Assembly (NCBI GenBank): GCA_949152475.1
Contig: OX424569.1
Location: 21,551,170-21,615,169 of the forward strand
Source of the DNA: Terebella lapidaria
Lineage: Eukaryota > Annelida > Polychaeta > Terebellida > Terebellidae
Direction of reading: 5' to 3'
DNA length: 64,000 nucleotides
A program made the translations under genes and the position numbers. Below the pieces are notes generated by a model. The model was not told the origin of the DNA. It made no database searches and worked only from the letters and a program-made list of their open reading frames with translations. Positions 1 to 64,000 of the stretch are shown here, piece after piece. How positions within the stretch are numbered: position 1 is the stretch's first letter; the number at the start of each line of letters is the position of its first letter.

Positions 1-779
1 CCGTCCGTCCGTCCGTCCGGGCAAACGGAACGGAGTTTTGGGGATTTCTTAGGGGGAATAAAGCTGAAAACGCCCCACAACCACAGTTTAAGCCAAGAGT
101 GCGGTCTTATGGGGATTTTTTCAGGACTTATGGGGAAAGTTAAGATAGGAAATTTAACATTGGGTCCGCCCGTAACGCCCATCCGTTCACCCGTCCGTCT
201 GTCCGTCGTCCGTCGTCTGTTAACATTTTTATCTTTTTTGTTTACGGACGAATTTTTCTGAAATTTTGCACAAAAATGCTTAAAAATAATTCAAAAATGT
301 GGTATTTTTTTAGTTTTTTGATTTTCGCATTTTTTTCAAAATGGCGGCCGTTTTCGTCGAAAAATGGGCAATTTTAGACTTTGACGGTCGTTTTCTCAAA
401 ATGTGTTCAGTAATTTTTTTTCTTATTGATGCATAACACTCCTCATATGTACCCCTCTGACATGTATAAATTTCGTTGCCCTTGAATCGCTCGAAGTTGG
501 CCATTTTGGGCCCAAACTCGGCCCAAATGGGACTTTCCCATGTTAAATTCTCCTATGCTTTATAATGGGACACATTAAGCCTAATATCTCACTTAATATT
601 GAGATTAGAGACTAGGAATCAATTGTGGACATACAGGAAATGATATATGCTGAATATTCTCGTGACCTTGCATTTAACCTCTGACCTCGGTTTCAAGGTC
701 AGAGCGGCCGTTTTTTTCGAAAAATGGCGAATTATGGACTTTGACGGTTGTTTTCTCAAAATCTGTTCAGTAACTTTTT
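1..779 (+). mobile_element. Family 1A Helentron-like copy, cut by window edge
   Basis: The left edge enters in a CCGT microsatellite. A 150-base stretch (about 19-165) interrupts it before it resumes (about 170-220). The usual family 1A body follows: the TTCTGAAATTTTGCAC block, the AAAATGGCGGCC block near 341, the TGGGACTTTCCCA hairpin near 529 and the start of the 134-bp repeat. The copy stops in its own T-run (CAGTAACTTTTT) at 779, where copy A is inserted. The 5' hairpin lies outside the window. The short minus-strand frame here is a repeat read-through seen in many copies. Confidence 0.85.
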
Positions 780-2581
780 AGGTTACCGGACCTATGGTCC
801 GATAACCTATTGCCATGGCGTTGCGTCGTCCGTCCGTCCGTCCGTCCGTCCGTCCGTCCACCCGTCCGTCCGTCCGTCCGTCTAGCCGTCCGTCGTCCGT
901 CTGTTAACATTTTTATCTTTTTTGTTTACGGACGAATTTTTCTGAAATTTTGCACAAAAATGCCTAAAAATATTTCGAGAGGGAGGTATTTTTTAGTTTT
1001 TTTGATTTTCGCATTTTTTTCAAAATGGCGGCCGTTTTCGTCGAAAAATGCCTGATTTTGGACTTTGGCGGCCATTTTCTCAAAAACTGTTCAGTAACTT
1101 TTTTTCTTTTTGATACATAACACTCCTCATATATACTCCTGTGATGTGTATAAGTTTTCGTTGCGCTTGAATCGCTCGAAGTGGGCCATTTTGGGCCAAA
1201 CTCGGCCCAAATGGGACTTTCCCATGTTAAATTCTCCTATGCTTTATAATGGGACACATTATGTCTTATATCTCACTTAATATTGAGATTAGAGACTAGG
1301 AATCAATTGTGGACATATAGGAAATGATATATGCTGAATATTGTCGTGACCTTGAATTTAACCTCTGACCTCGGTTTCAAGGTCAGAGCGGCCGTTTTCG
1401 TCGAAAAATGGCCAATTTTGGACTTTGACGGTCGTTTTCTCAAAATCTGTTCAGTAACTTTTTTTTGTATTGATGCATAACACTCCTCATATGTACCCCT
1501 GTGACATGTATAAATTTCGTTGCGCTTGAATCGCTCGAAGTGGGTCATTTTGGGCCCAAACTCGGCCCAAATGGGACTTTCCCATGTTAAATTCTCCTAT
1601 GCTTTATAATGGGACACATTAAGCCATAATATCTCACTTAATATTGAGATTAGAGACTAGTATTCAATTGTGGACATATAGGAAATGATATATGCCGAAC
1701 ATTGTCGTGACCTTGATTTTGACCTTTGACCTCGGGTTCAAGGTCAGAGCACAAAATGGCTAATATCTCGCTTATTATCGACTTTACAGCTTAGGAATCA
1801 ATTGTGAACATATTTGAAATGATATATGTTGAATATTCTCGTGACCTTGAATTTGACCTTTGACCTTATTTTCAAGGTCACATGACAAAAATGGCTAATA
1901 TCTTGCTTATTATCGACTTTACAGCTTAGGAATCAATTGTGAACATATAGGAAATGATTTATGCTGAATATTCTCGTGACCTTGAATTTGACCTCTGACC
2001 TCGGTTTCAAGGTCAGAGCGGCCGTTTTCGTCGAAAAATGGCCAATTTTGGACTTTGACGGTCGTTTTCTCAAAATCTGTTCAGTAACTTTTTTTCTTAT
2101 TGATGTATTAACTGTACATATTTTGCATATTACTGAATATATGTTCTCTTTCGAGTTCTGATTGCGTTATACCTGACATTGCACATTCTTTCACATATAC
2201 AATCCTTACCATTCGAAGTTAAGCCTGAGGCGAAGTGTTTGGGGTTCACTTCTTAATACGTCCCCCGAATGGTTTTGATTGCTATATGTCTATGTGTGTG
2301 TAGGTGTCTTTATGTTTCATTTAAGAAAACTTGTATTTCCCCTATTTAACTTCGTTAATTTCGGTATTAATATGAGAGAAGGCCGCGAGCCTGTGTATCT
2401 GTGAAAGATGCACACACAATCCCTTTAACAGGTGGCACGCATCCACGCGACCGCAACAAACCACAGATTGCTTTATGGCCCCATGGTCGACAAAGTTAAC
2501 GAGTTTAAATGCCCTCAAAAGCATGCCTCAGGAGCATGAGCAGACGGTTTGGTGATCACTGATCAAGGTTATAAAAGACAG

Positions 2582-2700
2582 TTAACCGGTGTTTGACGGT
2601 TAACCGGTTAATCGTTTGGAGATTTAACAGCCGGTTATTCGCGGTTATTAAAAAAATGCTAGCCGTCGGCGGTTAACCCATTAATCATGCAGGCCCTATT
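2582..2700. repeat. GGTTAACC palindrome cluster in copy A
   Basis: Within 120 bases the string GTTAACCGG or its close variants occurs several times in both orientations (GGTTAACCGG is itself near-palindromic). The same cluster is in copy D at about 10953-11072, and a single remnant lies near 42521. It looks like a module captured from another element; I do not recognise the source. Confidence 0.5.
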
Positions 2701-2884
2701 TATTATTGACTTTACAGCTTAGGAATCAGTTGTGCACCTATGGGGAATGATGTGTACATGCCAAATATTTTGATGACCATTGATTCGACCTTCGACCTTA
2801 TTTTCAAGGTCATGGAACAAAATTGCTATTTTGTTTTACTTGTTATTGAATTTACAGCTTAGCAAACAATGGACATATCGGGAT

Positions 2885-3610
2885 TCCAAAATGTTCTATT
2901 TTACGTTTGTTTTTGGCATCATCAAAATCTGACTATTGGTGGTAATAAATTGATACTTACTTTCATATCACTGAGTCAGTGTCACTGCTGGCGGACGTTG
3001 AATCTGTCCCCGAGGATACCATCAACTCAGTAGCCTTCTGGCTTGTGATTAGGTACTTATGTATTTGTCATATATCTATTCCATGGGGCTTGTTTCAGAT
3101 TTCTAAATTATTTTCATAGGTAGTTGGGCAGTTGTATACTAATTCCATCAGGTGTACAGTAGAAACAACTACATTTAACACACTGTCTGCCCCTGATGAC
3201 GCCAGTGTGTCTTTGGATAAACTATTTGGTCGGGCTGGTTTCTATTCCAAAATGTTCTATTTTACGTTTGTTTTTGGCATCATCAAAATCTGACTATTGG
3301 TGGTAATAGATTGATACTTACATTCATATTACTGAGTCGGTGTCACTGCTGGCGGACGTTGAATCTGTCCCCGAGGATACCATCAATTCAGTAGTTTTCT
3401 GGCTTGTGATTAGGTACTTATGTACTCGTCATATATCTACTCCATGGGGTTTGTTTCAGATTTCTAAATTATTTTCATAGGTTGTGGGCAGTTGTATACT
3501 AATTCCATCAGGTGTACAGTAGAAACAACTACATTTAACACACTGTCTGCCCCTGATGACACCAGTGTGTCTTTGGATAAACTATTTGGTCGGGCTTTGT
3601 TTCTATTCCA
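2885..3610 (+). repeat. Two tandem 360-bp units with exon-like segments
   Basis: The block from CCAAAATGTTCTATTTTACG to the next occurrence repeats at about 360-base spacing (2885, 3247, 3607). Each unit contains two protein-like stretches: one reading ESVSLLADVESVPEDTINSV (ending in a GTGATTAG|GTACTT donor-like site) and one reading TLSAPDDASVSLDKLFGRA after an AG-ending pyrimidine-rich stretch. The module recurs in copies D and L. It could be a captured host gene fragment; I do not recognise the protein. Confidence 0.45.
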
Positions 3611-3798
3611 AAATGTTCTATTTTACGTTTGTTTTTGGCATCATCAAAATCTGACTATTGGTTGTAATAGATTGATACTTACATATACATGTTTGCTGGA
3701 TATTCTCATGACTTTGCATTTTGACCAGTGACCTTATTTTCAAGGTCACAGGAATATAAAACATATTTTGTCCGGTAACCTGTCTTAGCCCTTGGGCC

Positions 3799-3855
3799 TT
3801 AGCCCTGCTCTTCCTATATGATGTTGGTTTTTTGGGGATTTTTGAAATTTTCTTT
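3799..3855 (+). mobile_element. Family 5 5'-end remnant
   Basis: GCTCTTCCT followed by TATGATGTTGG, a T-run and GGATTTTTGAAATTTTCTTTTG matches the start of the family 5 element at 31590, but the left arm of the hairpin is gone. It is fused directly to the 3' end of copy A on the left and to a family 1B body on the right. Confidence 0.7.
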
Positions 3856-4680
3856 TGCCCAATTTTGGACTATGATGGCCATTTTCTCAAAAACTGTTCA
3901 GACAGTTTTGAGATTTTTGTTTCAAAAGATTCCCCTTATGCACCTCTGTGAAGTTTATAAGTTTGGTTGCCCTTGAATCGCCGGTCTGCGTGTGGCGGCC
4001 ATTTTGAATTCTCGACGGGTCGACGAAAAAAAAAATTTTCGGCCCAAATCGCGTTACTATCCATTTTGGGCCATTTCTAGGCAAAAAATTTTTTTTACTT
4101 AGGAAGTTTTCGGCACTTTTTTCCTTCATGATGGGAGCTGCAAGGACTGTACTCATAGAACGCTTGAAGATTGAGCGTAGATATTGGCACTTTCAAAAAG
4201 GAAGTCATATATAGCGACTTGTGTGGTGACCTTGAATTTGACCTTCGAAGACCTTGAAAGGTCAAAACAGCCGTTTTTGGGTAAAAAATGCCCAGATTTG
4301 CCTCTATAGATGAAATGCTCGCAGATAGAGCTTATGTTTGCATTATGAACATACAGGAAGACATATATGTCACAACTAATGATGACCTTGAACTTGACCT
4401 CAGATGACCTTGAGTGCCAAATGTATGACTCGTAATTTGTAAATTGGCCTGAGCGGCCTATACGCTTGCACCCAGATGTATCTCTGTATTATGAACATAT
4501 AGAAAATCGAATGCTGTACATGTAATGGTGACATTGAAGTTCACATGGATGACCTTGATTGGTAAATCTCAAGGTCATATGTTTACACTGATAACCTTGA
4601 TTGGTCAAGGTCTGTTACCTGCCATTATCCAAACCAAAATTTTCCGGTAACCTATCTTAGCCTTTGGGCTAATTTTTTTT
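3856..4680 (+). mobile_element. Family 1B fragment with intact 3' end
   Basis: Type 1B body: ATGGCCATTTTCTCAAAAAC, the GATTCCCCTTATG block, TGTGGCGGCCATTTTGAAT, runs of A and T around 4025-4100, CCTTCATGATGGGAGCT and several TGACCTTGA motifs. The end reads TCCGGTAACCTATC, hairpin TTAGCC TTTG GGCTAA, then eight Ts. Its T-tail is followed immediately by the 5' hairpin of copy B. Confidence 0.75.
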
Positions 4681-6717
4681 AGGTTACCGGACCTATGGTC
4701 CGATAACCTATTGGCATGGCGTTGCGTCCGGCGTCCGTCGTCCGGCGTCCGTCGTCCGTCGTCCGTCCGGCGTCCGTCCGTTCACATTTTTATCTTTAAA
4801 GTATATGGTCCGATCTTTCTGAAATTTTGCACAAAAATACTTAAAAATATTTCCAGGAAAGGTTTTTTTTAGTTTTCTGATTTCCGCATTTTTTTCAAAA
4901 TGGCGGCCATTTTCGACGAAAAATGCCTGATTTTGGACTTTGGCGGCCATTCTCTCAAAATCTGTTCAGTAACTTTTTTTCTTTTTGATACATAACACTC
5001 CTCATATATACTCCTGTGATGTGTATAAGTTTTCGTTGCGCTTGAATCGCTCGAAGTGGGCCATTTTGGCCCAAACTCAGCCCAAATGGGACTTTCCCAT
5101 GTTAAATTCTCCTATGCTTTTTAATGGGACACATTATGCCTAATATCTCACTTAATATTGAGATTAGAGACTAGGAATCAATTGTGGACATATAGGAAAT
5201 GATATATGCTGAATATTCTCGTGATCTTGAATTCGACCTCTGACCTCAGTCTCAAGGTCAGAGCGGCCGTTTTCTTTAAAAAATGACCAATTTTCGATTT
5301 TGACGGTCGTTTTCTCAAAATCTGTTCAGTAACTTTTGTTCTTGTTGATGCATAACACTCCTCATATGTACCCCTGTGACATGTATAAATTTCGTTGCCC
5401 TTGAATCGCTCGAAGTGGGCTACTTTGGGCCCAAACTCCACCCAAATGGGACTTTCCCATGTTAAATTCTCCTATGCTTTATAATGGGACACATTAAGCT
5501 TAATATCTCACGTAATATTGAGATTAGAGACTAGGAATCAATTGTGGACATATAGGAAATGATATATGCTGAATATTCTTGTGACCTTGAATTTGACCTC
5601 TGACCTCGGTTTCAAGGTCAGAGCACAAAATGTCTAATATCTTGCTTATTATCAACTTTACAGCCTAGGAATCAATTGTGGACATATAGGAAATGATACA
5701 TGCCGAATAATCTGATGACCTTGAATTTGACGTTTGACCTCATTTTCAAGGTCACAGAACAAAATGGCTAATATCTCACTTATTATCGATTTTACAGCTT
5801 AGGGATCAATTGTGGACATATAGGAAATGATATATGCTGAATATTCTCTTGACCTTGAATTTGACCTCTGACCTCGGTTTCAAGGTCAGAGCACAAAATG
5901 TCTAATACCTCGCTTATTATCAACTTTACAGCCTAGGAATCAATTGTTGACATATGGGAAATGATACACGCCGAATAATCTGATGACCTTGAATTTGACG
6001 TTTGACCTCATTTTCAAGGTTACAGAACAAAATGGCTAATATCTCACTTATTATCGATTTTACAGCTTAAGGATCAATTGTGGACATAAAGGAAATGATA
6101 TATGCTGAATATTCCCGTGACCTTGAATTTGACCTCTGACTTCAGTTTCAAGGTCAGAGCACAAAATGGCTAATATCTCGCCTATTATTGACTTTACAGC
6201 TTAGGAATCAATTGTGGACATATAGGAAATGATATATGCCGAATATTCTAATGACCTTGAATTTGACCTTTGACTTCATTTTCAAGGTCACAGGAAAAGT
6301 GGCTAATATCTCGCTTCTTATCGACTTTACAGCTTGAGAATCAATTATGAACATATAGGAAATGATATATGCAGATTATTGCCTTGACATTGAATTTGAC
6401 CTTTGACCTCATTTTCAGGATCAGTTTAGGAATCAATTATGAACATATAGGAAATGATATAAGCTGAATATTGCTATGACCTTGAATTCGACCTTTGACC
6501 TCATTTTCAAGGTGACAGGACATGATGGCTAATATCTCGCTTATTATTGACTTTACAGCTTAGGAATCAATTGTGGACATACTAGAAATGACATATGCCG
6601 AATATTATCATGTCCTTGAATTAACCAATGACCTTATTTTCAAGGTCACAGGACAAAATACTAATATCTAAAATATATATTGTCCGGTAACCTTTCTTAG
6701 CCCTTGGGCTAATTTTT
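4681..6717 (+). mobile_element. Family 1A copy B, complete, about 2 kb
   Basis: Starts with AGGTTACCGGACC TAT GGTCCGATAACC, then TATTGGCATGG and a CGTCCGGCGTCC-type microsatellite (4727-4790). Next come the leader block, a second partial leader, and about eleven 134-bp units (5165-6660). It ends TTGTCCGGTAACCT, hairpin TTAGCC CTTG GGCTAA and T6. This is the cleanest full-length 1A copy and a good type example. It joins head-to-tail to the T-tail of the preceding 1B fragment. Confidence 0.88.
5165..6660 (+). repeat. 134-bp tandem array of copy B
   Basis: Each unit runs: AATATCTCGCTTATTATCG, ACTTTACAGCTTAGGAATCA, ATTGTGGACATATAGGAAAT, GATATATGCTGAATATTCT, then TGACCTTGAATTTGACC, TTTGACCTCATTTTCAAGGT and CACAGGACAAAATGGC. 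The motif TGACCTTTGACCT is the reverse complement of the DR1 consensus AGGTCAAAGGTCA. TGACCTTGAA and TTCAAGGTCA form a perfect 10-bp inverted repeat around it. Spacing measured on clean units elsewhere (63101, 63235, 63369, 63503, 63637) is 134. Confidence 0.9.
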
Positions 6718-7848
6718 TGTATGTCACCGTTTCATGACCTATCACCACTCCCATTTTGATCTTCACTGAAACAGTGCTTTCTTGCAATCATATTCACTCA
6801 AACTTTTGCATATACATTCTGCACAATATATAGATACAGGATGCTATTGCAAAAATGAAAAACAAGTTGATATGGCAACATAATAATTATCATGTTAGTG
6901 GTGGTATTCCATATTCCAGTAGGCAAATTCAATTATCGTGTGGCCCCGAGAAGCAGTCACGGCAGTCAGCTAGCCAGCCAATCGGGAAGCTGTCTTGACG
7001 GACACACCCACATGTTTATGAACTACATGTGGATATAATTATATGCAAATTATCATGTGAGCAAGTCCCGCCAGTTAGCGATAAATACTGGCGCACTGGG
7101 CAAATGCTGCAACGAGAGCGTCAATCTCACTGAGTCCTGTATTTGTGGAAATACTTGTTATGACCCAAATATAGTGAAGCCCATCAGGGCCACACGACTT
7201 TTTTTTTACTGGTGAAATCTTGAATTTTCAAGAAAAACCTTGAATTTTCAAGAAAACACTTGAATTTTCAAGATTAAAAGTTGAAATTTCAAGAAAAAAC
7301 TTGAATTTTCAAGATTTAAACTTGAATGTTTAAGTAAAAAAAAGTTGAATTTTCAAGATTTAAACTTGAATTTTCAAGATTTAAACTTGAATTTTCAGGA
7401 AAAAAAAGTTGAATTTTCAAGATTTAAAGTACTAATAAAGTGCAAATATGATGTTAAGTTATATAGTGAAGCCCATTAGGGCCACACGACTTTATTTTAC
7501 TGGTGAAATCTTGAATTTTCAAGAAAAAACTTGAATTTTCAAGAAAACACTTGAATTTTCAAGATTAAAAGTTGAATTTTCAAGAAAAAACTTGAATTTT
7601 CAAGATTTAAGTCAGCTAGCCAGCCAATCGGGAAGCTGTCTTGACGGACACACCCACATGTTTATGAACTACATGTGGATATAATTATATGCAAATTATC
7701 ATGTGAGCAAGTCCCGCCAGTTAGCGATAAATACTGGCGCACTGGCAAATGCTGCCATGAGAGCGTCGATCTCATTGAGTCCTGTATTTGTGGAAATACT
7801 TGTTATGACCCAAATATAGTGAAGCCCATCAGGGCCACACGACTTTTT
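6718..7848. mobile_element. Family 7 segment, partly triplicated
   Basis: Starts GTATGTCACCGTTTCATG after a T-run and runs to GAAGCCCATCAGGGCCACAC GACTTTTT, where GCCC ATCA GGGC is a hairpin. The left part (6718-7180) is homologous to about 31830-32310 inside a family 5 element. The hairpin plus CACACGACTTT occurs three times (about 7173, 7468 and 7819), and the segment from GTCAGCTAGCCAGCC to the hairpin is present twice (about 6976 and 7611). Read on the minus strand, AGTCGTGTGGCCC TGAT GGGCTTCAC would be a 5' hairpin of the same style as the other families. Orientation is therefore uncertain. Confidence 0.5.
7210..7607. repeat. Array of near-palindromic CTTGAATTTTCAAG
   Basis: The 14-mer CTTGAATTTTCAAG, or a one-base variant, is repeated at about 18-22 base spacing with A-rich spacers, in two blocks (7210-7428 and 7507-7607). 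The six outer bases on each side are complementary (CTTGAA/TTCAAG). No gene is present. The array lies between two copies of the family 7 hairpin. Confidence 0.8.
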
Positions 7849-9195
7849 AGGTTACCGGACCTTTGGTCCGATAACCTATTGCCGTGGCGTTGCGTCCGTC
7901 GTCCGTCGTCGTCGTCCGTCTACATTTTTATCTTTAAAGTTTACGATCGAATCTTTCTGAAATTTTGCACAAAAATGCCTAAAAATATTTCGAGAGGGGG
8001 GTATTTTTTAGTTTTTTTATTTTCGGATTTTTTTCAAAATGGCGGCCGTTTTCGTCGAAAAATGGCCAATTTTGGACTTTGGCTGTCGTTTTCTCAAAAT
8101 CTGTTCAGTAACTTTTTTTCTTATTCATGCATAACACTCCTCATATGTACCTCTGTGACATGTATAAATTTCGTTGCCCTTGAATCGCTCGAAGTGGGCC
8201 ATTTTGGGCCCAAACTCGGCCCAAATGGGATTTTTCCATGTTAAATTCTCCTATGCTTTATAATGGGACACATTAAGCCTAATATCTCACTTAATATTGA
8301 GATTAGAGACTAGGAATCAATTGTGGACATATAGGAAATGATATATGCTGAATATTGTCGTGACCTTGAATTTGACCTTTGCCCTCATTTTCAAGGTCAT
8401 AGGACAAAATGGCTAATATCTCGCTTATTATCGACTTTACAGCTTAGGAATACATTGTGAACATATAGGAAATGATATATGCTGAATTTTCTCGTGACCT
8501 CGAATTTGACCTTGACCTCATTTCCAAGGTCATAGGACAAAATGGCTAATATCTCGCTTATTATCGACTTTACAGCTTAGGAATCAATTGTGAACATATA
8601 GGAAATGATATATGCTGAATATTTTTGTGACCTTGAATTTGACCTTTGACCTCATTTTCAAGGTCACAGGACAAAATGGCCAATATCTTGCTTATTAGTG
8701 ACTTTACGCCTTATGAATCAATTGTGAACATATAGGAAATGATATATGCTGAATATTCTAGTTACCTTGAATTTGACTTTTGACCTCATTTTCAAGGTCA
8801 ACAGGACAAAATGGCTAATATCTCGCTTATTATCAACTTTACAGCTTAGGAATCAATTGTGAACATATAGGAAATGATATATTCTGAATATTTTAATGAT
8901 ATTGAATTTGACCTTTGACCTAAATTTCAAGGTCAGTCATTTTATTTTCAAAGTCAGATTACAAAATGGCTTATATCTCGCTTATTATCAAATTTACAGC
9001 TTAGGGGTCCATAGTGAACATATAGGAAATGATGTATGCTGAATAGTTTGGTGATCTAGAATTTAACCTTTGATCCCATTTTCAAGGTTAGAGATATGGC
9101 GATTTCAGTGGTCACGTTGAATTTGACCTTCAACTTTCTCGGCTTAACTCTGTATATTTCTCCGGTAACCTTTCTAGCCCATTGGGCTAATTTTT
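7849..9195 (+). mobile_element. Family 1A copy C, complete, 1.35 kb
   Basis: The hairpin AGGTTACCGGACC TTT GGTCCGATAACC starts right after the family 7 hairpin T-run. A short CGTCGTC microsatellite, one leader block and about six 134-bp units follow. The 3' end is a divergent subtype: CTCCGGTAACCTTTC TAGCCCATTGGGCTAATTTTT. The same subtype closes copy F. Copy D begins at the next base after the T-tail. Confidence 0.85.
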
Positions 9196-12185
9196 AGGTT
9201 ACCGGACCTATGGTCCGATAACCTATTGCCATGGCGTTGCGTCCGTCGTCCGTCCGTCCGTCCGTCCGTCGTCCGTCTGTTAACATTTTTATCTTTTTTG
9301 TTTACGGACGAATTTTTCTGAAATTTTGCACAAAAATGCCTAAAAATATTTCGAGAGGGAGGTATTTTTTAGTTTTTTGATTTTCGCATTTTTTTCAAAA
9401 TGGCGGCCGTTTTCGTCGAAAAATGCCTGATTTTGGACTTTGGCGGCCATTTTCTCAAAAACTGTTCAGTAACTTTTTTTCTTTTTGATACATAACACTC
9501 CTCATATATACTCCTGTGATGTGTATAAGTTTCGTTGCGCTTGAATCGCTCGAAGTGGGCCATTTTGGGCCAAACTCGGCCCAAATGGGACTTTCCCATG
9601 TTAAATTCTCCTATGCTTTTTAATGGGACACATTATGTCTTATATCTCACTTAATATTGAGATTAGAGACTAGGAATCAATTGTGGACATATAGGAAATG
9701 ATATATGCTGAATATTGCCGTGACCTTGAATTTGACCTCTGACCTCGGTTTCAAGGTCAGAGCGGCCGTTTTTGTCGAAAAATGGCCAATTTTGGACTTT
9801 GACGGTCGTTTTCTCAAAATCTGTTCAGTAACTTTTTTTTGTATTGATGCATAACACTCCTCATATGTACCCCTGTGACATGTATAAATTTCGTTGCCCT
9901 TGAATCGCTCGAAGTGGGCCATTTTGGGCCCAAACTCGGCCCAAATGGGACTTTCCCATGTTAAATTCTCCTATGCTTTATAATGGGACACATTAAGCCA
10001 TAATATCTCACTTAATATTGAGATTAGAGACTAGTATTCAATTGTGGACATATAGGAAATGATATATGCCGAACATTGTCGTGACCTTGAATTTGACCTT
10101 TGACCTCGGGTTCAAGGTCAGAGCACAAAATGGCTAATATCTCGCTTATTATCGACTTTACAGCTTAGGAATCAATTGTGAACATATAGGAAATGATATA
10201 TGCTGAATATTCTCGTGACCTTGAATTTGACCTTTGACCTTTTTTTCAAGGTCACATGACAAAAATGGCTAATATCTCGCTTATTATCGACTTTACAGCT
10301 TAGGAATCAATTGTGAACATATAGGAAATGATTTATGCTGAATATTCTCGTGACCTTGAATTTGACCTCTGACCTCGGTTTCAAGGTCAGAGCGGCCGTT
10401 TTCGTCGAAATATGGCCAATTTTGGACTTTGACGGTCGTTTTCTCAAAATCTGTTCAGTAACTTTTTTTCTTATTGATGTATTAACTGTACATATTTTGC
10501 ATATTACTGAATATATGTTCTCTTTCCAGTTCTGATTGCGTTATACCTGACATTGCACATTCTTTCACATATACAATCCCTACCATTCGAAGTTAAGCCT
10601 GAGGCGAAGTGTTTGGGGTTCACTTCTTAATACGTCCCCCGAATGGTTTTGATTGCTATATGTCTATGTGTGTGTAGGTGTCTTTATGTTTCATTTAAGA
10701 AAACTTGTATTTCCCCTATTTAACTTCGTTAATTTCGGTATTAATATGAGAGAAGGCTGCGAGCCTGTGTATCTGTGAAAGATGCACACACAATCCCTTT
10801 AACAGGTGGCACGCATCCACGCGACCGCAACAAACCACAGATTGCTTTATGGCCCCATGGCGACAAAGTTAACGAGTTTAAATGCCCTCAAAAGCATGCC
10901 TCAGGAGCATGAGCAGACGGTTTGGTGATCACTGATCAAGGTTATAAAAGACAGTTAACCGGTGTTTGACGGTTAACCGGTTAATCGTTTGGAGATTTAA
11001 CAGCCGGTTATTCGCGGTTATTAAAAAAATGCTAGCCGTCGGCGGTTAACCCATTAATCGTGCAGGCCCTATTTATTATTGACTTTACAGCTTAGGAATC
11101 AGTTGTGCACCTATGGGGAATGATGTGTACATGCCAAATATTTTGATGACCATTGATTCGACCTTCGACCTTATTTTCAAGGTCATGGAACAAAATTGCT
11201 ATTTTGTTTTACTTGTTATTGAATTTACAGCTTAGCAAACAATGGACATATTGGGATTCCAAAATGTTCTATTTTACGTTTGTTTTTGGCATCATCAAAA
11301 TCTGACTATTGGTGGTAATAAATTGATACTTACTTTCATATCACTGAGTCAGTGTCACTGCTGGCGGACGTTGAATCTGTCCCCGAGGATACCATCAACT
11401 CAGTAGCCTTCTGGCTTGTGATTAGGTACTTATGTATTTGTCATATATCTATTCCATGGGGCTTGTTTCAGATTTCTAAATTATTTTCATAGGTAGTTGG
11501 GCAGTTGTATACTAATTCCATCAGGTGTACAGTAGAAACAACTACATTTAACACACTGTCTGCCCCTGATGACGCCAGTGTGTCTTTGGATAAACTATTT
11601 GGTCGGGCTTGTTTCTATTCCAAAATGTTCTATTTTACGTTAGTTTTTGGCATCATCAAAATCTGACTATTGGTGGTAATAGATTGATACTTACATTCAT
11701 ATTACTGAGTCGGTGTCACTGTTGGCGGACGTTGAATCTGTCCCCGAGGATACCATCAATTCAGTAGTTTTCTGGCTTGTGATTAGGTACTTATGTACTC
11801 GTCATATATCTATTCCATGGGGTTTGTTTCAGATTTCTAAATTATTTTCATAGGTTGTGGGCAGTTGTATACATGTACTAATTCCATCAGGTGTACAGTA
11901 GAAACAACTACATTTAACACACTGTCTGCCCCTGATGACACCAGTGTGTCTTTGGATAAACTATTTGGTCGGGCTTTGTTTCTATTCCAAAATGTTCTAT
12001 TTTACGTTTGTTTTTGGCATCATCAAAATCTGATTATTGGTTGTAATAGATTGATACTTACATATACATGTTTGCTGGATATTCTCATGACTTTGCATTT
12101 TGACCAGTGACCTTATTTTCAAGGTCACAGGAATATAAAACATATTTTGTCCGGTAACCTGTCTTAGCCCTTGGGCTAATTTTTT
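9196..12185 (+). mobile_element. Family 1A copy D, near-identical to copy A
   Basis: The hairpin at 9196 is followed by a (CCGT)n tract shorter than in copy A, then the same order of modules: two leaders, three 134-bp units, the GGTTAACC cluster (about 10953-11072) and 360-bp units (from about 11260). It ends TTTTGTCCGGTAACCTGTC TTAGCC CTTG GGCTAAT(T)n. It differs from copy A by scattered single bases only. Left flank is the T-tail of copy C; right flank is 1B sequence. Confidence 0.85.
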
Positions 12186-13378
12186 GATGAAAAATTGTCA
12201 ATTTTGGACTTTGGTGGCCATTTTCTCAAAAACTGTCTAATCAGTTTTGAGATTTTTGTTTCAAAACATTCCTCGCAGGTACCTCTATGACATGTATAAG
12301 TTTCGTTGCCCTTGAATCGCCTGTCTGCGTGTGGCGGCCATTTTGATTTTTTGACGGGTCGGCGAAAAAATTTTTTTTTTGTATTTTGATTTTTTGGCGG
12401 GTCGGGAAAAAATTTTTTTTTTGTCCCAAATCGAGTCACTATTCGTTTTGAGCCATTTCCAGCCAAAAATGGCACAAAGTGTGTCTTTGGATAAACTATT
12501 TGGTCGGGCTTGTTTCTATTCCAAAATGTTCTATTTTACGTTAGTTTTTGGCATCATCAAAATCTGACTATTGGTGGTAATAGATTGATACTTACATTCA
12601 TATTACTGAGTCGGTGTCACTGTTGGCGGACGTTGAATCTGTCCCCGAGGATACCATCAATTCAGTAGTTTTCTGGCTTGTGATTAGGTACTTATGTACT
12701 CGTCATATATCTATTCCATGGGGTTTGTTTCAGATTTCTAAATTATTTTCATAGGTTGTGGGCAGTTGTATACATGTACTAATTCCATCAGGTGTACAGT
12801 AGAAACAACTACATTTAACACACTGTCTGCCCCTGATGACACCAGTGTGTCTTTGGATAAACTATTTGGTCGGGCTTTGTTTCTATTCCAAAATGTTCTA
12901 TTTTACGTTTGTTTTTGGCATCATCAAAATCTGATTATTGGTTGTAATAGATTGATACTTACATATACATGTTTGCTGGATATTCTCATGACTTTGCATT
13001 TTGACCAGTGACCTTATTTTCAAGGTCACAGGAATATAAAACATATTTTGTCCGGTAACCTGTCTTAGCCCTTGGGCTAATTTTTTGATGAAAAATTGTC
13101 AATTTTGGACTTTGGTGGCCATTTTCTCAAAAACTGTCTAATCAGTTTTGAGATTTTTGTTTCAAAACATTCCTCGCAGATACCTCTATGACATGTATAA
13201 GTTTCGTTGCCCTTGAATCGCCTGTCTGCGTGTGGCGGCCATTTTGATTTTTTGACGGGTCGGCGAAAAAATTTTTTTTTTGTATTTTGATTTTTTGGCG
13301 GGTCGGGAAAAAATTTTTTTTTTGTCCCAAATCGAGTCACTATTCGTTTTGAGCCATTTCCAGCCAAAAAAAAAAAAT
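11577..13378 (+). repeat. Tandem duplication of 901 bp across the end of copy D
   Basis: Sequence 11577-12477 (last 360-bp unit, family 1 3' end and a 1B piece) is repeated at 12478-13378. Equivalent points such as GGGCAGTTGTATACATGTAC lie exactly 901 bases apart (11865/12766 frames). The two copies differ by only a few bases. The junction is within CCAGCCAAAAATGGCACAAAG at about 12477. The family 1 3' end therefore occurs twice (12150-12185 and 13051-13086). Confidence 0.85.
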
Positions 13379-13934
13379 TTTTTTTTTGGCCTTTGAAAAT
13401 TGTTTCGGACTTCGAATTTCACTCAAGTTTTCCTTCATAATGGGAGCTATGCAGAGTAATCTCATAGAACACTTCAAGATAGAGCCTAAGTATTGGCACA
13501 TTCAAATGGGAAATCATATATTGCGGTTTGAGTGGTGACCTTGAATTTGACCTTCAATGACCTCGAAAGGTCAAAACGATCTTTTTTGTTGAAAAAACGA
13601 TGAATTTTGCTTTTGGTGGTCATTTTATCGAAATCTATTCAAACAGTTTTCCTCAAAATCATGTATAAGATTATCCTTATGTACCTTTGTGATGTGTATA
13701 AGTTTTGTTGCCTTTGAATCGACTGCCTGTGAAAATTTGTCATTTACGAAAAAAATCTTTCAAGATGTAACTTGATTTCGTATTATAGTCCATACAGAAA
13801 ATGTGTTTCTATCAACATTTATGAAGATGTTTTAACATATTGATTTTAACATCAGTGTAGCAATTTGTATGTATTCAGTATTCTATGCAATTCACATGAT
13901 TGCCGGTAAGCTACAGCACCCTTGGTGCTATGTT
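13379..13934 (+). mobile_element. Family 4 Helentron-like copy, 3' part
   Basis: The body contains CTTCATAATGGGAGCT and TGACCTTGAATTTGACC, shared with type 1B. It closes with TGCCGGTAAGCTACAGCACC CTT GGTGCT ATGTT: an inverted terminus (compare family 1, GTCCGGTAACCT) followed by a 6-bp hairpin. The base after it resumes a family 1 leader (TATCTTTAAAG) that normally follows CATTTT, so this 3' end also sits in a T-run. The 5' end is not identifiable; the upstream 1B-like bases (13087 on) may belong to it. Confidence 0.7.
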
Positions 13935-14990
13935 TATCTTTAAAGTTTTTGGTCGAATCTTTCTGAAATTTTGCACAAAAATAGCTAAAAATATTCCCGG
14001 GAAAAACTTTTTTTTGTTTTTTGATTTTCGCATTTTCCTCGAAATGGCGGCCATTTTTGTTGAAAAATGCCCAATTTTGGACTTTGACGGCCATTTTCTC
14101 AAAAACTGTTCAGACAGTTTTGAGATTTTTGTTTCAAAAGACCTCTGTGATGTGTATAAGTTTGGTTGCCCTTGAATCGGCGGTCTGCGAGTGGCGGCCA
14201 TTTTGAATATTTGTTGAGTCGGCGAAAAAAAATTTTTTCACCCCAAATCGCATACTATCCATTTTGGGCCATTTCTAGGCAAAAAAAAATTTTCACGCTT
14301 TGAAAACATTTTTGGCAATTTTTCCTTCATAATGGGAGCTGCCAGAACTGTACTCATAGAACGCCTGGAAATAGAGCTTAGAAATTGGCACTTTCAAATG
14401 GGAAGTCATATATGGCAACTTATGTGGTGACCTTGAATTTGACCTTGGATGACCTTGAAAGGTCAAAACAGCCATTTTTGTGTCGAAAAATGCCCAAATT
14501 TGCACCTTGTCTGTTTTTTCTCGAAAACTGTTCACACAGTTTTGAGATTTTTAATTTAGAAGATTCCCCTTATATACCTCTCTGATATGTATAAGTTTGG
14601 TTGCCCTTGAATTGCCGGTCTGCATCTGGCGGCCATTTCGAATTTTGACGGGTCGGTAAAAAAAATTTTTTTGCCACAAATCACATTTCTATCCGTTTTG
14701 GGCCATTTCTAAGCAAAAAATTTTTTTCACCTTTTGAGAAAAATTTTGGACTTGGAAAATTTTCTGCACTTTTTTCCTTCATAATGGGAGCTGCCGAGAC
14801 TGTACTCATAGAACGCCTGAAGATAGAGCTTAGTTATTGGCACTTTCAAATAGGAAATCATGTGAATTTGACCTTGTTGACCTTGGAAGGTCAAAACAAG
14901 CCTTTTTGGGTAAAAAAGTACCCAAACTCGGACAGTGGTAGCCAGTTTCCGAAAATTTGGTTTGATAATTTTTGTTGAATTCATATGCAT
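13935..14990 (+). mobile_element. Family 1B body, 5' end displaced
   Basis: Begins inside the leader (TATCTTTAAAG, TTCTGAAATTTTGCAC), then the AAATGGCGGCCATTTTTG block and three blocks of the 1B unit (CTCAAAAACTG, TTGCCCTTGAATCG, GGCGGCCATTTTG, A/T homopolymers, CCTTCATAATGGGAGCT, TGACCTTGAATTTGACC). Sequence resembling the repeat ends near 14990. No 3' hairpin is present, so the copy is truncated. Confidence 0.7.
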
Positions 14991-15412
14991 TATACACAGC
15001 AAACTAGCCGTCCGCCGACATGAAAAGCCTGCGAGGAATTATCGGGCCGCTAATCAGATCAAAATATTTGCACAGCAAGATGTACTCATTTACATTAAAA
15101 GAGTTAAAGTGATATTGGCAGAAAGTTAAGGATTTTGCCATATCTTTTTGATCGAACGAAGAAAACAAAATAGTTATATGTCTGCACTTATATTCCCAAA
15201 CAGATGCGCCTTTCTAATTGATTTGGTTGCGCGTTTCTGGTGAAGATAGTTTGAGTTTGTTTACATGACTGCCATTCTCAGTGCTTTGTATCCCTTGATG
15301 CAATGCGATTCCAGCTTACGCGTATATGTGTTCGAGCCAATCGAGCATGAACTAGGTCAAGTCAGAAGTAACTCTGAGTCGTGCACAAAACAAAGGAAAA
15401 GCGGCTGCTAGT
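14991..15412. other. Unique sequence, nothing recognised
   Basis: About 420 bases that do not match other repeats in the window. No frame is convincing and I see no splice-bounded coding segment. It could be original host DNA into which the family 3 element at 15413 inserted. Confidence 0.5.
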
Positions 15413-15463
15413 TAAGGCATTTCGGCAGAAATGCCTTTATGGTTTCAACAGAATTTTTTTTTT

Positions 15464-16563
15464 AGGTTACCGGACCTTTGGTCCGATAACCTATTGCCGT
15501 GGCGTTGCGTCCGTCGTCGTCGTCCGTCGTCCGGCGTCCAGCGTCCGGCGTCCGTCAACATTCATATCTTTAAAGCTTATGATCGAATCTTCCTGAAATT
15601 TTGCACAAAAATGCTTGAAAATATTTCGAGAGGGAGGTATTTTTTAGTTTTTTGATTTTCGGATTATTTTCAAAATGGCGGCCATTTTTGACGAAAAACA
15701 GCTAATTTTGGACTTTGACGGTCGTTTTCTCAGAAACTGTCTGATCAGATTTGAGATTTTTGTTTCAAAAGATTCTCCTCATGTACCTCTGTGATGTGTA
15801 TAAGTTTGGTTGCCCTTGAATCGCCGATCTCCGTGTGGCGGCCATTTTGAATTTTTGACGAGTCGGCGAAAAAAATTTTTTTCGCCCCAAATCGCATTAA
15901 TATCCATTTTGGGCCATTTCTAGGCAAAAAAAATTTTTCACCCTTTGAAAAAAATGTTGGACTTAGAAATTTTTCGGCACTTTTTTCCTTCATAATGGGA
16001 GCTGTCAGGACTGTTCTCATAGAACACTTGAAGATACAGCTTAGAAATTGGTACTTTCAAATGGGAAGTCATATATGGTGATTTGTGTGGTGACCTTGAA
16101 TTTGACCTTCGATGACCTTGAAAGGTCGGAACAGCCATTTTGGGGTCAAAAAATGCCCAGATTTGCCTCTATAGATGAAATGCTTGCATATAGGACTCAT
16201 GTTTGCATTATGAACATATAGCAAGACATATATGGCACAACTAATGATGACCTTGATCTTGACGTCAGATGACCTTGAGTGCCAAATGTCTGACTCGTAA
16301 TGTGTAAATTGACCTGAGCGGCCTAAACGAATCCACCCAGATATATCTTTGTATTTTGAACATATAGAATATCAAATGCCGCACACATACATGTAATGGT
16401 GACATCGAAGTTCACACGGATGACCTTGATTGGTAAATCTCAAGGTCATTTGTTCACACTGCGAACCTTGATTGGTAAATCTCAAGGTCTGTTACCTGCC
16501 AATGCTGCCATGGCCAAACCAAAATTGTCCGGTAACCTGTCTTAGCCTTTGGGCTAATTTTTT
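15464..16563 (+). mobile_element. Family 1B copy E, complete, 1.1 kb
   Basis: The hairpin AGGTTACCGGACC TTT GGTCCGATAACC begins in the poly-T of family 3 element A. A CGTCCGGCGTCC microsatellite, the leader, the 1B body with CTTCATAATGGGAGCT, then TTGTCCGGTAACCTGTC TTAGCC TTTG GGCTAAT(T)n follow. Family 3 resumes directly with TCTTTTCTTTT and CTTCTTCCGCC, so the insertion split a T-run. A good type example of the short 1B form. Confidence 0.85.
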
Positions 16564-17242
16564 CTTTTCTTTTTTTTCTTCTTCCGCCATTTTGGTTTCC
16601 GGACGATAACTTTAGATTGCCTTGATGGATCCTTATCAAATTTTCACCACTAGTCAGAAATGATATGTGGAAGAACCCTATTCTTTTTGAGGCGGCTCCG
16701 AGGTCCCTGAGGTCCGTGAGGATGAAATCAAGGTTTTTGGTTTCCGGACGATAACTCGAAAAATATTCAGGCAAAAGATGCAGAACTCTGCATGGAGGTT
16801 CATATACCACCAGGGAAGAACCCTATTGATTTTGGGATCAATCCGTCAAATGACCTTTGACCTAGAGGTCAAAATAATTTTTTGCTGATTCATCCTTGAG
16901 GCTTCCTGCATATCTCAGAAACGGTGAGTCTGGAGGGAAACAGACGTTATTTTCGGACTCGTGGCCCTAGACAAACATGTCTATGGGGTATTTTGTTCTT
17001 GATTCGACTCCGAGGTCCGTGAGGTCCATGAGGATGAAATCAAGGCCGATTATGAGACTTGGTTTCCGGACGATAACTCGAAAAATATTCAGGCAATAGT
17101 TGCAGAACTTTGCATGGAGGTTTATATACCACCAGGGAAGAACCCTATCGATTTTGGGATTGATCTGTCAAATGACCTTTGACCTAGAGGTCGAAATAGC
17201 ATTTTGTTGACTCATCCTTGAGGCTTCCTGCATATCTCGGAA
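16564..17242 (+). mobile_element. Family 3 element A body
   Basis: CTTCTTCCGCC, GGTTTCCGGACGATAACT (twice), GGAAGAACCCTATTG, and CCTTTGACCTAGAGGTCAAA, which is an everted pair of AGGTCA half-sites. Two versions of a roughly 350-base block lie in tandem. It breaks off within CATATCTCGGAAACGG, where a 134-bp array of family 1 begins. The minus-strand 118-residue frame here is a repeat read-through. Confidence 0.8.
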
Positions 17243-19040
17243 ACGGTCCTTTGACCTTTGACCTCATTTCAAGGTCACAGGACAAAATGGCTAACAGCTC
17301 ACTTAGTATCGATTTTACAGCTTAGGAATCAATTGTGGACATGTAGGAAATGATATATGCTGAATATTCTTGGACCTTGCATTCGACCTCTGACCTCATT
17401 TTCAAGGTCCAAGGACAAACTGGCGCATACCTTGCTCCTCTATTGACTGTATGGCTTGGGAATCAATTGTGGACATGAATGAATGAATGAATGACTTTTT
17501 GAATGGCCCACTTCAAGCGATTCAAGGGCAACGAAATTTATACATGTCACATGTCACCTTGAATTTGACCTTTGACCTCATTTTCAAGGTCACAGGACAT
17601 AAATTGCTAATATATCGCTTATTATCGACTTTACAGCTTAGGAATCAATTGTGAACATATAGGAAATGATATATATTGAATATTCTCATGACCTTGAATT
17701 TGACCTTTGACCTCATTTTCAAGGTCACAGGACAAATTGGCCAATATCTTGCTTATTAGCGACTTTACAGCTTAGGAATCAATTGTGAACATATAGGAAA
17801 TGATATATGCTGAAAATTCTCCTGACCTTGAATTTGACCTTTGACCTCAATTTCAAGGTCACAGGACAAAATGGCCAATATCTTGCTTATCAGCGACTTA
17901 ACAGCTTAGAAATCAATTGTTAACATATAGGAAATAATATATGCTGAAAATTCTCATGACCTTGAATTTGACCTTTGACCTCATTTTGAAGGTCACATGA
18001 CAAAATGGCTAAGATCTCGCTTATTATCGACTTTACAGCTTAGGAATCAATTGTGAACATATAGGAAATGATATACGCAGAATATTCTCATGACCTTGAA
18101 TTTGACCTTTGACCTCATTTCCAAGGTCACAGGACAAAATTGCTGATATTTCGCTTATTATCGACTTTACAGCTTAGGAATCAATTGTGAACATATGGGA
18201 AATGATATATGCTGAATATTCTCGTGACCTTGAATTTGACCTTTGGCCTCATTTTCAAGGTCACAGGACAAAATGGCTAATATCTCACTTATTATCGACT
18301 CTACAGCTTAGGAATCAATTGTGGACATATAGGAAATGATATATGCTGAAAATGCTCGTGACCTTGAATTTGACCTTTGATCTATTTTCAAGGTCACAGG
18401 ACAAAAAAGGGCCAATATCTTGCTTATTAGCGACTTTACAGCTTAGGAATCAATTGTGAACATATAGGAAATGATATATGCTGAAAATGCTCGTGACCTT
18501 GAATTTGACCTTTGACCTATTTTCAAGGTCACAGGACAAAATGGCCAATATCTTGCTTATTAGCGACTTTACAGCTTAGAAGTTATTTGTGAACATATAG
18601 GAAATGATATATGCTGAAAATTCTCATGACCTTGAATTTGACCTCATTTTCAAGGTCAACAGGACAAAATGGCTAATATCTTGCTTATTATCGACTTTAC
18701 AGCTTAGGAATCAATTGTGAACATATAGGAAATGATGTATTCTGAATATTTTAATGATATTGAATTTGACCTTTTCCGTAGTCATTTTATTTTCAAAGTC
18801 AGATTACAAAATGGCTTATATCTCGCTTATTATCAAATTTACAGCTTAGGGGTCCATAGTGAACATATAGGAAATGATGTATGCTGAATAGTTTGGTGAT
18901 CTAGAATTTAACCTTTGATCCCATTTTCAAGGTTAGAGATATGGCGATTTCAGTGGTCACCTTGAATTTGACTTTCAACTTTCTCGGCTCAACTCTGTAT
19001 ATTTCTCCGGTAACCTTACTAGCCCATTGGGCTAATTTTT
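17243..19040 (+). mobile_element. Family 1A copy F, 5' end missing
   Basis: Starts inside a 134-bp unit (CCTTTGACCTTTGACCTC) and holds about eleven such units. It ends with the same 3' subtype as copy C (TCCGGTAACCTTAC TAGCCCATTGGGCTAATTTTT). A 46-base stretch near 17500-17546 is inverted relative to the family. Copy G starts at the next base after the T-tail. Confidence 0.85.
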
Positions 19041-20884
19041 AGGTTACCGGACCTTTGGTCCGATAACCTATTGCCATGGCGTTGCGTCCGTCGTCCGTCC
19101 GGCGTCCGTCGTCCGTCCGTCCGTTCACATTTTTATCTTTAAAGTTTATGGTCGAATCTTTCTGAAATTTTGCCAAAAAATACCTGAAAATATTCCCAGG
19201 AAAGGGTTTTTTTAGTTTTCCGATTTTCACATTTTTTTCAAAATGGCGGCCGTTTTCGATGAAAAATGCCTGATTTTGGACTTTGGCGGCCATTTTCTCA
19301 AAAACTGTTCAGTAACTTTTTTTCTTTTTGATACACAACACTCCTCATATGTACTTCTGTGATGTGTATAAGTTTCGTTGCGCTTGAATCGCTCGAAGTG
19401 GGCCATTTTGGGCCAAACTTGGCCCAAATGGGACTTTCCCATGTTAAATTTTCCTATGCTTTATAATGGGACACATTATGCCTTATATCTCACTTAATAT
19501 TGAGATTAGAGACTAGGAATCAATTGTGGACATATAGGAAATGCTATATGCTGAATATTCTCGTAACCTTGAATTTGACCTCTGACCTCAGTTTCAAGGT
19601 CAAAGAACAAAATGGCTAATATCTCGCTTATTATCGAATTTACAGCTTAGAAATCAATTGTGGACATATAGGAAATGATATATACCGAATATTCTAATGA
19701 CCTTGAATTTGACCTTCGACCTCATTTTCAAGGTCACAGGACAAAATGGCTAATATCTCACTTCTCATAGACTTTACAGCTTAGGAATCAATTATGAACA
19801 TAGGAAATGATATATGCAGATTATTGTCATGACCTTGAATTTGACCTTTGACCTCATTTTCAAGGTCACAGGACAAAATGGCTAATATCTCACTTATTAT
19901 CGATTTTATAGCTTAGGGATCAATTGTGGACATGTAGGAAATGATATATGCTGAATATTCACGTGACCTTGAATTTGACCTTTGACCTCATTTTCAAGGT
20001 CACGGGACAAAATGGTTAATATCTCGCTTATTATCGACTTTACAGCTTTGGAATCAAATGTGGACATATAGGAAAGGATATACGCTGAATATTCTGATGA
20101 CCTTAAATTTGACCTTTCACCTCATTTTCAAGGTCATAGCACAAAATGGCTAATATCTCGCTTATTATCGATTTTACAGCCTAGGAATCAATCGTGGACT
20201 ATAGGAAATGATATATCCATAATATTTTTGTGACTTTGAATTTGACCTTTGGCCTCATTTTCAAGTTTCTTTTTAATAAATAACACTCCTCATATGTACT
20301 CCTGTGATGTGTATAAGTTTCGTTGCGCTTGAATCGCTGGAAGTGGGCCATTTTGGCCCAAACTCGGCCCAAATGAGACTTTTCCATGTTAAACTCTCCT
20401 ATGCTTTATAATGGGACACATTATGCCTAATATCTCACTCAATATTGAGATTACACACTAGAAATCAATTGTGGACATATAGGAAATGATATATGCTGAA
20501 TATTCTCGTGACCTTGAATTTGACCTCTGATCTCAGTTTCAAGGTCAGACCACGAAATAGCTAATATCTCGCTTATTATCGACTTTACAGCTTAGGAATC
20601 AATTATGAACATATAGGAAATGATATATGCAGATTATTGTCATGACCTTGAATTTGACCTTTGACCTCATTTTCAAGGTCACATCACAGAATGGCTAATG
20701 TCTCACTTATTATCGTCTTTACAGCTTAGGAATTTATTGTGGACATACTAGAAGTGATATATTTGTTGAAAATTTCATGGCCTTGAATTTATCAGTGACT
20801 TTATTTTCAAGATCACTGGACAAAAGGCTAATATCTAAAATGTATATTGTCCGGTAACCTTTCTTAGCCCTTGGGCTAATTTTT
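19041..20884 (+). mobile_element. Family 1A copy G, complete, 1.84 kb
   Basis: Hairpin AGGTTACCGGACC TTT GGTCCGATAACC, a CGTCCGTC-type microsatellite, leader, about five 134-bp units, a second partial leader (20265-20400), further units, and TTGTCCGGTAACCTTTC TTAGCC CTTG GGCTAATTTTT. It follows copy F head-to-tail and is followed by family 3 (GTTTTGTCGATATCTCGG). Confidence 0.87.
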
Positions 20885-21130
20885 GTTTTGTCGATATCTC
20901 GGAAACAGTGAGTCGTAGAGCGAAACGGACGTTATTTTCGGACTCGTCGTCCTAGACAAACATGTCTAAGGGGTATTATGGATGAACTTTGACCTTGACC
21001 CGAAATTTTTTTGCCGAGTCGGCATTTTTCGTTTTCGTCGATATCTCGGAAACGGTGCGCCGTAGAGTGAAACGGACGTTATTTTCGGACTCGTCGCCCT
21101 ATACAAGCATGTCTTAAAGGTATACAAACA
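20885..21130 (+). repeat. Family 3 147-bp units in element A
   Basis: One and a half units of the family 3 core: CGTCGATATCTCGGAAACGG, GAGCGAAACGGACGTTATTT, TCGGACTCGTCGCCC, AGACAAACATGTCTAAGGGG, GAACTTTGACCTTGACCCG and TTTTTGCCGAGTCGGCA. It ends in a partly repeated CAAACATGTCTTAAAGG. Confidence 0.8.
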
Positions 21131-22350
21131 TGTCTTAAAGGCTAATACAAGGGGAGTACTACTCTTGTATAGGCCCATGGGCTTATAAACAGAAAAAAAT
21201 TTTGTCTCGCATCAGGACTGGGTCTATATTTGGGGAAAACGTAGTGGATGTTTTGTTTTTCGTAGGAGACGTTGGTAAGTGATGGTACCTAGAAGACGGT
21301 ACTGAAATGCAATTGATAAAAGACGTACGTGAGCCTTGCCTAGGGCTACTAGTACATGTGACCAGCTGGATTTTATCCGGAACATGCATGCATAGGCATG
21401 TATATGTATACTTTTTTATTCGTTATGTGTGCGTCTAATATGACAATGAATATCTTTGATTATACACTGGGATAAAATAATGTTTATATAAATATAGTTA
21501 TTATGCATATAGAAGTGCTTTCCCGTCTGATCCATTGTAAATTCAAACGTGCAAAATAAAAGTCGTAAAATAATTATTCCCCAAATATAAGTCCATGGGC
21601 CTATATATGGAGTTAAATTTCATTCGACACAACACCCTTTCCCCATTTATAAGCCCAGGGCTTAAATACGGGGATCCCCGGTAGAATGTTTATTCATCAA
21701 AATATTGCATATTTTCACGTGAAAATGATGTCTAATGTCGAGTTTTAGGCGGGATTTTGACCCGTTTTTTTTTAAGGTGATAAGGCCGCCAAAGTGATCA
21801 GGCCGCAATCGAGAATTAGCGAACTGCAGAGGAAGTGATGGATGGAAATGCAGACAAGTTGCTGAAATGTCTCTGTGGTACAAATCAAAACACTGAAAAA
21901 AAAAATCCATGAAAAAGGATTTAGATCTAGCTCGAAAAACATTGTGCCTCCTAAATAAGAAAAAAAAATATTCAGAACCTTGAAAATCTTACACATTGGT
22001 CCAAATAATACTCCGGTGATTTTTATATGGGCTCAACAAGGTAAAGCTTCTGACTTCTGATTTCATATAATGGAATAAGTTAACAATAGTCTTACTAATT
22101 AAGTCTCATTGGCCACAATAAAAATATTTATGACAAGAAACATTTATTATTGGGCTCAACAAGGTATATATTCTGCCCAGTGGGGAATTCATGGCTGTAA
22201 CCAAATAAGTTAACATTAGTTTTACTGGTTAGGTTCATAATTTGCCACAGTAAAAAGACATGGCCAAATCAAATACATTATTCAAGGGTTTTTAAATAGT
22301 TCTGTGCAAACATTTTCAAAGCTTTTCCTTTGAGGCCAGTGGCCCTTGTT
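21131..22350 (+). mobile_element. Family 5 copy with three related hairpins upstream
   Basis: From about 21700 the body matches the family 5 element at 31590-34021 (CAAATCAAAACACTGAAAAAA, GTGCCTCCTAAAT, GGGCTCAACAAGG and 132-bp-type repeats). The 3' end is GCTTTTCCTTTGAGGCCAGT GGCCCTTGTT (22321-22350). The part 21131-21690 carries three similar stem-loops (see separate entry). No complete 5' hairpin of family 5 is visible. Confidence 0.65.
21150..21680. repeat. Three related stem-loops (possible family 8 ends)
   Basis: Three imperfect palindromes share the centre GCCC-AT/G-GGGC flanked by TATA-rich arms: TGTATAGGCCC AT GGGCTTATAAACA (21158-21189), ATATAAGTCC AT GGGCCTATAT (about 21588-21612) and CCCCATTTATAAGCCC A GGGCTTAAATACGGGG (about 21642-21676). 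They lie within 530 bases of otherwise unremarkable DNA. They may be terminal hairpins of another element family. Confidence 0.45.
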
Positions 22351-22385
22351 CATTTTGTTGATATCTTGGAAATGGTGTATCAAGA

Positions 22386-22880
22386 AAAAAACAATAGTTT
22401 TTTTGAGGTCATGACATTGTGATCTTTCTCAAACTTGAAAATACCGGTATTTACTGACGAAACTAATAATAAGTGTCAAATATCAATGTCTGGCGTTTAC
22501 GTTTTACAAATTGCTTCAGTGAGTATCATTCAAATTTTGTTATATATTTGGACGGGTCGGGTCAGACGACACAGGTACCCGGGTCGGAACTTTCCAACTC
22601 ATCCGAGCCCTAAAAGTTCTATCCAGTCATGACTAGCCGAATAGGTTATCATTAGTTTTACTAGTTAAGTCTATTATTGACTACAATAAAAATAGTTACA
22701 TGACAAGAAAATAGTTACATGACAAATTTATTGGCCCAACAAGGTATAGATTCTGCCCAGTAGAGTTACAATGTGGCCACAACATATATTTACCAAATCA
22801 AATACAGTATTCAATGGTTTTTAAATAGTTCTGTTTAAACATTTTCAAAGCTCTTCCTTTGAGGCCAGTGGCCCTTGTTC
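22386..22880 (+). mobile_element. Second family 5 3' part
   Basis: Matches 33525-34021: GAGGTCATGACATTGTGATC, TTTCTCAAACTTGAAAATAC, TTTGGACGGGTCGGGTCAGA, then a 132-bp-type repeat and the 3' end GCTCTTCCTTTGAGGCCAGT GGCCCTTGTT. GCTCTTCCT is the exact inverted copy of the family 5 start AGGAAGAGC. Family 3 resumes immediately (CGTTTTCGTCAATATCTCGG). Confidence 0.75.
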
Positions 22881-23171
22881 GTTTTCGTCAATATCTCGGA
22901 AACGGTGCGTCGTAGAGCGAAACGGACATTATTTTCGGACTCGTCGCTCTAGACAAACATGTCTTAGGGGTATTATGGATGAACTTTTACCTTGACCCGC
23001 CCTAGATGAAGATGTCTTAAATGTATTATAGATGAACTTTGATTTTGACCCGAAATTTTTTTGCAGAGTCGGCATTTTTCGTTATCGTCGATATCTCAGA
23101 AATGGTGCGTCATAGTAATTTTTGGACTCGTCGACCTAGACAAACATGCCGGGGGGGGGAGGGGGGGGTAT
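22881..23171 (+). repeat. Family 3 147-bp units, diverged, with a G-run
   Basis: Two diverged units (CGTCGATATCTCGGAAACGG type), the last with a guanine run at about 23150-23168 that replaces the usual AAACATGTCTAAGGGG tail. The G-run could form a quadruplex. Confidence 0.7.
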
Positions 23172-23312
23172 GATGGATGGGCCCAAGTATTATATCCTGC
23201 GCCTTCCTCTATATTCAATAAGGATTAAAAAGGTGTGAGACGGATTAAATGGTATGTTTTCAGTGAACGAGTAGTATTAAGGAGCAGTGATTGGTACTTG
23301 GGCCGATGGATG
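23172..23312. mobile_element. 125-bp MITE with 10-bp TIRs and 8-bp target duplication
   Basis: The element 23180-23304 begins GGCCCAAGTA and ends TACTTGGGCC, a perfect 10-bp terminal inverted repeat. It is flanked by GATGGATG at 23172-23179 and again at 23305-23312. The uninterrupted family 3 repeat elsewhere reads TATGGATGAACTTTGACC, so the duplicated bases come from that unit. An 8-bp duplication fits hAT-like or P-like transposition. It has no coding capacity. Confidence 0.85.
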
Positions 23313-23643
23313 AACTTTGACCTTCACCCGAAATGCTTGCACAGTAATGGCTGATTTTTAGTTTGTTGTAACTTTGTGAGAAACTTTGCCCAAGATACTC
23401 GAAATAAAATCTTGTTGTTTGAAAGAACATCGCCCAACGCCAGAAATTGATGTGAGGGATCAAACTGTGCGTATCTTGATTTCCTCCATGCACAATTGCA
23501 TCTGTTTTTTGCCTCGATCTTGTGGAGTATCTGCATCCAAACAAGGAAGGCATGGCTGCATTTAGTACTATGCAGTGTGGACATTTATCCGATCAGTCCA
23601 CGCATAGTACTTTAGTCCTAATCTTAGCCCTTGGGCTAATTTT
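23313..23643. other. Mostly unidentified; decayed family 1 3' end
   Basis: The first 30 bases still resemble the family 3 unit (GAACTTTGACCTTCACCCG). The next 270 match nothing else in the window and show no convincing gene. At 23622-23643 ATCTTAGCCCTTGGGCTAAT is a family 1 3' hairpin without its inverted terminus. Confidence 0.55.
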
Positions 23644-24512
23644 CCTTCATAATGGGAGCTGTCACTGTGCAGAGTAAACTCATAGAACACTTGAAGACAG
23701 AGCCTAAGTATTGGCACATTCAAATGGGAAATCTATATTGCGGTTTGAGTGATGACCTTGAATTTGAACTTCAATGACCTTGGAAGGACAAAACGACCTT
23801 TTTTGTCCAAAAATGGCCAATTTTGGACTTTGATGGCCATTTTCTCAAAAACTGTCTGATCAGTTTTGAGATTTTTGTTTCAAAATATCCCCTCATGTAC
23901 CTCTATTACGTTTGTAAGTTCCATTGCCCTTGAATCGCTGGTCTGCATGTGGCGGCCATTTTGATTTTTTGAAGGGTTGGCAAAAAACAATATTTTTTAG
24001 TCCCAAATCAAGTCACTATTCGGTTTGAGCCATTTCCAGCAAAAAAAAAAACAAATTTTTTTTTGGCCATTGAAATTTTTTTTGAAAATTTCACCCATTC
24101 CTTCATAATGGTAGCTGTGCGGAGTAAACTCATAGAAGACTTCAAAATAGAGCCTAAGTATTGGCACATTCAGATGGGACATCATATATTGCGGTTTGAG
24201 TGATGACCTTGGATTTGACCTTCAATGCCCTTGGAAAGTCAAAAGCGATGAATTTCGTCTTTGGTGGCCATTTTGTCTAAATCTATTCATACAGTTTTTC
24301 TCAAAATCATGTATAAGATTCTCTTTATGTACCTTTGCGATGTGTAATTTTATTTTGTATTATAGTCCATACAGAAAATGTGTTTCCAGCAACATTTACG
24401 AACATGTTTTGACAATAGAGTTTAAGATCAGTGTAACAATTTATCCGTTGGAAAATCAATACTCTCCATTCTCATGATTGCCGGTAAGCTACAGCACCTT
24501 TGGTGCTATGTT
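23644..24512 (+). mobile_element. Family 4 copy, two core units and 3' end
   Basis: Two tandem units of about 460 bases start CCTTCATAATGGGAGCT (23644) and CCTTCATAATGGTAGCT (24101). They contain GGCGGCCATTTTGATTTTTT and A/T homopolymers. The end is TGCCGGTAAGCTACAGCACC TTT GGTGCT ATGTT, as at 13934. It lies in the T-run of the last family 3 unit: the bases after it (CATCTTCGTCGATATCTAGG) match 57726 on in another family 3 element. Confidence 0.75.
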
Positions 24513-24635
24513 TCATCTTCGTCGATATCTAGGAAACGGTGTGTCATAGAGCCCGTGGCAAGCATGTTATGAATATTACGAATTAGTCTTAACACCAAAA
24601 TGCCTCCAAGGCATCTTTAGGCCTTGACGTCTAGT
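24513..24635 (+). mobile_element. Family 3 element A 3' terminus
   Basis: Last partial 147-bp unit, then ACACCAAAATGCCTCC (inverted copy of the 5' terminus), the hairpin AAGGC ATCTTTAG GCCTT and the end GACGTCTAGT. The terminal CGTCTAGT is the same as that of family 2. The following 25 bases separate it from family 3 element B. Confidence 0.85.
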
Positions 24636-25369
24636 TTATGGTGTAGTGTTACTGAATAATTAAGGCATTTCGGCAGAAATGCCTTTATGGTTTTAGCAGA
24701 ATTTTTTTTTTTTTTTTTTCTTCTTCCGCCACTTTTGGTTTCCGGACGATAACTTTAGATTGCCTTGACGGATCCTTGTCAAATTTTCACCGCAAGTCAG
24801 AAATGATATGAGGAAGAACCCTAATCTTTTTGAGCCGGATTGGAGGTCCGTGAGGTCCGTGAGGATGAAATCAAGGCTAATTTTAAGACTTGGTTTCTGG
24901 ACGATAACTGGAAAAATATTTATGCAATAGTTGCAGAACTCTGCATGGAGGTTCATATGCCACCAGGGAAGAACCCTATTGATTTTGGGATCGATCCGTC
25001 AAACGACCTTTGACCTAGAGGTCAAAATAATTTTTTGCTGATTCATCCTTGAGGCTTCCTGCATATCTCGGAAACCGTGCGTCGTAGAGCGAAACGGACG
25101 TTATTTTCGGACTCGTCGCCCTAGACAAACATCTCTAGGGTGTACTTTTTTTTTTGATCCGGCTCCGAGGTCCGTGAGGTCCGTGAGGATGAAATCGAGG
25201 AACTTGGTTTCCGGACGATAACTCAAAAAATATTCAGGCAATAGTTGCAGAATTTTGCACGGAGGTTTATATATCACCAGGGAAGAACCCTATTGATTTT
25301 GGGATCGATACCTCAAACGACCTTTGACCTAGAGGTCGAAATAATTTTTTGCTGAGTCATCCTTGATTC

Positions 25370-26997
25370 ATCCTGCATATCTCGGAAACGGTGCGTCGTA
25401 GAGCGAAACGGACGTTATTTTCGGACTCGTCGCCCTAGACAAACATGTCTAAGGGGTATTATGGATGAACTTTGACCTTGACCCGAAATTTTTTTGCCGA
25501 GTCGGCATTTTTCGTTTTCGTCGATATCTCGGAAACGGTGCGTCGTAGAGCGAAACGGACGTTATTTTCGGACTCGTCGCACTAGACAAACATGTCTAAG
25601 GGGTATTATGGATGAACTTTGACCTTGACCCGAAATTTTTTTGCCGAATCGGCATTTTTCGTTTTCGTCGATATCTCGGAAACGGTGCGTCGTAGAGCGA
25701 AACGGACGTTATTTTCGGACTCGTCGCACTAGACAAACATGTCTAAGGGGTATTATGGATGAACTTTGACCTTGACCCAAAATTTTTTTGCCGAGTCGGC
25801 ATTTTTCGTTTTCGTCGATATCTCGGAAACGGTGCGTCGTAGAGCGAAACGGACGTTATTTTCGGACTCGTCGCACTAGACAAACATGTCTACGGGGAAT
25901 TATTGATGAACTTTGACCTTGACCCGAAATTTTTTTGCCGAGTCGGCATTTTTCGTTTTCGTCGATATCTCGGAAACGGTGCGTCGTAGAGCGAAACGGA
26001 CGTTATTTTCGGACTCGTCGCACTAGACAAACATGTCTAAGGGGAATTATGGATGAACTTTGACCTTGACCCGAAATTTTTTTGCCGAGTCGGCATTTTT
26101 CGTTTTCGTCGATATCTCGGAAACGGTGCGTCGTAGAGCGAAACGGACGTTATTTTCGGACTCGTCGCACTAGACAAACATGTCTAAGGGGTATTATTGA
26201 TGAACTTTGACCTTGACCCGAAATTTTTTTGCCGAGTCGGCATTTTTCGTTTTCGTCGTTATCTCGGAAACGGTGCGTCGTAGAGCGAAACGGACGTTAT
26301 TTTCGGACTCGTCGCACTAGACAAACATGTCTAAGGGGTATTATGGATGAACTTTGACCTTGACCCGAAATTTTTTTGCCGAGTCGGCATTTTTTGTTTT
26401 CGTCGATATCTCGGAAACGGTGCGTCGTAGAGCGAAACGGACGTTATTTTCGGACTCGTCGCACTAGACAAACATGTCTAAGGGGTATTATTGATGAACT
26501 TTGACCTTGACCCGAAATTTTTTGCCGAGTCAGCATTTTTCGTTTTCGTCAATATCTCGGAAATCGTGCTTCGTAGAGCGAAACGGACGTTATTTTCGGA
26601 CTCGTCGCTCTAGACAAACATGTCTTAAGGGTATTATGGATGAACTTTGACCTTGACCCGAAATTTTTTTTGCCGAGTCGGCATTTTTCGTTTTCGTCGA
26701 TATCTCGGAAACGGTGTGTCGTAGAGCGAAACGGACGTTATTTTCGGACTCGTCACCCTAGACAAACATGTCTAAGGGGTATTATGGATGAACTTTGACC
26801 TCGACCCGAATTTTTTTTGCCGAGTCGGCATTTCTCGTTTTCGTCGATATCTCGGGAACGGTGTGTCGTAGAGCGAAACGGACGTTATTTTCGGACTCGT
26901 CGCCCTAGACAAACATGTCTAAGGGGTATTATGGATGAACTTTGACCTCGACCCGAAATTTTTTTCCCGAGTCGGCATTTCTCGTTTTCTTCGATAT
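25370..26997 (+). repeat. 147-bp tandem array (about 11 units)
   Basis: Units start at the TATCTCGGAAACGGTGCGTC block and repeat every 147 bases (for example CCCGAAATTTTTTTGCC at 25482 and 25629). Most units differ by only a few bases, so the array is recently homogenised. Each carries AACTTTGACCTTGACCC (half-sites AGGTCA in direct repeat on the minus strand, with TCAAGGTCA) and the palindrome TGCCGA G TCGGCA. No coding frame. Confidence 0.92.
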
Positions 26998-28400
26998 CCG
27001 GCGGCCTATGGTCCGATAACCTATTGGCATGGCGTTGCGTCCGTCGTCGTCGCCCTTTTTTTTATTTTTTTTTTGTTTACAGGCGAATTTTTCTGAAATT
27101 TTGCAGAAAAATACACAAAAATAATTCAAGAAGGAGGTATTTTTTAGTTTTTTGATTTTCGCATTCTTTTCAAAATGGCGGCTGTTTTCGACGAAAAATG
27201 CCTGATTTTGGACTTTGCCGGCCATTTTCTCAAAATCTGTTCAGTAACTTTTTTTCTTGTTGATACATAAGACTCCTCATATGTACTCCTCTGATGACTA
27301 TAAATTTTGTTGCGCTTGAATCGCTCGAAGTGGGCCATTTTGGCCCAAACTCGGTCCAAATGGGACTTTCCCATGTTAAATTCTCCTATGCTTTATAATG
27401 GGACACATTATGCCTAATATCTCACTTGATATTGAGATTAGAGACTAGGAATCAATTGTGGACATATAGAAAATGATATATGCTGAATATTGTCGTGACC
27501 TTGAATTTGACCTCTGACCTCAGTTTCAAGGTCAGAGCACAAAATGGCTTATATCTCGCTTATTATCGACTCTACAGCTTAGGAATCAATTGTGGACTTA
27601 TAGGAAATAATATATGCTGAATATTCTCGTGACCTTGAATTTGACCTCTGACCTCAGTTTCAAGGTCAGAGCACAAAATGGCTTATAACTCGCTTATTAT
27701 CGATTCTACAGCTTAGGAATCAATTGTGGACATATAGGAAATAATATATGCTGAATATTCTCGTGACCTTGAATTTGACCTCTGACCTCAGTTTCAAGGT
27801 CAGAGCACAAAATGGCTTATATCTCGCTTGTTATCGACTTTACAGCTTAGCAATCAATTATGAACATTTAGGAAATGATATATGCAGATTATTGTCATGA
27901 CTTTGAATTTGACCTTTGACCTCATTTTCAAGGTCACATGACAAACAGGCTAATATCTCACTTATTATCGATTTTACAGCTTAGGAATCAATTGTGGACA
28001 TATAGGGAATGATATATGCTGAATATTCTAGTGACCTTGAATTTGACCTCTGACCTCATTTTCAAGGTCCAAGGACAAACTGGCTCATATCTTGTTCCTC
28101 TATTGACTGTATGGCTTGGGAATCAATTGTGGACATGATATAGAAAATGATATGCATTGAATATTTTGATGACCTTGAATTCGACCTTTGCCCCTTCATT
28201 TTCAAGGCCACAGCACAAAATTGCTAATATCTTTCTGATTATTGAATTTACAGCTTAGCGATCAACTGTGGACATGATATATGCTGAATGTTATATATGC
28301 TGAATATTCTCTTGACCTTGAATTCAACCAGTGACCTGGCTAACATTTGAAATATTAAACATTGTCCGGTAACCTATCTTCGGCCCTTGGCCTAATTTTT
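26998..28400 (+). mobile_element. Family 1A copy H, first bases missing
   Basis: Starts CCGGCGGCCTATGGTCCG, i.e. inside the 5' hairpin, then GATAACCTATTGGCATGG, a short CGTCGTCG tract, a T-rich leader, and about six 134-bp units. The 3' end is TTGTCCGGTAACCTATCTTC with a variant hairpin GGCC CTT GGCC, then TAATTTTT. Copy J ends with the same variant. Copy I follows at the next base. Confidence 0.8.
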
Positions 28401-29763
28401 AGGTTACCGGACCTATGGTCCGATAACCTATTGCCGTCACGTTGCGTCCGTCGTCCGTCCGTCGTCCGGCGTCCGTCGTCCGTCCACAGCTGTATCTTTA
28501 AAGTTTACAGGCGGATTTTTCTGAAATTTTGCACAAAAATGCCTAAAAATATTTCAAGAGGGGGTTTTTTTTTAGTTTTTTGATTTTCGCATTTTTCTCA
28601 AAATGGCGGCCATTTTTGACGAAAAATGGCCAATTTTGGACTTTGGCGGCCATTTTCTCAAAAACTGTCTGATCAGTTTTGAGATTTTTGTTTCAAAAGA
28701 TTCCCCTTATGTACCTTTATGATGTGTATAAGTTTTGTTGCCCTTGAATCGCCGGTCTCCGTGTGGCGGCCATTTTGAATTTTTGACGGGTCGGCGAAAA
28801 ATTTTTTTTTTGCCCCAAATTGCGTTACTATCCATTTTGGGCCATTTCTAGGCAAAAAAAAATTTTTCACCCTTTGAAAAAAATTTTGGACTTAGAAAAT
28901 TTTCGACACCTTTTTCCTTCATAATGGGAGCTGTCCGGACTGTACTCATAGAACGCTTAAAGATAGAGCTTAGATATTGTCACTTTCAAATGGGAAGTCA
29001 TATATGAAGACTTGTGTGGTGACCTTGAATTTGACCTTGGATGACCTTGAAATGTCAAAACAGCCATTTTTGAGTCGAAAAATGCCCAAATTTGCACCTT
29101 GTTTGTCTTTAATCGAAAACTGTCTGATCACTTTTGAGATTTTTATTTCAAAACATAGTAGTTGGGGTTTTTGACATGATGTGTATAAATATGTATATAG
29201 TGTATAAAGTGCCTTGAATTGCTCATAAGGCTAGAAATTTAGGCTGAATAGGCCCCAAATTTAATTTTTGGTCGTTTTCCTTCAAATTTATCTGATCAGT
29301 TTTGAGATTTTTGTTATAAAACATGCTAATTGGGGTCCCTGACATTGTGTATAAAGATGGAGTGCTTCGAATTGCTTAAAAGGCCCCTTGAGTGTGTAAA
29401 TTGGCCTCTACAGCCAAAAAATGTTTGTAGGTATAGCTGGAATTGGAAGTCATATACATGTATACCACATATATATGTGGCTTTTTTGGGTGACGATGAA
29501 CTTGACGTCAGATGACATTGAGTGCTATATCTCTTTGTCACGTCCAACAAGAAATGTGTAAATTTCGTTTATAGACAAAAGACTTGTAGATAGACCTTGT
29601 ATTTGTATTTTGAACATACATGAATACAAGGTTATATGCTGCACACTTAATGATGACATTGAAGTTCACGAAGATGATTGGTTTATCTTAACGTCATATC
29701 TCACCTGTCCTGTTTCAACTAAAGTTGTCCGGTAACCTATCTTAGCCCTTGGGCTAATTTTTT
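28401..29763 (+). mobile_element. Family 1B copy I, complete, 1.36 kb
   Basis: Hairpin AGGTTACCGGACC TAT GGTCCGATAACC, CGTCCGTCGTCCGGCG microsatellite, leader, 1B units with GGCGGCCATTTTG and TTCATAATGGGAGCTG, TGACCTTGA motifs and GTTGTCCGGTAACCTATC TTAGCC CTTG GGCTAAT(T)n. The bases after it (CTTATCAATGCATAACAC) continue a 1A leader normally preceded by CAGTAACTTTTTT, so its right side split that T-run. Confidence 0.85.
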
Positions 29764-31047
29764 CTTATCAATGCATAACACTCCTCATGTGCACCCCTGT
29801 GACAGGTATAAATTTAGTTGCCCTTGAATCGCTCGAAGTGGGCCATTTTGGGCTCAAACTCGGCCCAAATGGGACTTTCCCATGTTAAATTCTCCTATGG
29901 TTTATAATGGGACACATTAAGCCTAATATCTCACTTAATATTGAGATTAGAGACTAGGAATCAATTGTGGACGTATAGGAAATGATATATGCTGAATATT
30001 CTCAGGGTCTTGAATTTGACCTCTGACCTCGGTTTCAAGGTCAGAGCACAAAATGTCTAATATCTTGCTTATTATCGACTTTACAGCTTAGGAATCAATT
30101 GTGGACATATAGGAAATGATATATGCCGAATATTCTGATGACCTTGAATTTGACCTTTGACCTCATTTTCAAGGTCACCACAAAATTGCTAATATCTCAC
30201 TTATTATCGATTTTACAGCTTAGGGATCAATTGTGGACATATAGGAAATGATATATGCTGAATATTCTCATGACCTTGAATTTGACTTCTGACCTCAGTT
30301 TCAAGGTCAGAGCACAAAATGGCTAATATCTCGCTTATTATTGACTTTACAGTGTAGGAATCAATTATGAACTTATAGGAAATGATATATGCAGATTATT
30401 GTCATGACCTTGAATTTGACCTTTGACCTCATTTTCAAAGTCACAGGACAAAATGGCTAATATCTCACTTATTATCGATTTTACAGCTTAGAGATCAATT
30501 GTGGACATATAGGAAATGATATATGCTGAATATTCTCGTGACCTTGAATTTGACTTCTGACCTCAGTTTCAAGGTCAGAGCACAAAATGGCTAATGTCTC
30601 GCTTATTATTGACTTTACAGTGTAGGAATCAATTATGAACTTATAGGAAATGATATATGCAGATTATTGTCATGACCTTGAATTTAACCTTTGACCTCAT
30701 TTTCAAAGCCACAGGACAAAATGGCTAATATCTCATTTATTATCGATTCTACAGCTTAGGGAGCAATTGTGGACATATAGGAAATGATATATATGCTGAA
30801 TATTCTTGTGACCTTGAATTTGACCGTTGACCTCATTTTCAAGGTCACAGGACAAAATGGCTAATAGCTCGCTCATTATGGACTTTACAGCTTAGGCATC
30901 AATTGTGGACATACCAGAAATGACATAAGCCGAATATTATCGTGTCCTTGAATTGACCAATGACCTTTTTTTTGAAGGTCACGGACAAAATACTAATATC
31001 TAAAATATATATTGTCCGGTAACCTTTCTTAGCCCTTGGGCTAATTT
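29764..31047 (+). mobile_element. Family 1A copy, 5' part lost, intact 3' end
   Basis: Starts within the leader at TTCTTATCAATGCATAACAC, with TGGGACTTTCCCA hairpin and about eight 134-bp units (some with the CAGATTATTGTCATGACC variant). It ends TTGTCCGGTAACCTTTC TTAGCC CTTG GGCTAATTTT. Family 3 147-bp units resume at once. Probably the host of copy I, with its 5' part lost at the copy H junction. Confidence 0.8.
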
Positions 31048-31481
31048 TCTTTTTCGTCGATATCTCGGAAACGGTGCGTCAGATGTTATTTTCGAACTCG
31101 TCGCCCCAGACAAACATGTCTTATATGTAATATGGATGAACTTTGACCTTGACTCAAATTTTTTTTGCCAAGTCGGCATTTTTCGTTTTCGTCGATATCT
31201 CGGAAACGGTGCGTCGTAGAGCGAAACGGACGTTATTTTCGGACTCGTCGCTCTAGACAATATTTATCTTATATGTATTATGGATGAACTTTGACCTTGA
31301 CTAAAAAATTTTTTGCTGAGTTGGCATTTTTCGTTTTCGTCGATATCTCGGAAACGGTGAGTCGTAGAGCGAAACAGACTTTTTTTCGGACTCGTCGCCC
31401 TAGACAAACATGTCTAAGGGGTATTATTTTAACGGTAAATTTTTTTGCGGAGTCGACATTTTCTTTTTCGTCGATATCTAG
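31048..31481 (+). repeat. Family 3 147-bp units, end of element B
   Basis: About three diverged units (TCGATATCTCGGAAACGG, GACGTTATTTTCGGACTCG, TTTTTTGCCAAGTCGGCA). The last breaks off in CGTCGATATCTAG, after which family 2-type repeats start. The 164-residue plus-strand frame across this join is not a gene. Confidence 0.8.
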
Positions 31482-31589
31482 TATATATTATAAATTAAGA
31501 CAAGAAATATTTATTATTGGGCTCAACAAGGTAAAGATTCTGTCCAGTAGACATTTTATGTCTGTAACCAAACAAGTTAACATTTTTTT

Positions 31590-34021
31590 AGGAAGAGCAG
31601 GGCTCTTCCTCTATGATGTTGGGTTTTTTTGGATTTTTGAATTTTTTCTTTTGTTTACATTTTTGAAAGTGCCACTTGGAACCACAACAGGCTATTCAAC
31701 TGTGGTTAATTGGGAGGGCCCGGGGCCCGTTGGGAGGAAAATGACACCCGTGTACCTAATCATGGTTAATGTAATAAGTTATTAGCGATAATAATCCCAG
31801 GAGACGTGTGTTCCGACCGTTTTTTTTTTTGTATGTCACCGTTTCATACCCATCACCACTCCCGTTTTGATCTCCACTGGAACAGTGCTTTCTTGCAATC
31901 ATATGCACTCAAAGTTTTGGATATACATTCCGCACAATATATAGATACAGTATGGTATTGCAACAATGAAAGACAAGTTGATACGGCAACATAATAATTA
32001 TGTGTTAGTGGTGGTATTCCATATTCCAGTGGGCAAATTCAATTCTCGTGTGGCCCCGATAAGCAGTCACGGCAGTCGGCCCGCCAGCCAGAGAGTCACT
32101 GAATTGTCCAATCGGGAAGCTGTCTTGGCGGACACACCCACATGTTTATGAAATACACGTGGATATAATGATATGCAAATGATCACGTGAGCGAGTCCCG
32201 CCAATTAGCGTACTGCCCCAAAAAATTGCTGCAGGGTCAAGGTCAAAATGCCAGCCGCCAAGAGATCGTCCAACTGAGTGCGGTATTTGTGGAAATACTT
32301 GTTACGACCCAAATAAATGGTCTTTTCTATGACTCTTTCCTACTTCACTGGTAATACTTCATAAAAATATCACCTCCGAAAGCTTGTTTATGGGGGAATT
32401 TAATTAAAAATGCCATTGAAGTGAAGCGAGATTTCAACGAGATTTGACTAAAAGGAACAGTCGGAAACAAACAAACAAAACTTGGCAGATTTGCGGAGCT
32501 TTTACACGGGAAAAAACTTAGTTTCCTCCTAAAATAAGCAGAAACAAATGGATACTAGATCTAGCACTTTTGTCATGTTTATGATAGTTTCATATTGCCG
32601 ACGAGAATTGTCAGTGCTGATTTTGATAGCAGTCACACGAGCGGCGATTCGGGGTGGGGGGTGTGCCTGGGCTACTTCAGTATTTGGCAGCTGACACTAT
32701 GAGCCATCCGTCGTAAATTCGCCGCATTCCCAAATTCGCCAACAGCATTTTTGGGCTCTTTTATGTCCTTCAAAACACCCATTAAAATCGTTATTCGATA
32801 GTCCGGTATCAGGACTATTTATAATCATTTTGTTTTTCACAAGGACAGCTTCTATGCGTTGCTAATATGCAGTTGGCGAACTTAGGGATGCGGCGAATTT
32901 AGGACGGATGGCTCGTACACACTGCACACTGACACAACATGTACGCTGATCTTCAAACCAACATTTGGGCAAGGAGAAACATGATCGCATTGATGAAAAA
33001 AGCTTTCATGCATGTCATGAATTATTGGAAATGCAGATATGTTTACTGAAATGTCTCTGCAGTACAAATCAAAACACTGAAAAAAAATCCATAAAGAAAT
33101 TTAAATCTAAGACTAAAGCTCAAAAAACATTGTGCCTCCTAAATCAGAAAAACATAATCAGAACCTTGAAAATCTAACACATTGGTCCCAAAAATAGTCG
33201 TGTGATTTTCAAACGTGTTCAACAAGGTAAAGGTTCTGACTTGTAGAGATTTCATGGCTGTAACGGAATAAGTAACATTAGTTTTATTGATTAAGTCTTA
33301 TTGGCCACAATAAAAATAATTATTACAAGAAACATTTATTATTGGGTTCAACGATGTAAAGGTTCTGGGGCCCAGACGAGTCGACAGGTACCCAAATTCG
33401 GGGCGGGTCATACAATTACCTGGATCGGAATTTTGTTACTCGTATTTGAGAACAAATAATGATATAGTTTTGAATATTTGTGATAAACACTAGTAAAATC
33501 ACAAGAATGACAAGGAAATCATCAGGAAAAAAAACGATAGTTTTATGAGGTCATGACATTGTGATCTTTCTCAAACTTGAAAATACTGGTAATTACTGAC
33601 GAAACAAATAATATGTGTCAAAGATCAATGTCTGGCGTTTACGTGTTACAAATTGCTTCAGTGAGTATCATTCAAATTTTGCTATATATTTGGACGGGTC
33701 GGGTCAGACGACACAGGTACCCGGTTCGGAAATTTCCGACTCACTCGGGCCCTAAAAAGTTCTATCCAGTCATGACTAACCGAATAGGTTATCATTAGTT
33801 TTACTAGTTAAGTCTATTATTGACCACAATAAAAATAGTTACATGACAAGAAAATAGTTACATGACAAATTTATTGGCCCAACAAGGTATAGATTCTGCC
33901 CAGTAGAGTTACAATATGGCCACAACATATATGTACCAAATCAAATACAATATTCAAGGGTTTTTAAATAGTTCTGTGCAAACATTTTCGAAGCTCTTCC
34001 TTTGAGGCCAGTGGCCCTTGT
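31590..34021 (+). mobile_element. Family 5 element, complete, 2.43 kb
   Basis: 5' hairpin AGGAAGAGC AGG GCTCTTCCT followed by CTATGATGTTGGG and a T-run. The body contains a segment shared with 6718-7180, a 216-bp MITE (32700-32915), the CAAATCAAAACACTG block, 132-bp-type repeats and TTTGGACGGGTCGGGTCAGA. The 3' end is GCTCTTCCTTTGAGGCCAGT GGCCCTTGTT: GCTCTTCCT inverts the 5' terminus and GGCC AGT GGCC is the hairpin. It is inserted in a T-run of family 2 alpha: left TTAACATTTTTTT, right TTTGCTATTTAAGTC; beta at 39563 shows TTAACTTTTTTTTGCTAG uninterrupted. Confidence 0.82.
32700..32915. mobile_element. 216-bp MITE with about 46-bp TIRs
   Basis: TGAGCCATCCGTCGTAAATT at 32700 is matched in inverse by AATTTAGGACGGATGGCTCG ending at 32915. 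The inverted repeats extend about 46 bases inward (GCCGCATTCCCAAATTCGCC against GGCGAACTTAGGGATGCGGC). TA lies on each side (32698-32699 and 32916-32917), which fits a Tc1/mariner-type MITE, though one terminal base pair mismatches. No coding capacity. Confidence 0.75.
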
Positions 34022-34041
34022 TTGCTATTTAAGTCTATTAT

Positions 34042-36570
34042 CACGCTGGGAAAGGCGATCTCCAGAATCTGAGGGTGAACGGCGGAATTGGAGGTTGAAC
34101 GCCCGAATCTGAGAAAATGGCGCAAAGAAAGCAAAACATTGTGAGTAGCTCCTATGATTTTGGGTGAATACAGTATTTCATAACGATTATTGACATGGAA
34201 GAGTGTGTCCATAGAACATGCGAACATATATGGCTTTCAGAAATAAGCAAGATTGGTGTGAAAATGCACAAACCAAGCAGTAAACTGGGACACAAAATAG
34301 CGGGTCAATAGCCGTATGCAAACGAAGTGCGAAGTTGCAACCAAATTTGACATTTCGAAGGGATATGTGGCAAAATACACATGTTTCACGCACAGAAATA
34401 GTTACCAGTTAACTTATTACTACAACAGAGACATCAGTATGTACACATCATCTGATAAAAAAACGATTTATGAGCACATTTCGATCTGACAGCTGCAACT
34501 CCATGTGTATTGAGGACGGCAACTCCATGATTTCCAATAATGAGGTAGAATTGGGTGGCAATGTTTGCTAGTTTGTATAAAACAGTTGAAAAAAAATGTT
34601 GATTTTAGGTTTGCCTTCCGCAATAGTTTGATGGATCTAGGGACCTACTCTTGTATTATTTACCAATACTATTACCTTATGTCATCATCATTTTGCTGGG
34701 TGTATTGATAGAGTGTGAGACAAATATGTTCATCAATAAATCGTATCTGCCTACTAGTATACTTTTCTTGACACCTGCATACCACCCTCCCCCCCTCCCT
34801 CCCCACGCAGGTTTACTTGGATTATGACAGACTTGAGGATTGACAAAATACAAGTGTATATGGATCCATTCTTATGGTCCAATTTGAGCACTAATTGGCC
34901 GGGTTAAATACTTGATTTAGGCATGAAAACTTGTAGCAGACCTGAGAAATTCACTTAGGTTAAAAAAAGTAAATGTTTCGGTTTGCGTCCCAGTTATGCT
35001 TCGTAACTGGTTGTATGGAGCTTGGTTTTCTTTTCTTTTCGGATTACCAGTTTTGTTTATCGGTTTTTCGGTTTCATTCCCATAAGACGTTTGTTTGTAA
35101 CAAAGACATATATTTTATCTGAAACAGTAAACGTACAAAATATTAAAAATCTAATTATTGGATCAGACAAACAGTTGAACACGTGATATAAAATAACAAT
35201 ATATACCCAAACCAATTGCAACAATCAAAAATAAATATAAAAGAAATCTTTACAAAACACTCTGGCAGCTCCCAAATATATCAACTATATAAACACATAT
35301 TTTTCCGAACAAGAGGGCCTATATTGCACGCATGGAACTATATAGAAAACAAAGTTTTCCACTCTGCGGTTCTGTGAGGATGATCTGCCGTTGATCAATG
35401 AAATAAGGCCGACTCAATGAAAAATCAAGTGTCCTTTCTTCTGCCGCAAAAGATAAGCCATTGTTGGAAATAACAAAATCGTGTATTGGACGACTCTCCT
35501 TGTTATCAACCAGTGTTACTGTGTTATCATGAACGATAATCTTAAAAGAGTATATTTGTGAAGGATTTTTTGCTAATTGATTGCTTCGTAGTTTTTACAA
35601 TCCTTTGCCTGATCGGTTTCTGCAAGCAATCACTGACCATAGTGACTAATACAGCCATTTTGGGACACTAATTAACCTACACAAAATGAAATGTAGCCGC
35701 TGATTGTAAAATACCATCAAAGTAAAAAAAAGTCTGACACTCGACGTTTGAGACGACGCGCAAGGGGACACAAACGAAATAAATAATTATTTTGGCCTTG
35801 TTCGTCTGCGTACATGTGAAGACAATGGCAAACGCTACACGTAGCATTAAGTGAAGCATAGAAAGAATACATGTAGATAGGTATGATACAGTTTTGTCCT
35901 TGCATGTATATTATGGTATGTTTGCAGATTTCTTTGACACTAATCTTGAATTTGGATGCATGTGCGAAGAATAAGACCACATGGCTGTATATTTCGTTGT
36001 CATGAACCCCAAACCACCAAAGCAGAGACGTCATCAAACCCTGAGAGCAATGTGTTCTTGGTAGCACTCGTCACTCTGTTCCGTAAATTCCGGTGCTGCC
36101 GTTTTTATGAGCCCTCATACTCGTGGAGTTGCAGCCTAGTTTCATTTCACGTTGAATACTCAATGATTTCGCCGAACATTCAGGAAATCGGGTCAGATAT
36201 AAAGTCTTCTGCACCTAACCAACCATTCTGCACAATCTCAAGTACTATATTTGGTTATTTCGTGAATTAAACTGGTTTATTCATTCGATGCGTGTTGTCG
36301 CCTAGATCATGTTTCAGTACCTAAAACTGTGCCGCGATTTATCAGATAACTGTGTGATATAGTAAGGAGTTTTTGTTCTACTGAGGGACAATGATCATTC
36401 GCATAACTGATGCACACTGTTATATCGATGACACGGACGATTTTACGTACCTTTTGAGGGCTTTTCCCTCACAATGTTTTGTTTCTTTTCGTGATTTCCT
36501 CTGATTCGGGCGTTCAACCTCCAATTCCGGCGTTCAACCTCAGATTCTGGAGATCGCCTTTCCCAGCGTG
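34042..36570. mobile_element. 2.5-kb DNA transposon, about 105-bp TIRs, 5-bp target duplication
   Basis: CACGCTGGGAAAGGCGATCT at 34042 is matched inversely at 36551-36570, and the inverted repeats continue about 105 bases (to near 34146 and from near 36466). Each TIR holds two direct copies of a GGTTGAACGCC-like motif about 21 bases apart. ATTAT flanks both sides (34037-34041, 36571-36575), and family 2 beta (about 39590-39602) shows the single-copy empty site CTATTATTGACC. The inner 2.3 kb is unlike the rest of the window; its open frames (up to 116 residues) match no transposase I recognise. TIRs starting CAC with 5-bp duplications occur in Transib/ProtoRAG-type elements, but the superfamily is unproved. 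Confidence 0.85.
34147..36465. other. Interior of the TIR transposon, no recognised gene
   Basis: Single-copy within the window. Contains a pyrimidine-rich stretch (about 34785-34808) and several frames of 60-116 residues on both strands, none with a recognisable domain or catalytic motif. Either a non-autonomous element with foreign filler or an element whose gene I cannot see without splicing evidence. Confidence 0.5.
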
Positions 36571-37000
36571 ATTATCGACCTCAATAAAAATAGTTAAGAT
36601 GAGAAACAATTATTATTGAACTCAACAAGGTTAAGGTTTTGTCCGGTAGAAATTTCTGGGTGTAACCGAATAAGTTAACTTTATTTTTACATGTTAAGTC
36701 TATTATTGACCACAATGAAAATAGTTAAGACAAGAAATATTTATTATTGGGCTCAACAAGGTGAAGGCTTTGTCCAGTAGAGATTTTATGGCTGTGACCA
36801 AATAAGTTAACATTATTTTTTTGCTAGTTAAGTCTATTATTGATCACAATAGCTTTTTATGAAAACATTGATCAACTTTAACTTTGAATTTCAACTTGAG
36901 ACCATTTTTGGCCCAAATTATGAGTTAAAATATAACTTATGGTGAAAAGTTCGATCTGGCTCCATTTTCGTCATCTTGAAATGCAGTTTTGGTCAATTTT
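36571..37000 (+). repeat. Family 2 alpha, 132- and 121-bp repeat pieces
   Basis: Two to three 132-bp units (AAAATAGTTAAGA, AACATTTATTATTGGGCTCA, ACAAGGT, GAATAAGTTAACATT), then the start of the 121-bp array (TTCAACTTGAGACCA, ATATAACTTATGG, CGTCATCTTGAAATGCAGTT). Closely parallels 39600-40270 in beta. Interrupted at TGGTCAATTTT by copy J. Confidence 0.8.
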
Positions 37001-38027
37001 AGGTTACCGGACCTATGGTCCGATAACCTATTGGCATTGCGTTGCGTCCGTCGTCATCCGTCGTCGTCGTCGTCGTCGTCCACATTTTTATCTTTTTTGT
37101 TTACGGGCGAATTTTTCTGAAATTTTGCACAAAAATACTTAAAAATAATTCAAGAAGGAGGTATTATTTAGTTTTTTGATTTTCGAATTTTTTTCAAAAT
37201 GGCGGCCGTTTTCGACGGAAAATGCCTGATTTTGGACTTTGGCGGCCATTTTCTCAAAATCTGTTCAGTAACTTTTTTTCTTTTTGATACATAAGACTCC
37301 TGATATGTACTCCTATGATGTCTATAAATTTCGTTGCGCTTGAATCGCTCGAAGTGGGCCATTTTGGCCCAAACTCAGCCCAAATGGGACCTTCCCATGT
37401 TAAATTCTCCTATGCTTTATAATGGGACACATTATGCCTAATATCTCACTTGATATTGAGATTAGAGACTAGGAATCAATTGTGGACATATAGGAAATGA
37501 TATATGCTGAATGTTCTCGTGACCTTGAATTTGACCTCTGACCTCAGTTTATTGTCATGACCTTGAATTTGACCTTTGACCTCATTTTCAAGGTCACAGG
37601 ACAAAATGGCTAATATCTCACTTATTATCGATTTTACAGCTTAGGAATCAATTGTGGACATATAGGAGATGATATATGCTGAATATTCTCGGGACCTTGA
37701 ATTTGACCTCTGACCTCATTTTCAAGGTCATAGGACAAACTGGCTCATATCTTGCTCCTCTATTGACTGTATGGCTTGGTAATCAATTGTGGACATGATA
37801 TAGAAAATGATATACATTGAATATTTTGATTTTCAAGGCCACAGCACTAAATTGCTAATATCTCTCTGATTATTGAATTTACAGCTTAGCAATCAACTGT
37901 GGACATGATATATGCTTAATGTTATATATGCTGAATATTCTCTTGACCTTGAATTCAACCAGTGACCTGGCTAACATCTAAAATATTAAACATTGTCCGG
38001 TAACCTATCTTCGGCCCTTGGCCTAAT
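37001..38027 (+). mobile_element. Family 1A copy J, 1.03 kb
   Basis: Hairpin AGGTTACCGGACC TAT GGTCCGATAACC, TATTGGCATTG, (CGTCGT)n, leader with AAAATGGCGGCCG, about four 134-bp units, TTGTCCGGTAACCTATCTTC and the variant hairpin GGCC CTT GGCC TAATT. Family 2 element beta is inserted in its terminal T-run; the remaining Ts and family 2 alpha resume at 41630. The empty site in beta reads GATCAATTTTTAGTTTGAAT. Confidence 0.85.
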
Positions 38028-38225
38028 TGTATCCCCCGAACAAAGTTTGGCGGATACTATGGATTTGGCTTCGTCGTCCGCGTCCGCGTCCGCAGAGATT
38101 TTCTTGTGAACGCGCCAAGAAACACCAGGAATTGACCAACAATCTCATAATTGTATCCCGCGAACAAAGTTCGGCGGATACTATGGATTTGGCTTCGTCG
38201 TCCGTGTCCGCGTCCGCAGAGATTT

Positions 38226-38735
38226 TCTTGTGAACGCGCTACAGGCCGCAATTCTCACCCGATCACCATTATTTTTTGCAAGCACATATATTATGGTAAG
38301 ATCCCGACACCAATCGATTTTGGTTGCCGTGGCAACTGAATTGGTCGTTTGAGGACACATTTTGCATTGAAAACAGTCTGTTTGAGACACATGGCTTGTG
38401 AACGCGCTACAGGCCGCAATTCTCACCCGATCACCATTATTTTTTGCAGGCACATATATTATGGTAAGATCCCGACACCAATCGATTTTGGTTGCCGTGG
38501 CAACTGAATTGGTCGTTCGAGGACACATTTTGCATTGAAAACAGCCTGTTTGAGACACATGGCTTGTGAACGCGCTACAGGCCGCAATTCTCACCCGATC
38601 ACCATTATTTTTTGCAGGCACATATATTATGGTAAGATCCCGACACCAATCGATTTTGGTTGCCGTGGCAACTGAATTGGTCGTTTGGGGACACATTTTG
38701 CATTGAAAACAGCCTGTTTGAGACACATGGCTTGT
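38226..38735 (+). repeat. Three tandem 168-bp units
   Basis: CTTGTGAACGCGCTACAG starts units at 38226, 38395 and 38563; a diverged fourth starts at 38731. Units contain ACCGATCACCATTATTTTTT-like sequence, GATCCCGACACCAATCGATT and GGTTGCCGTGGCAACTGAAT (TTGCC GTG GCAA is a small hairpin). Single diverged units occupy the same place in the other family 2 copies. Confidence 0.9.
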
Positions 38736-38989
38736 CAACGCTCTACAGATGGCAATTTTTGACGAATCTTGATAATATTTGGAAGTATTGTTGGGAAGGG
38801 CTGTCACACGAAACCAATCGTTTTTTAGAATGATCATATAAATATTAATATGTTAACAGCCTAACTTATTACAGAATTTTGAAATATCCATTTTGACATG
38901 TACGATCATTCCAATAGCCTGTACAATGGAAGGTAATGACACTGGTTTCTTGTTCAGAATGGAGAACTGATGTTTTCAGTGAAAACAGG

Positions 38990-40015
38990 ACAATATTACT
39001 GAATAAGTTAACATCAGTTTTACTAGTTAAGTCTATTATTGTCCACAATAAAAATAGTTAAGACGAGAAACGTTTATTATTAAGCTCAACAAGGTAAAGG
39101 TTTTGTCCAGTACAGATTTCATGGGTGTAACTGAATAAGTTAACATTATTTTTAATAGTTAAGTCTATTATTGACCACAATAAAAATAGTTAAGACAAGA
39201 AATATTTATTATTAATCTCAACAAGGTGAATGTTTTGTCCAGTACAAATTTCATTGGTGTAACCGAATAAATTAACATTATTTTCACTAGTTAAGTCTAT
39301 TATTGACCACAATAAAAATAGTTAAGTCTATTATTGACCACAATAAAACTAGTTAAGATGAGGAATATTTATTATTAAGCTCAACAAGGGGAAAGTATGT
39401 CCAGTACAGATTTCATGGGTGTACTGAATAAGTTAACATTATTTTTACTAGTTTAGTCTATTATTGACCACAATAAAAATAGTTAAGACAAGAAATATTT
39501 ATTATTGGGCTCAACGAGGTGAAGATTCTTTCCAGTAGACATTTTATGTCTGTAACCAAATAAGTTAACTTTTTTTTGCTAGTTAAGTCTATTATTGACC
39601 TCAATAAAAATAGTTAAGATGAGAAACAATTATTATTGAGCCTAACAAGGTTAAGGTTTTGTCCGGTAGAAATTTCTGGGTGAAACCGAATAAGTTAACA
39701 TTATTTTTACATGTTAAGTCTATTATTGACCACAATGAAAATAGTTAAGACAAGAAATATTTATTATTGGGCTCAACAAGGTAAGCTGAACAAGGTTAAG
39801 GTTTTTTCCGGGAGAAATTTCTGGGTGTAACCAAATAAGTTAACATTATTTTTACATGTTAAGTCTATTTTTGACCATAATGAAAATAGTTAAGACAAGA
39901 AATATTTATTATTGGGCTCAACACGATGAAGGCTTTGTCCAGCAGAGATTTTATGGCTGTGACCAAATAAGTTAACTATATTTCTTGCTAGTTAAGTCTA
40001 TTATTGATCACAATA
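38990..40015 (+). repeat. 132-bp tandem array of family 2 beta
   Basis: Units of the form GAATAAGTTAACATTA, TTTTTACTAGTTAAGTCTAT, TATTGACCACAATAAAAATA, GTTAAGACAAGAAAC, ATTTATTATTGGGCTCAACA, AGGTAAAGGTTTTGTCCAGT. Period measured as 132 in copy epsilon (55301, 55433, 55565). Includes the empty sites for the family 5 insertion (about 39563-39580) and for the TIR transposon (about 39590-39602). Confidence 0.88.
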
Positions 40016-40019
40016 GCTT

Positions 40020-41330
40020 TTTATGAAAACATTGATCAACTTTTACTTTGAATTTCAACTTGAGACTATGTTTGGCACAAATTATGAGTTAAAATATAAC
40101 TTATGGTGAAAAATTCGATCTGGCTCCAATTTCGTCATCTTGAAATGAAGTTTTGGTCAACTTTTACTTTGGATTTCAACTTGAAAGCATGTTTGGCACA
40201 TATTAAAGGTCGAAATATAACTTATGGTGAAAAGTTCGATCTGGCTCCATTTTCGTCACCCTGAAATGCAGTTTTGATCAATTTTTAGTTTGAATTTCAA
40301 CTTGAAACCAAGTTTGGCACATATTATGAGTTAAAATATAACTTATGATGAAAAGTTCAATCTGGCTCCAATTTCGTCATCTTGAAATGCAGTTTTGGTC
40401 AACTTTTACTTTGGATTTCAACTTGAAAGCATGTTTGGCACATATTAAAGGTCGAAATATAACTTATGGTGAAAAGTTAGATCTGGCTCCATTTTCGTCA
40501 CCTTGAAATGCAGTTTTGATCAATTTTTAGTTTGAATTTCAACTTGAAACCAAGTTTGGCACATATTATGAGTTAAAATATAACTTATGATGAAAAGTTC
40601 AATCTGGCTCCAATTTCGTCATCTTGAAATGCAGTTTTGGTCAACTTTTACTTTGGATTTCAACTTGAAAGCATGTTTGGCACATATTAAAGGTCGAAAT
40701 ATAACTTATGGTGAAAAGTTAGATCTGGCTCCATTTTCGTCACCTTGAAATGCAGTTTTGATCAATTTTTAGTTTGAATTTCAACTTGAAACCAAGTTTG
40801 GCACATATTATGAGTTAAAATATAACTTATGATGAAAAGTTCAATCTGGCTCCAATTTCGTCATCTTGAAATGCAGTTTTGGTCAACTTTTACATTGAAT
40901 TTCAACTTAATACCAAGTTTGGCACATATTACGAGTTGAAATATAACTCATGGCGAAAAGTTTGATCTGGCTCCAATTTCGTCATCTTGAAATGCAGTTT
41001 TGGTCAACTTTTAGTTTGAATTTCAACTTGAAACCAAGTTGGGCAGGTATTATGAGTTAAAATATAACTTATGACGAAAAGTTTGATCTGGCTCCAATTT
41101 TGTCCTCTTGAAATGCAGTTTTGATTAACTTTTACTTTGAATTTCAACTTGAAACCAAGTTTGGCACATACATGTATTATGAGTCGAAATATAACTTATG
41201 GTGAGAAGTTCGATCTGGCTCCAATTTCGTCATCTTAAAATGCATTTTTGGTCAAATTTTACTTTGAATTTCGACTTGGAACCAAGTTTGTAAAATAATC
41301 TGAGTTGAAATATAAATAGGTGAAAAGATT
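40020..41330 (+). repeat. 121-bp tandem array with 242-bp higher-order period
   Basis: Units: TTTCAACTTGAAACCAAGTT, TGGCACATATTATGAGTTAA, AATATAACTTATGATGAAAA, GTTCGATCTGGCTCCAATTT, CGTCATCTTGAAATGCAGTT (GTTTTGATCA at 40271, 40513; GTTTTGGTC at 40392). Between about 40130 and 40860 two unit types alternate (CATATTAAAGGTCG against CATATTATGAGTTA), a 242-bp higher-order repeat. Confidence 0.88.
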
Positions 41331-41629
41331 GATCTATCTGTATTTTCGTTATTTTATCAAACATGTCGAAATGGAAATTCATATAAAGAGATTTCAGTGG
41401 TGATTTTGAATTCGACCTTCAATAACCTCGGAAAATCAGTGCAGCAATTTTGGTGGGGAAAAGAAAACAGTTGTGACTTGAGATTTAACATTTCTCTGGT
41501 AATTCTGGTAATCTTTTTTAGCCCTTGCTCTAGTTTTTCACACTTGACAGTGATATATTTGGGGCAACAGAGATGATAGGGCTACGGGGGATACACCCAA
41601 GCGGTCGCAGGCGACCGGAAGCGTCTAGT

Positions 41630-42488
41630 TTTTAGTTTGAATTTCAACTTGAAACCAAGTTTGGCACATATTATGAGTTAAAATATAACTTATGATGAAA
41701 AGTTCGATCTGGCTCCAATTTCTTCATCTTGAAATGCAGTTTTGGTAAACTTTTAGCTTGAATTTCAACTTGAAACCAAGTTTGGCACATATTATGAGTT
41801 AAAATATAACTTATGATGAAAAGTTCTATCTGGCTCCAATTTCGTCATCTTGAAATGCAATTTTGGTCAATTTTTACATTGAATTTCAACTTAATACCAA
41901 GTTTGGCACATATTATGAGTTGAAATATAACTCATGGCGAAAAGTTTGATCTGGCTCCAATTTTGTCATCTTGAAATGCAGTTTTTATTAACTTTTACTT
42001 TGAATTTCAACTTGAAACCATGTTTGGCACATACATGTATTATGAGTCGAAATATAATTATAATATGGTGAGAAGTTCAATCTGGCTCCAATTTCGTCAT
42101 CTTGAAATGCATTTTTGGTCAAATTTTACTTTGAATTTCAACTTGGAACCAAGTTTGTAAATTATTCTGAGTTGAAATATAAATAGGTGAAAAGATTGAT
42201 CTATCTGTATTTTCGTTATTTTATCAAACATGTCGAAATGGAAATTCATATAAAGAGATTTCAGTGGTGATTTTTGAATTCGACCTTCAATAACCTCGGA
42301 AAATCAGTGCAGCAATTTTGGTGGGGAAAAGAAAACAGTTGTGACTTGAGATTTAACATTTCTCTGGTAATCTTTTTTAGCCCTTGCTCTAGTTTTTCAC
42401 ACTTGACAGTGATATATTTGGGGCAACAGAGATGATAGGGCTACGGGGGATACACCCAAGCGGTCGTAGGCGACCAGAAGCGTCTAGT
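41630..42488 (+). mobile_element. 3' part of family 2 element alpha
   Basis: About four 121-bp units, the unit-free tail (TTTTATCAAACATGTCGAAA, TTTCTCTGGTAATC) and the 3' terminus with hairpin CGGTCG TAGG CGACCA. Nearly identical to the last 850 bases of beta, apart from an insertion difference. It begins exactly where a family 1 insertion left the host: TTTTAGTTTGAATTTCAACT. Confidence 0.82.
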
Positions 42489-43290
42489 TCAAAGTTATTT
42501 CAAACATGGTAACAGTGTGCGGTTAACCTATTAATCGTGCAGGGCCCTAGTTCAAAGCATCATCAGATCATGGGTCATGGCAGCATCTGTCAACTATCGT
42601 GTCTGCCCGTTCGCTGATTCTGGGTTATTGGTTTTTCTGTTTTGAGGGGTGATTTTATCGTGAATCTAATAATTCGAACATTTCAAAATTCAATTATTTT
42701 TAGCTGTTTGAACTAATTGAATAAATATGGTATACAATGTAATAGCTTTTGGACACCACGTGGTTCAAGATAGAGCTTAAGCTAAATTTTGGATTATGAG
42801 TATACATGTTGCATACATCATTATGCATCTTGAACTTGATCTCGGAAGACCTTGAGTTCGCAAACTGAATGTGACTACACAAAAATGTGTAATTTTGTCA
42901 ATGGAGACAAAACACTTGTATTATATAGCTTAGATCAGTATTATAAATGAATGCATTGGAAGTCCTATGTGGCACATCTTTTGGTCAAGTTGAACTTGAC
43001 TTCAGATGACCTTGAGTGTTCAAACTCAATGTCATGACTCCCTGCAGATGTGTAATTTGGTCATTAAGACAAAACCTTTGAAGATGGAGCTTAGGTTATA
43101 TCATGAGCATATGGTCAGGAAGTGATAAAGTGAATATGGTGACCTTGAAATTGACAACAGATGACCTTCAATAGTACTGAAGAATGGGTAATTTTCGCAA
43201 GCATTTTATTTCGCGAATTTCTCGGTAGAACATTAAGTTTCGATGCTCTTTAATCGCCGGTCTGCGGGTGGCGGCCGTTTTGATGTTGTT
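42489..43290. other. Decayed family 1B-like sequence
   Basis: A GGTTAACCTATTAATCGTGC remnant near 42521, about 100 bases without similarity, then degenerate 1B-type text: GACCTTGAGTTCGCAAAC, GATGACCTTGAGTGTTC, CTTTAATCGCCGGTCTGCGG and GTGGCGGCCGTTTTGATG. No gene, no element ends. Confidence 0.5.
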
Positions 43291-45138
43291 TATGGGGCCC
43301 AAATAGGACTTTCCCATGTTAAATTCTCCTATGCTTTGTAATGGGCCACAATGTTCTTGATATCTCACTTAATATTGAGATTAGAGACTCGGAATCAATT
43401 GTGGACATATAGGAAATGATATATGCTGAATATTCTCGTGACCTTGAATTCGACCTTTTCACCTCATTTTCAAGGTCAGAGCACAAAGTGGCCAATATCT
43501 TGCTTATTATTGACTTTACAGCTTAGGAATCAATTGTGGACATATAGGAAGTGATATATGCTGAATATTCTCGTGACTTTGAATTCGACCTCATTTTCAA
43601 GGTCAGAGCACAAAATGGCTAATATCTCACTTATCATCGAGTATACAGCTTAGAAATCTATTATGACCATATGGGAAATGATTCATGCCGAATATTCTGA
43701 TGACCTTGAATTTGACCTTTGACCTCAAGGTCAGAGCACAAAATCGCTAATATCTTGCTTATTATTGTATCCCCCGAACAAAGTTCGGCGGATACTATGG
43801 ATTTGCGATTGTCGCGCCACGCCCGCGTCCGCCGCGTCCGCAGACACTTTCTTTTGAACGCGCTACAGCTTGCAAATCTGAACCGATTTTGATAATATTT
43901 TATAGGGACATGTCTTATGGTCATTTTGTGCTCAAATTAGCCTGTTTACCACATTTGGCTTTTGAACGCCCTATAGGTGGGAGTTTTGGATGAATGATGA
44001 TGAAATCGCACAGGCTGGATGAGAAAGACCGTCACACAAAACCTATTGTTTTTCAGAATGATCAAGTAAATATTAATTAGTTAGCAGGCTAACTTATTAC
44101 CACCATTGAAATACCCACTTTGACGTCTGTGATCACTCCAATACCCTGTACTATGAAGGCGAATGGCACTGGATTCTTGTTCAGAATAGACAACTGATGC
44201 TTTTGGTGAAAACAAAACAATATTACCGAATAAGTTAACATTAGTTCTACTAGTTACCCCGGTAAGTCTATTATTGACCAAAATAAAAATAGTTAAGACA
44301 AGAAACATTTATTATTGAGCTCAACAAGGTGAAGGTCTTGTCCAGTAGAGATTTCATGGCTGTAACTGAATAAGTTAACATCAGTTTTACTAGTTAAGTC
44401 TATTACTGACCGGTATGAAATTAGTTAAGATAGGAAACATTTATTATTGGGTTCAACAAGGTACAGATTCTACCCAGTAGAGATTTCATGGCTATAACTA
44501 AATAAGTTAACATTAGTTTTACTAATTAAGTCTATTATTGATCACAATAAAAAAAGTTAAAACATGTAACATTTCTTATTGGGCTTGAGCAACAAGGTAA
44601 AGGTTTTGTTCAGTAGAGATTTCATGGCTGTACCCATAATGTTGGGGGATTGAGCAAGGTTTCGCATTCCATTCCTGTGACCAGCTTCTGGAAAGTATTT
44701 GGTACGAAAAAATAAGTTAATGAATATTTTAGTTGTTATGACTGTTACTGCATGGAATAGAAATAGTTAATGTCCAGAATACTGTTAAAGTCCGCAATAC
44801 TGATATCGATGAAACACACTGCTCTGGCAGTATGATATTTTGTTTGAGTTATTAGTAACATATTTTGGGCAACAGGGATGATGGGGCCAGAGGGGGATTC
44901 ACCCACGCGGTCGTTGGCGACCGAATCGTCTAGTTCACTTTACAGCTTGGGAATCAATTGTGGACATATTGGAAATGATATATGTTGAAAATTATCGTGA
45001 CCTTGAAATTGACCTTTGACCTAATTTTCAAGGTCAAAGCTCAAAATGGCTATCGTCTTGCTTATTATCAACTTTACAGCTCAGAAATCAAATGTGGACA
45101 TACAGGAAATGATATATGCTGAATATACTTGTAACCTT
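43291..45138 (+). mobile_element. Family 1A remnant split by family 2 gamma
   Basis: CCCAAATAGGACTTTCCCAT and 134-bp units at 43370-43765 and 44935-45138; both family 1 ends are missing. The unit broken at CTTATTAT (43765) resumes at TCACTTTACAGCTTGGGAAT (44935), the expected continuation of ATTATTGACTTTACAG with one changed base. Confidence 0.75.
43766..44934 (+). mobile_element. Family 2 element gamma, complete, 1.17 kb
   Basis: TGTATCCCCCGAAC AAA GTTCGGCGGATAC TATGG, a CCGCGTCCGC tract, one 168-type unit, about three 132-bp units, and a diverged end GAGGGGGATTCACCCACG CGGTCG TTGG CGACCG AATCGTCTAGT. Inserted in a family 1 134-bp unit with no target duplication. Confidence 0.85.
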
Positions 45139-45140
45139 GA

Positions 45141-45210
45141 AGTCACCAGACCATCGGTCCTATCACCTATTGGCTGGCCGGTAAGCTACAGGTCCCTTGG
45201 GCCTATGTTT
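45141..45210 (+). mobile_element. Minimal element: 5'-like hairpin joined to family 4-type 3' end
   Basis: AGTCACCAGACC ATC GGTCCTATCACC TATTGG resembles the family 1 start (AGGTTACCGGACC TAT GGTCCGATAACC TATTGG) base by base. After two bases comes GGCCGGTAAGCTACA GGTCC CTT GGGCC TATGTTT, a family 4-type 3' end. The whole is 70 bases with no core, as if only the ends survived. Confidence 0.55.
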
Positions 45211-45757
45211 AAGTTATCCACAGGAGACCATGAATGGTAATATTCAAGGTGACCTTTGACCTGAAATATGTGAATTGGCCTCTGCAAACAACGCATGTAG
45301 ATAGGGTTTATCTTTGTATTATGAGCATATCACATTATGTGGGATCGGTTGGTGACCTTGAACTTCACCTCAGGGGACCTTGAGTGGTGAATATCAAGGT
45401 CACATTTGGCATGAATATGACCTTTGACTTTGAAAGATCAAAACTTTTTCTTCTTTGTAAACAACCTATTCCGACTTCGGTAACCATTTTCTCAAAATCT
45501 GCTCAGACAAATCCCTGTACTGGTATAGGACTCTCCATATGTATTGTAGTGATGTGTATAAGATTTGATGCTTTTGGATTGCCAGTCTGTGGATGGTGGC
45601 CATTTTGAAAGAAAATAATTGTCCGAAATCAAGTTACTATGCGCTTTGAGCCATTTTGAACATAAAATTTTGTTTTTAAAAATTGAGAATTCTGCTTTGA
45701 CAGATTGAAAGTGTACATTTCTCCAGTAACCTTTCTTAGCCCTTGGAATAATTTCTT
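45211..45757 (+). mobile_element. Decayed family 1B copy with 3' end
   Basis: TGACCTTGAACTTCACCTC, GATGTGTATAAGATTTGATG, GATGGTGGCCATTTTGAAAG and a degenerate terminus TCTCCAGTAACCTTTC TTAGCCCTTGGAATAATTTC. The hairpin right arm is damaged. An old copy ending about 30 bases upstream of the IF1 exon. Confidence 0.65.
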
Positions 45758-45788
45758 TTAACTCATAACTTTTAATGATGCACTGTAG

Positions 45789-45852
45789 AGAATCTGGTGG
45801 TGCATTCGGCAAGCGTGAGTCGGCACTAGAGGAACAGTACTTCCGAAAACTA
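45789..45852 (+). CDS. ATP5IF1: ATPase inhibitor IF1, internal exon
   Basis: Reading from 45790 gives [20 protein letters not shown] followed by L. This matches the conserved inhibitory core of mitochondrial ATPase inhibitor IF1 (human: [20 protein letters not shown]). IF1 is a small matrix protein that binds F1-ATPase at low pH and stops ATP hydrolysis. The exon is bounded by CACTGTAG upstream (acceptor) and GTGAGT at 45853 (strong donor), entering with one base of a split codon. I found neither the presequence exon nor the coiled-coil exon nearby; they are probably beyond large repeat-filled introns. A decayed family 1 3' end lies just upstream in the presumed intron. A captured or pseudogene exon cannot be excluded, but the splice sites and motif are intact. 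Confidence 0.75.
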
Positions 45853-46000
45853 GTGAGTATTAGAAGTAACAACTAGCTAATAATACACTGGAATGGCTGG
45901 CGAGCCAGGCATACTTATATCTGTTTGAATGGTGTACTTGCAACAGTTGCAGAGCCATAGAAATTATTTTGTAAAGACCTGAATTGCCCTCTTCCGGATT
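45853..46000. other. Presumed IF1 intron start, no feature
   Basis: Begins with the donor GTGAGTATT. Contains GGCTGGCGAGCC, a small palindrome. No repeat family recognised. Confidence 0.45.
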
Positions 46001-46262
46001 AATAATCATGGCAACATCTGTAATTGCATTACTATCCATTTTGGGCCATTTCTAGACAAAAAAAATTTTTCACCCTTTGGAAAAAGTTTTGGACTTAGGA
46101 AATTGTCCCTACTGTTTTCCTTCATAATGGGACTGCCAGAACTGTACTCATAGAACGCCTGAAGATACAGCTTAGAAATTGGCACTTTCAAATGGGAAGC
46201 CATATATAGCGACTTGTGTGGTGACCTTGAATTTGACCTTCGATGACCTTAAAAAGTCAAAA
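46001..46262 (+). mobile_element. Family 1B fragment
   Basis: Contains CATTACTATCCATTTTGGGC, an A/T homopolymer pair, TTCCTTCATAATGGG, TCATAGAACGCCTGAAGATA and GTGACCTTGAATTTGACC. Ends in GTCAAAACAGC without a terminus. Confidence 0.7.
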
Positions 46263-46668
46263 CAGCTATGTTTATTCTATACATCACCAATCTAAACATG
46301 CTATATGCGCCTTTTCGATCCTGCGAATCATTTTGGATAAGAAATTCTCGTGATTGAACTAAGCATGATTGTCTGCCTCATGACCTCGCTCCTTTTCCCG
46401 CCAAAACCTCCCGAATCTTCCGGTGTATTCGTGGAATTTAGTCTGCAAACCAGTCAATTGCGATGTATTTTCACAGAATATCATCAGGGTTTCTGTAGGC
46501 ATCGATTTGTGTATTGTTTATAGTTGGTAGCTTCTTCTACAAGTTTATACAGCTATATCCGTATCCCTGTTAGGGTTTTCTTTCAGCACAGTACAGGTTT
46601 TCCAGTGCCCGCCACTTGTTCCCTGTTACTGACGGTTGTTTGTTTACCCTTTGTGATTGTTCTTCACC
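46263..46668. other. Unique sequence before a zinc-motif frame
   Basis: About 400 bases without matches in the window. It could be host intron or the leader of the element whose frame starts at 46669. Confidence 0.4.
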
Positions 46669-46833
46669 ATGTCGTCTCAGTCTACTCTGGGCACCGGCTA
46701 TGATTTGAGAGTGTGTTCCCAGTGCGGAATTAACACCTTTCGCCAAGGGGAGAAGCACGGGCTGTGCTTCGATTGCTTAGATCATGGTCCGGTGTCCATG
46801 GAAGACCTGAGGTGCGACCTACCGTATTTATTA
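46669..46833 (+). mobile_element. Possible DIRS-like gag start, broken fossil
   Basis: A frame from 46669 reads MSSQSTLGTGYDLRVCSQCG and continues with a C-x2-C-x10-H-x2-C-x2-C pattern (CSQC ... HGLCFDC). Such a cysteine/histidine cluster near the start is seen in gag-like proteins of DIRS-type retrotransposons. Only about 55 residues remain before a family 3 remnant. The fragment is broken and the assignment is weak; a host zinc-binding protein is an alternative. Confidence 0.35.
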
Positions 46834-46888
46834 AGGAAATGCCTTTATGGTTTTAGCAGAATTTTTTCTTTTTTTTTTTTCTTTTTTT
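46834..46888 (+). mobile_element. Family 3 5' end with collapsed hairpin
   Basis: TTAAGG is joined to AAATGCCTTTATGG and TTTTAGCAGAATTTTTTC. Compared with intact copies, the inner part of the left arm and the loop (CATTTCGGCAG) are missing. The poly-T that follows received the family 6 element. Confidence 0.75.
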
Positions 46889-47114
46889 AGCTCACCGGCT
46901 GAAAGCCGTGGAGCTGATGGGATGGATTGACACGTGTCTGCCGTGTCTGTTGCCCCATGTTTTCCTGACTCAAATCTTTCAGAATCTTCTCCGTCTAAAG
47001 TACTATTCCTATGGTCCCCAAACGTGGAATACTGCTCGGTTATTGTGTGTTCTCCAAATGATACGTCAGATTTGCAGCAAATTCGGAGGCTTTCTAATAA
47101 AATTTAGTGATTGA
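46889..47114 (+). mobile_element. Family 6 Helentron-like 5' fragment
   Basis: Starts in a T-run with AGCTCACCGGCT GAA AGCCGTGGAGCT (arms complementary apart from a shifted T/A), then GATGGGATGG. This type of hairpin, beginning AGCTCACC, is one I know from molluscan repeats. TTTCAGAATCTTCTCCGTC in the body also fits that group. The end is not identifiable. Confidence 0.6.
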
Positions 47115-48162
47115 ACACCAAAATTCATCATACATGTGCTTGTGTTTATACATACGGGTTGCGGGCTTGTGGCCGGGAATCAATATCACTTTAACGCATG
47201 CGCAGACGGGACAATGTGATCGCATTGTTTATCTTCGCATATCGACCAAGAAACGCGATTATATCCAATCGTACAATATTTGATAGCAGAAAATACCTGG
47301 ATTTTGGTGTAATCGTTGTTGATGTTTCTGTAAATCCACTGTAGTATGTTATCAAGTGATAAATTTCTCGGTAATTGCAGGATATACAGCGAAGGCACCG
47401 GTAACAGGGCAAAGATCTATAAATAGCACTGCTCATTGATTGGTTGGAAGTGGCGGAACACCCGAGAGTTCCCCGAGTGTTTCCGAGTATTTCCTAATAT
47501 GGGACATCAGCCATTGAGCATGACTGGGCGATAAAACATGAAAATGAATCAGTGACGAAAAAGACATATTTAGCAAAGAATTCACGCGAACACACAATGA
47601 CAGCTACTGCAATGCATGCCCAATCACTAAACGGACATGTTTCGAATGCTGCCCTGTCAGTCGGCCTAAATTTATACATGCGTGCTTCACGGTGCTTGAC
47701 ATGCTCGATTCCCGCGCCAAGCAAATGCTTGACGGTAACAGATCATGTTCGATAAAAATTGCAAACAGTCACTCTGTATTCTGTCCGATTCCGATCATAG
47801 TGCACCCGTGATTTGATTGGCGGAGCAGGGGCTCGATGTTTGAATCGTCAAAATTATCGAAAAGTCTTATTACAGATAGCATCATGTCACGGATTGTTTA
47901 GATCTGAAAATATGTCGTATCTGCTTGAATACGATTAGTTCATTTGTATTCACCAGTTCACATGATTCATGACGGCTCAAGTGGAGCGTTGATCACGAGT
48001 ACGTTATGACAATACAGTAGCGGATTAACGATCGTCACTTACATGTACCGATAAAGGTTTACTTTCTAAAGGAAAAAAAAAAAACGAATAACAAAAACAA
48101 GTTGTGATTTGCATTTATAGACTTCGCCATGAAATAATATATTATCAGAGTGTTAAATTAAT
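47115..48162. other. Unique sequence, possibly host, with promoter-like motifs
   Basis: No repeat family is recognised. On the minus strand CCAATCA (about 47437-47443) lies upstream of CTATTTATAG (about 47420-47429), and CCAAAATCCAG|GTATTT (about 47295-47312) could be a 5' splice donor. GCATGCGC at about 47197 resembles an NRF1 site. Frames of 60-80 residues on both strands (47191-47755) show no domain. Confidence 0.35.
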
Positions 48163-49224
48163 TGTATCCCCCGAACGAAGTTCGGTGGATACTATGGATT
48201 TGTCTTCGTCGCGCCGCCGCGTCCGCGTCCGCAGACACTTTCTTGTGAACGCGCTACAGGTTGCAAATCTTAACCGATTCTAATAATTTTTTATACAGAC
48301 ACATCTTATGGTAAGATCCCGACACCAATCGATTTTGGTTGTTTAACACACATGGCTTGTGAACGCTCTACGAGTGGGAGTTTTCAATGAATGAGGATGA
48401 AATCGCACAGACTCAGAGAGAAAGACCCTCACACGAAACCTATCGTTTTTCAGAATGATCGAATAAATATTAATTAGTTAACGGACTAACTTATTAGGAC
48501 CATTAACATACCGACTTGAACATCTGTGATCAATCCAATACCCTGTACTATGAAAACAAATAGCACTGGATTCTTGTTCAGAATAGAGAACTGATGTTTT
48601 TGGTGAAAACAGATCGATATTATCGAATAAGTAAACCTTAATTTTACTAGTTAAGTCTATTATTGACCACAATTAAAATAGTTAAGATGAGAAACATTTA
48701 TTATTAAGCTCAACAAGGTGAAGGTTTTGTCCAGTACAGATTTCATGAGTGTAACCGAATAGGTTAACCTTATTATTACTAGTTAAGTCTATTATTGACC
48801 ACAATAAAAATAGTTAAGACAAGAAATATTTATTATTGGGCTCAACAAGGTAAAGGTTCTGTCCAGTAGAGATTTTACGGCTGTAACCAAATAATTTAAT
48901 ATTATTTTTGCTAGTTAAATCTATCATTGACCTCAATAATAATAGTTAAGATGAGAAACATTTATTATTGAGCTCAACAAGGTAAATGTTTTGTCCAGTA
49001 GAGATATCTGGGTGTAACTGAATAAGTTAACATTATTTTCACTAAAACATTGATCTGGCTCGAATTTCATCATTTTGTGGCCTAAGATTTGACATTTTTC
49101 TGGTAATCTTCTCTATCCCTTGTTCTAGTTTTTCACACTTATTAGTAATATATTTGGGGCAAGAGGAATGAGAGTGCTACGGGGGATACACCCAAGCGGT
49201 CGTAGGCGACCGGATGCGTCTAGT
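48163..49224 (+). mobile_element. Family 2 element delta, complete, 1.06 kb
   Basis: TGTATCCCCCGAAC GAA GTTCGGTGGATAC TATGG, GCCGCCGCGTCCGCGTCCGC, one diverged 168-type unit, about three 132-bp units, a short tail without 121-bp units, and CTACGGGGGATACACCCAAG CGGTCG TAGG CGACCG GATGCGTCTAGT. Flanks are TTAAATTAAT and TAATTAATG, consistent with insertion at a TT. Confidence 0.87.
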
Positions 49225-50010
49225 TAATTAATGAGATCAAGTAATATGAAAAGTGTATATTTATACCAATGTATATTTCTAACAATTTACCTAATTAATT
49301 GTAATTATTTATATAATTAATATTCTTAATTATAATTATGTATAATGAAGATTACTTTGATATTGAGTTCAATATTGTATCATATCAATTACTAGTCATT
49401 TACAAAAGTTATTTTATCTTATATAATTCAAACCTAACAACTAGTTTACTATTTGGCTTTTGTACAAGTCACAGCCTGAGAAGTATTCAAAATTTGAAAA
49501 AGACATTAATCTTATTCCAAACAACTGTTCTTTGGCTACAGTTTAAAACCACACAATATTTCGGTTCTCACGCTCCTGTTTGAATGTGATTGGTCCATTC
49601 AGACTTGACTGGGAAACAGTCTTGTCATTGGTTAGTTTCGTAATATTACCTAACCTCAAGCTTCTAGCTGGGAGAAAATTTTAAATTTAAAATCAGTTAG
49701 AGTTCAGTTCTGGGTCTGAAGACACCATCATCAGTCTGTGACTTACTTCATTTTTTTGGACTATCTAAATTACATCATTACAACTGGATTACTCAATAAA
49801 CTGGATTATATTTCTCAACATCTGTCTTTGGACTATCATCATTCATATCCCCTGAAGAACATCTATTAACATCAATCAATTAAAAGTACAATATATCACA
49901 CGACATACAAAACCGTGATATTTGGTGGAGTACATCACGGGAGTGCCTACCAACATCAAGGACTAAAAAGACAAAAAGAAAGAAAGAAAAGAAACAGAGA
50001 AGCCAACAAC

Positions 50011-50996
50011 ATGCCGAAGACGAGAAAAGCTAGAAATACCAACCAACAGAGCACAGAACATGCAGAACTGGACTCTGACCCAGATGTCCTATCGTCAATC
50101 CAGGAAATTCCTGGGAAAGGACAGACAGTGCCTTACAACTCAACAACTGTAAGGCACTCGAGAAAAGTGTACCATGTTTTGGGGGCCAGTCATCAGGGAA
50201 TCCCCAATTCTGGCTGCAGACGTATGACAGATATTGCCAGTTGAAAGGATGGACGGACACAACCAAACTAATGTCTGTGTCCCTGTTTCTGCAGGACACA
50301 GCATTGTTCTGGTTGCTGAACAAGGATCCACCATTTGAGACATACAAACAGTTCTCTTCTGCATTCGTCAACGAGTTCAAACTCACGAAAACACAGATGT
50401 TGGCTCGTTTAGACAAGTTAGCAACAAGAAAACAGTTACCAACCGAGAGTGTTGACGACTATCTCCTAGCCGTGTCGAGAGAATGTCGCGAGCTGGTCAG
50501 ATCTCCAGAACAGGAGATGGAAATAGCCATACAAGGACTGTTGCCCAAGATCAAGTGCCAGGTCCTGCTGAAGGAGTCAGAAAGCCTGGCTGATGTGCGA
50601 CGCATCGCCCTCCTGGTGGAAAATGTTACCAGCACAACTCCAGCGCCGGATCATGCTGTCATGGCATGTGACACTGGACGGAGTGGACGACAACCCCAGC
50701 AGTCATCTGAGCTGTCAGCACTATGCAGCGAGATCTCGGAGCTGAGGAAGAAAGTTGACGCCATGGCCGAGAAGAAAGATGTGGAGTCGTCTCACCGCGG
50801 ATACCCTCCTCCTCGCCCGCGACGCAATTCCCCAGCCTGCTGGAAGTGTGGTGAAAAACATTGCTACCGCGACTGCCCAGCCTACGGCACTACATGCAGT
50901 AACTGTGGAAAAGCCAACCACTACGCGAGGCTCTGCAAAACATCGCGCAGCACAGTTACCAGCACAGACAAGCCCCAAGCGAATGATCAGCACTAG
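50011..50996 (+). pseudogene. Gypsy-1 gag region (fossil)
   Basis: Capsid-type alpha-helical region followed by two zinc knuckles: CWKCGEKHCYRDC (C-x2-C-x3-H-x4-C) and CSNCGKANHYARLC (C-x2-C-x4-H-x4-C). The pair, one short and one canonical, is common in Mag-like Gypsy elements. The capsid/nucleocapsid would package the element RNA in a cytoplasmic particle. Region broken. Confidence 0.85.
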
Positions 50997-51002
50997 GGAC
51001 TC

Positions 51003-53464
51003 GTGCCTGTCTCACATGCGCGGGACAGGCATAGTGCAGAAGCCACTCCTAACAGCGATGATATAGGTATTGTACCAAAAGTCTATATCACTAAATCGAA
51101 CAGGCCTAACTTGGTAAATTGTTGTATAAATGGGAAAGGTGTGAATGCACTGCTAGATACTGGTGCAAATGTCAGTTGCATTTCTAATCACATGTATAGG
51201 TATACAAATAGTAACAAGTGCTTCCCACTACAGTGTTCACCTGTAGGACACATCATAGGTGTAGGTGGACATAAAATCAATGTGTTAGGTACTGTTACCT
51301 TACCAGTTGTCATAAATGACCTGAAATTGTGGCAAGACTTTCTTGTCCTGCCAGGATCTGCTGACCCACAGATCATTCTAGGAGAGACATTTTTACGCTC
51401 TCAGCAAGCTAACTGGGATTTTGGCACTAATACTTTGACTTTACAACAAGGTATGGTAACAATTAACCTAACAGATTCCAGAGATCACGTGAAGAACAGA
51501 GTGTGTTTCATAAGAACTACTGAGGATGTGATTGTTCCTGGTAATAGTGAAATACTTTTGAATGTTAAGGTGTCAAAGTCTAAATCTGATTCTAAAGGGT
51601 GTATACCTAAAGCTGGTGTAATACAACCCACTGCACAGCTGAACAAAAAGTTCTTCGTCACAGGACCAAGTTGTGCTGTACAACCTGACACTGGTCGATG
51701 TGTATATAGATTGTTAAACCCTTTACCGACTGACACACACATTCCTAGTAATCACATCTTAGGAACATATTCACCAATAACAGATGACACACAGCTTGTT
51801 CACATGGAGGACATGCCTCCAGAACTACATCCAAGATCAAGTGAGAAGCACACTACAGACATTAACACTGACAGTACAACACCTGTATCTGCTCATGTCA
51901 ATACACTGCTGTCGTACACAGAGCTCAATGAGAACACAAACAAAAACATCAACACCATACACATGACAGGTGGAAGTGATCCTCATCAGGTAGAGCACAC
52001 CAAAGGCTGCCACACTCCAGATCACAATTCTGACCCCATTCGTGATCGTCACTATTTCATTCAGGTGGCTGAGGCCATGAATGTAGACATCTCATTGGAT
52101 GCCATCTCAGAAAGCCAGAGAGATGACATACTGGAGTTGATTGGCAGGAATCGTGATGTCTTTGCTGTGAGTACATCTGAACTGGGGACATATGACAGCT
52201 ATCATCACGTCATCGACACAGGAAACCATCCACCTGTGAAGTCAAGATTCTACAGAACCTCCCCTGCTCACAAAACTGAGATTGAGAGGCAGGTGAATGA
52301 CTTGCTTAGCTGTGGTATAATACAACGCTCGACAAGCAACTGGATGTCACCTGTGATACTGGTGACGAAAGCCAATGGCACATGGAGAATGGTAATCGAC
52401 TATAGGGCCCTAAACAAGCTTGTGAAGCCAGTCTATTTCCCTCTTCCAAGGAACGAGGATGTAGTGGACGCTCTTGGACAATCCAAGGCGACTATATTTT
52501 CCACTCTGGACTTGGCCCAAGCATTTCTACAGGTTCCTCTGGACCCACTTACTAAACACAAGACTGCCTTCATAACACACCATGGAGTGTTTGAATTTAA
52601 CAAACTGCCATATGGTTTGTCAAATTCTCCAGCAGTCTTCAGCGCTGTCATGGCACAGGTGCTTAGTAAGTTTTTGTATGTCTATGCCATTGTCTATACC
52701 GATGACATTTTGCTATATTCTGAGAATTTCGCGCATCATCTGCAACACCTTTCGAATGTATTTCAAAAGCTCAGAGAGGCTAACTTAAAATTACGCCCTA
52801 CAAAGTGTCATTTTGCCAAGGCAGAAGTTACCTTCCTGGGACATGTCATCTCCAAGCATGGATTGTCTGTAGACCCCAAGAAGACGTCAGCTATCACAAC
52901 ATTTCCTGTTCCTGAGACTCATACACAGCTGAGAACGTTCCTGGGAATTTGCCAATACTACAGGAGATTTGTGAAGGACTTTTCACATATAACGGCACCG
53001 CTGAATAAACTGCTCCAGAAGGAAGCGAAGTTCCATTGGGATAACGTGTGCCAGACAGCATTTCAACAGATGAAAGGAGTCCTGACAAGCTCACCAATTT
53101 TGGCATTTCCTGATTTCGACAAAGAGTTTATTCTCTCTACACAGATGCCAGCATGGCAGCTATTGGTTATATTCTCGGTCAAAAAGATGACAAGAATCGA
53201 GATGTTGTGATAGCTTATGGTGGAAGGTCACTGAGGTCTTTTGAACGGAACTGGGGTATATCTGGGCTGGAAGGACTCGCTATTGTCGAGGGGATCCGTC
53301 AGTATCATTATATCTTGCTGATAAACCCTTCACAATTGTCACTGACCATTCTGCACTATATTCAGGACTGCAAACTAACAACTGGACGCCTGAGCAGATG
53401 GTCACTGTTCCTTCAACAGTACAGGTACACCATACAGTACACGTATACTGTATCAAGTCTGTAA
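51003..53464 (+). pseudogene. Gypsy-1 pol region: protease, RT, part of RNase H (fossil)
   Basis: Aspartic protease with LLDTGANVSC and a later IILGETFLR; reverse transcriptase with VIDYRALN, the FSTLDLAQAF block, LPYGLSNSPAVF, and the catalytic YTDDILLYS; then FLGICQYYRRFV (thumb) and the beginning of RNase H. It lies directly behind gag. The RT blocks are of the Ty3/Gypsy type. The region is truncated and broken; integrase is absent. Confidence 0.92.
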
Positions 53465-54219
53465 CATTGTACTTGTTAAAAGGGTTATTAAGGCATTTCG
53501 GCAGAAATGCCTTTATGGTTTTAGCAGAATTTTTTTTTTTTTTTTTTCTTCTTCCGCCACTTTTGGTTTCCGGACGATAACTTTAGATTGCCTTGACGGA
53601 TCCTTGTCAAATTTTCACCGCAAGTCAGAAATGATATGTGGAAGAACCCTATTCTTTTTGTGCCGGATCCGAGGTCCGTGAGGTCCGTGAGGATGAAATC
53701 AAGGCTAATTTTAAGACTTGGTTTCCGGACGATAACTGGGAAAATATTTATGCAATAGTTGCAGAACTCTGCATGGAGGTTCATATGTCACCAGGGAAGA
53801 ACCCTATTGATTTTGGGATCGATCCGTCAAATGAGCTTTGACCTAGAGGTCAAAATAATTTTTTGCTGATTCATCCTTGAGGCTTTCTGCATATCTCGGA
53901 AACCGTGCGTCGTAGAGCGAAACGGACGTTATTTTCGTACTCGTCGCCCTAGACAAACATCTCTAAGGGGAATTTTTTTTTTTGATCCGGCTCCGAGGTC
54001 CGTGAGGTCCGTGAGGATGAAATTGAGGCTGATCTTGAAACTTGGTTTCCGGACGATAACTCGAAAAATATACAGGCAATAGTTGCAGAATTTTGCACGG
54101 AGGTTTATATATCACCAGGGAAGAACCCTATTGATTTCGGGATCGATACCTCAAACGACCTTTGACTTAGAGGTCGAAATATTTTTTTGCTGAGTCATCC
54201 TTGAGGCATCCTGCATATC

Positions 54220-54736
54220 TCGGAAACGGTGCGTCGTAGAGCGAAACGGACGTTATTTTCGGACTCGTCGCCCTAGACAAACATGTCTAATGGGTATTAT
54301 GGATGAACTTTGACCTTGACCCGAAATTTTTTTGCCGAGTCGGCATTTTTCGTTTTCGTCGATATCTCGGAAACGGTGCGTCGTAGAGCGAAACGGACGT
54401 TATTTTCGGACTCGTCGCCCTAGACAAACATGTCTAAAGGGTATTATAGATGAACTTTGACCTTGACCCGAAATTTTTTGCCGAGTCGACATTTTTCGTT
54501 TTCGTCGATATCTCGGAAACGGTGCATCGTACAGCGAAATGGACGTTATTTTCGGACTCGTCGCCCTAGACAAACATGTCTAAGGGGTATTATGGATGAA
54601 CTTTGACCTTGACCCGAAATTTTTTGCCGAGTCGGCACTTTTCGTTTTCGTCGATATCTCGGAAACGGTGCATCGTGGAGCGAAACGGACGTTATTTTCG
54701 GACTCGTCGCCCTAGACAAACATGTCTAAGGGGTAT
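54220..54736 (+). repeat. 147-bp array, left of the family 2 insertion
   Basis: About 3.5 units of the family 3 core, each with GAACTTTGACCTTGACCCG and TTTTTGCCGAGTCGGCA, ending in CTAAGGGGTAT where family 2 epsilon begins. Confidence 0.9.
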
Positions 54737-56360
54737 TGTATCCCCCGAACAAAGTTCGGCGGATACTATGGATTTACGATCGTCGCGCCGCCGCCGCCGC
54801 CGCCGCCGCCGCGTCCGCGTCCGCAGACACTTTCTTGTGAACGCGCTACAGCTTACAAATCTGAACCGATTTTGATAATATTTTATATGGACATGACTTA
54901 TGGTGAGATCTCAACACCTATCGATTTTGGTTGCCATAGCAACCAAAATAGCCGATTGGTGTAACATTTTGTGCTCAAATTAGCCTGTTTAACACACATG
55001 GGTTGTGAACGCTCTACGGGTGGGAGTTTTCGATGAATGATGATGAAATCGCACAGGCTCAATGAGAAAGACCATCACACGAAACCTATTGTTTTTCAGA
55101 ATGATCGAATAAATATTAATAAGTTTGAGAGGTTAACTTATTACAACAATTAAAATGCCTACTTTGACATGTGTGATCACTCCAATAACCTGTACTATGA
55201 AAGCAAATTGCACTGGATTCTTCTTCAGAATACAGAACTGATGTTTTTGGTGAAAACAGAACAATATTACTGAATAAGTTAACATTGGTTTTACTAGTTA
55301 AGTCTATTATTGACCACAATAAAAAAAGTTAAGATGAGAAACATTTATTATTGAGCTCAACAAGGTAAAGGTTTTGTCCAGTAGAGATTTCACAGGTGTA
55401 ACCAAATAAGTTAACATTATTTTCACTAGTTAAGTCTATTATTGACCACAATAAAAATAGTTAAGACAAGAAACATTTATTATTGGGCTCAACAAGGTAA
55501 AGCTTCTGTGCAGTAGAGATTTCATGGCTGTTGCCGAATAAGTTAACATCATTTTTACTAGTTAAGTCTATTAATGACCTCAAGAAAAATAGTTAAGACA
55601 AGAAACATTTATTATTGGGCTCAACAATTTAAAATTTTTGTCCAGTAGAGATTTCATGGGTGTAACCGGATAAGTTAACATTATTTTTACCATTAAAGTC
55701 AATTTTTACTTTGAATTTCAACTTGAAACCAAGTTTGGCACATATTATGAATTAAAATATAATTTATTGTGAAAAAATCGATCTGGCTCCAATTTCGTCA
55801 TCGTGAAATGCAGTTTTGGTAAACTTTTACTTGAATTTCAGCTCGAAACCAAGTTTGGCACATAATTATTATGAATTAAAATTTAAATTATGGTGAAAAG
55901 TTTGATCTGGCTCCTATTTCGTCATCTTGAAATGTAGTTTTGGTCAACTTTTACTTTGAATTTCAACTTGGAACCAAGTTTGGCATATAGTATGAGTTGA
56001 AATATCATCTATTTATTTATGGTGAAAAGTTCGATCTGGCTCCAATTTAGTCATCTTGAAATGCAGTTTTTGTCAACTTTTGCTTGAATTTCAACTTGGA
56101 ACCAAGTTTGTCAAATATTCTGAGTTGAAGTATAACTTTGGGTGAAAACTTTTATCTGGCTGTAATTTCGTTATTTTATCGAACATGTCGAAATGGAAAT
56201 TCGTATGCAGTGATTTTAGTGGTGATCTTGAATTCGTCCTTCAATAAGCTTGAAAGGTTTCACACTCACAATGTACATCAGTGATATATTTGGGGCAACA
56301 GGGATGATAGGGCTACGGGGGATACACCCAAGCGGTCGTAGGCGACCGGAAGCGTCTAGT
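54737..56360 (+). mobile_element. Family 2 element epsilon, complete, 1.62 kb
   Basis: TGTATCCCCCGAAC AAA GTTCGGCGGATAC TATGG, then an expanded (CCG)n of about 9 units and GTCCGCGTCCGCAG, one 168-type unit, four 132-bp units (55255-55690), four 121-bp units (55690-56180), and CTACGGGGGATACACCCAAG CGGTCG TAGG CGACCG GAAGCGTCTAGT. Flanks AAGGGGTAT and TATGGATGAAC join to the uninterrupted family 3 repeat AAGGGGTATTATGGATGAAC, giving exact ends and showing no target duplication. Confidence 0.93.
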
Positions 56361-57730
56361 TATGGATGAACTTTGACCTTGACCCGAAATTTTTTTGCCG
56401 AGTCGGCATTTTTCGTTTTCGTCAATATCTCGGAAACGGTGCATCGTAGAGCGAAACGGACGTTATTTTCGGACTCGTCGCACTACACAAACATGTCTAA
56501 GGGGTATTATGGATGAACTTTGACCTTGACCCGAAATTTTTTTGCCGAGTCGGCATTTTTCTTCGTCAATATCTCGGAAACGGTGTGTCGTAGAGTGAAA
56601 CGGACGTTAATTTCGGACTCTTCGCACTAGACAAACATGTCTAAGGGGTATTATGGATGAACCTTGACCCGAAATTTTTTCGCCGAGTCGGCATTTTTCG
56701 TTTTCGTCGATATCTCGGAAACGGTGCGTCGTAGAGCGAAACGGACGTTATTTTCGGACTCGTCGCCCTAGACAAACATGTCTAAGGGGTATTATGGATG
56801 AACTTTGACCTTGACCTGAAATTTTTTGCCGAGTCGGCATTTTTCGTTTTCGTCGATATCTCGGAAGCGGTGCATCGTAGAGCGAAACGGACGTTATTTT
56901 CGGACTCGTCGCACTAGACAAACATGTCTAAGGGGTATTATGGATGAACTTTGACCTTGACCCGAAATTTTTTCGCCGAGTCGGCATTTTCGTTTTTATG
57001 GATATCTCGGAAACGGTGAGTCGTAGAGCGAAACGGACGTTATTTTCGGACTCGTCGCTCTAGACAAACATCTCTAATGGGTATTATGGATGAACTTTGA
57101 CCTTGACCCGAAATTTTTTTGCCGAGTCGGCATATTTCGGTTTCGTCGATATCTGGGGAACGGTGCCTCGTAGAGCGAAACGGACGTTATTTTCGGACTC
57201 GTCGCCCTAGACAAACATGTCTAAAGGGTATTATAAATGAACTTCGACTTTGACCCGAAATTTTTTGCCGAGTCAGGATTTTTCATTTTCGTCGATATTT
57301 CGGAAACGGTGCGTCGTAGAGCGAAACGGACCGTATTTTCGGACTCGTCGCCCTAGACAAACATGTGTAAGGGGTATTATTGATGAATTTTGACCTTGAC
57401 CTGAAATTTTTTTGCCGAGTCGGCGTTTTTCGTTTTCGTCGATATCTTGGAAACGGTGCGTCGTAGAGCGAAACGGACGTTATTTTCGGACTCGTCGCCC
57501 TAGACAAACATGTCTGAGGGGTATTATTGATGAACTTTGACCTTGACTCGAAATTTTTTTGCCGAGACGGCATTTTTCGTTTTCGTCGATATCTTGGAAA
57601 TGGTGCCTCGTAGATCGAAACGGACGTTATTTTCGGACTTGTCGCCCTAGACAAGCATGTCTAATGGGTATTATGGATGAACTTTGACCTTGACCTTAAA
57701 TTTTTTTGCCGAGTCGGCATTTTTCATTTT
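56361..57730 (+). repeat. 147-bp array, right of the family 2 insertion
   Basis: About nine units, several with small deletions (for example near 56665). The last units carry TTTTTCATTTTTCGTCC and AGAGCCCATGGCAAACATG, marking the end of the core. The 123-residue minus-strand frame is a read-through. Confidence 0.9.
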
Positions 57731-57847
57731 TCGTCCATATCTAGGAAACGATGTGTCGTAGAGCCCATGGCAAACATGTTTTAAATATTAAGAATTAGTG
57801 CTAACACCGAAATGCCTCCAAGGCATCTTTAGGCCTTGACGTCTAGT

Positions 57848-59577
57848 TATATCTGGATCAGTGATTGGCTACTAGGGCCTGAGTGGGTGGGATCAAATGT
57901 ATGTCAGGGGAAGGGAAAAGTTGTAAGTCAGGGAGACACAGGAAAAAAAAGGGAGTTTAGACACCGAGTTGAACAGTCAAATAGGAGAGTGGCTCTTGTA
58001 ACTACGCATTTTCATTTTGTACACATTGTGAATCAGTATTAACAGTCGTGCACCTGACCAAGTAATCTTGGACACTGTACCATATCTATTGACACCTTTG
58101 ACTAATAAAATAAACCGGATTGTAAGAAACAGCCTCCTCTCAATACCAGCCACAAAAACATCAGAAAGCAACCGGTGATATCTGGCGGAGAATCCCTAAG
58201 ATCTCGGACCTCATCATCAACATCGACATATGCCAGTACAAACAAGACAATCAGCTGCCAACATGCCATCATCCACAGAGACAACGACATCGTCATCCAC
58301 TTCAACCGCAACCCAGGCATCCGCCGAGAGGAACGCCACCCGAGGACCACAGCTGTACATGACCACCTTTGACAAAAACATGGACGCTGGTACATGGCTG
58401 TATCGTTTCAAGGTGTACGTGCAGGCAGAAAAGCGATCAAACGAAAAAGGCTGCACTGCAATTCTCAATGTTCTTAAGCGACAACATCCTAACATGGTTC
58501 CAGAACCTGCCTGAAGTGATCCAAAAGGATATAACAGCAATACAGGAAAGTTTCCTCGACCGCTTCATGCAACCTGCAGAAGGAATGCAGTTCGCGCTAC
58601 ATACTCAGTTTGACAATTTGTCGCAACGCCCAGGACAGCAGATTGAGGATTATGCTGAGAGTGTGCAAACCCTAGGCACCCGGCTCAGAAAAGCCAATCA
58701 GGATATCATCCGAAAAGTCATCGCCGGACTAGATCCCAAATACAAGACTCACGTCACATTGAGACAGCCTGAGTCCATCAAGGATATTGTCACAGCTGTC
58801 CGACTGATCGATGCGGGAAACCCACAACTGGTGACACCAACCCTGACAGAGCAACAACAATCCACCGGACAGAACGAGGACATCCGATCGCTGATCGAGT
58901 CAGTTACACATCTATCGAAGGACCTCCAGACGACGTTGAAGTCCATCAACACTGTACAGCCCATGCCGCCACGTTCCCGATCCAAGTCTCCGCGTCGCGT
59001 ACATTGGCAGGACTACACGCCCCAGACCTCGAACAAGACCCTTCTGCCAACACCGGACCCAACCAGGCTTGATCCCACAGCCAGAGCTTGGACACCAGAA
59101 TCACAAGGTAATCAAGGGTACGCTAGTAATGAATGTTATTGTTGTGGTAGCTTGTATCATCTGAGTTACAATTGCCCAGTTAAGCACAAGTCTTGCTATG
59201 TATGTCAGCGTCAGGGTCACCTGGCCAGAAAATGCCCTTCCCGCAGCAGTAGGCCAGTCCACATGTACAATCATTAGGATTCAGGGCCTATCTTTGGGAG
59301 TAGAAAATGCAGGACCCGGGATAGGCAACACAAGCACACAAGTCCAACACTATGTAACCAACACTACAGACACTGTACATGCCCAACTGTACCAACACTG
59401 AACAAACGCTCAACTCATGACACACTGTGGACCAACAAAGTTGAGATTCAAATTCAAAACACACATTTCATGGTACTGATAGACACAGGTGCAGAGATCT
59501 CTTGCATATCTTATGATGTTTGCTCCAGTCTCCAAGTTACATCGCACATCAAACAAAGCACACTGACCATGGTTAGA
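57848..59577 (+). mobile_element. Gypsy-2: second Ty3/Gypsy fossil, broken
   Basis: Parts: right portion of an LTR (about 57848-58170) with AATAAAATAAACCGGATT, leader motif GTGATATCTGGCGGAG, gag (about 58230-59277) with two zinc knuckles (CYCCGSLYHLSYNC and CYVCQRQGHLARKC), and the start of the protease (LIDTGAEISC near 59475). A hAT-like element begins at 59578 and the rest is absent. The LTR end and leader resemble Gypsy-1, so the two belong to related families but are not copies of one another. Broken, with truncations at both sides and about one or two further lesions. Confidence 0.85.
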
Positions 59578-60099
59578 CAGGGGCGGATCCAGGAATTTGA
59601 AAAGAGGGGGTCCAACATTATACGGCGTGGGGTCTGGGGCCCGCTCAAGGCCTGTGGTAGCTTCCTGGCATAACCTGGGTATAAATCCCACTTCATGCCC
59701 CTGGGATTATGGGGTGAAGCGAGCCTGTCATGGTGGGGGTCTGGGGCCGCTCAAGAGACCTCGAAGCAAGAGCATTTTTTTATGTGCAGTGTTGATGGTA
59801 TCTCCTTGGTATGACTTCCACTTGAATACCATGGATCACCCTACTTTCATAAATGCTAAAAATAGAAACGGAGCGAGCTCGTCTCAGCTGGGGGGTCTGG
59901 GGCCTGCTGGAGGGCCCAGAAGTCAGAGCCTTTTTTATGCTCTGAATTAATTTTGTGGCCTTTCCTGGGAATAAATTGCACTTGAAAACTCATTGATGAA
60001 CATGTTCTGAAAAGTTTGTAAAAAATGTAGAAGGAAAGCTACACATTCGGGCCAGGGTTCTTGGGCCCGTTGAAGGTCCCCAGAAGTCATAGCCTTTTT
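59578..60099 (+). mobile_element. hAT-like non-autonomous element, right end missing
   Basis: Starts CAGGGGCGGATCCAGGAATT, a terminus I know from invertebrate hAT-type MITEs, followed by AGAGGGGGTCC. Inside are three to four diverged tandem units of about 150 bases (GGGGTCTGGGGCC, CAGAAGTCAGAGCC-type, CACTTGAA). The complementary right terminus is not present before the family 1 copy at 60100. Short frames across it are not genes. Confidence 0.6.
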
Positions 60100-60378
60100 A
60101 GGTTACCGGACCTATGGTCCGATAACCTATTGGCATGGTGTTGCGTCCGTCGTCCGTCGTCGTCCGTCGTCGTCGTCGTCCACATTTTTATCTTTTTTGT
60201 TTACGGGCGAATTCTTCTGAAATTTTGCACAAAAATACTTAAAAATAATTCAAGAAGGAGGTATTTTTTAGTTTTTTGATTTTCGCATTTTTTTCAAAAT
60301 GGCGGCCGTTTTCGACGAAAAATGCCTGATTTTGGACTTTGGTGGCCATTTTCTCAAAATCTGTTCAGTAACTTTTTT
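60100..60378 (+). mobile_element. Family 1A copy K, 5' part
   Basis: Hairpin AGGTTACCGGACC TAT GGTCCGATAACC, TATTGGCATGG, (CGTCGTC)n, leader with AAAATGGCGGCCG, ending in CAGTAACTTTTTT where copy L begins. The remainder of K cannot be identified downstream of L. Confidence 0.85.
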
Positions 60379-62454
60379 AGGTTACCGGACCTATGGTCCG
60401 ATAACCTATTGGCATGGCGTTGCGTCCGTCGTCCGTCCGTCGTCCGTTCACATTTTTATCTTTAAAGTATATGATCGAATCTTTCTGAAATTTTGCACAA
60501 AAATACCTAAAAATATTTCAAGGAAAGGTTTTTTTTTGTTTTTCGATTTTCGCTTTTTTTTCAAAATGGCGGCCGTTTTCGACGAAAAATGCCTGATTTT
60601 GGACTTTGGCGGCCATTTTCTCAAAAACTGTTCAGTAACTTTTTTTCTTTTTGATACACAACACTCCTCATATGTACTCCTGTGATGTGTATAAGTTTCG
60701 TTGCGCTTGAATCGCTCGAAGTGGGCCATTTTGGGCCAAACTTGGCCCAAATGGGACTTTCCCATGTTAAATTTTCCTATGCTTTATAATGGGACACATT
60801 ATGCCTTATATCTCACTTAATATTGAGATTAGAGACTAGGAATCAATTGTGGACATATAGGAAATGATATATGCTGAATATTCTCGTGACCTTGAATTTG
60901 ACCTTTGACCTCATTTTCAAGGTCAAAGAACAAAATGGCTAATATCTCGCTTATTATCGACTTTACAGCTTAGAAATCAATTGTGGACATATAAGAAATG
61001 ATATATACCGAATATTCTGATGACCTTGAATTTGACCTTTGACCTCATTTTCAAGGTCACAGGACAAAATGGCTAATATCTCGCTTATTATCGACTTTAC
61101 GGCTTAGGAATCAATTGTGAACATATAGGATATGATATATGCTGAATATTCACGTGACCTTGAATTTGACCTTTGACTTCATTTTCAAGGTCACAGGACA
61201 AAATGGCTAATATCTCGCTTATTATCGACTTTACAGCTTAGGAATCAATTGTGAACATACAGGAAATGATATATGCTGAATATTCTCGTGACCTTGAATT
61301 TCACCTTTGACCTCATTTTCAAGGTCACAGGACAAAATGGCCAATATCTGGCTTATTAGCCACTTTGCAGCTTAGGAATCAATTGTGAACATATAGGAAA
61401 TGATATATGCTGAATATTCTAGTGACCTTGAATTTGACCCTTGACCTAAATTTCAAGGTTAGTCATTTTATTTTCAAGGTCAGAATACAAAATGGCTTAT
61501 ATCTCGCTTATTATCAAATTTACAGCTTAGGGGTCCATAGTGAACATATAGGAAATGATGTATGCTGAATATTTTGGTGATCTAGAATTTGACCTTTGAT
61601 CTCATTTTCAAGGTCAGAGAACAAAATGGCTAATATGTCGCTTATTATCATCTTTACATCTGCCCCTGATGACGCCAGTGTGTCTTTGGATAAACTATTT
61701 GGTCGGGCTTTGTTTCTATTGCAAAATGTTGTATTTTACCTTTCTTATTGGCATCATCAAAATTTGATTGTATTGGTGGTAATAGATTGATACTTACATT
61801 TGTACCACTGAGTCGGTGTCACTGCTGGCGGACGTTAAATCTGTCCCCGAGGATACCATCAATTCAGTAGCCTTCGGGCTTGTGATTGGGTACTTTTGTA
61901 CTTGTCATGTATCTATTCCATGGGGTTAGATTCGGATTTCTAAATTATTTTCATAGGTTGTTTACTAATTCCATCTGGTGTACAGTAGAAACAACTACAT
62001 TTAACACATTGTCTGCCCCTGAAGACGCCAGTGTGTCTTTGGATAAACTATTTGGTCGGGCTTTGTTTGTTTCTATTGCAAAATGTAGTATTTTACGTTT
62101 CTTATTGGCATCATCAAAATCTGATTGTATTGGTGGTAATAGATTGATACTTAAATTTACAGCATAGGAATCAATTGTGAATATAGAGGAATGATATATA
62201 CTGAATATTTTCATAACCTTGAACTTGAACTTTGACCTCATTTTCAAGGTCACATCACAGAATGGCTAATGTCTCACATATTATCGACTTTACAGCTTAG
62301 GAATTTATTGTGGACATACTAGAAGTGATATATTTGTTGAAAATTTCATGACCTTGAATTTATCAGTGACTTTATTTTCAAGGTCACTGGACAAAAGGCT
62401 TATATCTAAAATGTATATTGTCCGGTAACCTTTCTTAGCCCTTGGGCTAATTTT
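60379..62454 (+). mobile_element. Family 1A copy L, complete, 2.08 kb
   Basis: Hairpin, CGTCCGTCGTCCG tract, leader, about six 134-bp units (60830-61640), two 360-bp units with the exon-like segments (61660-62155), one more 134-bp-type unit and TTGTCCGGTAACCTTTC TTAGCC CTTG GGCTAATTTT. It was inserted in the CAGTAAC T-run of copy K, the same site type as copy A. Confidence 0.87.
61660..62160 (+). repeat. Exon-like 360-bp module in copy L
   Basis: Contains CTGCCCCTGATGACGCCAGT, GTGTCTTTGGATAAACTATT and GCGGACGTTAAATCTGTCCC. Compared with copies A and D the frame LADVESVPEDT has both silent and replacement changes (E to K, W to G), so it does not look under strong protein constraint. Confidence 0.6.
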
Positions 62455-64000
62455 GGACTTTGACGGTCGTTTTCTCAAAATCTGTTCAGTAACTTTTTTT
62501 CTTATTGATGCATGACACTCCTCCTATGTACCCCTTTGACATGTATAAATTTCGTTGCCCTTGAATCGCTCGAAGTGGGCCATTTTGGGCCCAAACTCGG
62601 CCCAAATGGGACTTTCCCATGTTAAATTCTCCTATGCTTTATAATGGGACACATTAAGCCTAATATCTCACTTAAAATTGAAATTAGAGACTAAGAATCA
62701 ATTGTGGACATATAGGAAATGATATATGCTGAATATTCTCGTGACCTTGAATTTGACCTCTGACCTTGGTTTCAAGGTCATAGCGGCCGTTCTCGTCGAA
62801 AATGGCTAATTTTGGACTTTGATGGTCGTTTTCTCAAAATCTGTTCAGTAACTTTTTTTCTTATTGATGCATAACACTCCTCATATGTACTTCTGTGACA
62901 TGTATAAATTTCGTTGCGCTTGAATCACTCGAAGTGGGCCATTTTGGGCCCAAACTCGGCGCAGATGTGACTTTCCCATGTTAAATTTTCCCATGCTTTA
63001 TAATGGGACACATCAAGCCTAATATCTCACTTAATATTGAGATTAGAGACTAGGAATCAATTGTGGACATATAGGAAATGATATATGCTGAATATTCTCG
63101 TGACCTTGAATTTGACCTTTGACCTCATTTTCAAGGTCACAGGACAAAATGGCTAATATCTCGCTTATTATCGACTTTACAGCTTAGAAATCAATTGTGA
63201 ACATATAGGAAATGATATATGCTGAATATTCTCGTGACCTTGAATTTGACCTTTGACCTCATTTTCAAGGTCACAGGACAAAATGGCTAATATCTCGCTT
63301 ATTATCGACTTTACAGCTTAGGAATCCATTGTGAACATATAGGAAATGATATATGCTGAATATTCTCGTGACCTTGAATTTGACCTTTGGCCTCATTTTC
63401 AAGGTCACAAGACAAAATGGCTGATATCTCGCTTATTATCGACTTTACAGCTTAGGAATCAATTGTGAACATATAGGAAATGATATATGCTGAATATTCT
63501 CGTGACCTTGAATTTGACCTTTGACCTCATTTCCAAGGTCACAGGACAAAATTGCTAATATCTCGCTTATTATCGACTTTACGGCTTAGGAATCAATTGT
63601 GAACATATAGGAAATGATATATGCTGAATATTCTCGTGACCTTGAATTTGACCTTTGACCTCATTTTCAAGGTCACAGGACAAAATGGCCAATATCTTGC
63701 TTATTAGCGACTTTGCAGCTTAGGAATCAATTGTGAACATATAGGAAATGATATATGCTGAATATTCTAGTGACCTTGAATTTGACCCTTGACCTAAATT
63801 TCAAGGTTAGTCATTTTATTTTCAAGGTCAAAATACAAAATGTCTTATATCTCGCTTATTATCAAATTTACAGCTTAGGGGTCCATAGTGAACATATAGG
63901 AAATGATGTATGCTGAATATTTTGGTGATCTAGAATTTGACCTTTGATCTCGTTTTCAAGGTCAGAGAACAAAATGGCTAATATGTCCCTTATTATCATC
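62455..64000 (+). mobile_element. Family 1A copy M, runs off the window
   Basis: Begins inside the leader (GGACTTTGACGGTCG), has a second leader block (62770-63000) with the TGGGACTTTCCCA-type hairpin, and at least seven clean 134-bp units from 63060 with the exact DR1-like TGACCTTTGACCT. No 3' end within the window. Confidence 0.85.

Follow-up and report, generated by a model that had tools for sequence, protein, structure and literature searches.

Probable non-autonomous rolling-circle elements with one end layout and two target classes in the genome of Terebella lapidaria

Eleven elements of the oyster Crassostrea gigas have already been described with a common layout of their ends, a microsatellite, a satellite-like array and a TT target (PMC7492417). 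Helentrons are defined by a Rep/helicase protein with a C-terminal endonuclease, and the account that defines them also reports that a TT borne by the element can hardly be told from a duplicated TT target (PMC4067079). The same source describes proto-Helentron-Pi, which has 5′ TT and 3′ CTAG ends and inserts at A^T without target-site duplication (TSD). In the Helitron2 elements FoHeli1/2 of Fusarium oxysporum, the target is written TNAT^T in a figure legend and TNAT^A in the text (PMC5148889). These statements, and the comparisons made below, refer to parts of the three papers. The families that we found in a stretch of the T. lapidaria genome belong to a known kind of element, with a layout published for oyster and fly, and are themselves new. 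A literature search with short strings from their ends, whose reach stopped short of supplements and Repbase sequences, returned nothing on the subject, and one for Helitron arrays with nuclear-receptor sites found nothing.

The stretch analysed (the window) comprises 64 kb, C16:21551170-21615169, of a 761.6-Mb assembly in 438 contigs; the whole of it was read through and its perfect hairpins were listed. Several families of non-coding mobile DNA crowd it and carry its large satellite-like arrays. Across nine copies tested, the longest reading frame is 64-125 aa, with no long coding frame. The initial annotation had proposed at least five families with a single end layout, a hairpin at the start and, at the 3′ end, an inverted 5′ terminus followed by a second hairpin. 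This stands for four of them (F1, F2, F3 and F5) and in part for F4, seen without a complete copy. The inverted terminus covers 11-12 bp in the 3′ modules of F1, 10 in F2, 11 in F3 and 9 in F5 (by eye). All ends counted are on the plus strand, the minus-strand rows being identical hairpins in reverse reading and therefore left out: there are ten 5′ ends of F1, five of F2, three of F3 and one of F5, and 15, five, two and three 3′ ends, respectively, the 15 of F1 taking in one chimeric and one degenerate end. In the whole genome, exact 5′ ends, with G excluded at position −8, number at least 10,901 for F1, 2,105 for F2, 1,733 for F3 and 249 for F5; a 30-mer 5′ pattern of F1 has 11,132 exact matches, and the reversed control patterns for F1 (both searches), F2, F3 and F5 have none. 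Chance is rejected as the origin of the hairpins. The window has 16 with 13-bp arms and no more than a single mismatch, where 30 order-1 Markov shuffles average 0.17; its six perfect 10-bp and six perfect 9-bp hairpins compare with 0.23 and 0.5 in such shuffles. Folding, proposed earlier as a check, gave a divided answer. As single strands, the 5′ hairpins of all five families form better folds than shuffles do (z of −4.8 for F1, −5.3 for F2, −6.5 for F3, −3.6 for F5 and −3.9 for F4), whereas the 3′ modules are only mildly above them (−1.6, −1.4, −1.7, −0.5 and −1.4, in the same order), 13 to 58 of 200 shuffles folding equally well; folding lends the 3′ hairpins weak support, least for F5.

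The arm lengths first reported, 13 bp for F1 and F2, 10 for F3 and 9 for F5, were borne out, with one mismatch each in F1 and F2. The F1 hairpin is AGGTTACCGGACC/GGTCCGATAACCT; the element starts with AGGTTACCGGACCtatGGTCCGATAACCT-ATTG, continues into a CGTC microsatellite and closes with TCCGGTAACCT-TTCT-TAGCCCttgGGGCTA-ATTTT. Its subterminal pair (subTIR), AGGTTACCGGA(C) and (G)TCCGGTAACCT, conforms to the HINE/Helentron rule of at least 11 identical bp, and F1 has the inverted repeat beside the 5′ subTIR and the 3′ palindrome that such elements require, the latter being the hairpin whose z is only −1.6. In the copy at 9196-12179 (plus strand, as are all those given here), the 5′ hairpin at 9196-9224 is followed by the microsatellite at 9240-9277, a ~134-bp array at 10001-10393, and the 3′ subTIR and hairpin at 12150-12179, with a T run next. 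A 134-bp array is also present in the copy at 4681-6712, while the one at 28401-29757 has the microsatellite and no longer tandem array listed. Other copies are nested: 15464-16557 interrupts the T tract in the 5′ module of an F3, and 37001-38026 took as its target an F2-type monomer of ~121 bp, an adjoining F2 (38027-41628) lying in turn inside the 3′ T run of that F1. The likeness to Cg_HINE of C. gigas extends to a 5′ subTIR with complementary inverted repeat, a 3′ subTIR with palindrome, a GTCY/GTCC-type microsatellite, a satellite-like array, a T-rich target without TSD and the existence of elements without sequence kinship (PMC7492417). This is a likeness of description, not of sequence, and the present case differs from the published one, as far as that part of the paper goes, in an autonomous element with ends matching F1 and in two target classes. 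DINE-1/HINE elements and Helentrons are similar in the 13-bp subTIR and inverted repeat of DINE-1, in a Rep/helicase/endonuclease partner and in a TT preference with variable T (PMC4067079).

The initial annotation placed the autonomous Helentron outside the window, and for F1 this proved right: an intact Rep/helicase/endonuclease frame lies between F1 termini elsewhere in the genome. A profile search with PF14214 (Helitron-like N) scored at least 150 places in the genome (234 candidates), and many of the matches sit in open frames of 2,000-2,866 aa. The route to the F1 partner was a pattern joining the second F1 hairpin arm to an unusual continuation, which occurs at 57 places in the genome (two for the reversed control). 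Five of the 57 have one common continuation, which differs by a base in one of them; three of the five, on C4, C2 and C5, have a listed Rep less than 8 kb away. The partner is a unit of about 17 kb seen at two loci, C4:21213405-21230545 (terminal T excluded) and C413, with 99.3-99.96% identity in the compared parts, those on either side of the C413 middle (40501-47799), and with different flanks on both sides. The match starts in the T run directly 5′ of AGGTTACCGGACC-AT-GGTCCGATAACCT-ATTGGCATGGCGTTGCGTCC, where the hairpin loop lacks one base relative to the F1 copies of the window, and amounts to 99.3% over 5,331 and 99.7% over 2,138 aligned bases in the 5′ part; it stops in the T run directly 3′ of TCCGGTAACCTATCTTCGGCCCTTGGCCTAA, after 99.96% over 2,358. 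This 3′ variant is also that of window F1 copies at 28365 (ending at 28395) and 37996 (ending at 38026). Further copies on C2 and C15, compared on their 3′ side, have an F1-type module at the end and other flanks. In the C4 unit, whose 5′ end precedes the Rep match by ~10 kb, a frame of 2,624 aa matches the Helitron Rep domain (PF14214, 8.5e-27), the PIF1 helicase (PF05970, 2.9e-20), Exo_endo_phos (PF03372, 6.9e-8) and, at its N-terminus, PF04843 (1.3e-6). It contains HIHML and YIVNYINK, which we take to be the Rep histidine and tyrosine motifs. Because the ends of F1 match those of a Rep/PIF1-helicase/endonuclease element, we class F1 as a Helentron-type HINE. Near its 3′ end the 17-kb unit has another F1-like 5′ end, from which one hairpin arm is missing, and the unit may be composite, with a 3′ end from a downstream HINE and a Rep that originally used other ends; composite or not, the unit with this frame is repeated and lies between F1 ends. 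The unit was reached only through its internal F1-like copy, the sequence after its own hairpin being the standard one, and relics resembling F2 were seen in it by eye.

F5 shares the HINE/Helentron layout and has a T-run target, with a weak 3′ hairpin. It starts with AGGAAGAGCaggGCTCTTCCT, has the 9-bp hairpin AGGAAGAGC/GCTCTTCCT and ends with GCTCTTCCT-TTGA-GGCCagtGGCC-CTTGTT; its 9-bp subTIR is shorter than the 11 bp of the family rule in the relevant part of PMC4067079. The copy at 31590-34022 (plus strand) interrupts the T run in an F2-type monomer. F4 is represented by a single 5′ end, the hairpin AGCTCACCGGCT/AGCCGTGGAGCT with two mismatches at 46889-46915 (plus strand), preceded by a T run, and by three 3′ modules (13902, 24480 and 45177), to which locus L052 adds one outside the window. 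The module at 13902-13932 (plus strand) consists of GCCGGTAAGCTA, an AGCACC/GGTGCT hairpin and TGTTT.

F2 and F3 make a second group. The F2 hairpin is GTATCCCCCGAAC/GTTCGGCGGATAC (13 bp, one mismatch), and the element runs from TT-GTATCCCCCGAACaaaGTTCGGCGGATAC to CGGGGGATAC-ACCCAAGC-GGTCGtagGCGACC-GGAAGCGTCTAG-TT; that of F3 is AAGGCATTTC/GAAATGCCTT (10 bp), between TT-AAGGCATTTCggcaGAAATGCCTT and CCGAAATGCCT-CC-AAGGCatctttagGCCTT-GACGTCTAG-TT. On the plus strand, F2 elements lie at 43765-44933 (TT-GTATCC...CTAG, in a 134-bp monomer of F1), 48162-49223 and 54736-56359, the last in a 147-bp monomer of the F3 element that holds it (53488-57846, TT-AAGGCATTTC...GACGTCTAG, with ~147-bp arrays). 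The 5′ hairpin of a further F3 copy is at 24662-24685 (plus strand), next to a 147-bp array at 25377-26998. All seven F2 and all three F3 3′ ends examined close with CGTCTAG and then TT, not with the T-rich end attributed to every family. The two families also have the post-hairpin motif TATGGNTTT and, as seen below, a T-W-A-TT target in common, so that the claim of families wholly unrelated in sequence has to be abandoned.

In the flanks, the families fall into two target classes. For each of F1, F2, F3 and F5, left flanks were counted in the 100 copies listed first, in contig order and hence not a random sample. TTTTT precedes 83 of 100 copies of F1 and 73 of 100 of F5, TT 96 and 95. For F1 the run is mostly exactly five T (T at −6 in just 20 of 100), a difference from DINE-1/HINE as presented in part of PMC4067079. 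All 100 copies of both F2 and F3 have TT, preceded by A at −3 (ATT) in 93 and 88 and by T at −5 in 99 and 92, respectively. The classes are T5, with F1 and F5 and, judging from its single T-run flank, probably F4, and T-W-A-TT, with F2 and F3, which have this target and CTAG in place of the T-run/TT target and T-rich end of HINEs and Helentrons. A single Helentron protein that read the layout alone, not the sequence, might have all the families as its HINEs. The layout common to them all and the TT that directly precedes nearly every listed copy in the four families are what such a protein would produce; we nevertheless think it unlikely, since the two target preferences are matched to two 3′ termini and the genome contains several Rep lineages only 38-55% alike (plus-strand loci counted).

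Joined flanks were aligned, as ten constructs, to the window and to further loci of the genome, and five have uninterrupted sites: those of the F2 elements 54736-56359 (100% over 90 bp, at 25414-25503) and 43765-44933 (92.9% over 85 bp), of F5 31590-34022 (95.3% over 64 bp), of F1 37001-38026 taken without the F2 that came later (93.3% over 90 bp, four extra T), and of F1 15464-16557 in the F3 T tract (93.2% over 59 bp of low-complexity T). The joined flanks of the autonomous C4 copy gave just a paralog at 75.8%, those of F1 28401-29757 nothing but a match at 77.6% and the 3′ side of the copy itself; within the same sequences no empty site was found for F2 48162-49223, F2 38027-41628 and F3 53488-57846. 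Of the ten constructs, four are without a clear empty site. Six further regions were chosen for a copy with a left flank other than T5, and four of them contain both ends (L063 and L066 do not). The F1 in L065, at CATGTT^AAAT, has only T after CTAA and an empty site at 91.4% over 70 bp, and the F5 in L067, at CTATT^GATG, one at 93.3% over 89 bp, with no repeat longer than TT at either; for the copies in L064 and L068, joined-flank comparison found no empty site. Upstream of Rep ORFs, right junctions alone could be compared for an F3 in L041 against the empty L039 (AGAGTAA^TTTGAAC) and an F2 in L049 against the empty L050 (GAAT^TTTGTCC).

Wherever tested, a filled site has TT on both sides and an empty one a single TT; F1 adds four T and F5 two. 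Cut-and-paste MITEs that duplicate 2 bp (TT) or 4 bp (TTTT) of target would leave such sites behind. In these families a TT brought by the element would look identical in sequence to a 2-bp duplication of TT, as in the published case already cited. A fixed-length duplication had been named as the result that would overturn a rolling-circle origin; none was seen beyond TT, which is itself ambiguous. We reject a DDE/MITE origin, which is most improbable, given ends that are asymmetric (a 5′ hairpin with subTIR on one side, a 3′ subTIR with a different hairpin on the other), the empty sites of L065 and L067 without fixed-length TSD (a 2-bp TT being possible), and the Rep/helicase/endonuclease element bounded by F1 ends.

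Rep/helicase elements had been expected for each pair of termini, and limited searches found one for F1 and none for F2-F5. At ten Rep loci, the 5.5-6.6 kb on the upstream side show no Rep element that starts with an F1-F5 end; these stretches were too short, L054 being the F1 partner itself, with its 5′ end outside. Two of the ten stretches hold F2 copies or ends, read as separate insertions. Non-standard continuations gave three matches after the F2 hairpin, seven after that of F3 and two for the F2 3′ end, none near the at least 150 listed Rep places (by eye), and none in the genome after the F5 hairpin. Among 100 of the 249 F5 ends, those listed, none is less than 20 kb from a listed Rep place, the nearest being at ~30 kb (by eye). 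For F2, F3 and F5 these negatives are weak, because the F1 partner itself has the standard post-hairpin sequence and the Rep places were those listed. The first Rep lineage considered (L039/L019/L040, L041/L017/L042) was set aside, its apparent 5′ boundary being an F3 insertion in one copy; its 3′ end is lost among repeats of ~328 bp.

A reading of F2 and F3 as canonical Helitrons (TC...CTRR, A^T) would account for the 3′ CTAG, for a hairpin that stops 9-11 nt short of the terminus (by eye) and for the A that precedes TT in most of the listed copies. Their 5′ starts, TTGTATCC and TTAAGGCA, are without the canonical TC, and a 5′ hairpin with an inverted 5′ terminus at the 3′ end is foreign to canonical Helitrons, which makes this assignment unlikely. 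The 5′ TT and 3′ CTAG ends and the A^T insertion resemble those of proto-Helentron-Pi, to which F2 and F3, known from their ends alone, add a 5′ hairpin and subTIR (PMC4067079, in part). With FoHeli1/2 they have in common asymmetric inverted repeats, hairpins at both ends (the 3′ ones mildly above shuffles) and a T-W-A-T^T target corresponding to TNAT^T; the terminal sequences are different, and FoHeli elements are fungal and include autonomous families, as presented in part of PMC5148889. The proposal that HINE-type elements driven by Helentrons fill the window therefore holds for F1, while F2 and F3, for which it is not established, are closer to Helitron2 (FoHeli1/2) or proto-Helentron-Pi. 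Limited continuation searches found no F2 or F3 ends with a Rep-Hel protein of the Helitron2 lineage.

Taken together, the families are very likely non-autonomous rolling-circle elements of the Helitron superfamily, F1 as the HINE of a Helentron of the same genome, F5 and probably F4 with its T-run mode, and F2 and F3 as a second class. From the matching ends, the domains of the reading frame and the empty sites, all observed, we infer every biochemical step of F1 transposition: the Rep domain would probably nick beside the 5′ terminus, the PIF1-type helicase would peel off one strand, the inverted 5′ terminus with the 3′ hairpin would signal the stop of copying, and the displaced strand would go into a T run. 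F5, which fits the T-run class of F1, and probably F4, would insert in the same mode. F2 and F3, with their 5′-TT...CTAG-3′ ends and T-W-A-TT target, would most likely depend for their movement on another Rep lineage, one of Helitron2/proto-Helentron type.

A layout first seen by eye is now tied, in F1, to an autonomous partner: one genome has more than 10,000 F1 5′ ends and an intact Rep/helicase/endonuclease element with matching ends. What may interest specialists is the split into two classes inside a single genome. It allows a within-genome comparison of what sets the target of rolling-circle transposons. We suggest tentatively that two separate Rep systems use one hairpin/subTIR layout in this genome, the 3′ terminus (CTAATTTT or CGTCTAG) co-varying with the target (T5 or T-W-A-TT). 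If this is true, F2 and F3 would be a hybrid class, with HINE-type ends and a Helitron-type CTAG/A^T junction, and such a pair of classes in one host could reveal which part of the element or of the protein sets the target.

The motifs AGGTCAAAGGTCA and TCAAGGTCA, which resemble nuclear-receptor DR1 and extended half-sites, are present in the window in 32 copies (0.02 expected) and 178 copies (0.79 expected), spread over 1720-63661. They sit mainly in the 134-bp tandem arrays of F1, a HINE family; the monomers of F3, a family with arrays of ~147 bp, have them too. To judge from sequence, these receptor-site-like motifs look as though they are carried and amplified by F1 and F3 elements. Two F1 copies, at 863-3797 and 9240-12176, lie in the same orientation with 98.8% identity across 2.9 kb, reflecting either a recent duplication or related insertions. 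The F3 copy at 53488-57846 (+) is placed between two retrotransposon fragments, one (50241-53207) with protease, reverse transcriptase and partial RNase H, and a weak gag match just below the cut-off, the other (58369-59274) with a gag bearing a zinc knuckle.

A sixth element family is possible at 6719-7848. GAAGCCCatcaGGGCCACACGACTT, followed by T, has three occurrences close to a ~20-bp AAAACTTGAATTTTCAAGAA array; GTATGTCACCGTTTCAT, at 6719 and 31831, is its candidate 5' part.

The N-terminus of the F1 partner ORF, the long frame of a Helentron-type unit with F1 ends (pieces L054, L062 and L055, C4:21219944 onward), matches PF04843 (Herpes_teg_N, 1.3e-6), which may be a cysteine-protease domain at the place of the OTU proteases of other Helentrons. 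PMC4067079 records OTU proteases in other Helentrons. A genome search scored Helitron-type Rep at no fewer than 150 places, many with intact frames of 2,000-2,866 aa, in several divergent lineages. By this measure, rolling-circle transposons that may be active appear to be abundant in the genome.
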